Source: a virus. Taken from it: 47,287 bases of DNA. Below the pieces are notes generated by a model. That model worked only from the letters and a program-made list of their open reading frames with translations, searched no databases and was not told where the DNA came from. The position numbers and the translations under genes were made by a program. The DNA lies in the IMG/VR virus record IMGVR_UViG_3300022925_000043, positions 1 through 47,287 of that record. One strand, given 5' to 3'. Shown here one piece after another: positions 1 through 47,287 of the stretch (position 1 is its first letter; the number at the start of each line of letters is the position of its first letter).

Positions 1-3000
1 AACCTTCGAAGAATGAATTCTTCATACCTTGTGGTAAATTGTTTTTATAACGATAGTGTGTAGGGAAGTATCCAGATAGTGGAGTTACTTCTACTATATC
101 ATTTCCAACCGATGGGGCAGAACCCCCATAAGGTATTGTAGATACTTTGTATCTAAATTTGGTTACATCTACATCTTCATACTTAACACCTTCATTGTTT
201 GAAGTTGCTGGATAACCCTCAGTTTGAGTTGATATAGTTTCCACATACGATTCTTTGATTAAATAAATTTGCTCTCTTGATGCGGTTAGATTTCCAAATA
301 TATCCAACTTAGTAACAATACCAGTTGTTGTTATTGGTGCGTATAATCCAAATCCAGCATTAGTAAGAGAATCCCTCTCCATTCCAATTTGTTGGAATGT
401 ATCAGTATCAACCATAGCACTTATGTTAGAACCATCTTGCACCTCAATATGTGATTCATATGATGGATATTCACCATTCAATACAACCGAATCATCTACA
501 CTTATTTCAGAATTGTAAAATGGTGTTGTACCTTCGAAGTTAATATTCGATTCCGCATTAACGTTTCCATCATAGTTATCATATTGATATGATAGTTCCA
601 CATCAGATTGTGCATCCACTACTGCTGAATATTGATTATTATCACCTTCTAATATTACATTGTTATCTACATCAATTGATGTTTCATAATCACTTCGTTC
701 AGAACTGGCTGGCTTCCATTGTGTTTTACTTCTCTCCAAATAGTGTGGTTCGATTAGTAAACCTTTAGAAACTTTAGCTCTAGCGGGTACCAAATCTTCT
801 AATACATCAAATAACGATTTATCAATAGAGCGTACCAATCTAATATATTCATAGATATCTCTATTTACTCTTTGGAAATAGTAATCTCTAAGAACACCCA
901 ATTCTGAATAGTTATCCTTAAACTCATCAGATGGGTCTCCAATATAATTATCTATATTAAAATTACCAAATGATTTTATGATATCCATATTCAACTCCTT
1001 TATTGGTGAGAAGAATAATCCTAATCGAGATGAATCAATTGGTGCTCTATCAAATGCTTTTTGAGTTGCTCTAACTCTATGGGATAAATCACCAACTAAA
1101 GTTTGAGTTTCAAATCTAATCTTATCAGAAGAATTAAATCCTAACGATGGAACCTTTGCGGTTATAGTTCGTTCGTAGGTAGTATGATTGTATGGATATT
1201 CAGTTATTGATGGGAATCCATCCGCTGAACCATTTTCTACGTTATACTCACTACTTACAGCAACATTCTTAATATCCGAATCAACTGCTCTATTCTTTGG
1301 ATATTCAAAATCGTATCTCAACCATAAATCCTCAGTTGATGATGTATATGAATTACCAACAGTAGAATCAGGCATAAGAGTGTGTGTTTCAACTACACTA
1401 TCTTCCAATGGAGTTTTCCATAATCTAAATTCATCCACTGTACCTGCCATCTCATAACCCAACGAAACGATAAATCCAGAACCAGAATCCCAACCATTAT
1501 CGCCAGTTATACTCATCACATCAGTAGATACGTTAGTTCTAATTCTTCCATTAAATGCCTCTTTAGCTATTATTTGGAATTGTGATTCCGAACCAACTAA
1601 CGTTCTGTTAATTGCAATCTGAGTATATTCCTCATTGAATATATTAAATGGTTCAGTAGATGATGAATGCACATTACCAGTTGAACTCTCTGATACGAAT
1701 AAATCAATTGTACCAAATGAACCAGTTGTATTGGTAACACTAACTCTCCATAGTGGTTCTGAGAATGCATTGTTAGCACCCTTCAATATATTATAATTTC
1801 CAGATGTTTGTAGATTTACATTTAACTCTACTGAGTTTGGATATGTACCATCTACCTCTTTCCATGGAGTATTTATAAATTCACTATTGTTGGTAAAGTT
1901 TATAGCTGCGGTTCTATCATCAAATGTGAATGGCTGAGTACCACCTTTGGCCGGGTCCGTTGGACCACCGAACTCCATTATAGTAAGTAGTGAATTTGGA
2001 ATACCATAACAAGCCATCACAGCTTTTAAAGAACGAGATGTTCCCTTATGCTTTAATATGTATGGTAAGTTATTGAGTATTCTTCTCCAAACTTCTTCAT
2101 TTGCTGATTTTAATGATTGTTGGTATTTTTGTGTACCATCTTTATATTGCCCAAACGCATATTCCCATAGATATTGAGAATCGTAAGCTTTCTTACCATC
2201 CCAACCTAATGATTCTAACATTGCGTACATTAAATCATTTGAGAAACCTAAATCAGCTTTATGTTGAGGTGATTTAAGTTTAGTTAACCCATTTACATAT
2301 GCCCATATGATATCATAATGCTGTCCCACCATATCCATAAACAACATAAAGTCCTCATTTTGATAATCCTCTTTTATAAATTCTGGAAGATTATTGTTGA
2401 GGTAGTTTACATTATTTCTATCATATGTTGCCGCAGATGAAACGGATGAGTTATACCAAGCTATTGCTTCATCAGTTGAAGTTGCTCTAATAGTATTACC
2501 ACTCTTTGGATATGATAAAGAATCACTATATTGTGTATCGGTATATAACCACTTTTCAAAACCATCAAAGGTTCCGATTAAATCGTTTATTTTTGTTAAT
2601 TGAGCAGCTGATTGTAATTGTGAAGTTGCTGTTACCGATAATGCATCTAATTGTAAATTATTAGAATCTTCGGTTATAATAACATACCCATCTTGTCCAA
2701 TACCTTCGGCAAGTACATATCCTAATTCAACTGTATTTGTTGTTAATTCATTATATTTAGATTGATAGGATTCTAATAATTGAATCTTATACCAAAAGTT
2801 TTTAATTCGTTCTTCGGATGAACCAAAGTGTACGAAATTTTCAAACATATGAACCGAACCACTGGCGTACTGAATGTTCAACTTTTCGGTATCAATTCCA
2901 GTCTTAGTAACATATTGTTGTATTAATGAAGTAGATGTTGTTGAACCATTTGCTACCAAATCATCATACATTTGATATCCAATACCATTATCAACTTCTA

Positions 3001-3994
3001 ATTTGAAATTAGGTCCTTGTAATGGTGGACAGTAATCAGTATCATCACCAACTAAAGTTATTACATCAATAATTGGTTCAGCTTGTACTTTACTAATCCA
3101 AACTTTTTGGTTAGTTAATACTGATGTTGGAAGTGGTTCGTATAATTTAAGTATTAATGATGTATCATCTATATCATTATCAGTATTAGCAACCAATCCA
3201 GTCCATGTGGTAATTACTTTATTATCACCATTACCTATATGAAGTAAGTGAGTAAGTAATTTAGAATCATCAAATTTACATTTATCAAATTGAGATATAA
3301 ATCCTTCAGCTATTCTATTGATAACAACTGAACGTGGTATATCTAAATCACCTTTATCGAATAAGATACTGATTTCTTCTACCGGCCCCTCAACAGCTTT
3401 TTTAGTTTCTAAATTTATAGGAACTAAACGTAATGGTATTTTTATTTTATCACCATCATCACTAATTTGTAATTGATATTTATCTAATAATTCCCTTACG
3501 TTTAATGTGAGATTACCCGTTGGACCTAACTCTACATAATCAGTAGATTGACCAACATACATTTTAATTACAGTAGCATGTATTGAATTCCAACTTATAT
3601 CAAAGTCTACATCATATCCTACGAAATCAGCACCTCTAACTTCCCTTGGATATGTTATCTCCCTAATATCAGGAGTATTAACATATACATCTGAAACCAC
3701 ATTGATTACCAAATCAATAGCTTCCGATGCTATATTTATTGTTTCAGTATCTGAAGATTGATTTACTAATTGTGTAATTATGGGAGTTTGTACAATAGTA
3801 TCTAAAATTGATGTATTAATATCTGAAAGAGATATTGTACTTAATCCTAAGTTATTTACAGGCTTTGTTGGAAAATTTACTTTAGTTACAGGCTTAGTTA
3901 TACTTACGGACGTTTTAGTTTTAGTGCCACCTCCACCAAAAGTAGATGTCCCACCAATTCCGTTTAATTGAGATTGTATTTTTTGTACTGCCAT
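1..3994 (-). CDS. Large LamG-containing tail/virion protein, C-terminus cut by window edge
   Basis: An open minus-strand frame starts with ATG at 3994 (MAVQKIQSQLNG) and runs at least 1331 codons without a stop to the left edge, so the C-terminus is missing. The N-terminus is Gly-rich (FGGGGTKT). Residues about 640-665 carry KHKGTSRSLKAVMACYGIPN, a sequence style I associate with tail proteins of marine T4-like phages. Residues about 690-865 look like a LamG/concanavalin-type lectin fold, including EFINTPW, YTQIAINRTLVG and a closing DEFRLWKTPL. It follows the other tail genes in transcription order. A large tail-fibre or baseplate-peripheral protein that contacts surface glycans is likely (inference). 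The exact virion position cannot be told. Confidence 0.8.
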   Translation of the reverse strand, partial: MAVQKIQSQLNGIGGTSTFGGGGTKTKTSVSITKPVTKVNFPTKPVNNLGLSTISLSDINTSILDTIVQTPIITQLVNQSSDTETINIASEAIDLVINVVSDVYVNTPDIREITYPREVRGADFVGYDVDFDISWNSIHATVIKMYVGQSTDYVELGPTGNLTLNVRELLDKYQLQISDDGDKIKIPLRLVPINLETKKAVEGPVEEISILFDKGDLDIPRSVVINRIAEGFISQFDKCKFDDSKLLTHLLHIGNGDNKVITTWTGLVANTDNDIDDTSLILKLYEPLPTSVLTNQKVWISKVQAEPIIDVITLVGDDTDYCPPLQGPNFKLEVDNGIGYQMYDDLVANGSTTSTSLIQQYVTKTGIDTEKLNIQYASGSVHMFENFVHFGSSEERIKNFWYKIQLLESYQSKYNELTTNTVELGYVLAEGIGQDGYVIITEDSNNLQLDALSVTATSQLQSAAQLTKINDLIGTFDGFEKWLYTDTQYSDSLSYPKSGNTIRATSTDEAIAWYNSSVSSAATYDRNNVNYLNNNLPEFIKEDYQNEDFMLFMDMVGQHYDIIWAYVNGLTKLKSPQHKADLGFSNDLMYAMLESLGWDGKKAYDSQYLWEYAFGQYKDGTQKYQQSLKSANEEVWRRILNNLPYILKHKGTSRSLKAVMACYGIPNSLLTIMEFGGPTDPAKGGTQPFTFDDRTAAINFTNNSEFINTPWKEVDGTYPNSVELNVNLQTSGNYNILKGANNAFSEPLWRVSVTNTTGSFGTIDLFVSESSTGNVHSSSTEPFNIFNEEYTQIAINRTLVGSESQFQIIAKEAFNGRIRTNVSTDVMSITGDNGWDSGSGFIVSLGYEMAGTVDEFRLWKTPLEDSVVETHTLMPDSTVGNSYTSSTEDLWLRYDFEYPKNRAVDSDIKNVAVSSEYNVENGSADGFPSITEYPYNHTTYERTITAKVPSLGFNSSDKIRFETQTLVGDLSHRVRATQKAFDRAPIDSSRLGLFFSPIKELNMDIIKSFGNFNIDNYIGDPSDEFKDNYSELGVLRDYYFQRVNRDIYEYIRLVRSIDKSLFDVLEDLVPARAKVSKGLLIEPHYLERSKTQWKPASSERSDYETSIDVDNNVILEGDNNQYSAVVDAQSDVELSYQYDNYDGNVNAESNINFEGTTPFYNSEISVDDSVVLNGEYPSYESHIEVQDGSNISAMVDTDTFQQIGMERDSLTNAGFGLYAPITTTGIVTKLDIFGNLTASREQIYLIKESYVETISTQTEGYPATSNNEGVKYEDVDVTKFRYKVSTIPYGGSAPSVGNDIVEVTPLSGYFPTHYRYKNNLPQGMKNSFFEG

Positions 3995-4025
3995 TATGGA
4001 TTTACTATGTGTTTATTATATCTCA

Positions 4026-5357
4026 TTAACTATCGTAACTACCTCGTCCGCCTCCACCAGTTAATCCAATAAGTTTAATATTATTACTCACATTACTATA
4101 AATAGGATTTGTATTAATATATGGATTGGTTTTTATTATAGGTTTAACTGGGGTTATAACCTCAGTTATATCAACTAATGGTCTTACCGGCTTCGGTTTG
4201 ATTTGTGGTTTTGGTGGTTTCGGATTATTCATCTCCTCATACTCACTTAATGAAAACGGAAATATCTTAATATTATATTTTCCTATTTTTTCAAAAACTG
4301 AATGTGGTATAGTAACTCCACAAATAGTACCTTTTTCCAAATCATCAAATTCTAAAATATCATCACCAACTATGATAGTTATAGCTGTTACAGATTCGTT
4401 TTTTTCAAATCCAATGGGTACTCCATTTTCACTGTTTATGTTATAAGTTCTACTACTATTATTTAGTAGTTTTACCTTTGGTTTAATTAATGGAATATCC
4501 TTAACAATATCCTCAACTACAATATCAACTACATAATTATCATTTAACTTTATATCTAAAGTTAATGATTCATCATCATTTGCAGTTGATACAATTGGAG
4601 ATGTTTTTGATAATCTATCGGATAGTTTATTGTAAGTAATTTTTACAATTCTATATAACGATAAATCCGATGAACTTATGTTATATTTTGTATTACTAAC
4701 ATCAGAATATTTAGTAAATCCTTTTGATGGAAACATATTAGCCGATGTGAATGCATTCTTTCTTAATAGAACAGCATTACCACCATCGATGCCAGATATG
4801 TTGATACTCAAATCATATACAGTTTCCTCTTCAACAATATTAATATTTTTATTAGATAAAGTAAACGATAATTCTTTAAGAGTATTAACAACTTTTGGAT
4901 ATGGTTGTTTAATATCATTAACATAGTAATCAATAACAATAGATGATTGAGATAGATTACCATAGCCACCACTAATAAATGGTGATTTAACTAATGTATT
5001 TCCGTTTGTATCTAATTTGATTACATATTTTTCATTTGAAATATACCCTGATTTAGTAAGTGTTATAGTTTTATCACCATCCTCAATTAAATTTTGTTTT
5101 GTGATTTTAATTTGAGATGGTGTTATATTTTTTGAAAGTTCACCATTTATTAAAACAGATGCACCTTTTATATTTGATTTGATATTAAATGTATAATTTG
5201 ATTCAGTAATTTTAGTACCACCACCACCAGTATTGTTTGGAATTATACCATCAGAACCAACACCTTCATCAAAGACATCGGTAATTGCGGTATCTATTCT
5301 ACCAATATTGGAAATACTACCACCTAATGTATAATCAATTAAATTAAATTTTACCAT
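4026..5357 (-). CDS. Putative virion protein with PEGA-like domain and Gly-rich tail
   Basis: 443 residues with no recognised enzyme motif. Residues about 55-120 resemble a PEGA-like beta domain (ASVLINGELSKNITPSQIKI, then GDKTITLTKSGY). The same pattern occurs in the protein at 31033-31926. A proline/lysine-rich stretch (about residues 380-395) precedes a Gly-rich end, LTGGGGRGSYDS, and a second GGGG block lies near residue 45. It sits in the tail cluster, 31 bases after the large LamG gene's start on the other side. The motif GATATTTATA (plus strand 5361-5370) lies almost directly against the ATG, so any transcript from it would be nearly leaderless. Structural role inferred from context. 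Confidence 0.75.
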   Translation of the reverse strand: MVKFNLIDYTLGGSISNIGRIDTAITDVFDEGVGSDGIIPNNTGGGGTKITESNYTFNIKSNIKGASVLINGELSKNITPSQIKITKQNLIEDGDKTITLTKSGYISNEKYVIKLDTNGNTLVKSPFISGGYGNLSQSSIVIDYYVNDIKQPYPKVVNTLKELSFTLSNKNINIVEEETVYDLSINISGIDGGNAVLLRKNAFTSANMFPSKGFTKYSDVSNTKYNISSSDLSLYRIVKITYNKLSDRLSKTSPIVSTANDDESLTLDIKLNDNYVVDIVVEDIVKDIPLIKPKVKLLNNSSRTYNINSENGVPIGFEKNESVTAITIIVGDDILEFDDLEKGTICGVTIPHSVFEKIGKYNIKIFPFSLSEYEEMNNPKPPKPQIKPKPVRPLVDITEVITPVKPIIKTNPYINTNPIYSNVSNNIKLIGLTGGGGRGSYDS

Positions 5358-5381
5358 ATCTATAAATATCCTTAAATGATA

Positions 5382-6605
5382 TTAACTATCACTGTTGGTT
5401 CCACCACCTCCACTATTGTATCTACCACTACTTAATGTTTTAAGATTAGCTCGTTTACCACCAAATGGTCTACCACCTTGTATTGCTTTACTAACCTTAT
5501 TTGATTTTGATAAATTTGGTTTAACAAACTTAGGTATGGCTTTATCAACTGGAATCTCTTTTAGAATCTCCTTACTCAAATCAAACTCTTTTATATATGG
5601 TTTAGTTGAATCATCTTTTTTCTTTTTAGTTACAGTTACAGTTGCAGGTTTTGGATTTATTACAACATCACTTTCTCTACGTTGTAATACCTTACCAACC
5701 TTATCATAACTTTCATCAAAAATTGTATCTACGTCGGTTTGGGATTGTATAGTTCGTTTTGGTAAATAAAAATCAATACATTCTACAATTATTCTCTGAG
5801 CTACTTTATATACATCATCTTTTGAAAAAGATAGGGATAATCCGGTTGATTTCGGATTTCCATAATTATTATCAGTTATCGATGAATATCTATTAGAAAA
5901 TTCATTAAACATAGCTTCTCTGAATTTACTATGGATTTGTGTCATTAATCTATCAAACCCAGCAATACCAAATTCAGCTACCATTTTGTTATACCATTTA
6001 TCAGTATAAATCTTTTTTATAAATGAATCAATTGTAGATGGTGTTATACTTTCTATAAATTCAGAAATATATGGAATGATATCTTCTCTAAAATCTCTAC
6101 CATTAACCATAACGTTAAATCTCCTAAGTAAATCAGTTTTATCAGCAATCTCATTTCTAAGTGGTAAAAGTTTTACTTCGGTTCTAGATGGAGATATCTC
6201 CTTAATCCACAATTTTTCATTTGGGGATTCATATCCAACTCTTTTATTTAATAATGTAATTTGTGTTTTGAAAATACCATTATCATAACCAGCTTCATTT
6301 ATCAATCGTTCAACATCTATAAAATACTCAGATGGAAATTGAAAAGCTTGGAATGTTGTACCATCAGCGATTAAGAAATAATCTTTGATATTATTAGAGT
6401 TCATTGGAATATATCTACTCAATTCACCAAACTCACCTTGTGGTAATTGGTTATCATTAACATCATATAAGATAAACTCAATCATATCCGAATCCGTAAA
6501 TCCAAAGAATGATTGTAAAGTACCTTCCTCAAAGATAGCTCTATCTTTTGATGAAATACGATAACCCTTATCGTTTATAATATCTTTAAATGTTTTAATA
6601 GCCAT
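5382..6605 (-). CDS. Putative virion structural protein
   Basis: 407 residues, mixed alpha/beta in the first 300 and a basic, proline- and glycine-rich C-terminus that ends GGGGTNSDS. Sequences such as KDYFLIADGTTFQAFQFPSE and LWIKEISPSRTEVKLLPL are typical of large structural proteins of T4-like marine phages, but I cannot assign a T4 counterpart. Its ATG overlaps the stop of the upstream gene by one base, so the two are translated together. The short Gly-rich tail is shared in style with the neighbours at 4026 and 31033, which may mark a set of proteins with a common attachment or processing requirement (inference). Confidence 0.75.
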   Translation of the reverse strand: MAIKTFKDIINDKGYRISSKDRAIFEEGTLQSFFGFTDSDMIEFILYDVNDNQLPQGEFGELSRYIPMNSNNIKDYFLIADGTTFQAFQFPSEYFIDVERLINEAGYDNGIFKTQITLLNKRVGYESPNEKLWIKEISPSRTEVKLLPLRNEIADKTDLLRRFNVMVNGRDFREDIIPYISEFIESITPSTIDSFIKKIYTDKWYNKMVAEFGIAGFDRLMTQIHSKFREAMFNEFSNRYSSITDNNYGNPKSTGLSLSFSKDDVYKVAQRIIVECIDFYLPKRTIQSQTDVDTIFDESYDKVGKVLQRRESDVVINPKPATVTVTKKKKDDSTKPYIKEFDLSKEILKEIPVDKAIPKFVKPNLSKSNKVSKAIQGGRPFGGKRANLKTLSSGRYNSGGGGTNSDS

Positions 6606-7765
6606 TAGCCTTTTCTATTTTTTCTTAAATCAGTACTCAATATTACGTTATCAGTTGAACCATCACTAAATTTTACGGTAACCTTTAATTTACTATCCGA
6701 ATAGTTTGTAGCCGAACCTTTCCAATATGATATACCTAACCAATTTTTTTTCTTATATGGTTCTAATGTATTAATTACAAAATTATTATATTTTAACTCA
6801 TATACCTCAGAACTCTCCGAATCAATTGTAGATGGACCTGAAACTGTAAACCATTTGTTATCAGTTACATCGAAATTAATTGAGGTTATTGTTTTATCAG
6901 TAGTAACATTACTAACTTCTAAACTAACACCCATAATACGATTATTACCCTGCTCAGCTGAAGTCCTTATGAAGATATCAGCGGATTGTTGTTCCGCATC
7001 TCCTTTGTTACCATTAACCTTAACAGTAAAATTATTATCACCACCACTAATAGCTCCTTCGGCAGTTTGAGCGGCTAATCCGAATAGTTGTTCTCTTAAT
7101 GAAGTATTCTCTTGCAATAATGATTCATTTCTTGCGGTTAATGATACTCTCTGAATTGCTTCATTAATTGAGTTCTGAATAGCGTTTGATAAATCAATAG
7201 TTGTTGTTGCTACTTGTTCATTAGCCGTAGTTGATTGTTGTTCTGCAATATTAGCTTTCAATCTTTCATTATCAGCTTCTATTTTCAAACTCTCATTTAC
7301 GATTTCTAATTCGGATATAGTTGAGTTTAAAGTTGATACTTCATTTGTTAGTGATTGTACCTCTAATGTTAAATCATTTACCGATTGTGTTACTGTATTA
7401 TAAACTGAACGTAATACTGTATCGGGTAATTCAATTGGAATTTGTGGTATTAATTCAAATATGTTAGTATCTATTGATTTTTTTATCTGAGCATTATCAT
7501 ATTTAGCTCTAACCAATTTTCCACTAACAATACCACCATCTAAATCATTAGTATTAATCTTACCAGCTTCACTTAAATTTCCATATGAATCAGTTGGTAT
7601 ATCGGATAAATCAGGGTATCCCTTTACGATGGGAGAATCCGGCATAGGTTTTCTCTTTTTAGCAACACGAACTCCAGCCGAATTCTTCTGTGGTAAAACA
7701 GCTGAACCAGATACTAATATCTTTTGAACTTTTTGTTCGTTTTTTAAACCAGATTGTTTTTTCAT
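6605..7765 (-). CDS. Coiled-coil tail-associated protein
   Basis: 386 residues. The N-terminus is basic (QKILVSGSAVLPQKNSAGVR, KKRKP). Residues about 125-240 form a long coiled coil rich in Leu, Glu, Ser and Thr (LTLEVQSLTNEVSTLNSTIS), followed by a beta-rich C-terminal domain (about 255-386) with NNFTVKVNG and KVTVKFSDGSTDNVILSTD. This layout of coiled-coil stalk and beta head suits a trimeric fibre or whisker-like protein. It lies one base after the adhesin-like gene at 7767 in the tail operon. Function inferred from architecture and place only. Confidence 0.72.
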   Translation of the reverse strand: MKKQSGLKNEQKVQKILVSGSAVLPQKNSAGVRVAKKRKPMPDSPIVKGYPDLSDIPTDSYGNLSEAGKINTNDLDGGIVSGKLVRAKYDNAQIKKSIDTNIFELIPQIPIELPDTVLRSVYNTVTQSVNDLTLEVQSLTNEVSTLNSTISELEIVNESLKIEADNERLKANIAEQQSTTANEQVATTTIDLSNAIQNSINEAIQRVSLTARNESLLQENTSLREQLFGLAAQTAEGAISGGDNNFTVKVNGNKGDAEQQSADIFIRTSAEQGNNRIMGVSLEVSNVTTDKTITSINFDVTDNKWFTVSGPSTIDSESSEVYELKYNNFVINTLEPYKKKNWLGISYWKGSATNYSDSKLKVTVKFSDGSTDNVILSTDLRKNRKG

Positions 7766-7766
7766 C

Positions 7767-8831
7767 TTACCCTATTACACTAAATGTATAATCTTCATCG
7801 AAGAATTGAGGTGTACCATCAATAACAACTTTGAATTCTATTTTATATATTCTATCAACTTCCCAGTTAGATAAATTTAATTTGAAGTAATTACCATCAC
7901 TATCACAACTTAATTTTGTATAATCACTAAACGGAACGATAACATCATCCGAATGATAATCCTTTATCTGATAATATGAAGTTGTTGGTAAAAATTTACT
8001 TATACCATATTGTGCCGTAGATGTAAATGATTTCAATGGATATAAATCTCTACCTATCACTCTCAACTTTGGAGTTGTATTTACTTTGTATTCTTTTCTA
8101 AAGTTTCGGATTCCAACTTTTATTTCTTCCGAACTTAGTTCAGTTAATGAACCTGTTGTGAACGAAGTATCATCCCAACCTATTCTTAATTTGGGTTGGT
8201 GAATTGTATGAGTTTCTTTACTAAATAATTTTAAGATACCATAATCAGTAGAATCGGATTCACTTGCAAATGGTAGTTTAAGTATTAATCCATCATTTGG
8301 TATTGAACCACTAATCCAATCTTCAACGATATCCTTAACATCCATATTAACATCAGATGTTAGATATTCAAAAGTTTGAGTAGCAAAAACCGAATCATAG
8401 AATGTTCCACCCAATCCAGCATATGAACCAGTGGATACTTCAGAGAACTCAGCGGTTTGTAACCAACGTTGGATTGTATCACCTTCTCTATTATTCCAAG
8501 TTACACCAGCGGTTGATATATCATCAAATCGAGTACCATTACCCATTTCCCAACTTTGTGAAATCGGATATGCTTCTAATGTGAATTCCAATGGTAGTTC
8601 TTCAGAATCAGTTTCTCTTAATATAAGAGTTGCCTCATCTAACCTAACATCACCATCTACAATACTTTGAGATACCCCATTTAAATCAAATTTAAGGAGT
8701 GCTCTGGATACATCTTTGATGTTACCATAATATACCTTACTTACTTCCAATACTTCATCTAATCCAGTATTCTGGTCAGGTTGTTGTAAGTAAACCGATG
8801 CATCTTTTGATGCTGTTAAAAAGTAATACAT
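7767..8831 (-). CDS. DNRLRE-like adhesin/tail protein
   Basis: 354 residues. The first ~215 residues match the DNRLRE/carbohydrate-binding jelly-roll pattern: SKDASVYLQQPDQN, RALLKFDLNG, LDEATLILRE, ISQSWEMGNGTRFDD, TAGVTWNNREGD, DVKDIVEDWISG and GLILKLPF. Such modules occur in secreted and surface proteins that bind polysaccharide. The remaining ~140 residues are beta-rich and may anchor it to the particle. It lies directly after the gp6-like baseplate gene (ATG at 8831, stop of gp6-like at 8832), which suggests a baseplate-attached receptor-binding or glycan-binding role (inference). Confidence 0.78.
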   Translation of the reverse strand: MYYFLTASKDASVYLQQPDQNTGLDEVLEVSKVYYGNIKDVSRALLKFDLNGVSQSIVDGDVRLDEATLILRETDSEELPLEFTLEAYPISQSWEMGNGTRFDDISTAGVTWNNREGDTIQRWLQTAEFSEVSTGSYAGLGGTFYDSVFATQTFEYLTSDVNMDVKDIVEDWISGSIPNDGLILKLPFASESDSTDYGILKLFSKETHTIHQPKLRIGWDDTSFTTGSLTELSSEEIKVGIRNFRKEYKVNTTPKLRVIGRDLYPLKSFTSTAQYGISKFLPTTSYYQIKDYHSDDVIVPFSDYTKLSCDSDGNYFKLNLSNWEVDRIYKIEFKVVIDGTPQFFDEDYTFSVIG

Positions 8832-10862
8832 TTATCTAGCTCTTCCTTTTATATCCACATCTGGGAATTTGATTTCAAAAACAGAAGGGTCCAAAGATGG
8901 ATACAATATCTTATCTTTAATAGCCGCTTCTATGTTATATGAATTTGGTGCATAATTATCATGACACTTATTCACTATTTCTAATTTTGGAACCGAACTT
9001 ACACCATCAACGTTTGCTAATAGTAGTTCCAATTCTGAAATATTTATTGTATTATTAAATGTCCAATTATTAATATCAAAGTAATCTTTCATTTCATTAA
9101 TACATTCAGTAACAACTTCACTTTTATTATAATTCTTTAAAGTTATTACCTCAAAGTTAATACCAATATTGATAATAAATCCATCAGATATATTAACACC
9201 ATCAGTTAAAACTTTGTATTCATTTAAATATGTTTTTAAATTCTCTTTAACAGCCGAATTTAATGTAGATAATTTACCATTACCATCATACCCTAATAAA
9301 TAAAGATTGATTGCAAATGGGTTATTCTTTTCGTTTTCATTTGAGGTTTTACCAATCAAGAATTTTTGTAGTTCTTTTTGAACACTCCTTCTATCAGGTT
9401 CCTCACTATCAGGCTTATCCACAAACCCCATTACCAAATCAGTAAACTCTTGCAGAGCTTTAGGGGAACTTAAAATAGATGAAGGTGAGTTGTTATCCAA
9501 TGTACCATCTGCCGTAGCGTAAGCCTTTGCAATGGAACCATATTTAGTTGGCATTGATAACACCCTTACTTGATAATCCTTTGCAGTTACTGCTCTATTT
9601 TGTGCACCAAAGTTTGCTAATGAATTCTCTCTAATCTCTTCAATAGTATCACCACCCTTACCACCAGTTGCAGGAACTTCATTTTCAACTGCTACTGAGT
9701 TTTTGGTTGCGTTATATAATGCTAATGCGGCTGGATTTAATAATTGAATATCTTCTTCAAACTCAATTGAGTTTATTTTAACTAACGTACCCTTTGCCAC
9801 ATTGGATGATATACCACCACCAACTAAATACTTAACAGTTATAGTTGTATTGGATGGTGATGTTCCATATGTTTTTGTTTTCAAAAAGTTGGTTGGGTCA
9901 AATGATTCATTTAACTTACTAATTGAATTAGGTAACCCCAATCCAACATTTTTTAAGTTAGGAATCAGTTGTTCATCATTAGCAGTTGGGTCTCCAGCTC
10001 CAAATTGGATAGTAGTTGTACTATCACCATTTACCTTCTTAACAAATCTACGTGGTGTTTTTATTGTTTTTAATATGTAAGGTACCGTTGTTTTAAATTG
10101 ATATAATTCCGGGTCGTTTGTTTCAGTATTTGGATAATCTTCAAATACCATCTCTTGCCCTAAATAAGGAACCTCATACCATTTATTTCCATTTGAATCT
10201 CTTACATCATAGATATCAATTACATTTGTTTCTGATAACTCAATAGTTTGAAATGATTCATAAGAACCAAATTCAACTTCTTTAGTTATAATTTCAGCTG
10301 AAATAACATCAACATATTTTTTTACCAAATAGAATGTTGTTTCACCACTCACACTATCAGTTTCGTATATAGTTATCTCCCTATCAGTATCATCCGAAAA
10401 ATCAACAACATCTTTTGTTATAAATGTAGTTTCACCATCGGAAACCTGCATACCTTCTTTAATAGTAAGTAAGTAGGTTTCATCATATGTATTACTACCA
10501 CCTACCCCAGTAGATGGAACCAATTGATAAACTGAAAGAGTTGTTACCGCAGGTGATGTTACCTTTGGTTGATATCCTAAATATTGTGCAAGTGCAATTA
10601 CATTTTCAATATCTTCCGCATGAACCATTAAGGATTCTTTAAGTGTATCATCAATGTAATATGAAAGGGAATCACCAATATAAGATGCCATCTCTATAAA
10701 CATCATACCTGGTGATGATTCATTAAAATCAGAATAGGTTTTTGGGAAATATGTTTTAGCAAACTCAATTAGATTTCCTCTATATTGAGCAAAATCTTTA
10801 TTAAGGTATTTTATATCTTTACCTCTATTCTTAAAGTTTTTATTTGTTTTTGTTATAGCCAT
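8832..10862 (-). CDS. Baseplate wedge protein, gp6 / baseplate J-like
   Basis: 676 residues, close to T4 gp6 in length. The N-terminus carries the family signature: DIKYLNKDFAQYRGNLIEFA, then SSPGMMFIEMASYIGDSLSY and AQYLGYQP. The middle contains the J-type segment ENSLANFGAQNRAVTAKDYQ. The C-terminal part has ISELELLLANVDGVSSVPKL. In contractile tails this protein forms the dimeric wedge ring that controls baseplate opening. It is followed four bases upstream by the gp25-like gene, the usual partner. Confidence 0.93.
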   Translation of the reverse strand: MAITKTNKNFKNRGKDIKYLNKDFAQYRGNLIEFAKTYFPKTYSDFNESSPGMMFIEMASYIGDSLSYYIDDTLKESLMVHAEDIENVIALAQYLGYQPKVTSPAVTTLSVYQLVPSTGVGGSNTYDETYLLTIKEGMQVSDGETTFITKDVVDFSDDTDREITIYETDSVSGETTFYLVKKYVDVISAEIITKEVEFGSYESFQTIELSETNVIDIYDVRDSNGNKWYEVPYLGQEMVFEDYPNTETNDPELYQFKTTVPYILKTIKTPRRFVKKVNGDSTTTIQFGAGDPTANDEQLIPNLKNVGLGLPNSISKLNESFDPTNFLKTKTYGTSPSNTTITVKYLVGGGISSNVAKGTLVKINSIEFEEDIQLLNPAALALYNATKNSVAVENEVPATGGKGGDTIEEIRENSLANFGAQNRAVTAKDYQVRVLSMPTKYGSIAKAYATADGTLDNNSPSSILSSPKALQEFTDLVMGFVDKPDSEEPDRRSVQKELQKFLIGKTSNENEKNNPFAINLYLLGYDGNGKLSTLNSAVKENLKTYLNEYKVLTDGVNISDGFIINIGINFEVITLKNYNKSEVVTECINEMKDYFDINNWTFNNTINISELELLLANVDGVSSVPKLEIVNKCHDNYAPNSYNIEAAIKDKILYPSLDPSVFEIKFPDVDIKGRAR

Positions 10863-10866
10863 ATTG

Positions 10867-11295
10867 TTATCCCTGTGCTGTAAATGTTACTTCGTTTAAA
10901 TCAGTATTATCACCAATTCTAAATTTAACTGAAACATTTATTCTATTATTATCTCGTAATGTATCAGATGAATCAACTACAATTTCTTCAGCGGTTACAT
11001 ATGGTAACCATTGTTCCAAACTCTCATTTATAGTATCTTCAATTCTACCCTCAAAATCATCAACGTTTGGTTCAAATAATAATTCCTGCAATCCACTTCC
11101 GAATTCGGGTTGTAATATTCGTTCACCTCTTTTTGTTAATAGAAGATTTTTAATGTTAGATTTTACTTGTTCCGATGTTTGGAAAGTTTGAGAAAATGCG
11201 GTATTTGTAATTTGAATAGGCAAAGATATACCAATCGCATAATCATTGAATGATTGCGTATCCTTTACTATCTTAGAACCTAATTCAACTGCCAT
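10867..11295 (-). CDS. Baseplate wedge protein, gp25-like
   Basis: 142 residues, the normal length for the gp25/W family. The diagnostic stretch LLTKRGERILQPEFGSGLQE followed by LLFEPNVDD is present (around residues 50-77), as is the C-terminal beta segment RINVSVKFRIGD. The protein joins the wedge to the sheath start in contractile tails. The name lysozyme sometimes attached to the family reflects an old annotation; no catalytic site is visible here. It lies between the gp6-like gene and an unknown 198-residue gene with tiny spacers. Confidence 0.93.
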   Translation of the reverse strand: MAVELGSKIVKDTQSFNDYAIGISLPIQITNTAFSQTFQTSEQVKSNIKNLLLTKRGERILQPEFGSGLQELLFEPNVDDFEGRIEDTINESLEQWLPYVTAEEIVVDSSDTLRDNNRINVSVKFRIGDNTDLNEVTFTAQG

Positions 11296-11302
11296 AATTT
11301 AT

Positions 11303-11899
11303 TTACATTCCCGGTCTCCAAGGACCTTTTGATTTATCCCAAGCTTTTATTAACTCAGAGTTATCTCTATTTAAAATTCTATCTAATCCAGCTAATCCAG
11401 TTGTTACACCCAATCCTTGCTTTTTACCAGCAGGTTGCATATCACCATATCCCATTTTATCAACGATACTTTGTTGTCCCAATGTATGAGTACTTTGTGT
11501 ACCAAATTCCATAGTCCTTTCAGATACCTCAGTTGGTGCACCAGCATAGGTTGGTGTTTGTTGTACATTATCCAACACACTTTTTGTTGTATTTTCACTT
11601 ATACTAAGTGGTTGAGTTTGATTTAGTATTTGATTTAATACTGGATTCTTACTCAACACTCTTTGGGGTTGGGTTGGTTGTTGGTTTAATGCGTTATAAA
11701 TAACCGGCTCATCCATAAATGTAGGTTGAGTTGGAACCATTTCATTAGTTGGTTTTAATGCCTCTCTTAGCTGTTTGTTTTCTTTCAACAACTTAGCCAT
11801 TTCTTTCTTAACACCCGCTTTTACCAACTCAGGTAGAACTGATTTAATCTCACTCTCTACAATAATTTGAATTGCCTTTACTAATTTATCAGTATTCAT
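11303..11899 (-). CDS. Hypothetical protein in baseplate cluster
   Basis: 198 residues, not recognised. The N-terminal ~50 residues are a charged helix (VKAIQIIVESEIKSVLPELV, KKEMAKLLKENKQLREALK). The middle is Gln/Pro/Thr-rich and probably disordered. The C-terminus has a compact Gly-rich segment (GKKQGLGVTTGLAGLDRILN) and ends WDKSKGPWRPGM. It could be a small hub or tail-assembly chaperone. A GATATTTATA-type motif (plus strand 11927-11935) sits about 27 bases ahead of the ATG, so it may begin a late transcript that includes gp25-like and gp6-like genes. Confidence 0.7.
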   Translation of the reverse strand: MNTDKLVKAIQIIVESEIKSVLPELVKAGVKKEMAKLLKENKQLREALKPTNEMVPTQPTFMDEPVIYNALNQQPTQPQRVLSKNPVLNQILNQTQPLSISENTTKSVLDNVQQTPTYAGAPTEVSERTMEFGTQSTHTLGQQSIVDKMGYGDMQPAGKKQGLGVTTGLAGLDRILNRDNSELIKAWDKSKGPWRPGM

Positions 11900-11957
11900 T
11901 TTATTATCTTTTATATTTACTCTCCTTATAAATATTTAAATTAAGTATTTTCATTTT

Positions 11958-12863
11958 TTAATCACAACAACACCCATCATCGGTAAGTTGTTTTTGGAAA
12001 CTGGCTATGTAAGCCTTTACATCAAATGAATCAACACTCATATCAGGCAATGATACATTTATTACGTTTTGTAATGATGTATCCCCACCTAATATATTAC
12101 CTTGCCCATCACCTTGTCCATCACCTTGTCCATTATCTTGCCCAACACCTTGCCCATTATCTTGCCCATTATTGGTATCATCATCAATTTGGTCAGTTGG
12201 TGTAATAGCGTTACCATCACTCCCATCACTTTGTTCAATCACAGGTGGTTCACTACCATCCTCAGATGGGAAGTTGATATTTGGTATTGGAATCGCTGGT
12301 GGTACTAAATAACCACTCCATGGGATAATACCTGGAGCTGGTATTGGTGCTGGTATGGATGGATATAAAGATGTTGTTTGTATAATACCACCAATACTAA
12401 ATAAATGAATTAATGCAGCAAGTATAAACAAATCTACCATTATATCCGGCTTACTAACAGGTATTAATGGTGGATATTGTGGCCAAGTTCCAGTATTGAT
12501 TACCACATTAGAATTTACAGCTATGTTCTGAATTGAACCTGGAGCTGGTATTAGTGGTATTGGAAATGGCCTCATTTGTGCACCTGCCCAATATGCTTTT
12601 ACACCATTACCAAATTCGTTTATTAATGAAAAGTTTTGACCAGATGGAGTTGCTAATCCTTTTAATAAAGAAACCCTAAAAAGAGTTTTCATTATTTCTT
12701 TATTTCCCCCTTGTACCGATTCAAGGTTTATGAAATCCTTACCACGCTTTACAGCGGCATCATATTCATCAGCCCAAATGGTTGCAACATCATCAATAGT
12801 ATTATTAGTTGTATATGGATTGGTTTTTCGAATTATATTTGCTTTGAAGAGAGACCAAGACAT
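11958..12863 (-). CDS. Hypothetical baseplate-region protein with Asn/Gly/Gln/Asp repeats
   Basis: 301 residues. The N-terminal ~100 residues are ordered (SWSLFKANIIRKTNPY, FGNGVKAYWAGAQMRPFPIP). A proline-rich central part with hydrophobic stretches follows. A short tandem-repeat tract of NGQGxGQD/DGQGDGQG type covers about residues 232-255, encoded by imperfect repeats near 12096-12170. The C-terminus ends DDGCCCD, an unusual triple Cys. Its ATG overlaps the spike gene's stop by one base. The context suggests a virion or tail-assembly role. I cannot name a T4 equivalent. Confidence 0.68.
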   Translation of the reverse strand: MSWSLFKANIIRKTNPYTTNNTIDDVATIWADEYDAAVKRGKDFINLESVQGGNKEIMKTLFRVSLLKGLATPSGQNFSLINEFGNGVKAYWAGAQMRPFPIPLIPAPGSIQNIAVNSNVVINTGTWPQYPPLIPVSKPDIMVDLFILAALIHLFSIGGIIQTTSLYPSIPAPIPAPGIIPWSGYLVPPAIPIPNINFPSEDGSEPPVIEQSDGSDGNAITPTDQIDDDTNNGQDNGQGVGQDNGQGDGQGDGQGNILGGDTSLQNVINVSLPDMSVDSFDVKAYIASFQKQLTDDGCCCD

Positions 12864-14080
12864 TACGATGTTTTATTTAGATTACTCAACATTGTTCTCA
12901 ACTTACCTTTGACTGTAGTGAAAGATGCCACATTGAGTGGTGGCGAAGATATACCAGCTCCAGTTGCTACGGTCATCACTTCTATTGCTGTAATTAGTTC
13001 AGTCATTAATTGTACCAATGTTTCACCCTTTACCAATGATTCTAAGTTTGCATCACCTAAGTTAATTTTACCATTACCACTATTGATATTTACATTTCTA
13101 TTATTCGTTGTGATATTTGTATCACCATCAACAGTTACATCTATACCATTAGTTGCATCAATTGAGAATTGACCATCGGTTATAAACCCAACATCTTTTT
13201 TAGATGCAAATACCATTTCAGCTGCTTTAGCTGATAGTACAATTCTATCCGAATTTAATACAATTTGATTTCCTTTTAATTCAGATGGGTAGTTTTTAAA
13301 AGATGCACGTGAATTTTCAGTTGGTAATGTATATGGTAACAAATACTCACCACTACCTAAAAATATTATGTTACCATCTTTATTTATATCCTCAGTTGTT
13401 GTAAATGATTCATCGTTTTGTTTAGATTCAGCATTTTCACCATTTCTAATTGTTATAGTTGGATTCAATTCATTTTCTGGATTATTGTATCCACTAAATC
13501 GTATTGATTGTCCAAATCTACTTTCTATATAAGAATCACCCTCATATAATTTTAACTTATGTACAAACTCATCGGTTTCAAAGTAATCACCATACCCATC
13601 ATATTCGTTACTACTATCATTAGTACTTCTAGCTATACCAGTAGTACTTACACTTTGATATGTTGAACTATTACTAACCTTAGCTTTAGAATCAGTACCA
13701 AATGTTGTTTTTATGGTTGTTTCATCCGCATTATTATTTGGAGTAAGTTCAGTACCACTTCTTTCATAAAAGAAGTTACCAGTTGCACCAGTTGTTATTG
13801 TTACAATTTCGTTTTTAAGTGGTAGTGATTTAAAATTTAAATTCTTAGGATATGCGGTTTGTAGTTTTCCAGTATTAGCGGATGTATCTGTTGTTAATCT
13901 AAATCTAATAGCACCCACTAAACGAGTAGTAGGATTATCAACTTCTACTTCTGGTATAATTGGATTTTCTTCATCCAATATTACTTCATAGACAACACCA
14001 GACCTCTTATCACCTTTTTTAAAGTGTCTTTTGTTTTGGTTTGATTGTATGCTTTGATTCCTTGCGTTACCTATTCCCAT
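12863..14080 (-). CDS. Baseplate central spike, gp5-like
   Basis: 405 residues. An OB-fold-like N-terminal domain (VVYEVILDEENP, RLVGAIRFRL, LPLKNEIVTITTG) is followed by a middle segment with YIESRFGQSIRFSGYNN and PTITIRNG, which resembles gp5-like proteins of marine T4-like phages. The C-terminal part has the repeated beta-helix pattern of a spike (FSIDATNGIDVTVDGDTNIT, NVNINSGNGKINLGD). I see no T4-type lysozyme domain between the OB fold and the helix, unlike T4 gp5. The gene is flanked by the 131-residue gene (one base upstream) and the 301-residue gene. Confidence 0.88.
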   Translation of the reverse strand: MGIGNARNQSIQSNQNKRHFKKGDKRSGVVYEVILDEENPIIPEVEVDNPTTRLVGAIRFRLTTDTSANTGKLQTAYPKNLNFKSLPLKNEIVTITTGATGNFFYERSGTELTPNNNADETTIKTTFGTDSKAKVSNSSTYQSVSTTGIARSTNDSSNEYDGYGDYFETDEFVHKLKLYEGDSYIESRFGQSIRFSGYNNPENELNPTITIRNGENAESKQNDESFTTTEDINKDGNIIFLGSGEYLLPYTLPTENSRASFKNYPSELKGNQIVLNSDRIVLSAKAAEMVFASKKDVGFITDGQFSIDATNGIDVTVDGDTNITTNNRNVNINSGNGKINLGDANLESLVKGETLVQLMTELITAIEVMTVATGAGISSPPLNVASFTTVKGKLRTMLSNLNKTS

Positions 14081-14081
14081 T

Positions 14082-14477
14082 TTACTTTTCCAATTTTTGC
14101 TTTACCTCTTCGATTTCATTTTGAATATCATCCATTCTTTGAACTTCCATTTGAACTTCATCGATTTGAGAAAGTAATTGTTCTCGCTCTGCTTCAGATA
14201 AGTAACCTTCTTCACCTTCACTTCTAGTTCCGGCAATCATAATTCGTTGTGCAATTGTAGCCAATTTAATCAATGATTCATCGTTACGAACTGATGTATC
14301 TATTAAATCTTTTATAAGTGGTCCAATATATCGCATATCGTTAGGATTACGAACTAACTTTCGTAGTTCAGCAATTACTTCAGAGATATGTCTCTTCTTA
14401 TTAATTTGGTTATTGTAGATATCTTCAAAGAGTCCACTTAAGCTTTTACCAGGAAATATTTCGAAATCATTTGACAT
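14082..14477 (-). CDS. Small helical virion-operon protein
   Basis: 131 residues, mostly helical with a C-terminal coiled coil (REQLLSQIDEVQMEVQRMDD, then EEVKQKLEK). The N-terminus is FEIFPGKSLSGLFEDIYNNQ. Unrecognised. A clear GATATTTATATA motif lies at 14500-14511, about 23 bases before the ATG, and the gene is first in a transcript running into the spike, gp25-like and gp6-like genes. That places it as the head of the late baseplate operon. It could be an assembly factor or minor structural protein. Confidence 0.7.
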   Translation of the reverse strand: MSNDFEIFPGKSLSGLFEDIYNNQINKKRHISEVIAELRKLVRNPNDMRYIGPLIKDLIDTSVRNDESLIKLATIAQRIMIAGTRSEGEEGYLSEAEREQLLSQIDEVQMEVQRMDDIQNEIEEVKQKLEK

Positions 14478-14499
14478 AGCATATTGATATTGTATTCAA

Positions 14500-14511
14500 T
14501 ATATAAATATC
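14500..14511 (-). promoter_or_regulatory. Late-like motif for baseplate operon
   Basis: GATATTTATATA on the coding strand, 23 bases before the 131-residue gene. Similar copies: 5361-5370, 11927-11935, 26127-26136, 31943-31952, 34144-34153, 45632-45640, and a TACTTATA variant at 30998-31006. Confidence 0.55.
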
Positions 14512-14537
14512 AATAAACTAAAAAGTAACGGAGGTAT

Positions 14538-14936
14538 CTACTTCATCGCATCCTCAATTGCCTTTTTCATTGCAACTGAAAATTCGGTTTGTTCAAATGG
14601 TAAGTTCTCATCTTGAAGTTGAAGAAGTGTTGCCGATACATTCATCTTTGCTGAACCTATGCCAATTGTTTCAACACCATCTTTCACAACTTTTACTGTT
14701 ACTAAAGTTTTCTTTTGTTTGAACTTAAATGGTCCAACTTGAATTCCTTTGGTTGGTGCTTTGATTGATTCAACGGTAACATAGATTGGTGAACCATCTT
14801 CACATAATGGAGCAGATTGTCCAACGATTTCTTCGGTGATTTGTCTTACACCAAAGGTAAATTTCTCTTCAGGAATTCCTTTAAGAGATGCAAGTGAGAT
14901 TACACTTGCTACGAAATAGCATACTATTGTATTCAT
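14538..14936 (-). CDS. Module A: small secreted GVR-motif protein
   Basis: 132 residues with a short hydrophobic N-terminus (NTIVCYFVASVISLASL) that looks like a signal peptide. The mature part has FTFGVRQITEEIVGQ, an alternating beta region (YVTVESIKAP, KKTLVTVKVVKDG) and a C-terminal helix (EFSVAMKKAIEDAMK). The same plan, GVR followed by an acidic helix, beta strands and a terminal amphipathic helix, appears in the module B protein at 38910-39392, so I treat them as distant paralogues. The start overlaps the upstream stop as ATGA. It may be a periplasmic accessory of the CsgG-like pore. It does not match CsgE by eye. Confidence 0.75.
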   Translation of the reverse strand: MNTIVCYFVASVISLASLKGIPEEKFTFGVRQITEEIVGQSAPLCEDGSPIYVTVESIKAPTKGIQVGPFKFKQKKTLVTVKVVKDGVETIGIGSAKMNVSATLLQLQDENLPFEQTEFSVAMKKAIEDAMK

Positions 14937-16132
14937 TGTGTTATAGTATTTGAGTTAACTGTCCTTCGGTGTTTTCCCAAAGAAACGATATAAAACCTAT
15001 CCAAATTGTTAAAAGTTCTAACCGCAGATTTTGGATATTTTAAGTGATAAGTTAAACTATTAGCGTTTACTTCAACATCATCCTTTTCCGATTGTGAATA
15101 AACATAGTTATGATTGTATGTGTAATTAAAGAGTTGTCCCAAATTATAAATTTGATATGCAGAAAATACATCCGAATAAGTTACAATATCCGAACTATCG
15201 GGTTCATAGAAGTTCATTGTGTGATAATCCCACGATGAGATTTCATTGGGGAACATCCTAAGATATGCAAGGTAATTCATTTCAGATTGTGTGAATGTAT
15301 TTACCATATTAGAAGCATCAACAATTACTTCATAATCATAGTTATTGGGATTAGAAAATGAAACAGTACCAGTTAATGTTGTAGTTTGAGTTGCTAATGT
15401 ATCACTTATACCAGGTTGAACATTGTTTTCAATCAACCACGCTTGTCCGTTGGTATAGTTACCACTACTTATCAAATTACTGGCTATCCAACTTGAACCA
15501 TTTGATAATCCTATTTGTTCTATATTAGAACCATCAGCAAGGAATTGTCTGAGTACTACTAATATTTCTTCGTTGTTGTTTTTAGTAAAGTAAATATCAA
15601 TCTTTGTATTGATACCGGTCACATTATACTTGTAACTTCCTTCATATCTAATTCTAAATACATCTCCTAATGATGGGTCATTATAAGTTTCAGTAGATAC
15701 ATGCGACATATTATTATCCGTAGAGCCATTGTTAACGGAAGTAAAGTGTAGAGTGGGTACATTTGGCGCAGATGCTGAACTATTATAACTATTATAGGTT
15801 GTGGTTGGAAATGCCATCCAAGCATTAGCGTGGAGTTTACCCGTTGAGTAAGTTGTTCCTCCAATTGACGGTTGATACCCCGATGGGATGTTTACTATTA
15901 CCGAACCTTGGTCTGAATTGGTAGTTGAGAATATTGTAGATGTACCTTGACCTCTATCCGAAGGTATCCCATTTGTCATTTGAGTTATACTACCAATCGT
16001 TCCACCCGGTTGTGAGTGAATTACCGTTACTTCGATACCACTCATATCTTGAACACCAACAGTAGCAAAGGTAATGTTTTGTGCAAACAAACCTATTGGA
16101 AACAACAATAAAATTTTCAACCATCGTATCAT
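14933..16132 (-). CDS. Module A: secreted beta-rich protein
   Basis: 399 residues with a signal peptide (MIRWLKILLLFPIGLFAQ). The mature region is rich in Ser, Thr, Asn, Gly and Tyr with many beta strands (GIEVTVIHSQPGG, LHANAWMAFPTTTYNSYN, VFRIRYEGSYKYNVTG). Near residues 305-330 the segment DSSDIVTYSDVFSAYQIYNL resembles half of a dockerin-type helix-loop repeat, as in the cohesin/dockerin protein of the same operon. It has no counterpart in module B. It overlaps its neighbours by ATGA at both ends, so it is tightly co-translated. It could be the exported or surface-displayed client of the pore (inference). Confidence 0.75.
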   Translation of the reverse strand: MIRWLKILLLFPIGLFAQNITFATVGVQDMSGIEVTVIHSQPGGTIGSITQMTNGIPSDRGQGTSTIFSTTNSDQGSVIVNIPSGYQPSIGGTTYSTGKLHANAWMAFPTTTYNSYNSSASAPNVPTLHFTSVNNGSTDNNMSHVSTETYNDPSLGDVFRIRYEGSYKYNVTGINTKIDIYFTKNNNEEILVVLRQFLADGSNIEQIGLSNGSSWIASNLISSGNYTNGQAWLIENNVQPGISDTLATQTTTLTGTVSFSNPNNYDYEVIVDASNMVNTFTQSEMNYLAYLRMFPNEISSWDYHTMNFYEPDSSDIVTYSDVFSAYQIYNLGQLFNYTYNHNYVYSQSEKDDVEVNANSLTYHLKYPKSAVRTFNNLDRFYIVSLGKHRRTVNSNTITQ

Positions 16133-17649
16133 AACAACATCTTCGTACCAGTCATTAGTTGAAAGTTTAATATACCCTCACCCATTAAATATACAGTTGA
16201 GGTAGATATGTTAAACTTAAAGGTTTTTGTAACATTAAAATCGAAACTTGTTAGAGGTACAAAAAGGAATCCCCCTTTGAACCATTGTCCTTCATAGAAG
16301 AAAGTATAAGGTGAGTACATTGCAATTCCCATAAGGTTCATCGCAAATCCTCTATATCCATTAAAGGTAGTGAATGTACCAACATTTGCTGCCCAATTTG
16401 AGAATGTTTCATCACCCAATTGACCTACTGAAAAGTTTGTTCCCATTAATGTAGTTAGATACTTACTTTGTTTAAATGCGTACATCACATTGCCCGTATT
16501 GAACCAAGTTTCTTGAGATACATTATAAAGGAACGAATTAGATGCAATAATCATTGATTCCTCAATCTTAAAAGAACCATATCCCGTTAGAGATATTTCA
16601 TTTTGTCCAGTTGTGTAATTCAACAACCCACCAGCGGTAATTGTTTGTTCGGTATTTGCCCAAGTAACACCCATATTAAATTTAAGGTTATCGTTACCAC
16701 TTTCTTTATAATCTGAACCATTACGAACAACTACCATATCACCACTTGCAATCAAAGAACCCTTTCTTGCTCTTGCACCATTTTTCTTTTTCTTCCCACC
16801 ACCTCCACCACCGGAGTCATCTTCGGAATCAGATGATTGGCCGCCCGATTCTGCATCAATATCTTTATCACCAATAGCACCACCACTTGATGAACCACCA
16901 TCCCCATCGGAAGTTGCTCCACCACCATCAGTAGATTGTCCGCCTTCAGAAGAACCACCACCAGTTCCCCCACCAGAAGAACCACCGCCGGAATCACCAC
17001 CTCCACCAGAACCACCAGAACCTCCGCCTGATGAACCTCCACCAGTAGAACCACTTCCACTATCTCCACTACCAGATGAACCACCAGAACCTCCAGTATC
17101 ACCACCAGTGTTACCACCACTACCTCCACCAGTATCTCCACTACCAGAAGATGATGAACCACCATCACCAGATGAAGTACCAGTGTTATCGTTGGATGAA
17201 CCACCACCATCACCAGATGAAGAACTTCCACTATTTGAAGAAGATAAAGATGATGAACTACCAGATGAAGAACCACCGGATGTTGATGAACCTAATGTGG
17301 CTAACGCACCAGTTATATTAGTTACAGTATTAGTTACGTTCGTACCAACCGCTGATGAGGTTGTTCCACTTACTACTCCAGCATTTCCAGCACAAGGATT
17401 TGAACCGGGAGGAGATGCGGCATTAATAGAAGCAACCCAAGCCTCATAACCACCGGTCTGAAGTTGGGTTGCTGTAAAGTTTTGATATTGTCCTGCGTAA
17501 AAAAGAGTTACCGAACCTGAAGGTTGTGAAATAGTTACAGTATTAGGAACACCCGTACAAGGGTCAACATAAGTGTATTGGAACGATTGTCCAAAACCCT
17601 TAAACCCTATAAGAAGTAATAATACTATTAACCATTTCTTACCATCCAT
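16129..17649 (-). CDS. Module A: outer-membrane-barrel-like protein with Ser/Gly linker
   Basis: 506 residues from the ATG at 17649, chosen because it gives a good signal peptide (GKKWLIVLLLLIGFKGFGQ); the longer frame to 17670 begins with TTG. Residues 22-90 form a small domain with paired Cys (YVDPCTGVPN ... GSNPCAG). Residues about 125-290 are an extreme Ser/Gly/Asp low-complexity linker ending in a KKKK block. The last ~210 residues alternate hydrophobic and polar residues and read like an outer-membrane beta barrel (LLNYTTGQNEISLTGYGSFK, LNFQLMTGTKMLL). The module B protein at 34153-35502 has the same order of parts. It overlaps the CsgG-like stop by 11 bases. It occupies the place of CsgF next to CsgG, but is much larger. 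Confidence 0.8.
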   Translation of the reverse strand: MDGKKWLIVLLLLIGFKGFGQSFQYTYVDPCTGVPNTVTISQPSGSVTLFYAGQYQNFTATQLQTGGYEAWVASINAASPPGSNPCAGNAGVVSGTTSSAVGTNVTNTVTNITGALATLGSSTSGGSSSGSSSSLSSSNSGSSSSGDGGGSSNDNTGTSSGDGGSSSSGSGDTGGGSGGNTGGDTGGSGGSSGSGDSGSGSTGGGSSGGGSGGSGGGGDSGGGSSGGGTGGGSSEGGQSTDGGGATSDGDGGSSSGGAIGDKDIDAESGGQSSDSEDDSGGGGGGKKKKNGARARKGSLIASGDMVVVRNGSDYKESGNDNLKFNMGVTWANTEQTITAGGLLNYTTGQNEISLTGYGSFKIEESMIIASNSFLYNVSQETWFNTGNVMYAFKQSKYLTTLMGTNFSVGQLGDETFSNWAANVGTFTTFNGYRGFAMNLMGIAMYSPYTFFYEGQWFKGGFLFVPLTSFDFNVTKTFKFNISTSTVYLMGEGILNFQLMTGTKMLL

Positions 17650-18379
17650 ATGCTTCCATACGTTTAACAAGGTTTACCGTAGCAACCTCTAACGCACGTT
17701 GGGTAGCAATACCAACAGTAGAATTATCAAATCCCATTTGAGGATTTTTGAAGAATCCCTCACCTACTTGAGTTGCAGTTCCCTGTCCACTCGCTACGAT
17801 GTATTGTGAGTTATCTACATTGACCATTCTGATTTGGATACCCATAATAGTAGTGTTAGTTATTTCTGATTTACCTCTTACATAATTTTCACCATATGAT
17901 ACTGCGAAATCATAAATCTCAGCATATACGATGTACTTAGGTAAAGCAATACCCTCCATCTTTAACTCAGTTTGTCCATCACCCATTCCATTGAGTTCGG
18001 CTTCCCAAGCATCTAACATTTGATTTTGGATGGCTTCCTTTTCTTCAGCGTATTTGAATCGTTGAGTCATTTCAAAGTTCTCAATGATTCTATTAGATAC
18101 ACCTAAACCAACTCTCTTATCTCTCAACTCAGGGAACATTTCCCAAAGTTCTTTATTTACGTTAAGTTTTGATAATTGAACAATTTGTTTCTCACCTGTA
18201 AAAGGTGGCATAGTATTCAATGGTTCTGCTTTCTCAAAATCAGCTTGGTATTGAACCACACCAACTGATGAAGAACATGAGGTTGCGAATGTACCAACGA
18301 ATACTAAAGCACAAGCAGTAAGGATGAGCATCAAAGGTGCTACTGTCCATTCTAAAATTACATCTTTTCTCGTTCTCAT
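17639..18379 (-). CDS. Module A: CsgG-like curli secretion pore protein
   Basis: 246 residues, near CsgG size. After a hydrophobic N-terminus there is a possible lipobox Cys (TFATSCSSS), consistent with an outer-membrane lipoprotein. The CsgG/TolB-like core includes LRDKRVGLGVSNRIIENFEM, RFKYAEEKEAIQNQM, KYIVYAEIYDFAVSYGE, TTIMGIQIRMVNVDNSQYIV, GQGTATQV and GIATQRALEVATVNLVKRM. CsgG forms a nonameric export pore for curli subunits in E. coli. The counterpart at 35506 is plainly related (PELRDxRVGLGxxN, EIYDFxVS, GxATxxALExA). It lies three bases after the small TM protein in a tight operon. Confidence 0.88.
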   Translation of the reverse strand: MRTRKDVILEWTVAPLMLILTACALVFVGTFATSCSSSVGVVQYQADFEKAEPLNTMPPFTGEKQIVQLSKLNVNKELWEMFPELRDKRVGLGVSNRIIENFEMTQRFKYAEEKEAIQNQMLDAWEAELNGMGDGQTELKMEGIALPKYIVYAEIYDFAVSYGENYVRGKSEITNTTIMGIQIRMVNVDNSQYIVASGQGTATQVGEGFFKNPQMGFDNSTVGIATQRALEVATVNLVKRMEAYGW

Positions 18380-18381
18380 AA

Positions 18382-18780
18382 TTATTTATTTTTTTCTGCT
18401 CTTTCTCTCTTCAATCTAGCCATTCTTTCCATTGGAGTTTCTGGCTTCTCTTCTACCACTTCAACAGGTGCAGCAGGTACTTCCTTTACAGTTTCTCTGA
18501 TGATTGTTCTCGTAGGAGCAGGAGCTTGTTGAGCAGGAATGTTAATAATTACACTCTGATTCTGAGTGTTAGTGTTTGAGTTGTTATTCTCATTACTATT
18601 GAAATTATTATTCTCAACAGGCACTACCAACTCAGTTGGAGCATCCGATTCTTCTTCAATACCCAATATTGAATTGAATTGAGTAGTTACAAATGTACCA
18701 ACAGCTGCAACCATTGTTCCAGCCAAACCAATGATACCTTTCTTTAAGGAACTCATTCCTTCTTTGATTTCTTCTTTCAT
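18382..18780 (-). CDS. Module A: small single-TM protein with INIP...TII motif
   Basis: 132 residues. One membrane segment at about residues 14-40 (GIIGLAGTMVAAVGTFVTTQ) is followed by an Asn-rich disordered stretch, then SVIINIPAQQAP...RTIIRETVKEVP and a charged basic end. The module B protein at 36489-36806 repeats this order with IIINIPEQKPTETKTIIKEV. Both precede a CsgG-like gene. It could be a membrane tether or an inner-membrane partner of the pore. I know no described family with this combination. Confidence 0.78.
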   Translation of the reverse strand: MKEEIKEGMSSLKKGIIGLAGTMVAAVGTFVTTQFNSILGIEEESDAPTELVVPVENNNFNSNENNNSNTNTQNQSVIINIPAQQAPAPTRTIIRETVKEVPAAPVEVVEEKPETPMERMARLKRERAEKNK

Positions 18781-18792
18781 AATAAATTAATG

Positions 18793-20724
18793 TTACTTTT
18801 TAATAATTCTATAAACCTTATCTCTATCAGCCGTAACCAATCTTACCAAATACATTCCGTTTGGTAAGTTTTCCATTGTGAAACCTTGGAATTGGAAACC
18901 ACTTTGATAAATCTTGTCAGACCATCTCATAGCTTCTCTACCATTCATATCGTAAACCATTGCGTTAATATTACCATCATCCAAATATGTATGGTATTCA
19001 AATACAATCCAATGTCCCATTAATTCAGTTGTTGGGTTTGGATAAACTTTGAATCCATTCATCATTAAATCTAATTCAGGGTCTATTGAGGTTCTATTAA
19101 CAACTGAACCATCATTTGGTGAAGGCTTAACACTAACATCTTGTGCATATCTATCACCTGCCATTTTTTCAACTATTTTTAGTGGTGATTGATTCCAACC
19201 CAATGGGTCAATTACCTCAAAGTTGAAAGTGAACTGAGTTGTCATATCATCAACCAATGAGGGGTTTAATCTATCTTCGTGTCCAGCCCAAAATACTTTT
19301 CCCTTTTCAACCGAAAGAACTGAAGTCCACTTTGATGTTGCTTCTCCCATTTCGATTGATTCAAATCTAAAGATTGCAGTATCGAATTCAATACCCATTT
19401 GAATTGCACCTAATTGGTTACCAAATGTGTAAAGAGTTACAGGTACACTCATCTTATTATCAGCTGTCATTGTTAACTTAGGAATTCTAAATTCAACAGT
19501 ATCAGGTTTGTTAGAAAGATACACCGCTGGGTCTAAGATGTAATCAGTTCCAATACCAGGGTCAGCCATTTTAGCAACTAACACACCAGGGTTGTTGTAT
19601 CCAGTTGTAGTTGCATCACCCACTACATATATGTAAGGTTTAAGTGAATCCATTGAGTTTACGATTGTATCAATTGAATAAACTCTTGGAGTGTTTGTCC
19701 AAGTTGGAGATGCGGTTGCTGCTAATGCTGATGTGTACTCATCTGGCCATAAGATTGCCACATTGTTCACACCACTAAATAAGGATGTCCAAGTTGTAGA
19801 TTGTAATGCCAATCTATTGAACATTGCGAATGCATCTGAAATGGTTACATCGTTACTTTCGTTGATATCACCAGCGTACCATTCGATTCCCGAAAGTGTG
19901 TCTTGTTGAGAAGATTGGTTTGCTAATTTATATGCATCAGTTACGGATAATGCGAATCCATCACTCATCGTATCCGATTGTGCGGTTATTCTTAAATTCC
20001 AAAATGCAGTATCCAATTGGTCTTGTACAACGAACAACCCATTTGAGTTTGTTGAATCAGTTCCGATTGGAGTCCATAAACCAGAAACATCTGATTTTAA
20101 TCTTTTCTGAGCGGTAAACCACATACCTTGTGCTGGAGTTCCATCTGCGTTTCTTGCGATGATTGGGAACTCTAAGGTATCCATTTGGAAATTACCACCA
20201 TAATTGTGCATTGCTAATGGAACATCTAAACCAGAAGTTGTAGTTGCTAAGTTGTTGTAAGTTGTTGAACCAGCAACTGCGATTGAATCTACAACACCAT
20301 CATATGTAGTTGTGTGATACAATCTTAGTTTGAACATTGCCCCATCTGCCCAATCAAATCCACTATTCGTACCTGTATAAGATGCAATAACATTCACATA
20401 ATCGGAATTAGCGAAGTACGAACCATACTTATCCGTAATCGGAGTAGCAGTTGGTCCCCAATAAATCTCAGGAGTTGTGAATGATGTATTATCATAGAAG
20501 ATTCTGAACTGAACAGCTGAGAATATATCGGATAGTGTTGGGTTAGCGTAGTGTAAATAAATTTCGGTGTAACCTACCGAAATATCTTGCTCTAAAGTAA
20601 ATAGAGTATCCACAAGAATGTGTGGAGAGTTTGAGTTAGGAGCTGTAAGTATTTCATTAGCCCCATTTTGACCATAAGACACAAATGGTAACATTAGTAT
20701 CAGGCCTAATAAAAATCGTTTCAT
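18793..20724 (-). CDS. Module A: secreted cohesin/dockerin-like protein with T9SS sorting domain
   Basis: 643 residues with a signal peptide (KRFLLGLILMLPFVSYG). Two cohesin-like beta regions lie at about 45-160 and 415-515 (GAIQMGIEFDTAIFRFESIE, KVFWAGHED). Between them, about residues 260-310, is a dockerin-like pair of helix-loops (SVTDAYKLANQSSQ, GDINESNDVTISDAFAMFNR). The last ~80 residues are a T9SS type A sorting domain: FKVYPNPTTELMG, MVYDMNGREAMRW, MENLPNGMYLVRLVT, ending KVYRIIKK. In Bacteroidota such domains send proteins through the type IX system to the cell surface. It is the first gene of module A, with a ~100-base leader and a late-like motif at 20826-20835. Confidence 0.85.
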   Translation of the reverse strand: MKRFLLGLILMLPFVSYGQNGANEILTAPNSNSPHILVDTLFTLEQDISVGYTEIYLHYANPTLSDIFSAVQFRIFYDNTSFTTPEIYWGPTATPITDKYGSYFANSDYVNVIASYTGTNSGFDWADGAMFKLRLYHTTTYDGVVDSIAVAGSTTYNNLATTTSGLDVPLAMHNYGGNFQMDTLEFPIIARNADGTPAQGMWFTAQKRLKSDVSGLWTPIGTDSTNSNGLFVVQDQLDTAFWNLRITAQSDTMSDGFALSVTDAYKLANQSSQQDTLSGIEWYAGDINESNDVTISDAFAMFNRLALQSTTWTSLFSGVNNVAILWPDEYTSALAATASPTWTNTPRVYSIDTIVNSMDSLKPYIYVVGDATTTGYNNPGVLVAKMADPGIGTDYILDPAVYLSNKPDTVEFRIPKLTMTADNKMSVPVTLYTFGNQLGAIQMGIEFDTAIFRFESIEMGEATSKWTSVLSVEKGKVFWAGHEDRLNPSLVDDMTTQFTFNFEVIDPLGWNQSPLKIVEKMAGDRYAQDVSVKPSPNDGSVVNRTSIDPELDLMMNGFKVYPNPTTELMGHWIVFEYHTYLDDGNINAMVYDMNGREAMRWSDKIYQSGFQFQGFTMENLPNGMYLVRLVTADRDKVYRIIKK

Positions 20725-20825
20725 AAGATAATTACTCTTTGATTAAGTAACTATAACCTATTAATAAAACTGAAGTAATTGGTGGAACTGTTTTAGGAAT
20801 TTGTAGTGTTTCCTAATTTATCTAA

Positions 20826-20835
20826 ATATAAGTAT
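20826..20835 (-). promoter_or_regulatory. Late-like motif ahead of CsgG module A
   Basis: ATATAAGTAT on the plus strand (coding strand ATACTTATAT), 102 bases before the module A start. The identical 10-mer stands ahead of module B at 39501-39510. Resembles GATATTTATA found before virion genes. Confidence 0.5.
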
Positions 20836-20839
20836 TATG

Positions 20840-21565
20840 CTAGTAGGAAAAGAATTCATCTTCATCTGGATTATCGGATACCTCACCATAATCTAAATAT
20901 TCATTTAACATTCGTTTTTGATGTTCTTTCATTACGTTAACAACTTTGGTAATATAATGAGTTTTACAATCAGTCATTTCTCGTATCAAAAGATATAAAT
21001 GCTTTTTGTTAAAGTTCTCTATGAATTGACTTCTTCTAAATAGTTCTAAGATTGCATCCGCTATCTGAATATCTCTTTTTTTTGTAAATACTTTTGTTAG
21101 ATTCTTTTCCCAATATGCTAACATTAATTCTTTAAACTCACCATACTCAGTACCAATTTCATCATCATAAAAATTATCTTCAGGATTCCAAGCTTCAGGC
21201 ATCTGAGATAATAAATCAGTTTTTTTGTAACGTTTGTAATTTCCGTTATTTTGTAAAATTAAATGATTTTTTGCAACAATAGAAAAATATGAAAATGCTC
21301 TACCCTTATCAGGTTGATACATATGAATTTTTTGTATCAATACAGATACAACCTCACTTTGTATATCAGATTTAGGCACATCAAAGTATGAAAACTTAAA
21401 TGTATTTAAAATATTTTCAGCTAGTTTTTCAAATGGAAATTGAATTCTTTCTTTATATATTTTATTTCTTTCATGCGGGTCAGTACTTGCATTATATTCT
21501 ATAATAGCTTCTTGTGCTGGTGTTCCGAAGTATATCTTTGATTTCTTTTTTCTCTGTTTTGCCAT
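20840..21565 (-). CDS. Late transcription sigma factor, gp55-like
   Basis: 241 residues. The central part matches the sigma region 2 pattern of T4-like late sigma factors: FDVPKSDIQSEVVSVLIQKI, then YQPDKGRAFSYFSIVAKNHL. The C-terminal part is helical and ends in an acidic tail (DNPDEDEFFSY). T4 gp55 directs host RNA polymerase to late promoters together with the sliding clamp. The recurrent motif upstream of virion genes and of both CsgG modules is a good candidate target (inference). The stop of the upstream 87-residue membrane gene lies three bases before this ATG, and both would be read from a host-type promoter at 21849-21880. Confidence 0.83.
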   Translation of the reverse strand: MAKQRKKKSKIYFGTPAQEAIIEYNASTDPHERNKIYKERIQFPFEKLAENILNTFKFSYFDVPKSDIQSEVVSVLIQKIHMYQPDKGRAFSYFSIVAKNHLILQNNGNYKRYKKTDLLSQMPEAWNPEDNFYDDEIGTEYGEFKELMLAYWEKNLTKVFTKKRDIQIADAILELFRRSQFIENFNKKHLYLLIREMTDCKTHYITKVVNVMKEHQKRMLNEYLDYGEVSDNPDEDEFFSY

Positions 21566-21568
21566 AAT

Positions 21569-21832
21569 TTAAATGTTATCTTTATATTTCTTAATAACAT
21601 CTTTTAATTCTGAGAATACTACACCCACTTCATCATCGGATTCAAATGAACCCTTTAAATCCAACTGCCTCATTTCATCTAACATAGATTCCAATGTTTG
21701 CAGAGTATTATAATCGTTGTTAACAACGTTTAATTGAGATTGTTCTACTTGAGTAACCAAACGAATACCTCTCCAAAAAAGAAAGATATTCAGTATGATT
21801 GATACCCCTAATATAATATATAAAATTTCCAT
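21569..21832 (-). CDS. Small N-terminally anchored membrane protein
   Basis: 87 residues from the ATG at 21832 (MEILYIILGVSIILNIFLFW); a longer frame to 21871 begins with TTG and would overlap the promoter at 21849-21880, so I reject it. One TM helix is followed by a cytosolic or periplasmic helical tail (EQSQLNVVNNDYNTLQTLES, then GVVFSELKDVIKKYKDNI). Unrecognised. It is cotranscribed with the gp55-like sigma gene. Confidence 0.68.
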   Translation of the reverse strand: MEILYIILGVSIILNIFLFWRGIRLVTQVEQSQLNVVNNDYNTLQTLESMLDEMRQLDLKGSFESDDEVGVVFSELKDVIKKYKDNI

Positions 21833-21848
21833 AATATAAAAGATAATG

Positions 21849-21880
21849 TAAATATACGAAAAATATTTCAATTTTCCAAA
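21849..21880 (-). promoter_or_regulatory. Host-type promoter for the sigma factor operon
   Basis: Coding strand TTTG (21877-21880), a 20-base spacer, then TATATTTA (21849-21856), 17 bases before the 87-residue gene. Matches the Bacteroidota -33 TTTG / -7 TAnnTTTG form, with the last base changed. Confidence 0.62.
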
Positions 21881-21887
21881 TTTATTT

Positions 21888-22100
21888 TTAGGCTTCTCCT
21901 TTCGGACCCATTAAAAAAGTTGAATAATCAAATTCAGCTTTTTGAGTGTGGTTAATACTATCCAACTCTTTAATCTTAGCTATAAGATTATCATCAAATT
22001 CCTCAACATCTATTAATTCATTTTCTATCAAAGTATCCATTATGGTTTCAACTATTACTTCTAAAGTTAATAGTTTGTGTAATATAGTTTCATCTATCAT
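21888..22100 (-). CDS. Small hypothetical acidic protein
   Basis: 70 residues, helical and acidic (ETILHKLLTLEVIVETIMDT, NELIDVEEFDDNLIAKIKEL), ending FLMGPKGEA. No recognised family. It overlaps the upstream 82-residue gene by ATGA and so belongs to the operon that starts before uvsE. The gene may encode a small binding or regulatory protein. Confidence 0.65.
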   Translation of the reverse strand: MIDETILHKLLTLEVIVETIMDTLIENELIDVEEFDDNLIAKIKELDSINHTQKAEFDYSTFLMGPKGEA

Positions 22101-22345
22101 ACTAATGAACCGGTTGTTACATTCATTGAATTAATTAACTCAGCTAATTCATTATCCAATTCTGTTCTAATTTCAGTTTCACCAAATGCTCTTTTAATTG
22201 AATCTGGGTGATACCCCATAGAACTTGCTAAACGAACACACATGATTTTAAATTCATATATGTTCATATCATCGGGCATATCAAATGATATACTCATAGC
22301 CTCCCTATTAGTGGGTTCTTCTGAAGTGTATGTGAGTATTGCCAT
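22097..22345 (-). CDS. Small hypothetical protein
   Basis: 82 residues. The sequence has a beta start (AILTYTSEEPTNREAMSISF), then helices (NIYEFKIMCVRLASSMGYHP, DSIKRAFGETEIR). The helical middle resembles small phage proteins of unknown role. Its start shares a base with the upstream gene's stop at 22345, and its end overlaps the next gene by ATGA. Nothing indicates an enzyme. Confidence 0.65.
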   Translation of the reverse strand: MAILTYTSEEPTNREAMSISFDMPDDMNIYEFKIMCVRLASSMGYHPDSIKRAFGETEIRTELDNELAELINSMNVTTGSLV

Positions 22346-22917
22346 TATACTAATTGATATCCTTTAGATAAAAGAGATTCTGCTTTTTTATATTTAACAA
22401 ATTCCATTTCACCATCTGGTGATTGTAACATTACTCTCTCATTTCTACCCGGCTTCTTATCAGCAGTTATCTGAGTAGTATATCTCCTAGTTGGATGTGT
22501 GATATCAATACCATCGATTGAATCAATTAATCGTTGTGCAATTACACATTCAAACAATCCAATATCCTCCATATATTCATCATTGTTTTTCCAAGATGAT
22601 TTATCTGCCTTAAACTCAACTACACCTAAGTTATCAGTTTCAACTGAAAATGATGAATGTCTTACAGTCCTTCTGGTCTTATTTTTTACAGAATCCTTTT
22701 CATAATAAACAACCATATTATCAGAACGTTCAATTATAACTGGATTTACTAAAGTTAGTTCATCATACTCACCACCAAATCTAAGTGTGATAATTCTTTT
22801 ATCAATACCAACATCATTACCACTAAAAGTAATACCATCTAATTTAGATATTGCATTTTTATATTGTGTTAAATCTTCGTTGCTAACTTCAGTTTTATTT
22901 ATTCTCTTTACTATCAT
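22345..22917 (-). CDS. Hypothetical beta-rich protein
   Basis: 190 residues, beta-rich with DGITFSGNDVGIDKRIITLR, FGGEYDELTLVNPVIIERSD, and a C-terminal segment GEMEFVKYKKAESLLSKGYQ. The start at 22917 overlaps the small gene at 22895-23074 by 23 bases. No family recognised. A DNA-binding or virion accessory role is possible but not supported. Confidence 0.65.
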   Translation of the reverse strand: MIVKRINKTEVSNEDLTQYKNAISKLDGITFSGNDVGIDKRIITLRFGGEYDELTLVNPVIIERSDNMVVYYEKDSVKNKTRRTVRHSSFSVETDNLGVVEFKADKSSWKNNDEYMEDIGLFECVIAQRLIDSIDGIDITHPTRRYTTQITADKKPGRNERVMLQSPDGEMEFVKYKKAESLLSKGYQLV

Positions 22918-23074
22918 AATATTCTTTTAATTTTTTATCCAAATACTCTACTGATTCAGTACTACCCACCACTGCTCCGTACTTTCCATAAAAAGGAATC
23001 CACTTATCATAGTTTGATTCAATTCTATTTTTTAATTCGTCTAACTCAGGTAAATGTACCTTTACATAGCTCAT
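22895..23074 (-). CDS. Small hypothetical protein, 59 residues
   Basis: Read directly from the minus strand: ATG at 23074 (MSYVKVHLPELDELKNRIES), then DKWIPFYGKYGAVVGSTE and a charged helix ending KEYYDSKENK, TAA at 22895. It fills the gap between the cupin gene, which it meets by a 4-base ATGA overlap, and the 190-residue gene, which it overlaps by 23 bases. The close fit, normal codon use and amphipathic helices support a real gene. Function unknown. Confidence 0.65.
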   Translation of the reverse strand: MSYVKVHLPELDELKNRIESNYDKWIPFYGKYGAVVGSTESVEYLDKKLKEYYDSKENK

Positions 23075-23457
23075 AATAAATCTTCGGGCGTTTCTCTATA
23101 AACTCTATAACTATCTTCATCAAAATGTTCGGTTGATACCTCAAATACGATTGAGTTATCTTCCAATGCAATCAACTGATGTGGTAATCCTCGTTCGATA
23201 AGAACCGATTGTCCTTTCTCCAATTGAGTACCTTCTAATTTACCACTTTCAACATCCAACCAATTGAATTGAAATCTTCCTTCCTGCACATACCAACTTT
23301 CTTTTTTCTGAAGGTGGTAATGCATTGAAAATCTATTTCTATTTTTTGTGAAAACTAAAAGTTTACCACAATATTCTGAATCGTTATGAATCCAAAGTTC
23401 ATAACCCCATCCCTTTTCTACTCTCTTAGGAGTTGTAATATTAGTATCTATAATCAT
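23071..23457 (-). CDS. Cupin protein, mannose-6-phosphate isomerase type II-like
   Basis: 128 residues forming a single cupin barrel. Metal-site pattern: FSMHYHLQKKESWYVQEGRF (His, His, Glu), then the second motif with GLPHQLIALED. The N-terminus, KRVEKGWGYELWIHND, matches sugar-phosphate isomerase-type cupins (mannose-6-phosphate isomerase/GDP-mannose pyrophosphorylase C-terminal type). It could act on a phosphorylated sugar or NDP-sugar precursor. The gene lies two bases after uvsE in the same operon. Substrate not decidable from sequence. Confidence 0.78.
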   Translation of the reverse strand: MIIDTNITTPKRVEKGWGYELWIHNDSEYCGKLLVFTKNRNRFSMHYHLQKKESWYVQEGRFQFNWLDVESGKLEGTQLEKGQSVLIERGLPHQLIALEDNSIVFEVSTEHFDEDSYRVYRETPEDLL

Positions 23458-23458
23458 A

Positions 23459-24382
23459 TTATCCGTTTATTAATTTACTCACCTTATTTATGAATGGAAG
23501 TATAGCAAGTTCTTTTGCTTTGGCTTCTACCATAATATCAACATCCATTCCATATGTATTTGGAACCGAATTAATATAATCAGAATGAGCTTGTGGTTTT
23601 AGTTTATTATTTTCCTCATGTAGTGATTTTGATTCAGAATAATGTACAACGGGTGTGATACCTTCTGGCCACGTTGATACAGCTAATTTAAGAGCCTCTT
23701 CTTCATTCAACCCACCAGTACAAAATTTGTGATGATGGTAATCAAATACAATAGGAATACCAATCTTTTCATGTATGTACATTAAATCTTTTACTGAATA
23801 CATTGATGCTTTATCATCATTCTCAACAGTCAATCTACTTTGTACTGATGGTGATAACCTTTTGAAGTTCTCACAAAATCTATCCATAGCAGAAATCTTA
23901 TCACCATACACACCATTACAATGAATGTTAAGTTTGTTATAAGGTGTTTGTGATAACCCCATTAAATCAAATACCCTACCATGTATTTCCAAATCAGTAA
24001 TTGTATTTTGTACTACATTTTCACGAGGTGAAACTAATACATTAAATGGGCCTGGGTGAGAAGTGATACGGATACCATTTTTCTTAGCATAATTACCACA
24101 TCCTTCTAACAAAGTTTTGATACGATTGAATTGTGGTAAATCTTCAAACTTATATTCAGATGCCCATGGAAAAAATTCAGATGATAATCTGAAGAATTTA
24201 ATTCCATTTTCATTATTCCATTTAAGAATGTGAAATAAATCTCTAGCGTTTTTTAAACCCAATTCACCAGCATATTCCAAACCCCGTTCTTTGAAGGTTT
24301 TTTTAATCATAGAACGATTTGTGGTAATCTTTGGCTTTTGTGCCGATAGAGTCATATTAATACAAGCGTATCCTAAATCCAT
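23459..24382 (-). CDS. uvsE: UV damage endonuclease (UVDE)
   Basis: 307 residues, the full family length. It begins DLGYACINMTL and contains ENGIKFFRLSSEFFPWASEY, GIRITSHPGPFNVLVSP, LNIHCNGVYGDK, LTVENDDKASMYSVKDL, IPIVFDYHHHKFC and PVVHYSESK, the His/Glu/Asp positions of the TIM-barrel metal site. UVDE nicks DNA 5' of UV photoproducts and other lesions, starting an alternative excision repair path. A perfect host-type promoter (24401-24432) lies just upstream, so early expression is likely. Phages of sunlit waters often carry repair genes; T4 uses a different enzyme, DenV. Confidence 0.93.
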   Translation of the reverse strand: MDLGYACINMTLSAQKPKITTNRSMIKKTFKERGLEYAGELGLKNARDLFHILKWNNENGIKFFRLSSEFFPWASEYKFEDLPQFNRIKTLLEGCGNYAKKNGIRITSHPGPFNVLVSPRENVVQNTITDLEIHGRVFDLMGLSQTPYNKLNIHCNGVYGDKISAMDRFCENFKRLSPSVQSRLTVENDDKASMYSVKDLMYIHEKIGIPIVFDYHHHKFCTGGLNEEEALKLAVSTWPEGITPVVHYSESKSLHEENNKLKPQAHSDYINSVPNTYGMDVDIMVEAKAKELAILPFINKVSKLING

Positions 24383-24400
24383 TTTTTATTTGTTTATACA

Positions 24401-24432
24401 CAAATATACGAAATATATTTGAATTAAACAAA
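24401..24432 (-). promoter_or_regulatory. Host-type promoter for uvsE
   Basis: Coding strand TTTG (24429-24432), 20-base spacer, TATATTTG (24401-24408). It lies 19 bases before the uvsE ATG and fits the Bacteroidota consensus exactly. It would also feed the cupin and the small genes after it. Confidence 0.75.
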
Positions 24433-24436
24433 TGTT

Positions 24437-25921
24437 TTAATAGGTTTTTGAACTAAAGTCCGTTGGATATGAATTATCCGATTCGTTTTTTATATGAGTT
24501 AACCAATAATTAACTGCGTTTTGATTATTAATCCACTTAGAAGTATCACCCCAATTAAAGTTAGGTCTAGCGTAGAATGGTCTTTCATTCATTACATATT
24601 GTGCTCTCTTTGATGAGGATGGTACTGGTTCATCTATTAGACCATCTCCATTATTATCATATCCATCAATAGTTCCATCACCATCAATATCAATACCCCT
24701 ACGAGATGTATCTCTTTTTAGATTAGTAAATTCATCAACTATAACATTTTCTTTTATAATTTCACTTGATTCATCCTCCTCTTCCCACTCTTCAGATTCC
24801 TCAATTTCATCTTCCATAATCCCTGCAAGTTCCTCAATGAGTTCTTTAAGGTTTTCTTCACCATCTTCCTCACCAAATAAATCTTCGTTGAGTTCTTCCA
24901 TATCCATATCGGATACCATATCATTCATTACTTGGTCTAATGTGTGGTCTTCATCCCATTCTTCATCAACAAACTTTTCTCTATCATTAGCTTTAGTTTC
25001 ATAAAAGTTCTTTAGTTCTTCATCTTCTAACCCATCTTGTAAAGTATTATCCCATAAATCGGATTCTTCTTCTTCAGTTTCTTCACCATAGAGTTCTCTT
25101 TTCTCAACTACTTTCTTTTTATCCTTTTCACCTTTATCAACTTTTAATGCGGTATTGAATGCGATTACTAATGTTACTGCCAATGGGTCAAATACAAATA
25201 CGATAAATAATGCAAACCAATTTACAATAGTATTCATTGGTTTACCAGTTGCCTCTGCTATAAACTTTAGAGGACCAACTTCACCTGCTACTTCTGAACT
25301 TTGTTGAATACTAAGTACTTTGATATCCAATGAAGTGATTGAATCGGATAGTACTTCTATTTTTTTTGATACTCGTTCTCTTTCCGATTTAGCATCGTTT
25401 AGTTGTCTTTCTAATGCTCTACGAGTAGATGATGAGGTTGTAGTGATTATCTCACCCGTTTCCTTATCCTTATATTGAATTACATTATTTGATAATCCTT
25501 TTGATAATTCAGATATAGATTCTGCTAATTGTTTTTTCTCAGATGTGTACCCATCTAATTGTTCTTGGAATCTTCCCTTCTTTAGTTCAACTAACTCAAC
25601 CTGTTTATCTACAACACCTAATTGGTCTGCGGTTATTTGATATGCTGATGTTAGGAATCCATAGATACCTGCTGAAGTGATTAAGATTAGTACAAATACA
25701 CCTACTAATAAATAAGTACGAAGTGCTTTATTAATCTTATCCCAATAATTGTAAAGGAATCCAGCAGATATAAGTTTACCAAATTCTAAAGAACTTGCCA
25801 TTAGGATAACGGCAGTACTTGCTCCTGCGAATAATTTGGATAGACCAGTTACTGAGAAGAAAGCAGCTGCGGATGCTATTAACAACGCTGCTAAGCCTAA
25901 TAAGAAAGTTCTGAATTTCAC
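24437..25921 (-). CDS. Membrane coiled-coil protein with acidic tail and Ca-binding-like loops
   Basis: 494 residues from a GTG start at 25921, placed directly after the stop of the small upstream gene. Three N-terminal TM helices (residues ~5-92) are followed by a coiled coil (about 98-215; VDKQVELVELKKGRFQEQLD), a fourth TM (FALFIVFVFDPLAVTLVIAF), a very acidic region (~275-400) and two EF-hand/dockerin-like loops (DIDGDGTIDGYD and DNNGDGLIDEP, ~410-432). The C-terminus is aromatic (FYARPNFNWGDTSKW). A DUF4407-like layout is possible. It could act in envelope remodelling, lysis timing or exclusion; none is shown. Confidence 0.75.
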   Translation of the reverse strand: MKFRTFLLGLAALLIASAAAFFSVTGLSKLFAGASTAVILMASSLEFGKLISAGFLYNYWDKINKALRTYLLVGVFVLILITSAGIYGFLTSAYQITADQLGVVDKQVELVELKKGRFQEQLDGYTSEKKQLAESISELSKGLSNNVIQYKDKETGEIITTTSSSTRRALERQLNDAKSERERVSKKIEVLSDSITSLDIKVLSIQQSSEVAGEVGPLKFIAEATGKPMNTIVNWFALFIVFVFDPLAVTLVIAFNTALKVDKGEKDKKKVVEKRELYGEETEEEESDLWDNTLQDGLEDEELKNFYETKANDREKFVDEEWDEDHTLDQVMNDMVSDMDMEELNEDLFGEEDGEENLKELIEELAGIMEDEIEESEEWEEEDESSEIIKENVIVDEFTNLKRDTSRRGIDIDGDGTIDGYDNNGDGLIDEPVPSSSKRAQYVMNERPFYARPNFNWGDTSKWINNQNAVNYWLTHIKNESDNSYPTDFSSKTY

Positions 25922-25922
25922 C

Positions 25923-26102
25923 TTATGATAACTCCACTATATTTTTTGATAGATTCAACAAATATTGAATTTCATTTGCTAACTTAATCGCATCCGATTG
26001 GTTAGATGGTCGTTTACCTTCTAACATTTCTTGAATGGTATTTAATCTATTTTCAATACCCTCAATGTGATTTAATGCTTTTTCTTTGTATGCTGGTTTC
26101 AT
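25923..26102 (-). CDS. Small helical protein
   Basis: 59 residues from the ATG at 26102 (MKPAYKEKALNHIEGIENRL); the longer frame to 26138 begins with TTG and would run through the upstream motif GATATTTATATA (26123-26136). The protein is a helical hairpin, with LNTIQEMLEGKRP and KLANEIQYLLNLSKNIVELS. The pattern HIEGI with a following helix vaguely recalls the CsoR/metal-sensitive repressor fold, but the Cys and His ligands are not visible. It lies directly before the membrane coiled-coil gene. Confidence 0.68.
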   Translation of the reverse strand: MKPAYKEKALNHIEGIENRLNTIQEMLEGKRPSNQSDAIKLANEIQYLLNLSKNIVELS

Positions 26103-26148
26103 AAAACTTATTATTTTTAATGTATATATAAATATCAAAAAACCAAAA

Positions 26149-26172
26149 AGGGAGAATTTAACAACCCTCCCT
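26149..26172 (-). terminator. Terminator after hsp20
   Basis: Stem AGGGAG/CTCCCT (26149-26154 with 26167-26172), followed on the coding strand by a T-rich run (plus-strand A-rich 26137-26148). It lies 24 bases past the Hsp20 stop. Confidence 0.7.
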
Positions 26173-26195
26173 CTATTTGATTTCCGTAACCTAAG

Positions 26196-26564
26196 TTAAA
26201 ATTTGATTTTAACTTTTTTCCCTTTTTGCTCTTCTTTCTTATCTAATACGATGGTAAGAATACCATTCTCAATAGTTGCATCTGAAGATGTTCCATCATA
26301 ATCTTTACCAACCGTAAATTTAAGATTTACATTACCAATTACAGCGTTTACCCTTTCAGTAGTTGCTTTAATATGAATTTCATTTTCAGTAGCATTTAAT
26401 TCTACATCTTTAGGATTATGCCCCGCTACATTCACAATAAGTTCCATCGTACCTTCTTTGGTTTTGTTAATGGAATAATGTCCCTCATTACGATGAGGCA
26501 TTGTTGGTGTGTAAAGTGAATCCTTTAGGATATCATCAAATAAATTGTTAAACGAATAAGTCAT
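26196..26564 (-). CDS. Small heat-shock protein, Hsp20 family
   Basis: 122 residues from ATG 26564 (MTYSFNNLFDDIL), chosen for its typical Hsp20 N-terminus and A-rich upstream bases; in-frame ATGs at 26591 and 26597 would add 9 or 11 residues. The alpha-crystallin domain is clear: HYSINKTKEGTMELIVNVAG, HNPKDVELNATENEIHIKAT, and ENGILTIVLDKKEE. Hsp20 proteins hold unfolding proteins and occur in many T4-like marine phages, possibly for virion assembly. A terminator at 26149-26172 follows its stop. Confidence 0.88.
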   Translation of the reverse strand: MTYSFNNLFDDILKDSLYTPTMPHRNEGHYSINKTKEGTMELIVNVAGHNPKDVELNATENEIHIKATTERVNAVIGNVNLKFTVGKDYDGTSSDATIENGILTIVLDKKEEQKGKKVKIKF

Positions 26565-26651
26565 GTCATTTGTATTTTTTAAGTTAAACATATACATCCC
26601 ATATTACCAAATTTGTTCCATTTATTATTTTATGACACTTAGTCAGTTTTA

Positions 26652-27338
26652 TTAAAAGTTTTCGGAAATATTGTCATACATTCCAGTTGCTTTTCGGTAT
26701 TCTGAATTTTCTATTCGAGTACTCATATGGTCAGCCCAATGTAGAATGTAGGGTAAATCCGTTTTTACTTGGAAATCTTCGTTGTAAGAAATAAAATATT
26801 TCTTAGTAGCATCATTATATAATCCATCAGCCATATGGATACCCAATTGTTCTTTTTGAGTATATTTGATTCCATACTGATTCAATAACCAAAACGCTCT
26901 ATCGGTTACATCAAAGTATTGTAGTTTTGGATTATGAGTAAAATACTCTTTCTTGTTTTTTTGATGCCACTCTGATTCTTGTGGTAGGTAGTAAGGTTCT
27001 TTACCATCCCCCAACTTTCCTAAATCATGATGGAATGCTGCGAATAGCAATTCTTCATCGGTAAAATTAATGTAACCACCACTTGCTTCAAACATCTTTT
27101 TGATTTTGTAAGCGTTTGTAGCAACATTCATAACATGGTCTATGTAACCACCCGGATATGCTGAGTGGAAATTAAGTTTACCACTCGCAGGTGCCATAGC
27201 CAATTCAGTTCCCAATTCGTTTGGAGAATACATATGTAATAACTTATCCAAACGTTCTCCAGTAAATACTTTTTTGATAGCTTCAATAAATCTATTGTAG
27301 TTATCTTCTAATTGTTGTTCATTGTAATTTCTAATCAT
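26652..27338 (-). CDS. HD-domain metal-dependent phosphohydrolase
   Basis: 228 residues. HD signature: NFHSAYPGGYIDHVMNVATN (first His), LLFAAFHHDLGKLGDG (HD pair) and later LGIHMADGLYND plus ILHWADHMSTRIE. Proteins of this group hydrolyse nucleotides or cyclic nucleotides. A role in the phage nucleotide pool is plausible. The start overlaps the upstream gene by ATGA. It is in the operon that begins at the 5'-nucleotidase. Confidence 0.85.
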   Translation of the reverse strand: MIRNYNEQQLEDNYNRFIEAIKKVFTGERLDKLLHMYSPNELGTELAMAPASGKLNFHSAYPGGYIDHVMNVATNAYKIKKMFEASGGYINFTDEELLFAAFHHDLGKLGDGKEPYYLPQESEWHQKNKKEYFTHNPKLQYFDVTDRAFWLLNQYGIKYTQKEQLGIHMADGLYNDATKKYFISYNEDFQVKTDLPYILHWADHMSTRIENSEYRKATGMYDNISENF

Positions 27339-27709
27339 TCTTCTATGTATTTTCCAGTTAATGCTTTATATAGTATTTCTAATTCTTCTTCAGTTGCACA
27401 AAATCCCAATCCATCGGTATCTAACATTTCAATGAAGAACTCACCATCATTTAAACCCAATGCTTTTAGTTCATGCACTTCATCAGTTGCATTTGAAACC
27501 AACATTGGTGTGTATTTATCGATATTAGTTTTTGGTAATGGTAGTGTGTAAAAGAAAGGGCCATCTTCATTATCATCAGCTTCATCATCACCATTCTCAT
27601 ACACATCTTCTATTGAAGAAAACTCATCAGCTGAATACTTTTTCCAACCCTGTCTGATAAACGTTTCTTCAGTTATTGGCGTTGCTCTTAACTTAGCAGT
27701 TCTTATCAT
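27335..27709 (-). CDS. Hypothetical acidic protein
   Basis: 124 residues, acidic (SIEDVYENGDDEADDNEDGP) with a short conserved-looking part (GWKKYSADEF, PLPKTNIDKYTPML, CATEEELEILYKALTG). It overlaps its neighbours by ATGA on both sides, placing it between the lipoprotein gene and the HD hydrolase. I do not recognise it. The layout of beta strand plus helix suggests a small single-domain phage protein. Confidence 0.65.
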   Translation of the reverse strand: MIRTAKLRATPITEETFIRQGWKKYSADEFSSIEDVYENGDDEADDNEDGPFFYTLPLPKTNIDKYTPMLVSNATDEVHELKALGLNDGEFFIEMLDTDGLGFCATEEELEILYKALTGKYIEE

Positions 27710-28263
27710 TCTAATATAACTTTAAGTGTATCGTAATATGTTTTATATTCTGTCCACATTCTTGCGGTAACAATCATTGTATCACCTTTCATATCGTAGA
27801 TTGGTGCAATCATTGTATTTATCTCACCATTGGTTCCACTATATGATGATGAATTAACAGTTGGTACAATAAGACCAGCTGGTATATTTAGTTGAATCGT
27901 ATCGATTACAACCCATTCTCCTAATACGTTTATAGTACTTCGTACAACATAAGATTCATTATTATCACCAGTAACCCAATTGTGAGATGATTCCCACTCA
28001 ACTAATTCAGACGGTGTTGGTTCCATCTCATCCTTTAAAACTATACCAGTAATTCTACGAACAGTTTGTTTATTTTCTGATAAACTATCCAATGTTAATC
28101 GATAGTATCCGTTTGAATCAATGAATAATGATTGAGAACCATCTTCAGTTAAAAGTGAATCAATTGATAAGGTATATGTTGGAATTGGCTCAATAACATT
28201 ATCTTCACAACTTACAAACGCAATTCCCAATATCAGTATTAGTAATCCTCGTAACAATTTCAT
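27706..28263 (-). CDS. Phage-encoded lipoprotein
   Basis: 185 residues from ATG 28263 (MKLLRGLLILILGIAFVSCEDN); the frame to 28293 starts with TTG and is rejected. The signal ends in FVSC with an acidic ED after the Cys. The mature part is beta-rich (YTLSIDSLLTEDGSQSLFID, NGYYRLTLDSLSENK, STINVLGEWVVIDTIQLNIP). The start codon overlaps the nucleotidase stop as TAATG. Such a surface-exposed or periplasmic lipoprotein could serve superinfection exclusion or join the CsgG modules; no direct evidence for either. Confidence 0.72.
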   Translation of the reverse strand: MKLLRGLLILILGIAFVSCEDNVIEPIPTYTLSIDSLLTEDGSQSLFIDSNGYYRLTLDSLSENKQTVRRITGIVLKDEMEPTPSELVEWESSHNWVTGDNNESYVVRSTINVLGEWVVIDTIQLNIPAGLIVPTVNSSSYSGTNGEINTMIAPIYDMKGDTMIVTARMWTEYKTYYDTLKVILE

Positions 28264-28745
28264 TATAGTAGTTTTTCTAAAATTGATTCCCAATTTGGAT
28301 ATTCGTTTGGTTTATTATCGTTTTCCCAATCCAATCCATATTGTAACAACTCACCTTTGAACTCACCAGCTCCATTTTTCTTTCTATCATCAATTAGGTA
28401 ATCACCCATCAACATATTTTTTTGGTGAGTAGTAACGATTCGTTTGTGGAATAATTCACCGAAGTGATTCTCAATCCAATATCTTTTATCAGTTAGTGAT
28501 TCGGGATTTCCCCAAGGAGCAGAAGTAGCGATATACAATTCATACTTACCACTCTCAGCTAATTTCTTTACAGCTTCGATAGCACCTTTAATTGGAGGTG
28601 GGTTTCGGAAGATACCAGCTATATGGTCGGGGTTTTCTTTGTATCGTTCATACAAATGAGGATGATTTAGAAACCATTGATTTATCGCATGAGTTAAGTC
28701 AACTAAGACTCCATCCATATCGATATAAACTATTTTTTTATTCAT
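28263..28745 (-). CDS. 5'(3')-deoxyribonucleotidase, HAD superfamily
   Basis: 160 residues. HAD motif I is IVYIDMDGVLVDLTHAINQW, with the DxDG nucleophile. Later parts are YELYIATSAPWGNP (motif II), KNMLMGDYLIDDRKKNGAGE (Asp pair). It fits the deoxyribonucleotidase (NT5C) group that removes phosphate from dNMPs. With dCMP deaminase (31954) and the HD hydrolase it suggests tuning of dNTP pools. A host-type promoter lies at 28788-28819 upstream. Confidence 0.85.
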   Translation of the reverse strand: MNKKIVYIDMDGVLVDLTHAINQWFLNHPHLYERYKENPDHIAGIFRNPPPIKGAIEAVKKLAESGKYELYIATSAPWGNPESLTDKRYWIENHFGELFHKRIVTTHQKNMLMGDYLIDDRKKNGAGEFKGELLQYGLDWENDNKPNEYPNWESILEKLL

Positions 28746-28787
28746 TTAATTATTTTAAGGGTTTAACATTCTCACTCATTAACAGGT

Positions 28788-28819
28788 CTAATATACAAAA
28801 TATATTTGTAACTACCAAA
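28788..28819 (-). promoter_or_regulatory. Host-type promoter for nucleotidase/HD operon
   Basis: TTTG (28816-28819), 20-base spacer, TATATTAG (28788-28795) on the coding strand, ~43 bases before the nucleotidase ATG. It would drive 28263 through the HD hydrolase and perhaps Hsp20, up to the terminator at 26149. Confidence 0.68.
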
Positions 28820-28830
28820 TGTTTTGTGAA

Positions 28831-29058
28831 TTAATTTAACCAAAGATTGTAAATATAATCGTAACTCGCTTCCAAAGAATTAGCAAGTTCTGAGAACAAT
28901 CGTTCTCTTACGATACTATCACCAACTCCAATGTATTCATAAACATCACCATTAGTGTAAAGTATATTTAACAAACCAGCGAAGTGAGTGTTCTCAGTAA
29001 TTTCAGTTCCCAACTCATCGGTTGGGTAAGTGTTCAAATAAAAATCTTTAAGTGTCAT
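28831..29058 (-). CDS. Small hypothetical protein
   Basis: 75 residues (TLKDFYLNTYPTDELGTEIT, ANSLEASYDYIYNLWLN). The motif TYPTDELG occurs near the N-terminus as in small phage proteins of unknown role. It lies 15 bases after the 29074 gene stop and ahead of the promoter of the nucleotidase operon. No functional clue. Confidence 0.62.
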   Translation of the reverse strand: MTLKDFYLNTYPTDELGTEITENTHFAGLLNILYTNGDVYEYIGVGDSIVRERLFSELANSLEASYDYIYNLWLN

Positions 29059-29073
29059 ATCGTTTAGGGTTTA

Positions 29074-29385
29074 TTAGATTAAGTAAGTTGGGCCGTAGTA
29101 TTCCCATTTATCAGTTCCTTCGAAGATGTTACCTCTACTATGTTTAGCAGGAGATTGCCAACCAGCGGGTTTCATTAAATCACCTTTCTTAATTGGAACT
29201 CCTTTGTTAACGCCATCAACCATAGAAACAAATCCCCAAGCAGAACTACCATCCCACAAACGGATGTATTTTCTACCTTTATCAACTCTTAGGGGTTCGT
29301 AGGGTTTGTAACCGAATTTACTTTCCCAATACTCTTTACGCTCTTCGTTAACTTTTTCGAGCCACAAATCAAATTTACTTTTCAT
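29074..29385 (-). CDS. Small hypothetical protein, WDGSSAWGF motif
   Basis: 103 residues from the ATG at 29385 (MKSKFDLWLEKVNEERKEYW); the frame to 29424 begins with TTG. It contains GRKYIRLWDGSSAWGFVSMV, GVPIKKGDLMKPAGWQSPAK and ends WEYYGPTYLI. The second half reads like a compact beta domain. The promoter at 29433-29464 and its leader share a 30-base repeat with the gene at 29476. Unknown function. Confidence 0.66.
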   Translation of the reverse strand: MKSKFDLWLEKVNEERKEYWESKFGYKPYEPLRVDKGRKYIRLWDGSSAWGFVSMVDGVNKGVPIKKGDLMKPAGWQSPAKHSRGNIFEGTDKWEYYGPTYLI

Positions 29386-29417
29386 ATCTTTTAGGGTTTT
29401 AATCGTTTTAACTCTTA

Positions 29418-29447
29418 CTCTCAATTACAGTACTAACATACAAAATA
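29418..29447. repeat. 30-base direct repeat, copy 1
   Basis: Begins CTCTCAATTACAG and is identical over 30 bases to 29812-29841. Each copy covers the -7 element and leader of a host-type promoter. Confidence 0.9.
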
Positions 29448-29464
29448 ATTTTGAATTATGCAAG
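29433..29464 (-). promoter_or_regulatory. Host-type promoter
   Basis: CTTG (29461-29464), 20-base spacer, TATGTTAG (29433-29440) on the coding strand, ahead of the 103-residue gene. The -7 element and leader lie in a 30-base direct repeat shared with 29812-29841. Confidence 0.62.
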
Positions 29465-29475
29465 TCTTTTGATGA

Positions 29476-29805
29476 TTATTTTTGATATTTTTCAATCAAA
29501 TTTACCAACTCCTTAGCGTATCCTCTCGTATTCCAAGAGTAATAAGTTTGAGTTGAAACAATACTCATATTGATTTCAGGAACACTCAATCGGTAACCAT
29601 TGTAATCTCTACTACCACCAGAAGTGTAGTATCTACAACCAGCGGCCGAACTCCATTTAGTTTCACTCCAATTCATACAATTATTTTGGATTCCCAACTC
29701 AGTTAGTAGTTCACTAACTTTGTTAAGGTTTGGCATCCGTGAGTTTTCACAAATTCCTAAATTGGCTTTCTTAACTAATCGTTCGTAGGTTTTAAGGTTT
29801 TTCAT
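29476..29805 (-). CDS. Small hypothetical protein
   Basis: 109 residues. The N-terminal half is helical (KTYERLVKKANLGICENS, NLNKVSELLTELGIQNNC) and the second half is Tyr/Ser-rich (AAGCRYYTSGGSRDYNG, YSWNTRGYAKELVNLIEKYQ). Three Cys are present but no zinc-ribbon spacing. It has its own host-type promoter at 29827-29858. Unknown function, probably early. Confidence 0.64.
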   Translation of the reverse strand: MKNLKTYERLVKKANLGICENSRMPNLNKVSELLTELGIQNNCMNWSETKWSSAAGCRYYTSGGSRDYNGYRLSVPEINMSIVSTQTYYSWNTRGYAKELVNLIEKYQK

Positions 29806-29811
29806 ATCTAT

Positions 29812-29841
29812 CTCTCAATTACAGTACTAACATACAAAATA
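29812..29841. repeat. 30-base direct repeat, copy 2
   Basis: Second copy of the promoter/leader repeat at 29418-29447. Suggests duplication of a regulatory leader. Confidence 0.9.
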
Positions 29842-29858
29842 TATTTCACATATCCAAA
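29827..29858 (-). promoter_or_regulatory. Host-type promoter
   Basis: TTTG (29855-29858), 20-base spacer, TATGTTAG (29827-29834) on the coding strand, 22 bases before the 109-residue gene. Leader shared with the promoter at 29433. Confidence 0.65.
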
Positions 29859-29886
29859 TGTATGAAGAACTTTTTTGAAAAAAAAA

Positions 29887-29916
29887 TCCCCACTAATGAA
29901 CTTAATCAAAAGTGGG
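29887..29916 (-). terminator. Terminator after phoH
   Basis: Stem CCCCACT (29887-29893) / AGTGGGG (29910-29916) with a long T run on the coding strand (plus-strand A run 29873-29885). A strong intrinsic terminator 39 bases past the phoH stop. Confidence 0.8.
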
Positions 29917-29954
29917 GAAGTACACCTCTAAGGTAGCTGCCGTCAAGGATATCT

Positions 29955-30620
29955 TTAGTTATACGAATCGTATAACATTTTCAACACTTCATTTAGTGCT
30001 TCATGTCTATGGTTATCTTTCAAACTGATTGCATGTACGTGTTGTGAATCTTTAATCTTTGGTACATCATGTATAGCTGAATCATTTGAAAACTTCAAAT
30101 CAATTTGTTGTGGGTCTCCAGTTAGTATCATAGTTGAACCTTTACCCAATCTACCCAACACCATTCCTAATTGTGGTTTAGTTAAGTTTTGGAACTCATC
30201 AACAATAACAACTGCGTTTTCGAATGTTCTACCTCTAAAGTGAGCAAGAGATACCAATTCAATGTTATCATCCTTTTCCATTTTTTCTAAGATAGGTGGT
30301 TTGTTGTAAACCTTTCTCATATTAGAACGAATTGGAACTAACCAAGGTTCCATCTTTTCTTCTAAAGAACCGGGTAAGAATCCGTTATCCTCATTGGATA
30401 CTGTTGGTCTTGTTATAACAATTTTATTTACTGCTCTTGTAAAGTACATATCCAATGCAACTTGAACTGCTAATAATGTTTTTCCGGAACCAGCTTTACC
30501 CAATACAAAATTATAAGGATGTATTAGGATATTTGATTTAGCTAACTTTTGTTCATCTGATAAGGTAATATTAAATTTAATTTTCCCCTTTGGAGGAGTT
30601 TTTGTAATATTTTCAGCCAT
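29955..30620 (-). CDS. phoH: PhoH-family P-loop ATPase
   Basis: 221 residues, the short phage form. Walker A: YNFVLGKAGSGKTLLAVQVA. Further blocks: NKIVITRPTVSNEDNGFLPG, AVVIVDEFQNLTKPQLGMVL (Walker B) and STMILTGDPQQIDLKFSND. PhoH-like genes are among the commonest genes in marine phages; their role is unsettled, perhaps RNA metabolism. A strong terminator hairpin (29887-29916) follows the stop, and the upstream 114-residue gene ends five bases before it. Confidence 0.92.
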   Translation of the reverse strand: MAENITKTPPKGKIKFNITLSDEQKLAKSNILIHPYNFVLGKAGSGKTLLAVQVALDMYFTRAVNKIVITRPTVSNEDNGFLPGSLEEKMEPWLVPIRSNMRKVYNKPPILEKMEKDDNIELVSLAHFRGRTFENAVVIVDEFQNLTKPQLGMVLGRLGKGSTMILTGDPQQIDLKFSNDSAIHDVPKIKDSQHVHAISLKDNHRHEALNEVLKMLYDSYN

Positions 30621-30625
30621 TTGTT

Positions 30626-30970
30626 TTAAATTAAAGTCCTATTCGTTTGTGTGTTTCTTTTCTTTAATAATGATTTCTCATGTTTAACAATACTAGCACA
30701 TAATTCATATCGTTCCAACACTTCACATAGGTTGAGAAGTTTTTTTAAAGCCAATTTATAATCTGATTTTTCCAATACTGATACAGCATCTACGTTTGTG
30801 AACTCTATTAATATTACCGATTGGAGTTTCATCTTTTGTGCGGATTGTATTGTTTCGAATATTTCTCCAAGAAACTCATCACCATTATCCCATAAATAAC
30901 TATTCAATGTAGTATTGGTAGGTGAGATATATTTTCTCCAGTCAACATTTAATAATGGTCTTTTTTTCAA
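30626..30970 (-). CDS. Small hypothetical protein
   Basis: 114 residues. A beta start (PLLNVDWRKYISPTN) is followed by helices; the C-terminal helix LLNLCEVLERYELCASIVKH resembles the end of the 87-residue gene at 45365 (LLIRMEELSEYELCETILDM). The two may share a small domain. A TACTTATA-type motif on the coding strand (30998-31006) lies ~27 bases before the ATG. Cotranscribed with phoH. Unknown function. Confidence 0.62.
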   Translation of the reverse strand: MKKRPLLNVDWRKYISPTNTTLNSYLWDNGDEFLGEIFETIQSAQKMKLQSVILIEFTNVDAVSVLEKSDYKLALKKLLNLCEVLERYELCASIVKHEKSLLKKRNTQTNRTLI

Positions 30971-31032
30971 AGTATAAAATGTTTAATCGTTATTATGTAT
31001 AAGTAGTATGTATGGTTATTAATTAGTTAAAT

Positions 31033-31926
31033 CTAATAACTACCACCACCTCCACCACCACTACTCACATCATCATTTGATTGAGTGTTAAGTTTCCATT
31101 CATTGAATTCAGCATTCCATACATATAATTCTCCGTTTTTGAATACTTCCTCCGAATCTTCAATACCAGCTCGTCCGATAGGTGGATATTGATTTGATGG
31201 TGGTGGTGAATTTGTGGTATCAGTAGATGGAGTATCCACAGTTGGTGTTTCGGGTATAGAGCCATTCCACTCACCTAATTCGTTTGCAGGTATTAATCTA
31301 TCATCGTAATTTTTATTTGGTTTAGATACAACCCAACTAATGTATCTTACTAATTCATTTAAATCATAAGTTGGATTAGATACCAAACTACCAGCATCAG
31401 TTGTACTATAATTTGAGTATGAAAATAAGTTTTTAGTAACCTCAACCTGTCCATTAATCTCATTTCTATTTAAGTTGATACTCAACTCAGCATCTCTCAT
31501 TTTTTGTATCAATTCCTTAAAGGGTGCTATATTAACAACTACAATTTTTCGTTCGTTTATTAAGTAGTTTACTGGTATTGGATTGTCATCACCATACTTA
31601 CTAATCAAATCTTTCCTAACTTTATCAGATGAGTATAATGTAGGTTCACCAGCATCACCATCTTTTATCGATAATATAAATTTAAAATCAGCTACATCAT
31701 TTGGAAGGGTATTGATTTTGGATAAATCAAACTTAGGGATATCAACCGAATTTTGTTGATAATCACCATATAATGTAATAACATCAGATGATTCAAAATC
31801 ACCTACTTTAATAGTTACAGTATCCCCATCAATAATACCTCTTCGTAAATTTATGTTAGATGGAGTTATTGCTGGGATTGGTGTAGAGTTAATACTTATA
31901 TTACCATCTGATACTATTGAAGCCAT
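31033..31926 (-). CDS. Putative virion protein with PEGA-like domain and Gly-rich tail
   Basis: 297 residues. The first ~60 (GNISINSTPIPAITPSNINL, then GDTVTIKVGDF) repeat the PEGA-like pattern of the 4026-5357 protein. The middle is alpha/beta. The C-terminus is Ser/Gly-rich (DVSSGGGGGGSY) like those of the tail-cluster proteins at 4026 and 5382. A GATATTTATA-type motif (31943-31952) lies 15 bases before the ATG, as for other virion genes, so this is probably a structural protein lying away from the tail cluster (inference). Confidence 0.7.
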   Translation of the reverse strand: MASIVSDGNISINSTPIPAITPSNINLRRGIIDGDTVTIKVGDFESSDVITLYGDYQQNSVDIPKFDLSKINTLPNDVADFKFILSIKDGDAGEPTLYSSDKVRKDLISKYGDDNPIPVNYLINERKIVVVNIAPFKELIQKMRDAELSINLNRNEINGQVEVTKNLFSYSNYSTTDAGSLVSNPTYDLNELVRYISWVVSKPNKNYDDRLIPANELGEWNGSIPETPTVDTPSTDTTNSPPPSNQYPPIGRAGIEDSEEVFKNGELYVWNAEFNEWKLNTQSNDDVSSGGGGGGSY

Positions 31927-31953
31927 TAATCATTTGTTTAGATATAAATATTG

Positions 31954-32394
31954 TTAATCGTAATATTCTACGATTACTCCTGCTTCTTTAAACATCTTCA
32001 TTGAACGAATAGATGATTCATCCCATTTATCACCTTTAGCTCCTTTACCTTTTCGTAATACTATTTTGGATACACCACTATTAATAATTGCTCTAGCACA
32101 ATCTGAACAACTCATTCCACAAGTCATATACATTGTAGTCCCTAATGTAGATACTCCGATTCTTGCGGCATTGTAAATAGCGTTTCTTTCCGCATGTTCA
32201 AACCAAAAGTATTTCTCAGGCCTATCTTGCCTTTCACTAATATCATCGTTTATACCCCTTGCAAATGAGTTGTAGCCGGTAGAAACAATCTCATTATCTT
32301 TACCAACTACAACTACACCTATTTGAGTTTTCTCATCTTTTGATTTTAACTTAACCTGTTCGGCAATGTTAATAAAGTATTCATCCCAATTCAT
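31954..32394 (-). CDS. dCMP deaminase
   Basis: 146 residues with the zinc deaminase signatures: FEHAERNAIYNAARIG (HAE) and MTCGMSCSDCARAIINSG (CxxC). The N-terminus (WDEYFINIAEQVKLKSKDEK) and the general build match phage dCMP deaminases, which turn dCMP into dUMP for thymidylate synthesis. It overlaps the metallophosphoesterase by ATGA. T4 gene cd performs the same role. Confidence 0.9.
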   Translation of the reverse strand: MNWDEYFINIAEQVKLKSKDEKTQIGVVVVGKDNEIVSTGYNSFARGINDDISERQDRPEKYFWFEHAERNAIYNAARIGVSTLGTTMYMTCGMSCSDCARAIINSGVSKIVLRKGKGAKGDKWDESSIRSMKMFKEAGVIVEYYD

Positions 32395-33071
32395 ATTTCA
32401 ATCACATTTCCGTTAGATGTTAATTTACCAAATCTACCATCTTTCATTACTGAACCATTTGAGAAGATTGTATCTAATCCACTTAATTTCATAGTTCCCT
32501 GATTGATGATATCTTGGTGATTGTGGATATGTCCGAATAAAACCAATTTAGGATTTACTTCCATTACTCTATTGAGTAGTGATTTATCACCACATCTTTC
32601 TAAGTTACCACTTCTATCCAAAGATAAATCTAAGATACCTTTTGGAGGTCCGTGAGTAACAATGATATCCACATCTTCATCAACATAGTTTCTCCAAAAT
32701 CTTTCTAACTTATTTCTATCTTTGTTGAAAGCCCACCCATATCCAAATGTTGGAGTATGTGGTGAACCGAAGATTTTAATTCCATCAATGATAACATCTT
32801 CGTTTTCTAAGTAGAGGATATTGTGTCTTGCGAAATCTTCTGAGGTTACGAATTTGTTTTCAATAGAAGTATCGTGATTTCCGGCAACAAAAATCTTATA
32901 CGGAATCTTTAGTGTACGATACCAATCAATAAAACCTCTTACCTCAACTTCGTTGTTATAAGGGTCTCTTGGATTAGAACAATCCCCACTAAAAATCACC
33001 ATATCAATATTTGCTGGAACTTCCAACAAATTGTGATAAGTGTGTGTATCTGATATGTGCCAGATTCTCAT
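32391..33071 (-). CDS. Calcineurin-like metallophosphoesterase
   Basis: 226 residues from the ATG at 33071 (MRIWHISDTHTYHN); a longer TTG frame exists to 33107. All five metal motifs are visible: ISDTH, VIFSGDCSN, FVAGNHDTS, IIVTHGPPKG and VLFGHIHNHQ. Such proteins cleave phosphodiesters or nucleotides; the class resembles phage phosphoesterases of the YfcE/MPP type. The stop overlaps the dCMP deaminase start by 4 bases. Confidence 0.88.
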   Translation of the reverse strand: MRIWHISDTHTYHNLLEVPANIDMVIFSGDCSNPRDPYNNEVEVRGFIDWYRTLKIPYKIFVAGNHDTSIENKFVTSEDFARHNILYLENEDVIIDGIKIFGSPHTPTFGYGWAFNKDRNKLERFWRNYVDEDVDIIVTHGPPKGILDLSLDRSGNLERCGDKSLLNRVMEVNPKLVLFGHIHNHQDIINQGTMKLSGLDTIFSNGSVMKDGRFGKLTSNGNVIEI

Positions 33072-33073
33072 AA

Positions 33074-33220
33074 CTAAATTCCTATTACTAATTCTTTGTT
33101 TAACCAACCAATGATGAGTTCTAAATCACCATTCAGATTTCTATTGTGTGTTAACTTCACAAAGGGTAAGATATACATCTGCCCCCATACTGAACATATT
33201 TCAAATTTTATTTTGCCCAT
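33074..33220 (-). CDS. Small hypothetical protein, 48 residues
   Basis: Read from the minus strand: ATG at 33220 (MGKIKFEICSVWGQMYILPF), then NGDLELIIGWLNKELVIGI and TAG at 33074. It overlaps the end of the Nmad1-like gene by 13 bases and ends two bases before the metallophosphoesterase ATG. The exact fit of the gap supports a real gene, although the length makes this uncertain. No recognised motif. Confidence 0.52.
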   Translation of the reverse strand: MGKIKFEICSVWGQMYILPFVKLTHNRNLNGDLELIIGWLNKELVIGI

Positions 33221-33570
33221 TTTCCTCGTTGAACAATTTGTGCGATGATACCATATACTGATAAATCTTCATAAGTATCTTGGATTGATTCACCCACTTC
33301 ATCGGGCTGTCCTAATACTACCAATTGTTTTAATCGTTGCACTTTATCGTTGATACGAAACCATAAACCAGTTAAGGATAGTTTCACATCATCATCAGTT
33401 TCCAATGGAGTTCCTACTGAAATGTTACCAGGTCCGTAGTTCCTTTGCTTCTTACAAAAGGTGATATACATTTCTTCTTGAATCTTTTTGAATTCATCCG
33501 TTGTGTTGGGATACATTCTCTCACAAAATTCAACTGCGGATTCTCCGTATTGTGGTGTTTCTTCGCTCAT
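33208..33570 (-). CDS. DUF1599 / Nmad1-like protein
   Basis: 120 residues with the family pattern ITFCKKQRNYGPGNISVG, then WFRINDKVQRLKQLV and SIQDTYEDLSVYGIIAQIVQ. The group (nucleotide modification associated domain 1, Nmad1) is found in phages and near hypermodified-DNA genes; it may act on modified nucleotides. A host-type promoter lies at 33590-33621. Together with dCMP deaminase and the phosphoesterase it forms a nucleotide-related operon. Family assignment by eye. Confidence 0.75.
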   Translation of the reverse strand: MSEETPQYGESAVEFCERMYPNTTDEFKKIQEEMYITFCKKQRNYGPGNISVGTPLETDDDVKLSLTGLWFRINDKVQRLKQLVVLGQPDEVGESIQDTYEDLSVYGIIAQIVQRGKWAK

Positions 33571-33589
33571 ACTATTTAATGTTTATGAA

Positions 33590-33621
33590 CAAATATACAA
33601 AAAATAATTGAGAGTTCCAAG
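33590..33621 (-). promoter_or_regulatory. Host-type promoter for nucleotide operon
   Basis: CTTG (33618-33621), 20-base spacer, TATATTTG (33590-33597) on the coding strand, 20 bases before the Nmad1-like ATG. Would drive Nmad1-like, the 48-residue gene, metallophosphoesterase and dCMP deaminase. Confidence 0.72.
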
Positions 33622-33730
33622 CCTTTTCAACTAAATTTACTAAATGTGAAATTATTTGATTTTTTTTTATCGTTTGGGGAAACTGGGGTATATCTATATA
33701 TACTGAAATAACATACTCTAAGGTGAAGCT

Positions 33731-33871
33731 ATGAGTTTAAACGCTTCCAAACTTCAATCAGAAACGATTGTTGGTTCAGATACATTTTTTATTTTTGAAT
33801 CTTCAGACAACAGAGACACGGTGCAAGACAAGACACTGTTTAAACTGTTTATAAGAAATAAATTAAAATAA
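33731..33871 (+). CDS. Possible small plus-strand ORF
   Basis: 46 codons from an ATG preceded by AGGTGAAGCT: MSLNASKLQSETIVGSDTFF, then IFESSDNRDTVQDKTLFKLF and IRNKLK, stop TAA. It runs against the surrounding minus-strand genes, but a TTTG-N20-TATATACT promoter-like element sits 27-58 bases upstream with the same 20-base spacer as the host-type promoters. It could equally be a noncoding RNA. Weakly supported. Confidence 0.25.
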   Translation: MSLNASKLQSETIVGSDTFFIFESSDNRDTVQDKTLFKLFIRNKLK

Positions 33872-33888
33872 AAATTTAGACAAGACAA

Positions 33889-34125
33889 CTAAAGCACTTC
33901 ATAAGAGAATTTATCAATTCTTCTTACTACTCTATAAACTCTTGCAGATGGGTCCTCATTATCCAACTCATCTCTTTTAGATTGAGCTTCTTCAATAGTA
34001 TCATATTCATCTAACGTATCTTCTGCGTTTAGTTTATAAACCCATATTTGTCTTTTAGCCCAATTAGGGTCTCCAGCGTTTGTATCAACTGCTACTAATT
34101 GTTTTTGTACTGCGTATTCTTTCAT
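33889..34125 (-). CDS. Small hypothetical protein
   Basis: 78 residues (YAVQKQLVAVDTNAGDPNWA, KRQIWVYKLNAEDTLDEYDT, SARVYRVVRRIDKFSYEVL). A GATATTTATATAA motif lies about 19 bases before the ATG (34144-34153), overlapping the stop of the module B barrel gene. The pattern of strands and one helix suggests a small single-domain protein. Unknown role, probably late by its promoter motif. Confidence 0.64.
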   Translation of the reverse strand: MKEYAVQKQLVAVDTNAGDPNWAKRQIWVYKLNAEDTLDEYDTIEEAQSKRDELDNEDPSARVYRVVRRIDKFSYEVL

Positions 34126-34152
34126 TGTGATTTCTTTATTTTATATAAATAT

Positions 34153-35502
34153 CTAAAAAGGTAGTTTTGTACCTATCATAAAAGATTTGATAAGTGGTAT
34201 GATTGGGTTTGTAGATTTAATAAATGTTGCTCCCACATTAACTGAGAACCTTTTTGTTAATTGTAATGTGAATGAATTTGCAAGAATCACCATTCCATCT
34301 ATCCGAGTTCCCTTCAGTTGATTTTGTAAATCAAACCTACCCATATATGGTGATTGTGTCCAAATGAATGCAGGTGTATATTGTATTCTAGGTGATATCA
34401 TAACCATATTCGTATAAAGTAAGTTATATCCTAACATTGTCATTTGATACTTACCCTCACTAAACATATTTACCATACTTATACCAACTCCAGCTGTTCC
34501 CCACTTACCCATTGGTTTTAATTTGTTTACCGAAGCAACAATTGTACCATTACCAAAGTTATTCATATATCCCACACTTGCGGATGTAATTGATGATACT
34601 TTAGGTTGAGGTGGTGTTATTGGGTCTTTTGTAGTTACAACACTACCCTTTGCATAATGTGAATGGTCTTGATGTATTAATTGAGATACATTAAATTTCT
34701 GCATGTGAACTTTGGTATAAGAACCATTAAGAGCAAATTGTTTTAGATTAGAATAAATCATAGCAGTTGCTCCATAGGTTACATCTCCAAAGATTGAGGA
34801 TTGGGTTACCCCAAATGATATTACCGCATCATAGTTACCTAATAGAGCTTGATTAACCATCATATCTGCTCTGAGTTGAATTGGTAACATTTCAGTTTTC
34901 TTCTTTTTCTTTTCTTCTTCTACTTCTTCAGATTCTTCTCCATCTCCATCATCTGAACTATTCTCATCATCAGTTCCTTCTTCCGATGATTCTTCATTTG
35001 TTGATTCACCATCGCCTCCTTCACTCTCCGTTGATTTACCTTCACTCTCATTAGATTCAGTTGAATTTGATGAATTAGTATCAGTACCCTCAGTAGAAGT
35101 AACCTCATTTGTTGTTTGATTTGTTGCATTTGTTGTCCCTCCATTTGTTGCGGATGTAGCAGTTGAAGCAGCAGTAGATGCCGTAGATGCCGCCTGAGTA
35201 GCATTTTGGGCTGTTTGTTGTGCTTGTTGTGCTTGTTGAGTTGATTGAGAACATGGTGATAATGTATTCCACCATTCGTAAGTTTCAATCAACCATTGGT
35301 TTAATGTACCATTTGTAAATTCCGTATAAGTAAAGGTTCGTATCTTATTATAAAATGCTACAGTAGCCGAACCATTTACAAAGTTAGCAGTAACAACCTT
35401 TACTTCTCCCGTACATCTATCTACAAATGTTTGAGTAAAGGTTGTTTGTGCATAAGTTGAACCACTTATAATCAGAAATAATATTATAAGAAGTTTTTTC
35501 AT
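34153..35502 (-). CDS. Module B: outer-membrane-barrel-like protein with acidic linker
   Basis: 449 residues with a signal peptide (KKLLIILFLIISGSTYA). Residues 19-88 carry the two-Cys domain (FVDRCTGEVKV ... NTLSPCSQ) seen in the module A protein. Residues ~90-200 are Gln/Ala/Thr-rich then Ser/Glu/Asp/Gly-rich, ending in KKKKK. The last ~245 residues have alternating beta strands and aromatic girdles (SVGYMNNFGNGTIVASVNK, SFTLQLTKRFSVNVGATFIK) and end MIGTKLPF, near-identical in form to module A's MTGTKMLL. It is the last gene of module B and lies 3 bases after the CsgG-like stop. Confidence 0.8.
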   Translation of the reverse strand: MKKLLIILFLIISGSTYAQTTFTQTFVDRCTGEVKVVTANFVNGSATVAFYNKIRTFTYTEFTNGTLNQWLIETYEWWNTLSPCSQSTQQAQQAQQTAQNATQAASTASTAASTATSATNGGTTNATNQTTNEVTSTEGTDTNSSNSTESNESEGKSTESEGGDGESTNEESSEEGTDDENSSDDGDGEESEEVEEEKKKKKTEMLPIQLRADMMVNQALLGNYDAVISFGVTQSSIFGDVTYGATAMIYSNLKQFALNGSYTKVHMQKFNVSQLIHQDHSHYAKGSVVTTKDPITPPQPKVSSITSASVGYMNNFGNGTIVASVNKLKPMGKWGTAGVGISMVNMFSEGKYQMTMLGYNLLYTNMVMISPRIQYTPAFIWTQSPYMGRFDLQNQLKGTRIDGMVILANSFTLQLTKRFSVNVGATFIKSTNPIIPLIKSFMIGTKLPF

Positions 35503-35505
35503 TCA

Positions 35506-36222
35506 TTAGTTTTCGAAGATACCCTTCTTAATCATTCTTGCCACAATTCTCGCTGAAGCAGTTTCCAATGCTTTACGAGTAGCAACTCCTATACCTGATT
35601 CTCTAAATGCGATTTCATCCACATCTAAACCAATTAAACCTTCTTGAGTTTTAACAGTCTTAGCATCCCCTAAACCAGACCCCACTAAGTATCTACCAGT
35701 CTCAGCATCAGTAAAACGAACTTGCAATCCTAATCGAGTTGTAGAAGTTTGTTTAGAACCGTCTTTAAGAGAAAGTACCTCATCTTCTGAAACTGAGAAA
35801 TCGTAAATCTCAATCGTTACAAAGTATTCAGCAAGAGTAATCTTACCCATACCATATACTTTATTTTCAGATACACCCTTACGAGATGCAACCCATTGTG
35901 ATTTCATTCTATCTTTAATTGTAGATTTTTCTTCTACAAACTCAAATCTATTTGTCCAATCCAAATATTCGATTACAATGTTAGTTAATCCCAATCCTAC
36001 TCTACCATCCCTTAACTCTGGATAAGTTCCGTACAACTCATCTGAGATACCTACATCGAGCAATGCAACAGGTAACATATCCCCATCATAATCGGAAACA
36101 TCATCGATAGATTTTTTCTTTTCAAATTCTGCAACATATTCTTCTGCTTTTATACTTCCTACTTGTGAAAAGGTGATTTGTGTTAGAAATACACATATCA
36201 ATAATAGTAATAATTTTTTCAT
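35506..36222 (-). CDS. Module B: CsgG-like curli secretion pore protein
   Basis: 238 residues from ATG 36222 (MKKLLLLLICVFLTQITFSQ); the frame to 36315 starts with TTG and overlaps the preceding gene, so I reject it. CsgG-like core: PELRDGRVGLGLTNIVIEYL, RFEFVEEKSTIKDRM, EYFVTIEIYDFSVSEDE, RLGLQVRFTDAETGRYLVGS, GIGVATRKALETASARIVAR. It aligns with the module A protein over the whole length. Unlike module A and E. coli CsgG, no Cys follows the signal peptide, so it may not be lipid-anchored. It lies between the 77-residue membrane gene and the barrel gene. Confidence 0.87.
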   Translation of the reverse strand: MKKLLLLLICVFLTQITFSQVGSIKAEEYVAEFEKKKSIDDVSDYDGDMLPVALLDVGISDELYGTYPELRDGRVGLGLTNIVIEYLDWTNRFEFVEEKSTIKDRMKSQWVASRKGVSENKVYGMGKITLAEYFVTIEIYDFSVSEDEVLSLKDGSKQTSTTRLGLQVRFTDAETGRYLVGSGLGDAKTVKTQEGLIGLDVDEIAFRESGIGVATRKALETASARIVARMIKKGIFEN

Positions 36223-36235
36223 TTTTTGTTTATAT

Positions 36236-36469
36236 TTAATGTGTTTCTTTAATATCTTTTGGTAATCTCCATCCATATAATTTACTTTGCCACGCATACC
36301 AAATAGCTCCGCCAAAAAACAATACTATCCATCCAATACCAACCCACTCATTATCTTTTGCATACGATTGAATATTATCATTTAACAATATAAAATTCAG
36401 TAAAGTTATGTGAAGTACGAAACCCCATATTTGACCCCACACTCTCCACCATTTTAAAAACTTTTTCAT
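36236..36469 (-). CDS. Module B: small two-TM protein
   Basis: 77 residues with two membrane segments (WGFVLHITLLNFILLND and WVGIGWIVLFFGGAIWYAW) and a basic end (LYGWRLPKDIKETH). It has no counterpart in module A. It sits between the single-TM gene and the CsgG-like gene, 13 bases before the latter. It may hold the pore partner in the inner membrane. Unrecognised. Confidence 0.7.
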   Translation of the reverse strand: MKKFLKWWRVWGQIWGFVLHITLLNFILLNDNIQSYAKDNEWVGIGWIVLFFGGAIWYAWQSKLYGWRLPKDIKETH

Positions 36470-36488
36470 ATAATTTAATTTAATTGAT

Positions 36489-36806
36489 TTACCAATCTAT
36501 TTCTTCCTCTTTTTCTTTTTTCCTCTTAACCGGAACTTCTTTAATAATTGTTTTAGTTTCTGTTGGTTTTTGTTCTGGAATATTGATGATAATTTCAGGT
36601 CCAGTTACATTAACTGATTGATTTTGTTCAGCCTTAACCTCAACCTGCTCAGTTTTCTCATCTTCTTCATCCGCAATACCAATGAACGTTTTTACCTCAT
36701 CCATAAACATTGTACCGATACCAGTTAAGATAACTCCAGCACCAGTTGCAATTTGATTCTTCATGTTTGAAAAGAATCCACCATTGTTTTCTGCTTCTTT
36801 ACTCAT
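36489..36806 (-). CDS. Module B: small single-TM protein with INIP...TII motif
   Basis: 105 residues. Membrane segment at about 18-43 (IATGAGVILTGIGTMFMDEV), an acidic stretch, then EIIINIPEQKPTETKTIIKE and a charged end. The module A gene at 18382 has the same order (TM, disordered, IINIP...TII). Its start overlaps the lipoprotein gene by ATGA. Conserved in both modules, so probably a core part of the system. Confidence 0.76.
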   Translation of the reverse strand: MSKEAENNGGFFSNMKNQIATGAGVILTGIGTMFMDEVKTFIGIADEEDEKTEQVEVKAEQNQSVNVTGPEIIINIPEQKPTETKTIIKEVPVKRKKEKEEEIDW

Positions 36807-37159
36807 AATTTTATAATTGTTTGTTTAATGATTTTGCTTTGGTTATCTTTAACCAAAAATTTGTAACTCCCTTTAGGTAATGCTTTAGTGTAAATTTGTA
36901 ATGAATTCACACCAGCTTTACCATTAACTTTTTCATTTGTGTAAGTTATGTTAGTAAAATCATCTATTAAAGATAATGTATATTCACCATTAGAATCGAA
37001 GTTTATAATAAACTCATCCCCATCACTTACAACTGTATTTTGTACTTCGAAAATATCCATATGTAATTCAGTATCGTTACCATATGGTTCAACCTCCATC
37101 AAATCAGCAGTACATCCAAACACTAATAAAAGTGGTAATATGTAAAATATCTTTTTCAT
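36803..37159 (-). CDS. Module B: lipoprotein resembling a stand-alone T9SS-type C-terminal domain
   Basis: 118 residues. Signal peptide with lipobox (KKIFYILPLLLVFGCTADL). The mature part ends with a beta sandwich like the T9SS type A sorting domain: EYTLSLIDDFTNITYTNEK, GVNSLQIYTKALPKGSYKFL and a terminal IIKQTIIKL. In module A a domain of this form is fused to the cohesin/dockerin protein, while the module B cohesin protein lacks it and this gene follows directly. It may be a split-off anchoring domain (inference). It shares one base with the upstream stop. Confidence 0.7.
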   Translation of the reverse strand: MKKIFYILPLLLVFGCTADLMEVEPYGNDTELHMDIFEVQNTVVSDGDEFIINFDSNGEYTLSLIDDFTNITYTNEKVNGKAGVNSLQIYTKALPKGSYKFLVKDNQSKIIKQTIIKL

Positions 37160-38913
37160 TATTCTATATTCATTTTAAGTTGTTCACCTCTTGCGTTAAC
37201 CGCATCAGTTGTTGAAAGAATAACCAATCCTAATGTGTTTTGTAACTGGATTGTTGGTGTAAATGTTAAGGTGTACTTTGTTGATGAATCCAAAAATTGA
37301 TTTTGAATTTGTACTAATGACCCAATATTAATATTATTACCTTTTAGATTACTAAAGTTAGTAGATGTGTTATTTGTTTTAAAATTGATATCATCAAATA
37401 CTAATCGATTTGAATCAAACCCAAGTTTATATTGTGCACCAATCACCTTTTGAGTACCTGGTTCCATTGTAATCGTTACTACAACTTTACCATCCACTAA
37501 TTCAGTAACTAATGTAGTAGATATCTGCCTTTCCTCTTTATTGGTTGCCTTAGCATATGATGGAATAAACTCTTTAGCTTGTTGAGCCGCAGCAGGGTCT
37601 GCTCCACTAACATCGGGTTCGGTAGAGTGTGATAGATTTACATCACCTCTCCAAGTTATTGCTGTTTCAAAATCAAATTGTAATGTGGTGTTATCCTTAT
37701 TATCCAACTCCGTCATCAATGTAGTTCCATTTACAATTTGAGGATAGTTTTCATTTGTTATCGTATCATATTGTGCTTTTGGATAGAACTTAGATGCATA
37801 AACCATAGCTTCTGGGTCTGTTAAATAACTCGTACCCTCAATTACATGCAATAACATCTGATAGGTATCATCGGAATTGAATGTACCATCTTGGTTAACA
37901 TCAGCATTCATAAATTGAACACCATAGTTGAATTCATTTCCAACTTCGTTACCACCAATACCACCATTGTTTAATTCAGCGAAAGCAAGGGCAACATCTG
38001 ATATAGTTACAATCTCATCATATTGTTCTGAGAATGGAATTGTGTAATCACCATTTTCAGTATCAACTACATAACCATCCCAATTTACAATTACCGCAAA
38101 ATCATCAGTTCTATTAAAACCTTGAGTAATATCCAATGTTCCAGTTGAAGATAGATTTCCATATGTTGCATATTGTGGCTGATACCAACTATTTGGTTCA
38201 TTTGGGTCTGGTGTATATAACCCACCATCAAATAGTATTGGGTCTAAACTAGCAGGAAATAAGACTTTGAATTGTGCACTCACAGTTGTAGATGGTGGAA
38301 CATTATCAAATGATTGATTTGGAAATGCGGTAATACTTGTAAAGTTATATGAAGTAGTATTATCTCTAACCGATGCCTTTCTTAGCATAGTAGATTGATT
38401 AAAATCAAATCCGTTTGGAACTTGCTTATACCTAAACTTTAATCTTGCCACAACACCATCCAATTCACCTGTTGTTTGTGAAGTTATTACCATCGGAGCA
38501 TCATCTGAGTTTTCATCTCCTACATATTCCCAATAATGGTCGGTGTAATATTGTCCATATAAATCATCTACATCTGCGGTAGTTGAATTATGAAAGATAT
38601 AAGATGAAGGCCATTGATTGGTGTACCAGTTACCATTAGTATTTGGATTATCAACTCCCAAATATTCAAATGCATCATTTTTAAAGGTTAACCAAATATC
38701 AGCATAAGTCACTATTCTTTCTGAGTTATCGGTATTACCAATTGTGATATCTAAATAAAACTCATCACCAATTTCCAAATCGGTAACTGGTGTTGTTTCT
38801 CCTTGCACAGGTTCGTTAATCAACCCTGCATAATCTAACGATATATTAATTTCTTGTGAGTACACACTTAGTGTACTTAGTACACATACTAAAAGAGTTA
38901 AAATTTTTTTCAT
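37159..38913 (-). CDS. Module B: secreted cohesin/dockerin-like protein
   Basis: 584 residues with a signal peptide (KKILTLLVCVLSTLSVYS). Cohesin-like regions at about 45-175 (TYADIWLTFKNDAFEYLGVD, GVVARLKFRYKQV) and 470-580 (KVIGAQYKLGFDSNRLVFDD). Between them a dockerin-like pair: VTISDVALAFAELNNGG and MNADVNQDGTFNSDDTYQML with a Ca-loop Asp pattern. Same order as the module A protein, but the C-terminal sorting domain is absent. The start overlaps the GVR gene as ATGA. A self-linking polymer is conceivable from having both partner domains. Confidence 0.82.
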   Translation of the reverse strand: MKKILTLLVCVLSTLSVYSQEINISLDYAGLINEPVQGETTPVTDLEIGDEFYLDITIGNTDNSERIVTYADIWLTFKNDAFEYLGVDNPNTNGNWYTNQWPSSYIFHNSTTADVDDLYGQYYTDHYWEYVGDENSDDAPMVITSQTTGELDGVVARLKFRYKQVPNGFDFNQSTMLRKASVRDNTTSYNFTSITAFPNQSFDNVPPSTTVSAQFKVLFPASLDPILFDGGLYTPDPNEPNSWYQPQYATYGNLSSTGTLDITQGFNRTDDFAVIVNWDGYVVDTENGDYTIPFSEQYDEIVTISDVALAFAELNNGGIGGNEVGNEFNYGVQFMNADVNQDGTFNSDDTYQMLLHVIEGTSYLTDPEAMVYASKFYPKAQYDTITNENYPQIVNGTTLMTELDNKDNTTLQFDFETAITWRGDVNLSHSTEPDVSGADPAAAQQAKEFIPSYAKATNKEERQISTTLVTELVDGKVVVTITMEPGTQKVIGAQYKLGFDSNRLVFDDINFKTNNTSTNFSNLKGNNINIGSLVQIQNQFLDSSTKYTLTFTPTIQLQNTLGLVILSTTDAVNARGEQLKMNIE

Positions 38914-39392
38914 AGTAAATCCTCAACTATTTGAACCAATACTTTCTTTAAAGCACTGGAGGCAGTTTGTTGGTTAAAACTACCATCGGATGCAACTACG
39001 AGTGTTGAGTTTGATATCTCCTTACTCACTCCCTTTTTCGTAACTCTCTTCTTTACTTTTTTTCCTTCTTGGAGTTCTCCAATTGCTATAATTTGAGTTG
39101 CTGAAACTTTGTTATGATAGATACCAATACTTTTTCCAATATTCTTTACATCAAAAAAGACTAAACGAATATTAATTTGAGTATCTGCACCATCCCATAA
39201 ATCATAATCTAAATCTATTAAGAGTTCTTCTAATATATTACGAACTCCCATAGAAAGATTAGAATTACCAGCGAAAGGACCTAATCGAATTTCGTTAGTA
39301 ACTTCCCCTATTTTAATTTCTTGTGAATGGGATTGATGAATAATCCCACATAATAGGAATAGATAAATTCCTATAAACTTTAAAGCACTCAT
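38910..39392 (-). CDS. Module B: small secreted GVR-motif protein
   Basis: 160 residues with a signal peptide (KFIGIYLFLLCGIIHQSHS). After it come EIRLGPFAGNSNLSMGVRNI, LEELLIDLDYDLWDGADTQI, a beta region and the helix TASSALKKVLVQIVEDLL. GVR plus an acidic helix and a final amphipathic helix repeat the module A gene at 14538. It opens module B, while its paralogue closes module A. A motif identical to that ahead of module A lies at 39501-39510, ~109 bases before the ATG. Confidence 0.75.
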   Translation of the reverse strand: MSALKFIGIYLFLLCGIIHQSHSQEIKIGEVTNEIRLGPFAGNSNLSMGVRNILEELLIDLDYDLWDGADTQINIRLVFFDVKNIGKSIGIYHNKVSATQIIAIGELQEGKKVKKRVTKKGVSKEISNSTLVVASDGSFNQQTASSALKKVLVQIVEDLL

Positions 39393-39500
39393 GTAATGAT
39401 ACTTTTTTGTTAAAGTAACAATTGAATAACTTAATAATGTAGACTATGTTGAGATAACGATTGGAATCATTGAGTAAAAGATACTAATCAATGAGTTTTT

Positions 39501-39510
39501 ATATAAGTAT
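39501..39510 (-). promoter_or_regulatory. Late-like motif ahead of CsgG module B
   Basis: ATATAAGTAT on the plus strand, 109 bases before the module B start, identical to 20826-20835. The ~100-base leader seems common to both modules. Confidence 0.5.
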
Positions 39511-39519
39511 AACTAAGTA

Positions 39520-40896
39520 TTAAATACCAATGGATTTTAATCTTAAAATTTCATCTTTGATTTTTTGATTAAATGGTGTCCAATTAAAATTAGTTAACAT
39601 CCAATCTCTATATGATGCAGGAATTTCTCTAACCTCTCTACCAGCAAACTTTCCAAAAGGCATTAAAACTTTACCACCTTCAGCAGCTTTTTCATGTGGA
39701 GATTTCTCACCTTCTATATGTAATCCAATCTCTTGAATAGGAATCCCAGTAAGGAGTTTCTTACCTTCTCCATACATTTTCCACATTGTACCTTCATCTT
39801 TAAAGTAGATATCTTCTACCTTACCAAATTTAGGTACGGCTCCTACAAAATCAACAACCAATCCTTCGGATTTGTTAGGGTGGATACGGGTAACCCTACC
39901 AACAAACTGATACCACCAACTCAGAGATGCGGTTGGTCTACCAGTAATAATACAATCTAACTCTGGGTAATCAAATCCAACTGTTAAAATATTAACTTGT
40001 GCAATACATCTCAATCTACCAGCTTTGAAATCTTCAATAATTTCGTTTCTCTCCTGCGGATGCATATCAGAATATACCGCTTTACAACTTGGAATCTTCT
40101 TTGTTAGTTCAATAGCTTCATCAATTGTGGGTACAGCTATAAGGATTGACTTTCTATTGTATAGTTCTTCCACCTTTTTAGCAATCTTATCACCGATTTT
40201 CTGGTTTTTATATGCTTTCTTAATAGATGAGTTGGAATATTCAGCACCAGTAGTATTATAAACTAAATCACCAGTATTGAAATCATAAGATTGATATTCC
40301 AGCTTACTCCAAAATCCCAACTCAACCATTTCTTGAATTTGGGCAACGTAAATAATCTTCTTAAAAAAGATACCTTTCTTAGAACGAGAGGTTAACATTA
40401 CTAATTTAGAGAAAGGTCTACCATCCTGTCCCATATTGGTTTGTAATTTCAGAGGTGTAGCAGTTAAACCCAACGTATGAACGATACCAGCACCCTTTAG
40501 GAAACGCCTAAGCATTCCGTTTGGTTCTCTGGGGAATCTATCACACTCATCAATTATAACCTTTGTAATCCCATATTCTTTGAACTTAGAAGCAATGTTA
40601 ACGATTGAACCGATTGTTGCATATGTAACATTACCAATCTCCTTTTCACCCATTGAAGCTGAATATATGGAAGCCTCCCCACCTAAATTAATAAATTTAG
40701 AATAGTTTTGCTCCAACAATTCTTTAGATGGTTGTATCACTAACAACTTCTCACCCACTCCCTTAGCGATTGCGGCAATAACAATTGACTTACCAAATGC
40801 GGTAGGTGCAACAATTATTGATGGTACTGGCTTCTTTTCATCGAAATACTCAATACCTAACCTTACTGGTTCAATTTGATTGGGTCTTAATTCCAT
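39520..40896 (-). CDS. uvsW: UvsW-like superfamily 2 helicase
   Basis: 458 residues. Helicase motifs in order: APTAFGKSIVIAAIA (Walker A form, ~30-45), VIIDECDRFP (motif II, DECD instead of DEAD), LGLTATPLK (III), LRCIAQVNILTVGFDYPELD (V) and WWYQFVGRVTRIHP (VI). The C-terminal tail MPFGKFAGREVREIPASYRD resembles the DUF3820-type (exonuclease X C-terminal) module. T4 UvsW unwinds branched DNA and R-loops and shifts replication to the recombination mode. A host-type promoter lies at 40937-40968. Confidence 0.85.
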   Translation of the reverse strand: MELRPNQIEPVRLGIEYFDEKKPVPSIIVAPTAFGKSIVIAAIAKGVGEKLLVIQPSKELLEQNYSKFINLGGEASIYSASMGEKEIGNVTYATIGSIVNIASKFKEYGITKVIIDECDRFPREPNGMLRRFLKGAGIVHTLGLTATPLKLQTNMGQDGRPFSKLVMLTSRSKKGIFFKKIIYVAQIQEMVELGFWSKLEYQSYDFNTGDLVYNTTGAEYSNSSIKKAYKNQKIGDKIAKKVEELYNRKSILIAVPTIDEAIELTKKIPSCKAVYSDMHPQERNEIIEDFKAGRLRCIAQVNILTVGFDYPELDCIITGRPTASLSWWYQFVGRVTRIHPNKSEGLVVDFVGAVPKFGKVEDIYFKDEGTMWKMYGEGKKLLTGIPIQEIGLHIEGEKSPHEKAAEGGKVLMPFGKFAGREVREIPASYRDWMLTNFNWTPFNQKIKDEILRLKSIGI

Positions 40897-40936
40897 ATAA
40901 CAATATTTTTTACACTATTATATAGTGTAAACATTA

Positions 40937-40968
40937 CAAATATACAAATAATTTTTTAAATAAACAAG
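40937..40968 (-). promoter_or_regulatory. Host-type promoter for helicase
   Basis: CTTG (40965-40968), 20-base spacer, TATATTTG (40937-40944) on the coding strand. Between it and the ATG lies the inverted repeat TTTACACTAT/ATAGTGTAAA (about 40910-40931), a candidate operator or leader hairpin. Confidence 0.72.
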
Positions 40969-41025
40969 CTTTATCTAATATTTTTTTAAAAGTTATTAAC
41001 AATGGTTAAAGTTTTCTTAAAAAAA

Positions 41026-41057
41026 TTTGGTTAGCTCAATATTTCTTTGTATATTTG
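41026..41057 (+). promoter_or_regulatory. Host-type promoter for TonB-dependent receptor
   Basis: TTTG (41026-41029), 20-base spacer, TATATTTG (41050-41057), 52 bases before the ATG at 41110. Divergent from the helicase promoter. Same form as the other host-type promoters here, so the receptor is probably an early gene. Confidence 0.75.
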
Positions 41058-41109
41058 TAACCAATTAAAAGATACAACTCACATTTGAGCTGTATTGGGT
41101 TATAATAAA

Positions 41110-43839
41110 ATGAACAAAACAAATTTAATTATGAAGCAAATTTTAGTTGGGGTAATGATGGTACTGACCACATTAACCTCATTCGGCCAAACTACTGGTA
41201 AGGTAGTGGAAGTTGGAACAAATGAACCATTACCGGGAGCAGCAATTGTTGTAAAGGGTACCACAATCGGAGCTATCTCTGATTTTGAAGGTAACTTTAC
41301 GGTGGATGCTGCGGAAGGTAGTGAAATCGTTATCTCATTTTTGGGATACGAAAATTTAGTAGGAACACTAACGAATGGAACTACATACACTTTAATATCA
41401 AGTAGAAATACATTGAGTGAAGTAGTAGTAACATCAGGTGTGATTGATATTGCTAAGGTAAGGGAAACCCCAGTAGCTGTATCAACTATCAGACCATCTG
41501 AGATTTCATTAAAGACTGGTAATCAAGAATTCCCAGAAATTATGAATCGCACGCCAGGTGTTTACGCTACTAAACAAGGTGGTGGTTATGGTGATTCTCG
41601 TATTAACCTTAGAGGTTTCGACCAAAGTAATACTTCAATTCTTATTAACGGACAGCCTGTTAATGATATGGAGAGTGGATGGGTATATTGGTCTAACTGG
41701 CAAGGTTTAACCGATGTAGCATCAGGTATCCAAATCCAAAGAGGTTTAGGTGCAACTCGATTAGCAGTTCCTTCGGTAGGTGGAACGATTTCAGTATTTA
41801 CCAAAGCAGCTGATAAGAAGAAGGGAACTTCATTGACTCAATCATTTGGTAATAATGGTTACTCTAAAACTACTGCTGTTTATAATAGTGGTAAGAGTGA
41901 AGATGGATGGGCAACATCTATTTTATTATCAAAATGGCAAGGTGATGGTTACATCTATGGTACTGCTGGTGAGGGGTATAACTACTTCACATCCGTTGGT
42001 TATGCACCAGAAGATTCAGACCACTCACTTAACTTTACATTCTTAGGAGCAGGTCAATGGCACCATCAGAGAACTTCTTGGGTATCTATTAGAGATTATC
42101 AAAACTTTGGTGAAGAAGGTATCGATAGACGTTGGAATTCAGATGCTGGATTTAGAGGTGGTGAAGAATTCAACATGAGAAGAAACTTCTACAACAAACC
42201 ATTAGCAACAATCAACTGGGATTGGGAGATTTCGGATAACTTAAAATTGAATACTTCTCTATATGGTTCAGCCGGTAGAGGTGGTGGTACAGGTCCTCGT
42301 GGAAATAACTTCCGTAGTAGTGTGGCTGATTATTCACCATACCAAAAAGACCTTACCGAACACTATTTGGAAAATGGTAGGGGAGCAAGAGATGCAAACG
42401 GATTCGTTGATTTCGATGCAATCGTAGCAAACAACATCGCTACTACCAATGGATACACTGGTGATATTAGTGGATTCGCTGGTCAGTTGATTGGTTCAAA
42501 CGGATTCAGAGATTCTAATGTGAATCGTTCAGTATTGGTAAGAAGAGCATCTATGAACTCACATGATTGGGTTGGTGGTATCTCTAACTTAGAGGGACAG
42601 TTTGGTAAATTCAAAACATCTATTGGTGTTGATTTACGTTCTTACAAAGGTTACCACTATCGTGTAATGAATGATTTGATGGGATTGGATGGTTACTACT
42701 CAACAGGTAATAAGAACTCAGCAGGTACAATCATCAACACAACTGTTGCAGCAACTCCGTTTACTGGAACTGGTTTAGATGGTCCTAAGATTGATTACTT
42801 CAACAATGGTATCGTTGGATGGCAAGGTGTGAATGGATTGGTTGAATACAATGATGATAAGAAATTAACAGCAGTATTACAAGGTGGTTATTCTAATCAA
42901 TCATTCCAAAGAGAAGATTTCTTCGATGTACCATCAGAACCTATTTCACAAATAGCTAATAGAGGTGGTGGATACGTTAAAGGTGGTGCTAACTTCAACA
43001 TTGATGAAAAATCAAATGTATTCTTTAACACCGGATTTATTTCTCGTCAACCTCAGTTTAACGCAATATTCCCTAATTATATTAATACTATTAACGATGA
43101 TATTGATAATGAAGAAATTACTTCATTTGAATTAGGTTATGGATACTTTGGTGATAACCTTACTCTTAATGTAAACGCATACTCTACATCTTGGGGTAAT
43201 CGTTTTATCACTCGTTCATTGTTTAATGGACAAGGTGATTTGGGTACTGCTCAATTTAGAGATATCGATGTTAATCACAAAGGTATTGAGATTGAAGCAA
43301 CATACAGACCAACTTCTCGTTTGAAGTTAGAAGGTATGGCTTCCATTGGTGATTGGAGATACACTAAGGATTTCACCTCAACTCTATTCGATGCTAACCA
43401 ACAAGAAATCGGAACAGGTACTCTTTACCTAAAAGATGCTAAGGTAGGTGATGCGGCTCAACTAACTGCTAACTTAAACGCAGAATATCGTATTGGTAAA
43501 TTTAATATCGATTTAGGTGGACGTTATGTAGATGGATTGTACGCTGATTATTCAATTGTTGATGAGGTATTCACAACACCGGATAACGCAGGTGCATTGA
43601 AACTACCATCATACTTCTTAGCAGATGCAGGTGTAACTACTCGTTTCAAATTATTTGATAACAACGTTACATTTAGAGTAAACATCAACAACTTATTTGA
43701 TGCTACTTACATCGCTGAATCAGAAACTAACATTCACGCTGATGAGAACTCAACTACTTGGAATGGTATTGATACTCGTAACTCAGTATGGTTTGGTTTC
43801 GGTAGAACTTGGAACGCTTCATTGAAGTACAACTTCTAA
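41110..43839 (+). CDS. TonB-dependent outer-membrane receptor
   Basis: 909 residues from the ATG at 41110 (a longer frame begins with TTG at 41095). A signal peptide ending TSFGQ, a carboxypeptidase-regulatory-like domain (~30-95; PLPGAAIVVKGTTIGAISDF, EGNFTVDAAEG), then a TonB-box-like SEVVVTSG, plug (PGVYATKQGGGYGDSRINLR, GFDQSNTSILINGQPVND, GGTISVFTK) and a large barrel to a C-terminal WNASLKYNF. This is the standard Flavobacteriia receptor layout, full length and intact. No SusD gene is nearby. It has a promoter (41026-41057) and terminator (43861-43890). It is the only long plus-strand gene here. Phage carriage is unusual; it may change host uptake or receptor display. Confidence 0.92.
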   Translation: MNKTNLIMKQILVGVMMVLTTLTSFGQTTGKVVEVGTNEPLPGAAIVVKGTTIGAISDFEGNFTVDAAEGSEIVISFLGYENLVGTLTNGTTYTLISSRNTLSEVVVTSGVIDIAKVRETPVAVSTIRPSEISLKTGNQEFPEIMNRTPGVYATKQGGGYGDSRINLRGFDQSNTSILINGQPVNDMESGWVYWSNWQGLTDVASGIQIQRGLGATRLAVPSVGGTISVFTKAADKKKGTSLTQSFGNNGYSKTTAVYNSGKSEDGWATSILLSKWQGDGYIYGTAGEGYNYFTSVGYAPEDSDHSLNFTFLGAGQWHHQRTSWVSIRDYQNFGEEGIDRRWNSDAGFRGGEEFNMRRNFYNKPLATINWDWEISDNLKLNTSLYGSAGRGGGTGPRGNNFRSSVADYSPYQKDLTEHYLENGRGARDANGFVDFDAIVANNIATTNGYTGDISGFAGQLIGSNGFRDSNVNRSVLVRRASMNSHDWVGGISNLEGQFGKFKTSIGVDLRSYKGYHYRVMNDLMGLDGYYSTGNKNSAGTIINTTVAATPFTGTGLDGPKIDYFNNGIVGWQGVNGLVEYNDDKKLTAVLQGGYSNQSFQREDFFDVPSEPISQIANRGGGYVKGGANFNIDEKSNVFFNTGFISRQPQFNAIFPNYINTINDDIDNEEITSFELGYGYFGDNLTLNVNAYSTSWGNRFITRSLFNGQGDLGTAQFRDIDVNHKGIEIEATYRPTSRLKLEGMASIGDWRYTKDFTSTLFDANQQEIGTGTLYLKDAKVGDAAQLTANLNAEYRIGKFNIDLGGRYVDGLYADYSIVDEVFTTPDNAGALKLPSYFLADAGVTTRFKLFDNNVTFRVNINNLFDATYIAESETNIHADENSTTWNGIDTRNSVWFGFGRTWNASLKYNF

Positions 43840-43860
43840 GAGAAACTACATAAATCTATT

Positions 43861-43890
43861 AAAGGGGATTCCGAAAGGTTTCCCCTTTTT
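43861..43890 (+). terminator. Terminator after TonB-dependent receptor
   Basis: Stem AAAGGGGA (43861-43868) / TCCCCTTT (43881-43888) with inner CC-GAAA-GG and a T run, 21 bases past the receptor stop. Confidence 0.78.
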
Positions 43891-43929
43891 TAATATAAAA
43901 GTAACTTACAATTATTAACTAAAATAAAA

Positions 43930-43953
43930 AACCCCACTTTAATCGGTGGGGTT
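43930..43953 (-). terminator. Bidirectional terminator
   Basis: Stem AACCCCAC / GTGGGGTT (43930-43937 with 43946-43953) between A-rich and T-rich flanks. It ends the minus-strand small-gene operon (stop at 43959) and backs up the receptor terminator. Confidence 0.75.
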
Positions 43954-43958
43954 TCTTT

Positions 43959-44198
43959 TTATATCCAATCTTCAAATGGATGTATCTCTTTAATCACAAT
44001 TGGCTCAGGCTTTACATATGGTGTTGGTTCATCATCATACTTAAACATTTCGGTTAAATACAATTTCCAATCTCTATTGAACTCATTCTCATATCTATCT
44101 ACCGATAAACTCTCTAATAACTTAACACTCTTCTGCTTAGTAGTATTCCTACGATGCATTCCCTTATCGTATTCATCTAATTCAAAATCATCAAACAT
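43959..44198 (-). CDS. Small hypothetical protein
   Basis: 79 residues from the ATG at 44198 (MFDDFELDEYDKGMHRRNTT); the frame to 44219 begins with TTG. Charged and helical, with RDWKLYLTEMFKYDDEPTPY and a C-terminus VIKEIHPFEDWI. No recognised family. Its stop is followed directly by the bidirectional terminator at 43930-43953, so it is the last gene of the small-gene operon. Confidence 0.66.
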   Translation of the reverse strand: MFDDFELDEYDKGMHRRNTTKQKSVKLLESLSVDRYENEFNRDWKLYLTEMFKYDDEPTPYVKPEPIVIKEIHPFEDWI

Positions 44199-44203
44199 AA
44201 CCT

Positions 44204-44626
44204 TTATTTTAATAACCAAGATGAAGATTGAACCTTATCACCCAATCCATCAATTAAACCAATACCTACTCGTTCACAAACTTCTTTTTCTGGAATGGTA
44301 TCATTGTTCTGGTCTCCACCATTGGCAAATAACAAATCATATTGTTCACCAAACATTTGTGAAAAGATTTCCAAAGTACTACATTGAGTAGAATCTTTAT
44401 CTTGTGAGATTAAAGCATAATCCACATAACGAATAGATTGAATAATCTCCAACCTCTCTAACTCATCCATAAATTCTTTTGAACCCTTTAACTCTCTTTG
44501 TAAATTGGAGTTCACAATCACCCAAAGTTTATCCCCTTGCTCTTTCGCTTTTCGGAACAACTCTAAGTGTCCTTTGTGTAATGGATTAAAGTATCCACTA
44601 ACTATTACTGCTTTTTGTTTTTCCAT
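44204..44626 (-). CDS. Cytidylyltransferase-like nucleotidyltransferase
   Basis: 140 residues. HxGH signature: AVIVSGYFNPLHKGHLELFR, then KLWVIVNSNLQ, FANGGDQNNDTIPEKE and SSSWLLK, the C-terminal ISSS-type motif. The fold is shared by glycerol-3-phosphate cytidylyltransferase, RfaE-type and NMN adenylyltransferases. It could make an activated sugar or polyol for surface glycans, or an NAD precursor. Substrate not decidable. Confidence 0.83.
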   Translation of the reverse strand: MEKQKAVIVSGYFNPLHKGHLELFRKAKEQGDKLWVIVNSNLQRELKGSKEFMDELERLEIIQSIRYVDYALISQDKDSTQCSTLEIFSQMFGEQYDLLFANGGDQNNDTIPEKEVCERVGIGLIDGLGDKVQSSSWLLK

Positions 44627-44631
44627 AACTT

Positions 44632-44853
44632 TTATTTTTTTTGTTTAACTAATCCAACTATCTTCCAAATTTGTATCGATATTACCACACCATTTAAAAA
44701 TAGTAATGATGGTTGGTTCGTAAACACCGCATATATGAACCATAGGATGGAACCTAACATACTTACTCCCCTTAACCATATGATATCATCAATCAAAAAT
44801 GAAACGATGATTAACAGCGTTGCCGCCCAACTTATAATCTCCAATATACTCAT
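44632..44853 (-). CDS. Small multi-TM protein
   Basis: 73 residues, three hydrophobic helices (LEIISWAATLLIIVSFLIDD, GVSMLGSILWFIYAVFTN, LLFLNGVVISIQIWKIVGLV). The layout recalls the small YgjV/SemiSWEET-type membrane proteins, but at this length I cannot separate them. An AAGGAG stretch lies three bases before the ATG. It is in the operon with the nucleotidyltransferase. Confidence 0.7.
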   Translation of the reverse strand: MSILEIISWAATLLIIVSFLIDDIIWLRGVSMLGSILWFIYAVFTNQPSLLFLNGVVISIQIWKIVGLVKQKK

Positions 44854-44979
44854 AATCTCCTTTTGTGTTGGTGGGAACCGAATCCCCCCTATTACTTTAC
44901 TTACTATCTGTCTTTAAAAAATTTACATCGGTGTCGAAGAAAAAAGAAAATTTCGTCTTTCCTTGATTTTTTATGATAG

Positions 44980-45108
44980 TTACAACTTAATCTTCCAACG
45001 ATTACGCTTATCAGCAGTTGTAAACTTATGTGATATAATTCTAATCAATTCCCCCATTGGGTTGTTTGCTATATATCTTGTTCTTGATTTATTAGGTATC
45101 GCCTTCAT
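44980..45108 (-). CDS. Small basic protein, 42 residues
   Basis: Read from the minus strand: ATG at 45108 (MKAIPNKSRTRYIANNPMGE), then LIRIISHKFTTADKRNRWKI and KL, TAA at 44980. The upstream gene's stop is at 45110-45112, one base before this ATG, so translation would be coupled. Very basic; may bind nucleic acid. Unrecognised. Confidence 0.55.
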   Translation of the reverse strand: MKAIPNKSRTRYIANNPMGELIRIISHKFTTADKRNRWKIKL

Positions 45109-45109
45109 A

Positions 45110-45358
45110 TTATCTTCTTCCTTTGGGTATCACCTTAGTTATCTTAGCCTTAACTCCCTTAGATGGTGGTACATCCTTAACCTCCTTTGGTTGTGGGTAA
45201 TCTATCCATACCAAGCCAAAGAATAAATTAGCCATCATCCTACGGAACCAATTAGGTTTAGTAGTAAGAGAGAATGAAATAAAGTTATCTTCATCCCCTA
45301 TCTTCCATTCACCAATAGCTTTATTAGGAGTAGGTTTACTTTTCATTTGATTTTCCAT
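45110..45358 (-). CDS. Small basic hypothetical protein
   Basis: 82 residues (an alternative ATG at 45346 would remove four). KPTPNKAIGEWKIGDEDNFI and WFRRMMANLFFGLVWIDYPQ include one short hydrophobic stretch; the end is very basic (GVKAKITKVIPKGRR). It may touch the membrane or nucleic acid. It lies just after the 87-residue gene at 45365 in the operon. Confidence 0.6.
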   Translation of the reverse strand: MENQMKSKPTPNKAIGEWKIGDEDNFISFSLTTKPNWFRRMMANLFFGLVWIDYPQPKEVKDVPPSKGVKAKITKVIPKGRR

Positions 45359-45364
45359 TGTACT

Positions 45365-45628
45365 TTAATTTATTTTAGTTGGATAACATTCAATCATCAT
45401 ATCCAATATTGTTTCACATAGCTCGTATTCACTCAGTTCTTCCATACGGATAAGTAATCGTTGAAGGGAACGTAAGGGAATCAACTCTCTAATCGTTGTA
45501 CTCCTTATACTCCCTTGACGATAACATCCCAATACCCAATTAAGATGAGTTACCTTACTGAATAGAAGGGAATCGATATCATCCGTATCCCCATACTCCC
45601 CTATATAATAGTATTCCTCTGAATTCAT
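45365..45628 (-). CDS. Small hypothetical protein
   Basis: 87 residues from the ATG at 45628 (MNSEEYYYIGEYGDTDDIDS); the frame to 45667 begins with TTG and overlaps the preceding gene. The C-terminal half (RELIPLRSLQRLLIRMEELS) resembles the end of the 114-residue protein at 30626. A TATTTATA motif (plus strand 45632-45640) touches the start. Unknown function. Confidence 0.62.
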   Translation of the reverse strand: MNSEEYYYIGEYGDTDDIDSLLFSKVTHLNWVLGCYRQGSIRSTTIRELIPLRSLQRLLIRMEELSEYELCETILDMMIECYPTKIN

Positions 45629-45659
45629 ATGTATAAATAGTATAGGTACTGAGGAACAA

Positions 45660-45800
45660 TCACACAACCTTAGAGTTTACTTCCATCAATTCTTTAATGG
45701 CTTGGTTACATTCAAATACATATTTCATATCACCCTCCATTATTCCTTTCTTCTTTTGATAACTCCACCAAGCTAACTCTTCATTGATATCTTTACTCAT
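45660..45800 (-). CDS. Small hypothetical protein, 46 residues
   Basis: ATG at 45800 (MSKDINEELAWWSYQKKKGI), ending NQAIKELMEVNSKVV. I prefer this start to the upstream GTG (45854) or ATG (45830), because those would run deep into the small gene at 45793-45906; the overlap with that gene's stop is then a normal 8 bases. Helical. Unknown function. Confidence 0.58.
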   Translation of the reverse strand: MSKDINEELAWWSYQKKKGIMEGDMKYVFECNQAIKELMEVNSKVV

Positions 45801-45906
45801 CCTTCTCTTTATTTTTTTCTTTATACTCATACCATAGTGGATTGGGTAATTCACTATAATGGTCCCATAGTCCTTCTTCTACTATATCCTTTTCTTTATC
45901 CTCCAT
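45793..45906 (-). CDS. Small acidic protein, 37 residues
   Basis: Read from the minus strand: ATG at 45906 (MEDKEKDIVEEGLWDHYSEL), then PNPLWYEYKEKNKEKDE and TAA at 45793. It starts one base after the 105-residue gene stop at 45908 and overlaps the next gene's ATG. The tight packing supports it. Unrecognised. Confidence 0.55.
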   Translation of the reverse strand: MEDKEKDIVEEGLWDHYSELPNPLWYEYKEKNKEKDE

Positions 45907-45907
45907 A

Positions 45908-46225
45908 TTACTTAATCCAATTATTTCCTTTTAAGAAATCTTTCCTTACCTTATTGAGTAGTTCTCTTTCCCACTCATAATAATAGCCTTTTTTCAATAC
46001 CTTCCAAAGAATTACTCTATCCTCATTACGAAGAATAAAGTAATCATCGCTCAAACATTCCTTAATCATCTTCTTTTGAGTATCCTTTAAGAAATTCCTT
46101 TCCTCCATTCCAAATGTATATTCATCTAACTCCGAAGATTCCATCGCTAAGATTTCCCTTTGCCATCCTTGCAACTCTATAAGAGCTTCTCTTTGTTTAC
46201 TTAATGTTTGTTCTTCAGTTTCCAT
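45908..46225 (-). CDS. Small helical hypothetical protein
   Basis: 105 residues, helical and charged (TLSKQREALIELQGWQREIL, ERNFLKDTQKKMIKECLSD, WERELLNKVRKDFLKGNNWI). No recognised family. It begins directly next to the 46226 gene's end. Its place suggests early expression from the promoter at 46674. Confidence 0.64.
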   Translation of the reverse strand: METEEQTLSKQREALIELQGWQREILAMESSELDEYTFGMEERNFLKDTQKKMIKECLSDDYFILRNEDRVILWKVLKKGYYYEWERELLNKVRKDFLKGNNWIK

Positions 46226-46444
46226 CTACCAAAAATCTTTAGCTTCTTTTTCGTTAATCTCTTTTAACCATTCCCACATCAAACCATTTTTGATTCGATT
46301 CTTTATCGTCATCCAATCTCCTTTAGATTCACAATACTCAAAATCTATAAGGATTTGGTTTGCCCTTCCCGCATCACCTACATCAGTAACCTCTGAGAGT
46401 ATCTCATACCATATACCTTTATATTGGAATTTGGGGTTCTTCAT
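46226..46444 (-). CDS. Small hypothetical protein
   Basis: 72 residues from the ATG at 46444 (MKNPKFQYKGIWYEILSEVT); a GTG at 46459 would add five residues. Beta start then helix (AGRANQILIDFEYCESKGDW, GLMWEWLKEINEKEAKDFW). Unrecognised. It lies between the first gene of the operon and the 105-residue gene. Confidence 0.62.
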   Translation of the reverse strand: MKNPKFQYKGIWYEILSEVTDVGDAGRANQILIDFEYCESKGDWMTIKNRIKNGLMWEWLKEINEKEAKDFW

Positions 46445-46465
46445 CTTCTCTACATTCACAATGGT

Positions 46466-46657
46466 TCAATTCTTCAATTCTTTAATCAACCAATCTATTA
46501 TAGGATGTAGTGAATTTATACTTGCCCTATATAAGGTATCTAACTTATCTATCTCTCTTATGATAGGTTCACTCTGAGTATCCGTTATATCTTCAATAAT
46601 AATATAACCATCACATATAGATATTATATTAGTTTCAGTCTCTATTTTAAAATTCAC
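46466..46657 (-). CDS. Small hypothetical protein with GTG start
   Basis: 63 residues from a GTG at 46657; an in-frame TAA at 46667-46669 forbids a longer frame, and the nearby ATG at 46659 runs straight into a stop. A beta start (NFKIETETNIISICDGYIII) and a helical end (DTLYRASINSLHPIIDWLIK). It is first in the small-gene operon and lies about 17 bases from the promoter at 46674-46705, so its leader is very short. Confidence 0.6.
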   Translation of the reverse strand: MNFKIETETNIISICDGYIIIEDITDTQSEPIIREIDKLDTLYRASINSLHPIIDWLIKELKN

Positions 46658-47287
46658 ATTTTTTCTTTACAAACAAATATACGAAAAATAATTGACATAA
46701 CCAAATCCTAGCTATAATAATTATACCTCATTTCACACATCCATATGGATATCTCTCAGAGATACCCTCCAGAGGGTGTCATCCGGTGTCATCATTCCCT
46801 GGGTAAAAAATTGACACCGATACGAGAAGAGGCTAGACCGGGCCTGTTAACAGCTTCTTTTTTCGGTAATTACAAGAAACCGCAAGAGGACCCCCACCCC
46901 CCTACACATATATTTTTTTATTGGAGCTTTACTTGCGCTCACTTCGTTCGCTTGAGCTGGAGGTACTACACACTTACACTCTTCCTATATACACTATGTG
47001 TTCTCTCTTATACTATACACCTATATACTCTTATACTACTACTATACACTATATAGGTAATTTAGCTATTATTATTTTTATGGGTGTCCAGCTTCGGGTT
47101 ACATTTTCCACTTTCTTACTTTACTCCATAGCGGCGGAAGAGGTGAGGTGGTTATTCTTACCCCTAAAAATATTTGAAGAAAGGCTTGTTTATATGGAAT
47201 ATATTTCGTACCTTTAATATGGGAGAGTGCGTCTATACTTTTTTAAAAAAATACATCTAAGGCATCAGAGTAAAGATACAAAAAAGA
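46658..47287. other. Gene-free right end with clustered inverted repeats
   Basis: Apart from the promoter at 46674-46705, no credible gene. It holds, in order: TATCTCT/AGAGATA (46750-46764), ACCCTC/GAGGGT (46764-46777), CGGTGTCA/TGACACCG (46784-46791 with 46812-46819), a short G+C-rich patch, a pyrimidine-rich tract with repeated TATAC (about 46970-47060), and a T/A-rich end. Open frames here have low-complexity translations. Possible roles: replication origin, packaging or control region. Confidence 0.55.
46674..46705 (-). promoter_or_regulatory. Host-type promoter for small-gene operon
   Basis: TTTG (46702-46705), 20-base spacer, TATATTTG (46674-46681) on the coding strand. The GTG-started gene at 46657 lies 17 bases downstream. 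The transcript could run to the terminator at 43930. Confidence 0.72.

Follow-up and report, generated by a model that had tools for sequence, protein, structure and literature searches.

Why a single phage genome should encode, twice over, a set of genes built around a CsgG-like protein, and what such a set would do during infection, are the questions raised by the 47,287-nucleotide stretch of DNA from a marine virus of Bacteroidota analysed here (the window). Module A (14538-20724) and module B (34153-39392) consist of open frames on the minus strand (table 1), and are separated by phage genes unrelated to either (20725-34152). A preliminary description had proposed that the modules share five homologous parts and the same core order, both of which are borne out. 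The CsgG-like proteins (34-36% identity, E 3.5e-40), the single-transmembrane (TM) ‘INIP’ proteins (E 6e-9 to 2e-7) and the barrel proteins (E 1e-11 to 1e-7) can be paired by sequence comparison, and the cohesin proteins (probability 96.6, E 5.5e-10, 458 columns) and GVR proteins (probability 95.3, E 2.4e-8) by profile-profile comparison, a procedure that gave probabilities of 0.3-8.5 for mismatched pairs. The core order is cohesin-TM-CsgG-barrel in both modules, with the GVR gene last in A and first in B; beyond the shared parts, A contains a sixth gene, encoding slot protein X, and B contains genes for a small lipoprotein and a small membrane protein. Among the IMG/VR loci whose flanks extend 4 kb or more upstream and 5 kb or more downstream, all 71 keep the four core genes in this order, the single-TM protein being found in every one, and 68 hold all five parts at the cut-off used; the arrangement of A and B is, therefore, not a matter of chance. 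Apart from the TM proteins, every part of the modules has a signal-peptide-like start. Searched directly against Pfam and PHROGs, the module proteins had almost no matches, and a promoter scan was uninformative, with fewer sites than in shuffled sequence.

Table 1. Features of modules A and B and of their surroundings in the window.
Feature	Coordinates	Strand	Basis
A-site conserved flank, 131 aa	14082..14477	-	relatives G013 and G017
Module A GVR protein, 132 aa, shortened second CsgG-like domain	14538..14936	-	profile match to B GVR
Module A slot protein X, 399 aa, variable ectodomain	14933..16132	-	family of 63 related slot proteins
Module A outer-membrane protein	16129..17649	-	AlphaFold, Foldseek
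Module A CsgG-like protein, 246 aa, lipobox-like ATSC at residue 36	17639..18379	-	AlphaFold, Foldseek, 36% identity to B
Module A single-TM protein, VIINIP...RTIIRE tail, 132 aa	18382..18780	-	homologous to 36489-36806
Module A cohesin protein, 643 aa	18793..20724	-	Pfam Cohesin, TIGR04183, family profile, motif scan
A-site other conserved flank, 241 aa	20840..21565	-	relatives with same flanks
Module B two-Cys, linker and barrel protein, 449 aa	34153..35502	-	open frame, homology to A
Module B CsgG-like protein, 238 aa, ordinary signal peptide, without lipobox	35506..36222	-	relatives' identity
Module B small membrane protein, 77 aa	36236..36469	-	open frame; also in L030
Module B single-TM INIP...TII protein, 105 aa	36489..36806	-	open frame, homology to A
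Module B small lipoprotein, 118 aa, lipobox FGC	36803..37159	-	alignment A13, invariant Cys16
Module B cohesin/dockerin-like protein, 584 aa, signal peptide	37159..38913	-	profile match to A cohesin
Module B GVR protein, 160 aa, shortened second CsgG-like domain	38910..39392	-	profile comparison
TonB-dependent receptor adjoining module B	41095..43839	+	Pfam

That both modules stand in a single genome and agree in core order invites the explanation that they arose by duplication within this phage lineage, as the term ‘duplicated’ in the preliminary description implied. Such an origin is extremely improbable. In a tree of A, B and their relatives, the two fall into deep, well-separated clades and are not sisters; the CsgG-like protein of B is 96% identical to a copy in a 252-kb virus contig (and 55% to that of the cultured Flavobacterium phage immuto), and no second copy was found in that contig, while relatives of A occur on other phage contigs without B. 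Of 87 contigs, only 3 carry two copies, and the co-occurrence of both modules is confined to one small clade. Furthermore, the flanks of module B are common to B-type phages, and in two relatives (G013 and G017) the same flanks as those of the A site enclose different cargo. The tree, together with the flanks and with what relatives carry at the A site, shows two old lineages brought together: B is part of the native phage backbone and A a cassette at a variable cargo site, and the window would hold two modules because a B-type phage with its own module B gained an A-type one. The TonB-dependent receptor beyond module B was considered as an obligate part and rejected, since it adjoins the module in only 7 of the 80 closest viral relatives (many of the contigs being short); it is probably a neighbour in B-type phages, outside the machine.

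With regard to the CsgG-like proteins, neither A nor B matches the Pfam model PF03783, and neither the CsgG profile nor a bacterial relative found a match among PDB sequences, so that a comparison of folds was needed. The AlphaFold model of the A protein (mean pLDDT 69.4) retrieves CsgG structures first in Foldseek (6l7a, E 7.9e-8, probability 1.0, TM-score ~0.47), followed by PelC rings (E 3.6e-7) and GNA1162. A CsgG fold is, thus, supported by the predicted structure of A, on which the comparison was run, and may be extended to B through its identity to A. Three bacterial relatives (L093-L095), 37-42% identical to A, do pass the Pfam model, with 25.7, 28.6 and 33.0 bits against a cut-off of 20.8. 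For B, an ATG start at 36222 is more likely than the TTG at 36315.

Members of the CsgG family form a lipid-anchored nonameric ring in which two amphipathic hairpins per subunit build a 36-strand membrane barrel. Both hairpin regions exist in A and B, but they are shorter than in E. coli CsgG and more polar, charged residues making up 20-33% of hairpin 1 (14% in E. coli CsgG) and hydrophobic residues 32-39% of hairpin 2 (48% in E. coli CsgG); by inspection of the alignment, a lipobox-like lipid anchor site is present in A and none in B. These features weigh on a type VIII-like secretion system, in which the CsgG-like protein would itself be the membrane-spanning pore exporting the slot proteins or a fibre. 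That CsgG is the top fold match, that the A model has a long hairpin (149-187) resembling the CsgG membrane form and that SAR11 phages hold full CsgG-CsgF-CsgA/B operons (PMC9599517) all favour it, but the short, polar hairpins and the absence of lipoprotein sequence features from B make it doubtful. E. coli CsgA, CsgB, CsgC, CsgE and CsgF also match no frame of 60 aa or longer in the window, even with E values of up to 1 allowed, which is a weak test because CsgG itself is equally missed. A PelC-like periplasmic ring, a type in which the CsgG-like domain is compact, lacks membrane hairpins and has a barrel as partner, fits the CsgG-like protein at least as well as a pore, and a barrel gene does lie next to it here. 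Of the ‘CsgG-like pore’ proposed earlier, the fold therefore stands, whereas the pore is put in question by the hairpins, the match to PelC-type rings and the undetected curli partners; likewise, of the ‘two related envelope pores or extracellular structures’, what holds is that a related set of exported proteins is encoded twice, the pores being conjectural.

The barrel protein of module A comprises a signal peptide, a two-Cys domain, a helix (98-127), a disordered Ser/Gly linker of ~170 residues and a 12-strand beta-barrel at 305-511 (numbered from the TTG start; AlphaFold pLDDT of the barrel ~70-93), although inspection makes the ATG at 17649 a more likely start than the TTG at 17670. Its Foldseek matches are 12-strand barrels, including the amyloid exporter FapF and autotransporters, but also porins, an autotransporter being thus only one candidate for its nature. 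As to the GVR proteins, their profile matches the C-terminal region of CsgG, and they align with the second of the two CsgG genes found in bacterial operons; GVR is, on these grounds, a short CsgG-like domain. The operons in question, in KSB1, Ignavibacteriales and a Bacteroidota MAG (L093-L095), combine CsgG1, a two-Cys barrel and CsgG2, and resemble the phage modules in having a CsgG-like gene, a barrel and a second CsgG-like gene; unlike these, they have no recognised cohesin, TM protein or lectin alongside. In L094 the barrel protein was not found, and the L093 contig is short. An origin of the module from Flavobacteriaceae hosts is unsupported, the only occurrence among 301 genomes being a MAG contig with phage-like module genes.

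A ring with a separate barrel also calls to mind PelBC, and a PelBC-like exporter, in which the CsgG-like protein would be a periplasmic collar feeding the 12-strand barrel to export a polymer or protein, with the adhesins as passengers or unrelated neighbours, has to be weighed. PelC rings and GNA1162 are the fold matches next after CsgG, FapF is among the matches of the barrel, and a CsgG-like ring with its own outer-membrane barrel partner is the PelBC design (PMC12141448). However, the matches of the barrel are generic for 12-strand barrels, and no Pel or other polysaccharide-synthesis gene was recognised in the module; such an exporter is, on balance, unlikely. PelC itself is smaller than the CsgG-like protein, and the two-Cys domain and long disordered linker set the present barrel protein apart.

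The slot after the barrel gene and the T9SS signal on the cohesin protein, both overlooked in the preliminary description, are the most telling part of the locus. The A cohesin protein consists of a signal peptide, cohesin-like regions at ~54-157 and 400-537, a dockerin-like motif near residue 286 and a T9SS type A domain at 560-643. It scores 24.9 bits with Pfam Cohesin (cut-off 24.1), and the profile of its family matches solved cohesins (E 1.7e-4) and T9SS tail domains; with TIGR04183 (T9SS type A sorting, cut-off 23) it scores 33.2 bits, immuto gp15 44.8 and L033 30.6. In the B cohesin protein no T9SS domain was detected with TIGR04183, and domain scores are weak (Cohesin, E 0.01; Dockerin_1, E 0.0068, below cut-off). 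The small lipoprotein gene of B is paired with the cohesin gene, and the pair is repeated after the barrel in L026, L028, L030 and L031; the idea that this lipoprotein represents the T9SS tail of the A cohesin, split off as a separate gene, is unsupported (profile probability 8.5).

A-type phages use the slot behind the barrel gene for secreted proteins that have a dockerin-like tail and interchangeable domains of the lectin, PA14 or LamG type; in the window, module B lacks a PA14 slot gene at this place. Slot protein X of module A has a signal peptide and a degenerate dockerin-like motif (PDSSDIVTYSDVFSAYQI; alignment A10), and domain searches recognised no domain in it, while its relatives carry Lectin_C, PA14, LamG_3 or Ig_7. 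The slot varies far more than the machine, median best identity being 31% for slot proteins and 78% for CsgG. Dockerin domains have two calcium-binding repeats; a single dockerin-like repeat motif is found in 27 of 71 slot proteins, and the best E value with Pfam Dockerin_1 is 0.0028, below cut-off. Slot proteins have a signal peptide and no T9SS tail.

From these features, a reading with about an even chance of being correct is that the module is a phage-encoded system displaying variable adhesins on the infected Bacteroidota cell, which would make and export each module as an envelope machine. The CsgG-like protein would form a ring under the outer membrane, working with the barrel, and the slot proteins would leave by this route, since they have a signal peptide and no T9SS tail; the host T9SS would place the cohesin scaffold on the cell surface, where the slot proteins would clip on by dockerin-cohesin contact. 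The infected cell would, thus, be coated with exchangeable sugar-binding adhesins, which may serve to keep sister cells or particles close by up to the time of lysis, or to hide the surface from competing phages. The signal peptides, the CsgG fold, the short CsgG-like GVR protein, the barrel, the T9SS tails and the variable, lectin-bearing slot speak for such display; the absence of a T9SS tail in B, the slot protein of the window without a recognised domain, and cohesin and dockerin scores that are overall at or below the Pfam cut-offs count against it. That the adhesins instead decorate the tail or capsid of the virion, as the proximity of module A to baseplate wedge genes and the frequency of lectin-like domains in phage adhesins might suggest, is very unlikely, given the signal-peptide-like starts, the replication or metabolism genes that adjoin the B and immuto modules, and the position of A at a variable cargo site. 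About as improbable is a role in lysis timing or membrane depolarisation, the function suggested for the CsgGF pair of phage Melnitz (PMC9004378): each module does contain a TM protein, but the cohesin scaffold, the T9SS signal and the variable lectins would be left unexplained, since lysis proteins would need none of these.

SAR11 phages (pelagimyophages and HTVC023P-type) carry multi-gene curli/type VIII CsgG operons (PMC9599517, PMC7029224), which, with that of Melnitz, are likewise phage-encoded operons around a CsgG-fold protein, in marine myoviruses among others. Here, however, CsgF and CsgA/B are undetected, the hosts are Bacteroidota, as indicated by the T9SS signal and phage immuto, and the CsgG-like protein is accompanied by a cohesin/T9SS protein, a TM protein, a 12-strand barrel, a short second CsgG-like protein and variable lectins; with either CsgG-like protein as query, tblastn did not find the SAR11 phage copies. 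The claim of an undescribed multi-gene module is, therefore, to be narrowed: no published description of this make-up was found, but multi-gene CsgG operons with different partners were already known in phages. E. coli CsgG itself (PF03783; PDB 4uv3, 6l7a) shares the fold and, with A, a lipobox-like motif, but is only ~15-18% identical to A and B, which fall below the Pfam model. Phage genes with T9SS sorting domains, one with PA14, are reported for Cryophage (PMC7468147) and gut BACON-domain phages (PMC6949934); unlike the present module, they are separate genes, and the available parts of these papers describe no CsgG-like module. Finally, in the cellulosome, too, exported proteins encoded by a single operon bear cohesin-like and dockerin-like domains, but here lectins take the place of enzymes, scores are weak, dockerin repeats are single and degenerate, and the genes are phage-encoded.

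Relatives of the CsgG-like protein are encoded on 523 viral stretches, and the module is present in phage immuto, where it is annotated mostly as hypothetical proteins; no published experiment on that operon was found. Tentatively, these modules may represent an undescribed and widespread class of viral machine in phages of aquatic Bacteroidota, in which a CsgG-like ring and barrel export lectins that bear a dockerin tag and are rapidly swapped, for attachment to a cohesin scaffold delivered by T9SS, and which would derive from the uncharacterised bacterial CsgG1-barrel-CsgG2 operon. Were this so, that operon would be identified as a possible relative, and phages would be seen to borrow host type IX secretion for a multi-part structure. 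A surface-remodelling machine would be present on hundreds of aquatic phage contigs, its parts ‘hypothetical’ even in a cultured phage, and ‘sibling capture’ or surface masking, argued so far for SAR11 phages, would take a concrete, testable form, bench work being feasible through phage immuto and its Flavobacterium host. The virus would, in short, program what the infected cell sticks to.

The preliminary description had listed two CsgG-centred gene sets, modules A and B, all of whose genes are found in the window, and each of the five gene pairs that it took to be homologous is backed by sequence or profile comparison. The CsgG-like proteins are 36% identical (E 3.5e-40), the single-transmembrane (INIP...TII) and barrel proteins are related by direct phmmer, and the cohesin and GVR (secreted) proteins by profile comparison, which gave low probabilities for mismatched module parts used as a control. 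A and B have only the order of the four-gene core in common, since the GVR gene closes module A but opens module B.

An alignment scan placed CsgG-like relatives in 523 IMG/VR stretches, of which the best 80 were retained. The cohesin, transmembrane, CsgG-like and barrel genes recur in this order in all 71 loci with enough flank, and the GVR gene is found at the cut-off used in 68 of these, with a more distant version detected by iterated profile in the remaining three. As loci were picked by the CsgG-like gene alone, the presence of the partners counts as independent evidence; furthermore, 60 distinct CsgG-like proteins across 89 loci argue against one virus sampled repeatedly.

A and B had been regarded as a duplicated module, which is not borne out: in the tree, the CsgG-like proteins fall into deeply separated clades, window B with B-type and window A with A-type phages, and the genes bounding the A site enclose different cargo in two B-type relatives (names by inspection). 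G013 has a PAS histidine kinase, a response regulator and two further genes there; in G017 the cargo encodes three proteins, of outer-membrane, transmembrane and thioredoxin-like type. Module B recurs in B-type phages together with the helicase and receptor genes beside it. The simplest history would be acquisition of the A-type module as a cassette. Two CsgG-like genes occur in three of 87 contigs searched (the window, a near-identical contig and IMGVR_UViG_3300025767_000022), a lower bound because many contigs are fragmentary; a single one is found in contigs of 160-434 kb.

Features of the window and of compared contigs (window positions unless a contig is named)
Feature	Position	Strand	Remark
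Module A	14538-20724	minus	
Module B	34153-39392	minus	
A-site bounding gene	14082-14477		
A-site bounding gene	20840-21565		
Variable cargo site	between 14477 and 20840		adjoins baseplate genes; cargo differs among related phages (CsgG module, PAS kinase plus response regulator, or outer-membrane plus thioredoxin-like protein); also in contigs L181, L182
Module A slot protein	14933-16132		
Putative peptide deformylase	22345-22917		weak PHROGs match, E 2e-6
Hsp20-type small heat-shock protein	26196-26597		phage-encoded; Pfam HSP20, 34.9 bits
SusC-like TonB-dependent receptor	41095-43839	plus	phage-encoded; 914 aa
Stretch with almost no open frames of at least 70 aa	1-4000		among closed frames; one running off the window start would go unlisted
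PAS histidine kinase, then response regulator	L181, 1498-3173		252-kb virus contig; by inspection
CsgG-like, two-Cys barrel, second CsgG-like	KSB1 contig		gene order

The window (47,287 bases, G+C 33%) encodes baseplate wedge proteins, a PhoH-like protein, a dCMP-type deaminase and a DNA helicase, and the virus is a myovirus. The type IX secretion system (T9SS) sorting signal in module A and a cultured relative, Flavobacterium phage immuto, point to a probable Bacteroidota host. The TonB-dependent receptor has relatives in 106 IMG/VR stretches, mostly with no module nearby; such phage-encoded receptors merit separate study.

CsgG structures are the top matches of the predicted model of CsgG-like A (mean pLDDT 69), in keeping with the fold proposed, followed by PelC and GNA1162. 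The Pfam CsgG cut-off is passed by neither A nor B but by relatives that share 37-42% identity with A, from KSB1, Ignavibacteriales and Bacteroidota MAGs. With the hairpin limits of E. coli CsgG taken from the published structure, hairpin regions 1 and 2 are shorter here than in the K-12 protein, hairpin 1 is more charged (20-33% of residues in A and B versus 14%) and hairpin 2 less hydrophobic (32-39% versus 48%). In the light of this, the pore originally proposed is only a possible reading, no likelier than a PelC-like collar that would serve the barrel. In the predicted model of the barrel protein, a small two-Cys domain is followed by a helix, then by some 170 disordered residues and finally by the 12-strand barrel, whose fold matches 12-strand barrels generally. 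GVR proteins align as shortened copies with the second CsgG-like gene of the KSB1 contig. Bacterial operons L093, L094 and L095 each hold two CsgG-like genes, the two-Cys barrel gene lying between them in L093 and a barrel gene before both in L095. Among the neighbours, by inspection, L095 has a caspase-like protein and L094 a CHASE2-type cyclase.

The slot gene, which follows the barrel gene, was overlooked in the preliminary description. It is occupied, in the majority of A-type phages and in many immuto-like ones, by secreted proteins that belong to a single broad family of 63 members and lie before GVR, with ectodomains swapped among phages (Lectin_C, PA14, LamG_3, Ig_7), and PA14 proteins stand downstream of the barrel in B-type phages. 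Median best identity to the window copy is 31% for the slot protein versus 78% for the CsgG-like protein. The pattern is that of a constant machine with variable, putative surface adhesins. A dockerin-like motif is found in 27 of 71 slot proteins, mostly some 85 residues short of the end; the window copy shows no more than a degenerate form. Cohesin-like regions are recognised in the module A cohesin protein, whose T9SS type A tail scores above the curated cut-off, and immuto gp15 carries a T9SS tail too. Slot proteins carry signal peptides (by inspection) and no T9SS tail was detected in the window copy, so that another outer-membrane route is needed; the module's own ring and barrel would be the obvious candidate. 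Weak but recurrent domain matches suggest that slot proteins may then dock on the T9SS-exported cohesin scaffold.

CsgG operons (PMC9599517) and T9SS cargo genes (PMC7468147) are already known in phages, and for phage Melnitz a part in lysis has been put forward (PMC9004378). No description of this gene combination was found in the literature searched, which covered few subscription papers and no bioRxiv preprints. The benefit to the phage might, speculatively, be adhesion or masking, as also speculated in the SAR11 phage literature (PMC7029224, PMC9599517).

Follow-up and report, generated by a model that had tools for sequence, protein, structure and literature searches.

A TonB-dependent receptor family exchanged between marine Bacteroidota and their large phages, with a putative role in the uptake of nucleic-acid breakdown products

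The window, the 47,287-bp IMG/VR record analyzed here over its whole length, encodes an undamaged TonB-dependent receptor of 909 residues on a phage genome. Its relatives have been exchanged repeatedly between phages and cells, are held under purifying selection, and are linked in related phages to genes for secreted nucleases. We give a probability of about one half to the reading that this gene is a working TonB importer captured by large phages, with the breakdown products of extracellular nucleic acids as its cargo. A single-copy receptor of marine Bacteroidota would have been captured and exchanged many times by their large phages. We infer that, after infection, the phage would express the receptor from a host-type promoter and that the protein would be inserted into the outer membrane, where, powered by the host TonB, it would import small products, most likely nucleosides, nucleotides, short oligonucleotides or their phosphate. 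In related phages, co-encoded secreted nucleases would generate this cargo, to be fed into the phage-encoded nucleotide metabolism for DNA synthesis. Judged from its sequence, we rate the receptor as a phage auxiliary uptake gene.

The gene (41110-43839, plus strand) is predicted to encode, from its ATG, a signal peptide, a CarboxypepD_reg-like N-terminal extension (residues ~28-97), a TonB box region EVVVT (~104-108), a plug (~114-238) and a 22-strand barrel. An earlier sequence-only reading had described a full-length, undamaged receptor, which is borne out by the intact reading frame and by three Pfam domains above their cut-offs: CarbopepD_reg_2, Plug (PF07715, 50.4 bits against a cut-off of 23.9, residues 117-225) and TonB_dep_Rec_b-barrel (PF00593, 59.8 bits against 27). 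The stretch SEVVVTSGV at ~103-111, the TonB box ahead of the plug, is kept in phage and cellular copies. The start of the protein may be the second in-frame methionine at 41131 (MKQILVGVMM...), as in the collinear locus L059. Variants of about 840 residues without the N-terminal CarboxypepD-like domain are found both in phages and in cells (L026, L053, L073, L067 and many cellular loci).

The AlphaFold model (pLDDT 78) is a 22-strand barrel with a plug, and its best fold match is BtuB, with a Z-score of 34.4 over 530 residues. Since BtuB, Fiu, Cir and FhuA all match with Z-scores of 32-34, the comparison of the predicted model leaves B12, iron-siderophore and colicin receptors level and does not point to one substrate. 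The BtuB equivalog model TIGR01779 scores 53 bits, below its cut-off of 599.7, and the model of the SusC/RagA subfamily, TIGR04056, reaches 77.2 bits, far below its cut-off of 368.25. Profile scores thus place the present family outside SusC.

The first reading also held that the receptor is the only long gene on the plus strand and has a host-type promoter and a terminator of its own, and we found the same: it is the sole plus-strand ATG-start open reading frame of at least 120 residues in the 47,287 bp. A Bacteroidota-type promoter (41026-41057, plus strand) is present as a perfect TTTG-N20-TATATTTG about 52 bp 5' of the ATG; for the loose form of the pattern, 3.7 chance occurrences are expected in the window and seven are observed. 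Upstream of the collinear L059 receptor stands TTTGGTTATCTCAGGAATTATTCGTATCTTTG. A Rho-independent terminator (~43861-43893, plus strand), consisting of GGGGATTCCGAAAGGTTTCCCC followed by a T-run with a folding energy of -17.2 kcal/mol, ends the gene, and similar terminators lie 3' of the receptor in L059, L008, L026, L076 and L073. A second, two-way terminator (43926-43957) separates the receptor from the convergent operon that lies downstream and serves that operon. The terminators that had been described as flanking the gene are therefore confirmed on the 3' side, whereas the 5' side is a divergent promoter region with no terminator. The related motif TTTG-N16-19-TCGTATnTTTG was observed in the window, G001, G006, G010 and G011, nearly always no more than 300 bp upstream of a gene. 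All 13 occurrences in G001 are upstream of genes, against a shuffled expectation of 0.1, and the motif is likely the phages' own class of host-sigma promoter.

A cellular-type gene on the opposite strand, with a slightly higher G+C content (0.37-0.39 compared with ~0.33), could have entered the viral contig by chimeric assembly or host contamination. This concern, raised together with the first reading, could be answered without reads, as separate contigs are collinear across the junctions at about 41000 and 43950. L301/L312 are 99.975% identical to window positions 29523-41573 (12 kb), a stretch that crosses the left junction and enters the receptor, although L301 comes from metagenome 3300024301, possibly not independent of the sample behind the window. 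Both junctions are crossed with the same neighbors in L008/L303 (G001), L302 and L059 (G002). The receptor of L059/G002 (57,726 bp) is 74% identical to that of the window and the receptor of L008/G001 (252,603 bp) 71%, and both contigs are collinear on either side, with the helicase at 88-90% identity on one flank and the small-ORF block on the other; L302 (107,496 bp) agrees with G001 in this. Moreover, cellular copies from the GTDB scan reach no more than 72% identity, compared with up to 78% for phage copies. A chimera or contamination is thereby ruled out for practical purposes.

Because one open reading frame runs off the left end and terminal repeats are absent, the window covers part of a larger phage genome. 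Its tail genes (baseplate wedge phrog_219 and phrog_261), PhoH, dCMP deaminase, helicase (phrog_16) and other genes mark, by homology, a contractile-tailed phage. The nearest isolates with a Bacteroidota host are the Flavobacterium phages 'immuto', whose baseplate protein is only 37% identical. The phrog_16 DNA helicase (39520-40896, minus strand), the divergent neighbor of the receptor, is the gene conserved at 88-90% in the collinear G001 and G002. The small-ORF block 3' of the receptor (43959-46657, minus strand) is partly conserved and collinear in the same two contigs. Within it, 44204-44626 (minus strand) encodes a small cytidylyltransferase-like protein (PF01467; HldE-like phrog_7878), possibly a surface-sugar or cofactor gene; in G001, this nucleotidyltransferase is located elsewhere.

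Next to the receptor lies a minus-strand cassette of secreted proteins (34153-39392, comprising 38910-39392, 37159-38913, 36803-37159, 36489-36806, 35506-36315 and 34153-35502). It has a paralogous cassette at 14538-20724 (minus strand), and the proteins of both include cohesin/dockerin-like ones and ones rich in Gly/Ser or acidic residues. In the latter cassette, 18793-20724 (minus strand) has a weak cohesin match and a Por_Secre_tail score of 24.9 bits, slightly short of the cut-off (27), which suggests export via the host type IX system. The family of 35506-36315 is encoded on 251 viral contigs, and we found no known fold or function for it. By eye, 35506-36315 and 17639-18379 had looked like CsgG, which gained no support: there was no Pfam match in 22 members and none in the PDB by profile, and the single-sequence model of 17639-18379 had a fold too poor for comparison. 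The receptor and the secreted cassette are weakly associated in general, with 5 of 80 whichever of the two is taken as the starting point; they are close together in the window, G001, G002, L073, L026 and L426.

Relatives of the receptor were encoded on 124 viral contigs of IMG/VR in a first scan and on at least 138 with alignment. Most of these are jumbo-phage contigs of Bacteroidota, in which the receptor usually sits inside nucleotide-metabolism operons. At least two other genes with at least 50% identity to G001, G002, G006, G010 or G011 were found on 67 of the 80 best receptor contigs and at none of 80 cellular loci, a comparison in which the cellular flanks (3 kb) were shorter than the phage flanks (up to 10 kb). 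Terminase is present in the receptor contigs of 252,603 and 275,970 bp, most of the others being fragments in which the search found none; a contig of 297,164 bp also has the receptor. Two unannotated GenBank entries from the human gut, MT837128 and MT837399 ('Bacteriophage sp.'), encode full-length receptors of 34-36% identity, although their assignment to phages may be wrong and they could be bacterial.

This distribution modifies the earlier view of the gene as a lone moron-type cargo gain. Host origin, a promoter and terminator of its own and the character of a transferable unit stand, but the gene recurs on all those contigs and is co-directional with its neighbors in almost all of 46 dereplicated phage loci, being inverted only in the window, G001 and G002. 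Accordingly, an own promoter and terminator within an otherwise co-directional region characterize the window lineage, not most phage loci. As for a moron, close relatives lack the gene at the same site (L305-L308); a recent host donor could not be identified, the nearest cellular copy being 72% identical and the nearest phage copy 78%.

In marine Bacteroidota and Balneolota, the cellular relatives are receptors present in single copy. The hosts of this core receptor are marine Flavobacteriaceae, Roseivirga and Balneolaceae, and the copies have the same domains at mostly 60-72% identity. A relative at E 1e-100 was detected in 71 of 149 Flavobacteriaceae genomes. Phage and cellular copies form one orthologous family and are interleaved on the tree, with at least 8 to 13 label changes and 17 in a second tree. 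A single ancient capture by phages was rejected as a single phage clade (AU test, p = 0.00027). In the window, L059 and L008, the receptor occupies an identical site between conserved genes, yet a clade of the three receptors was rejected (AU test, p = 0.003), and with it strict vertical descent at this fixed site. Relative to the window, G006 has a receptor of 70% and a helicase of 64% identity, and G001 a receptor of 71% and a helicase of 88%. From the broken clade and this mismatch, receptor alleles appear to have been replaced in place. The nearest relative of the window receptor also changes along the gene, and intragenic recombination could contribute to the phylogeny.

Pairwise dN/dS between phage copies is 0.09-0.22, where pairs with dS above 1 are near saturation, and 0.09-0.21 for close pairs. 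The mean frequency of the commonest residue among phage copies is 0.82 in extracellular loops, with borders taken from the predicted model, 0.80 in barrel strands and highest, 0.92, in the plug. Conserved loops and purifying selection have, as far as the model defines the loops, the look of a working transporter. A comparison of phage with cellular copies, both of which have conserved extracellular loops, revealed no convincing phage-specific residues, only one Y/F column. It is improbable that the gene is a passenger without benefit to the phage. Its presence does vary among close relatives, as expected for a passenger, but it has stayed open under purifying selection in dozens of phages and has been acquired repeatedly from one cellular family.

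The closest clue to the cargo comes from the neighbors in related phages. A secreted S1/P1 nuclease (PF02265, E 2.5e-60), for which no PHROG match was found, is encoded directly 3' of the receptor and on the same strand in 14 of 80 loci. The reverse scan from S1/P1 gave 18 viral loci, of which L437 (a distant match with no phage-like neighbors) and L431 (cut at the contig end) were excluded. The receptor is upstream in 15 of the 16 informative loci, with L436 as the exception, and the gap is mostly 75-377 bp, extending to 1.8 kb in L012 and to 4.1 kb in L434, which has a receptor fragment only. These S1/P1-linked phage receptors belong to five groups with less than 80% identity. The same order in cells was seen in one genus, Candidatus Arcticimaribacter (L188/L189, gap 106-108 bp). 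An EEP nuclease near cellular copies is convergent on the opposite strand and was not counted as linkage. In L012, a 449-residue open reading frame from ~4900 fuses a secreted S1/P1 nuclease in frame to a thymidylate-kinase-like protein, either as a real fusion or through an assembly frameshift.

A secreted DNA/RNA non-specific endonuclease (Endonuclease_NS, PF01223) is encoded directly 5' of the receptor in L055, L063, L067, L074 and L423-L426. The order endonuclease, receptor, S1/P1 nuclease is complete in five loci (L055, L423-L426), and L063, L067 and L074 have the endonuclease-receptor pair. The endonuclease linkage is the weaker evidence because these phages often encode Endonuclease_NS whether or not they have the receptor (6 of 8 with it, 13 of 25 without). 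Nucleotide-metabolism genes follow: thymidylate-kinase-like (phrog_2107), GTP cyclohydrolase and MazG-like PRA-PH genes in L424, ribonucleotide reductase in L426 and IMP dehydrogenase in L013.

In the window, neither S1/P1 nor Endonuclease_NS is present, so the cargo proposed for its receptor is drawn from relatives. S1/P1 was also absent from all 33 long related contigs scanned, G001 and G006 among them, and the endonuclease of G001 is about 208 kb away from the receptor. The operon of L426, with endonuclease, receptor, S1/P1 and kinase genes, however, continues directly into two genes that have homologues in the window, at 40% identity for 38910-39392 and 27% for 37159-38913. These window genes are one gene away from the window receptor and thereby tie it to the nuclease module. 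With slightly less confidence than the importer reading itself, we propose that jumbo phages of Bacteroidota may carry a complete scavenging module (endonuclease, TonB receptor, S1/P1 nuclease and thymidylate-kinase-like protein) that would import extracellular nucleic acid, for instance DNA from lysed neighbors, for building phage genomes, and that the window phage would retain or borrow the receptor part.

The receptor might import another nutrient that relieves a growth limit, such as cobalamin, an iron complex, a peptide or a sugar, the nuclease linkage being incidental to its residence in a nucleotide-metabolism region. BtuB as the best fold match and the weak match to the TonB-B12 model are in line with this, as is the core cellular copy near pgi and general genes, and carbohydrate uptake was proposed earlier for a SusC-like megaphage receptor (PMC9723777). 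The position behind pgi (23 of 30 sampled Flavobacteriaceae) and not beside a nuclease also counts against a nucleic-acid cargo. We nevertheless regard another nutrient as rather unlikely: several receptor classes tie in the fold matches, it is secreted nucleases and enzymes of nucleotide metabolism that recur as partners, and no B12 or iron genes were seen beside phage copies, nor, in a scan of the neighbors with general models, a SusD-like partner.

The strongest rival is that the phage receptor replaces or outnumbers a host receptor and, by changing the surface, keeps competing phages from adsorbing, through superinfection exclusion or substitution of the receptor. The receptor-less members of the same phage group, L305-L308 (metagenomic, up to 270,865 bp), have at the receptor site, in identical inverted orientation, genes for a GT2 glycosyltransferase and an LpxH-like phosphoesterase together with a third gene, as read in G011 (168,635 bp) at 34108-37022; the site can be described as one that houses surface-altering cargo. 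In five other phage loci, a GT2 homologue is found no more than 3.5 kb from the receptor, and the allele swapping at the fixed site is as expected for genes of exclusion or host range. TonB receptors are well established as receptors of phages, and T5 guards FhuA with Llp (8a60 is among the fold matches). On the other hand, the loops of the phage copies are as conserved as the barrel strands, where a decoy or escape receptor should diverge, the retained TonB box is needed for transport and not for masking, and the S1/P1 linkage would find an explanation only if the nucleases acted on incoming DNA within the periplasm. Surface remodeling, which we hold possible at well under even odds, is compatible with nucleic-acid uptake, and both may hold. 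Between feeding the infected cell and replacing, masking or competing with the host receptor, which the first reading had left side by side, feeding has gained support. Uptake is favored over masking by the receptor position upstream of S1/P1 in relatives and by the endonuclease and nucleotide genes adjoining it there.

The usual view is that phage nucleotides derive from the degradation of the host chromosome and intracellular metabolic rewiring. If nucleic-acid uptake holds true, the infected cell would also be made to collect such material from its surroundings, with an energy-driven importer in the outer membrane as the route, and a function would be suggested for the core receptor of marine Bacteroidota. 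In a receptor family that passes repeatedly between hosts and phages, nutrient uptake and phage adsorption could come into conflict.

TonB receptors in phages are already known. The searchable open-licence literature yielded no report of a phage operon that joins the receptor to secreted nucleases, none of a receptor family that Bacteroidota and their jumbo phages have exchanged repeatedly, and none of replacement at a fixed site. Phage PA-2 encodes the Lc porin, an outer-membrane barrel protein that alters the host surface, as a barrel gene carried by a phage like the present one. Lc is a passive porin expressed in lysogeny, whereas the window gene encodes a predicted TonB-driven receptor, and none of the genes noted in the 47 kb is a lysogeny gene.

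The marine megaphage Mar_Mega_1 and LR745206 have a putative TonB-dependent receptor (SusC), for which carbohydrate uptake was proposed (PMC9723777). Like ours, it is found on a very large uncultivated phage and was thought to increase uptake during infection; it is labeled SusC in a single line of a gene list, whereas the present family recurs in many phages and is nuclease-linked. LR745206 matches only receptor residues 102-298, at 32% identity. The pelagiphage Skadi also has an annotated TonB-dependent receptor gene (PMC10504331), but Skadi is a small SAR11 phage with the gene among virion genes, read by its authors as a pointer to the adsorption receptor; we set it apart by this description only. 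Pelagimyophages and phage Melnitz encode CsgG/CsgF outer-membrane pores, for which uptake is one proposal (PMC7029224, PMC9004378). These are likewise outer-membrane channel genes, in marine T4-like phages, but of a different protein family, and the secreted neighbors of the receptor are not related to them by any match in Pfam or the PDB. Another counterpart is the cellular core TonB receptor, which is orthologous, has identical domains and is interleaved with the phage copies in the tree, and which differs in being chromosomal, single-copy and mostly without nuclease neighbors.
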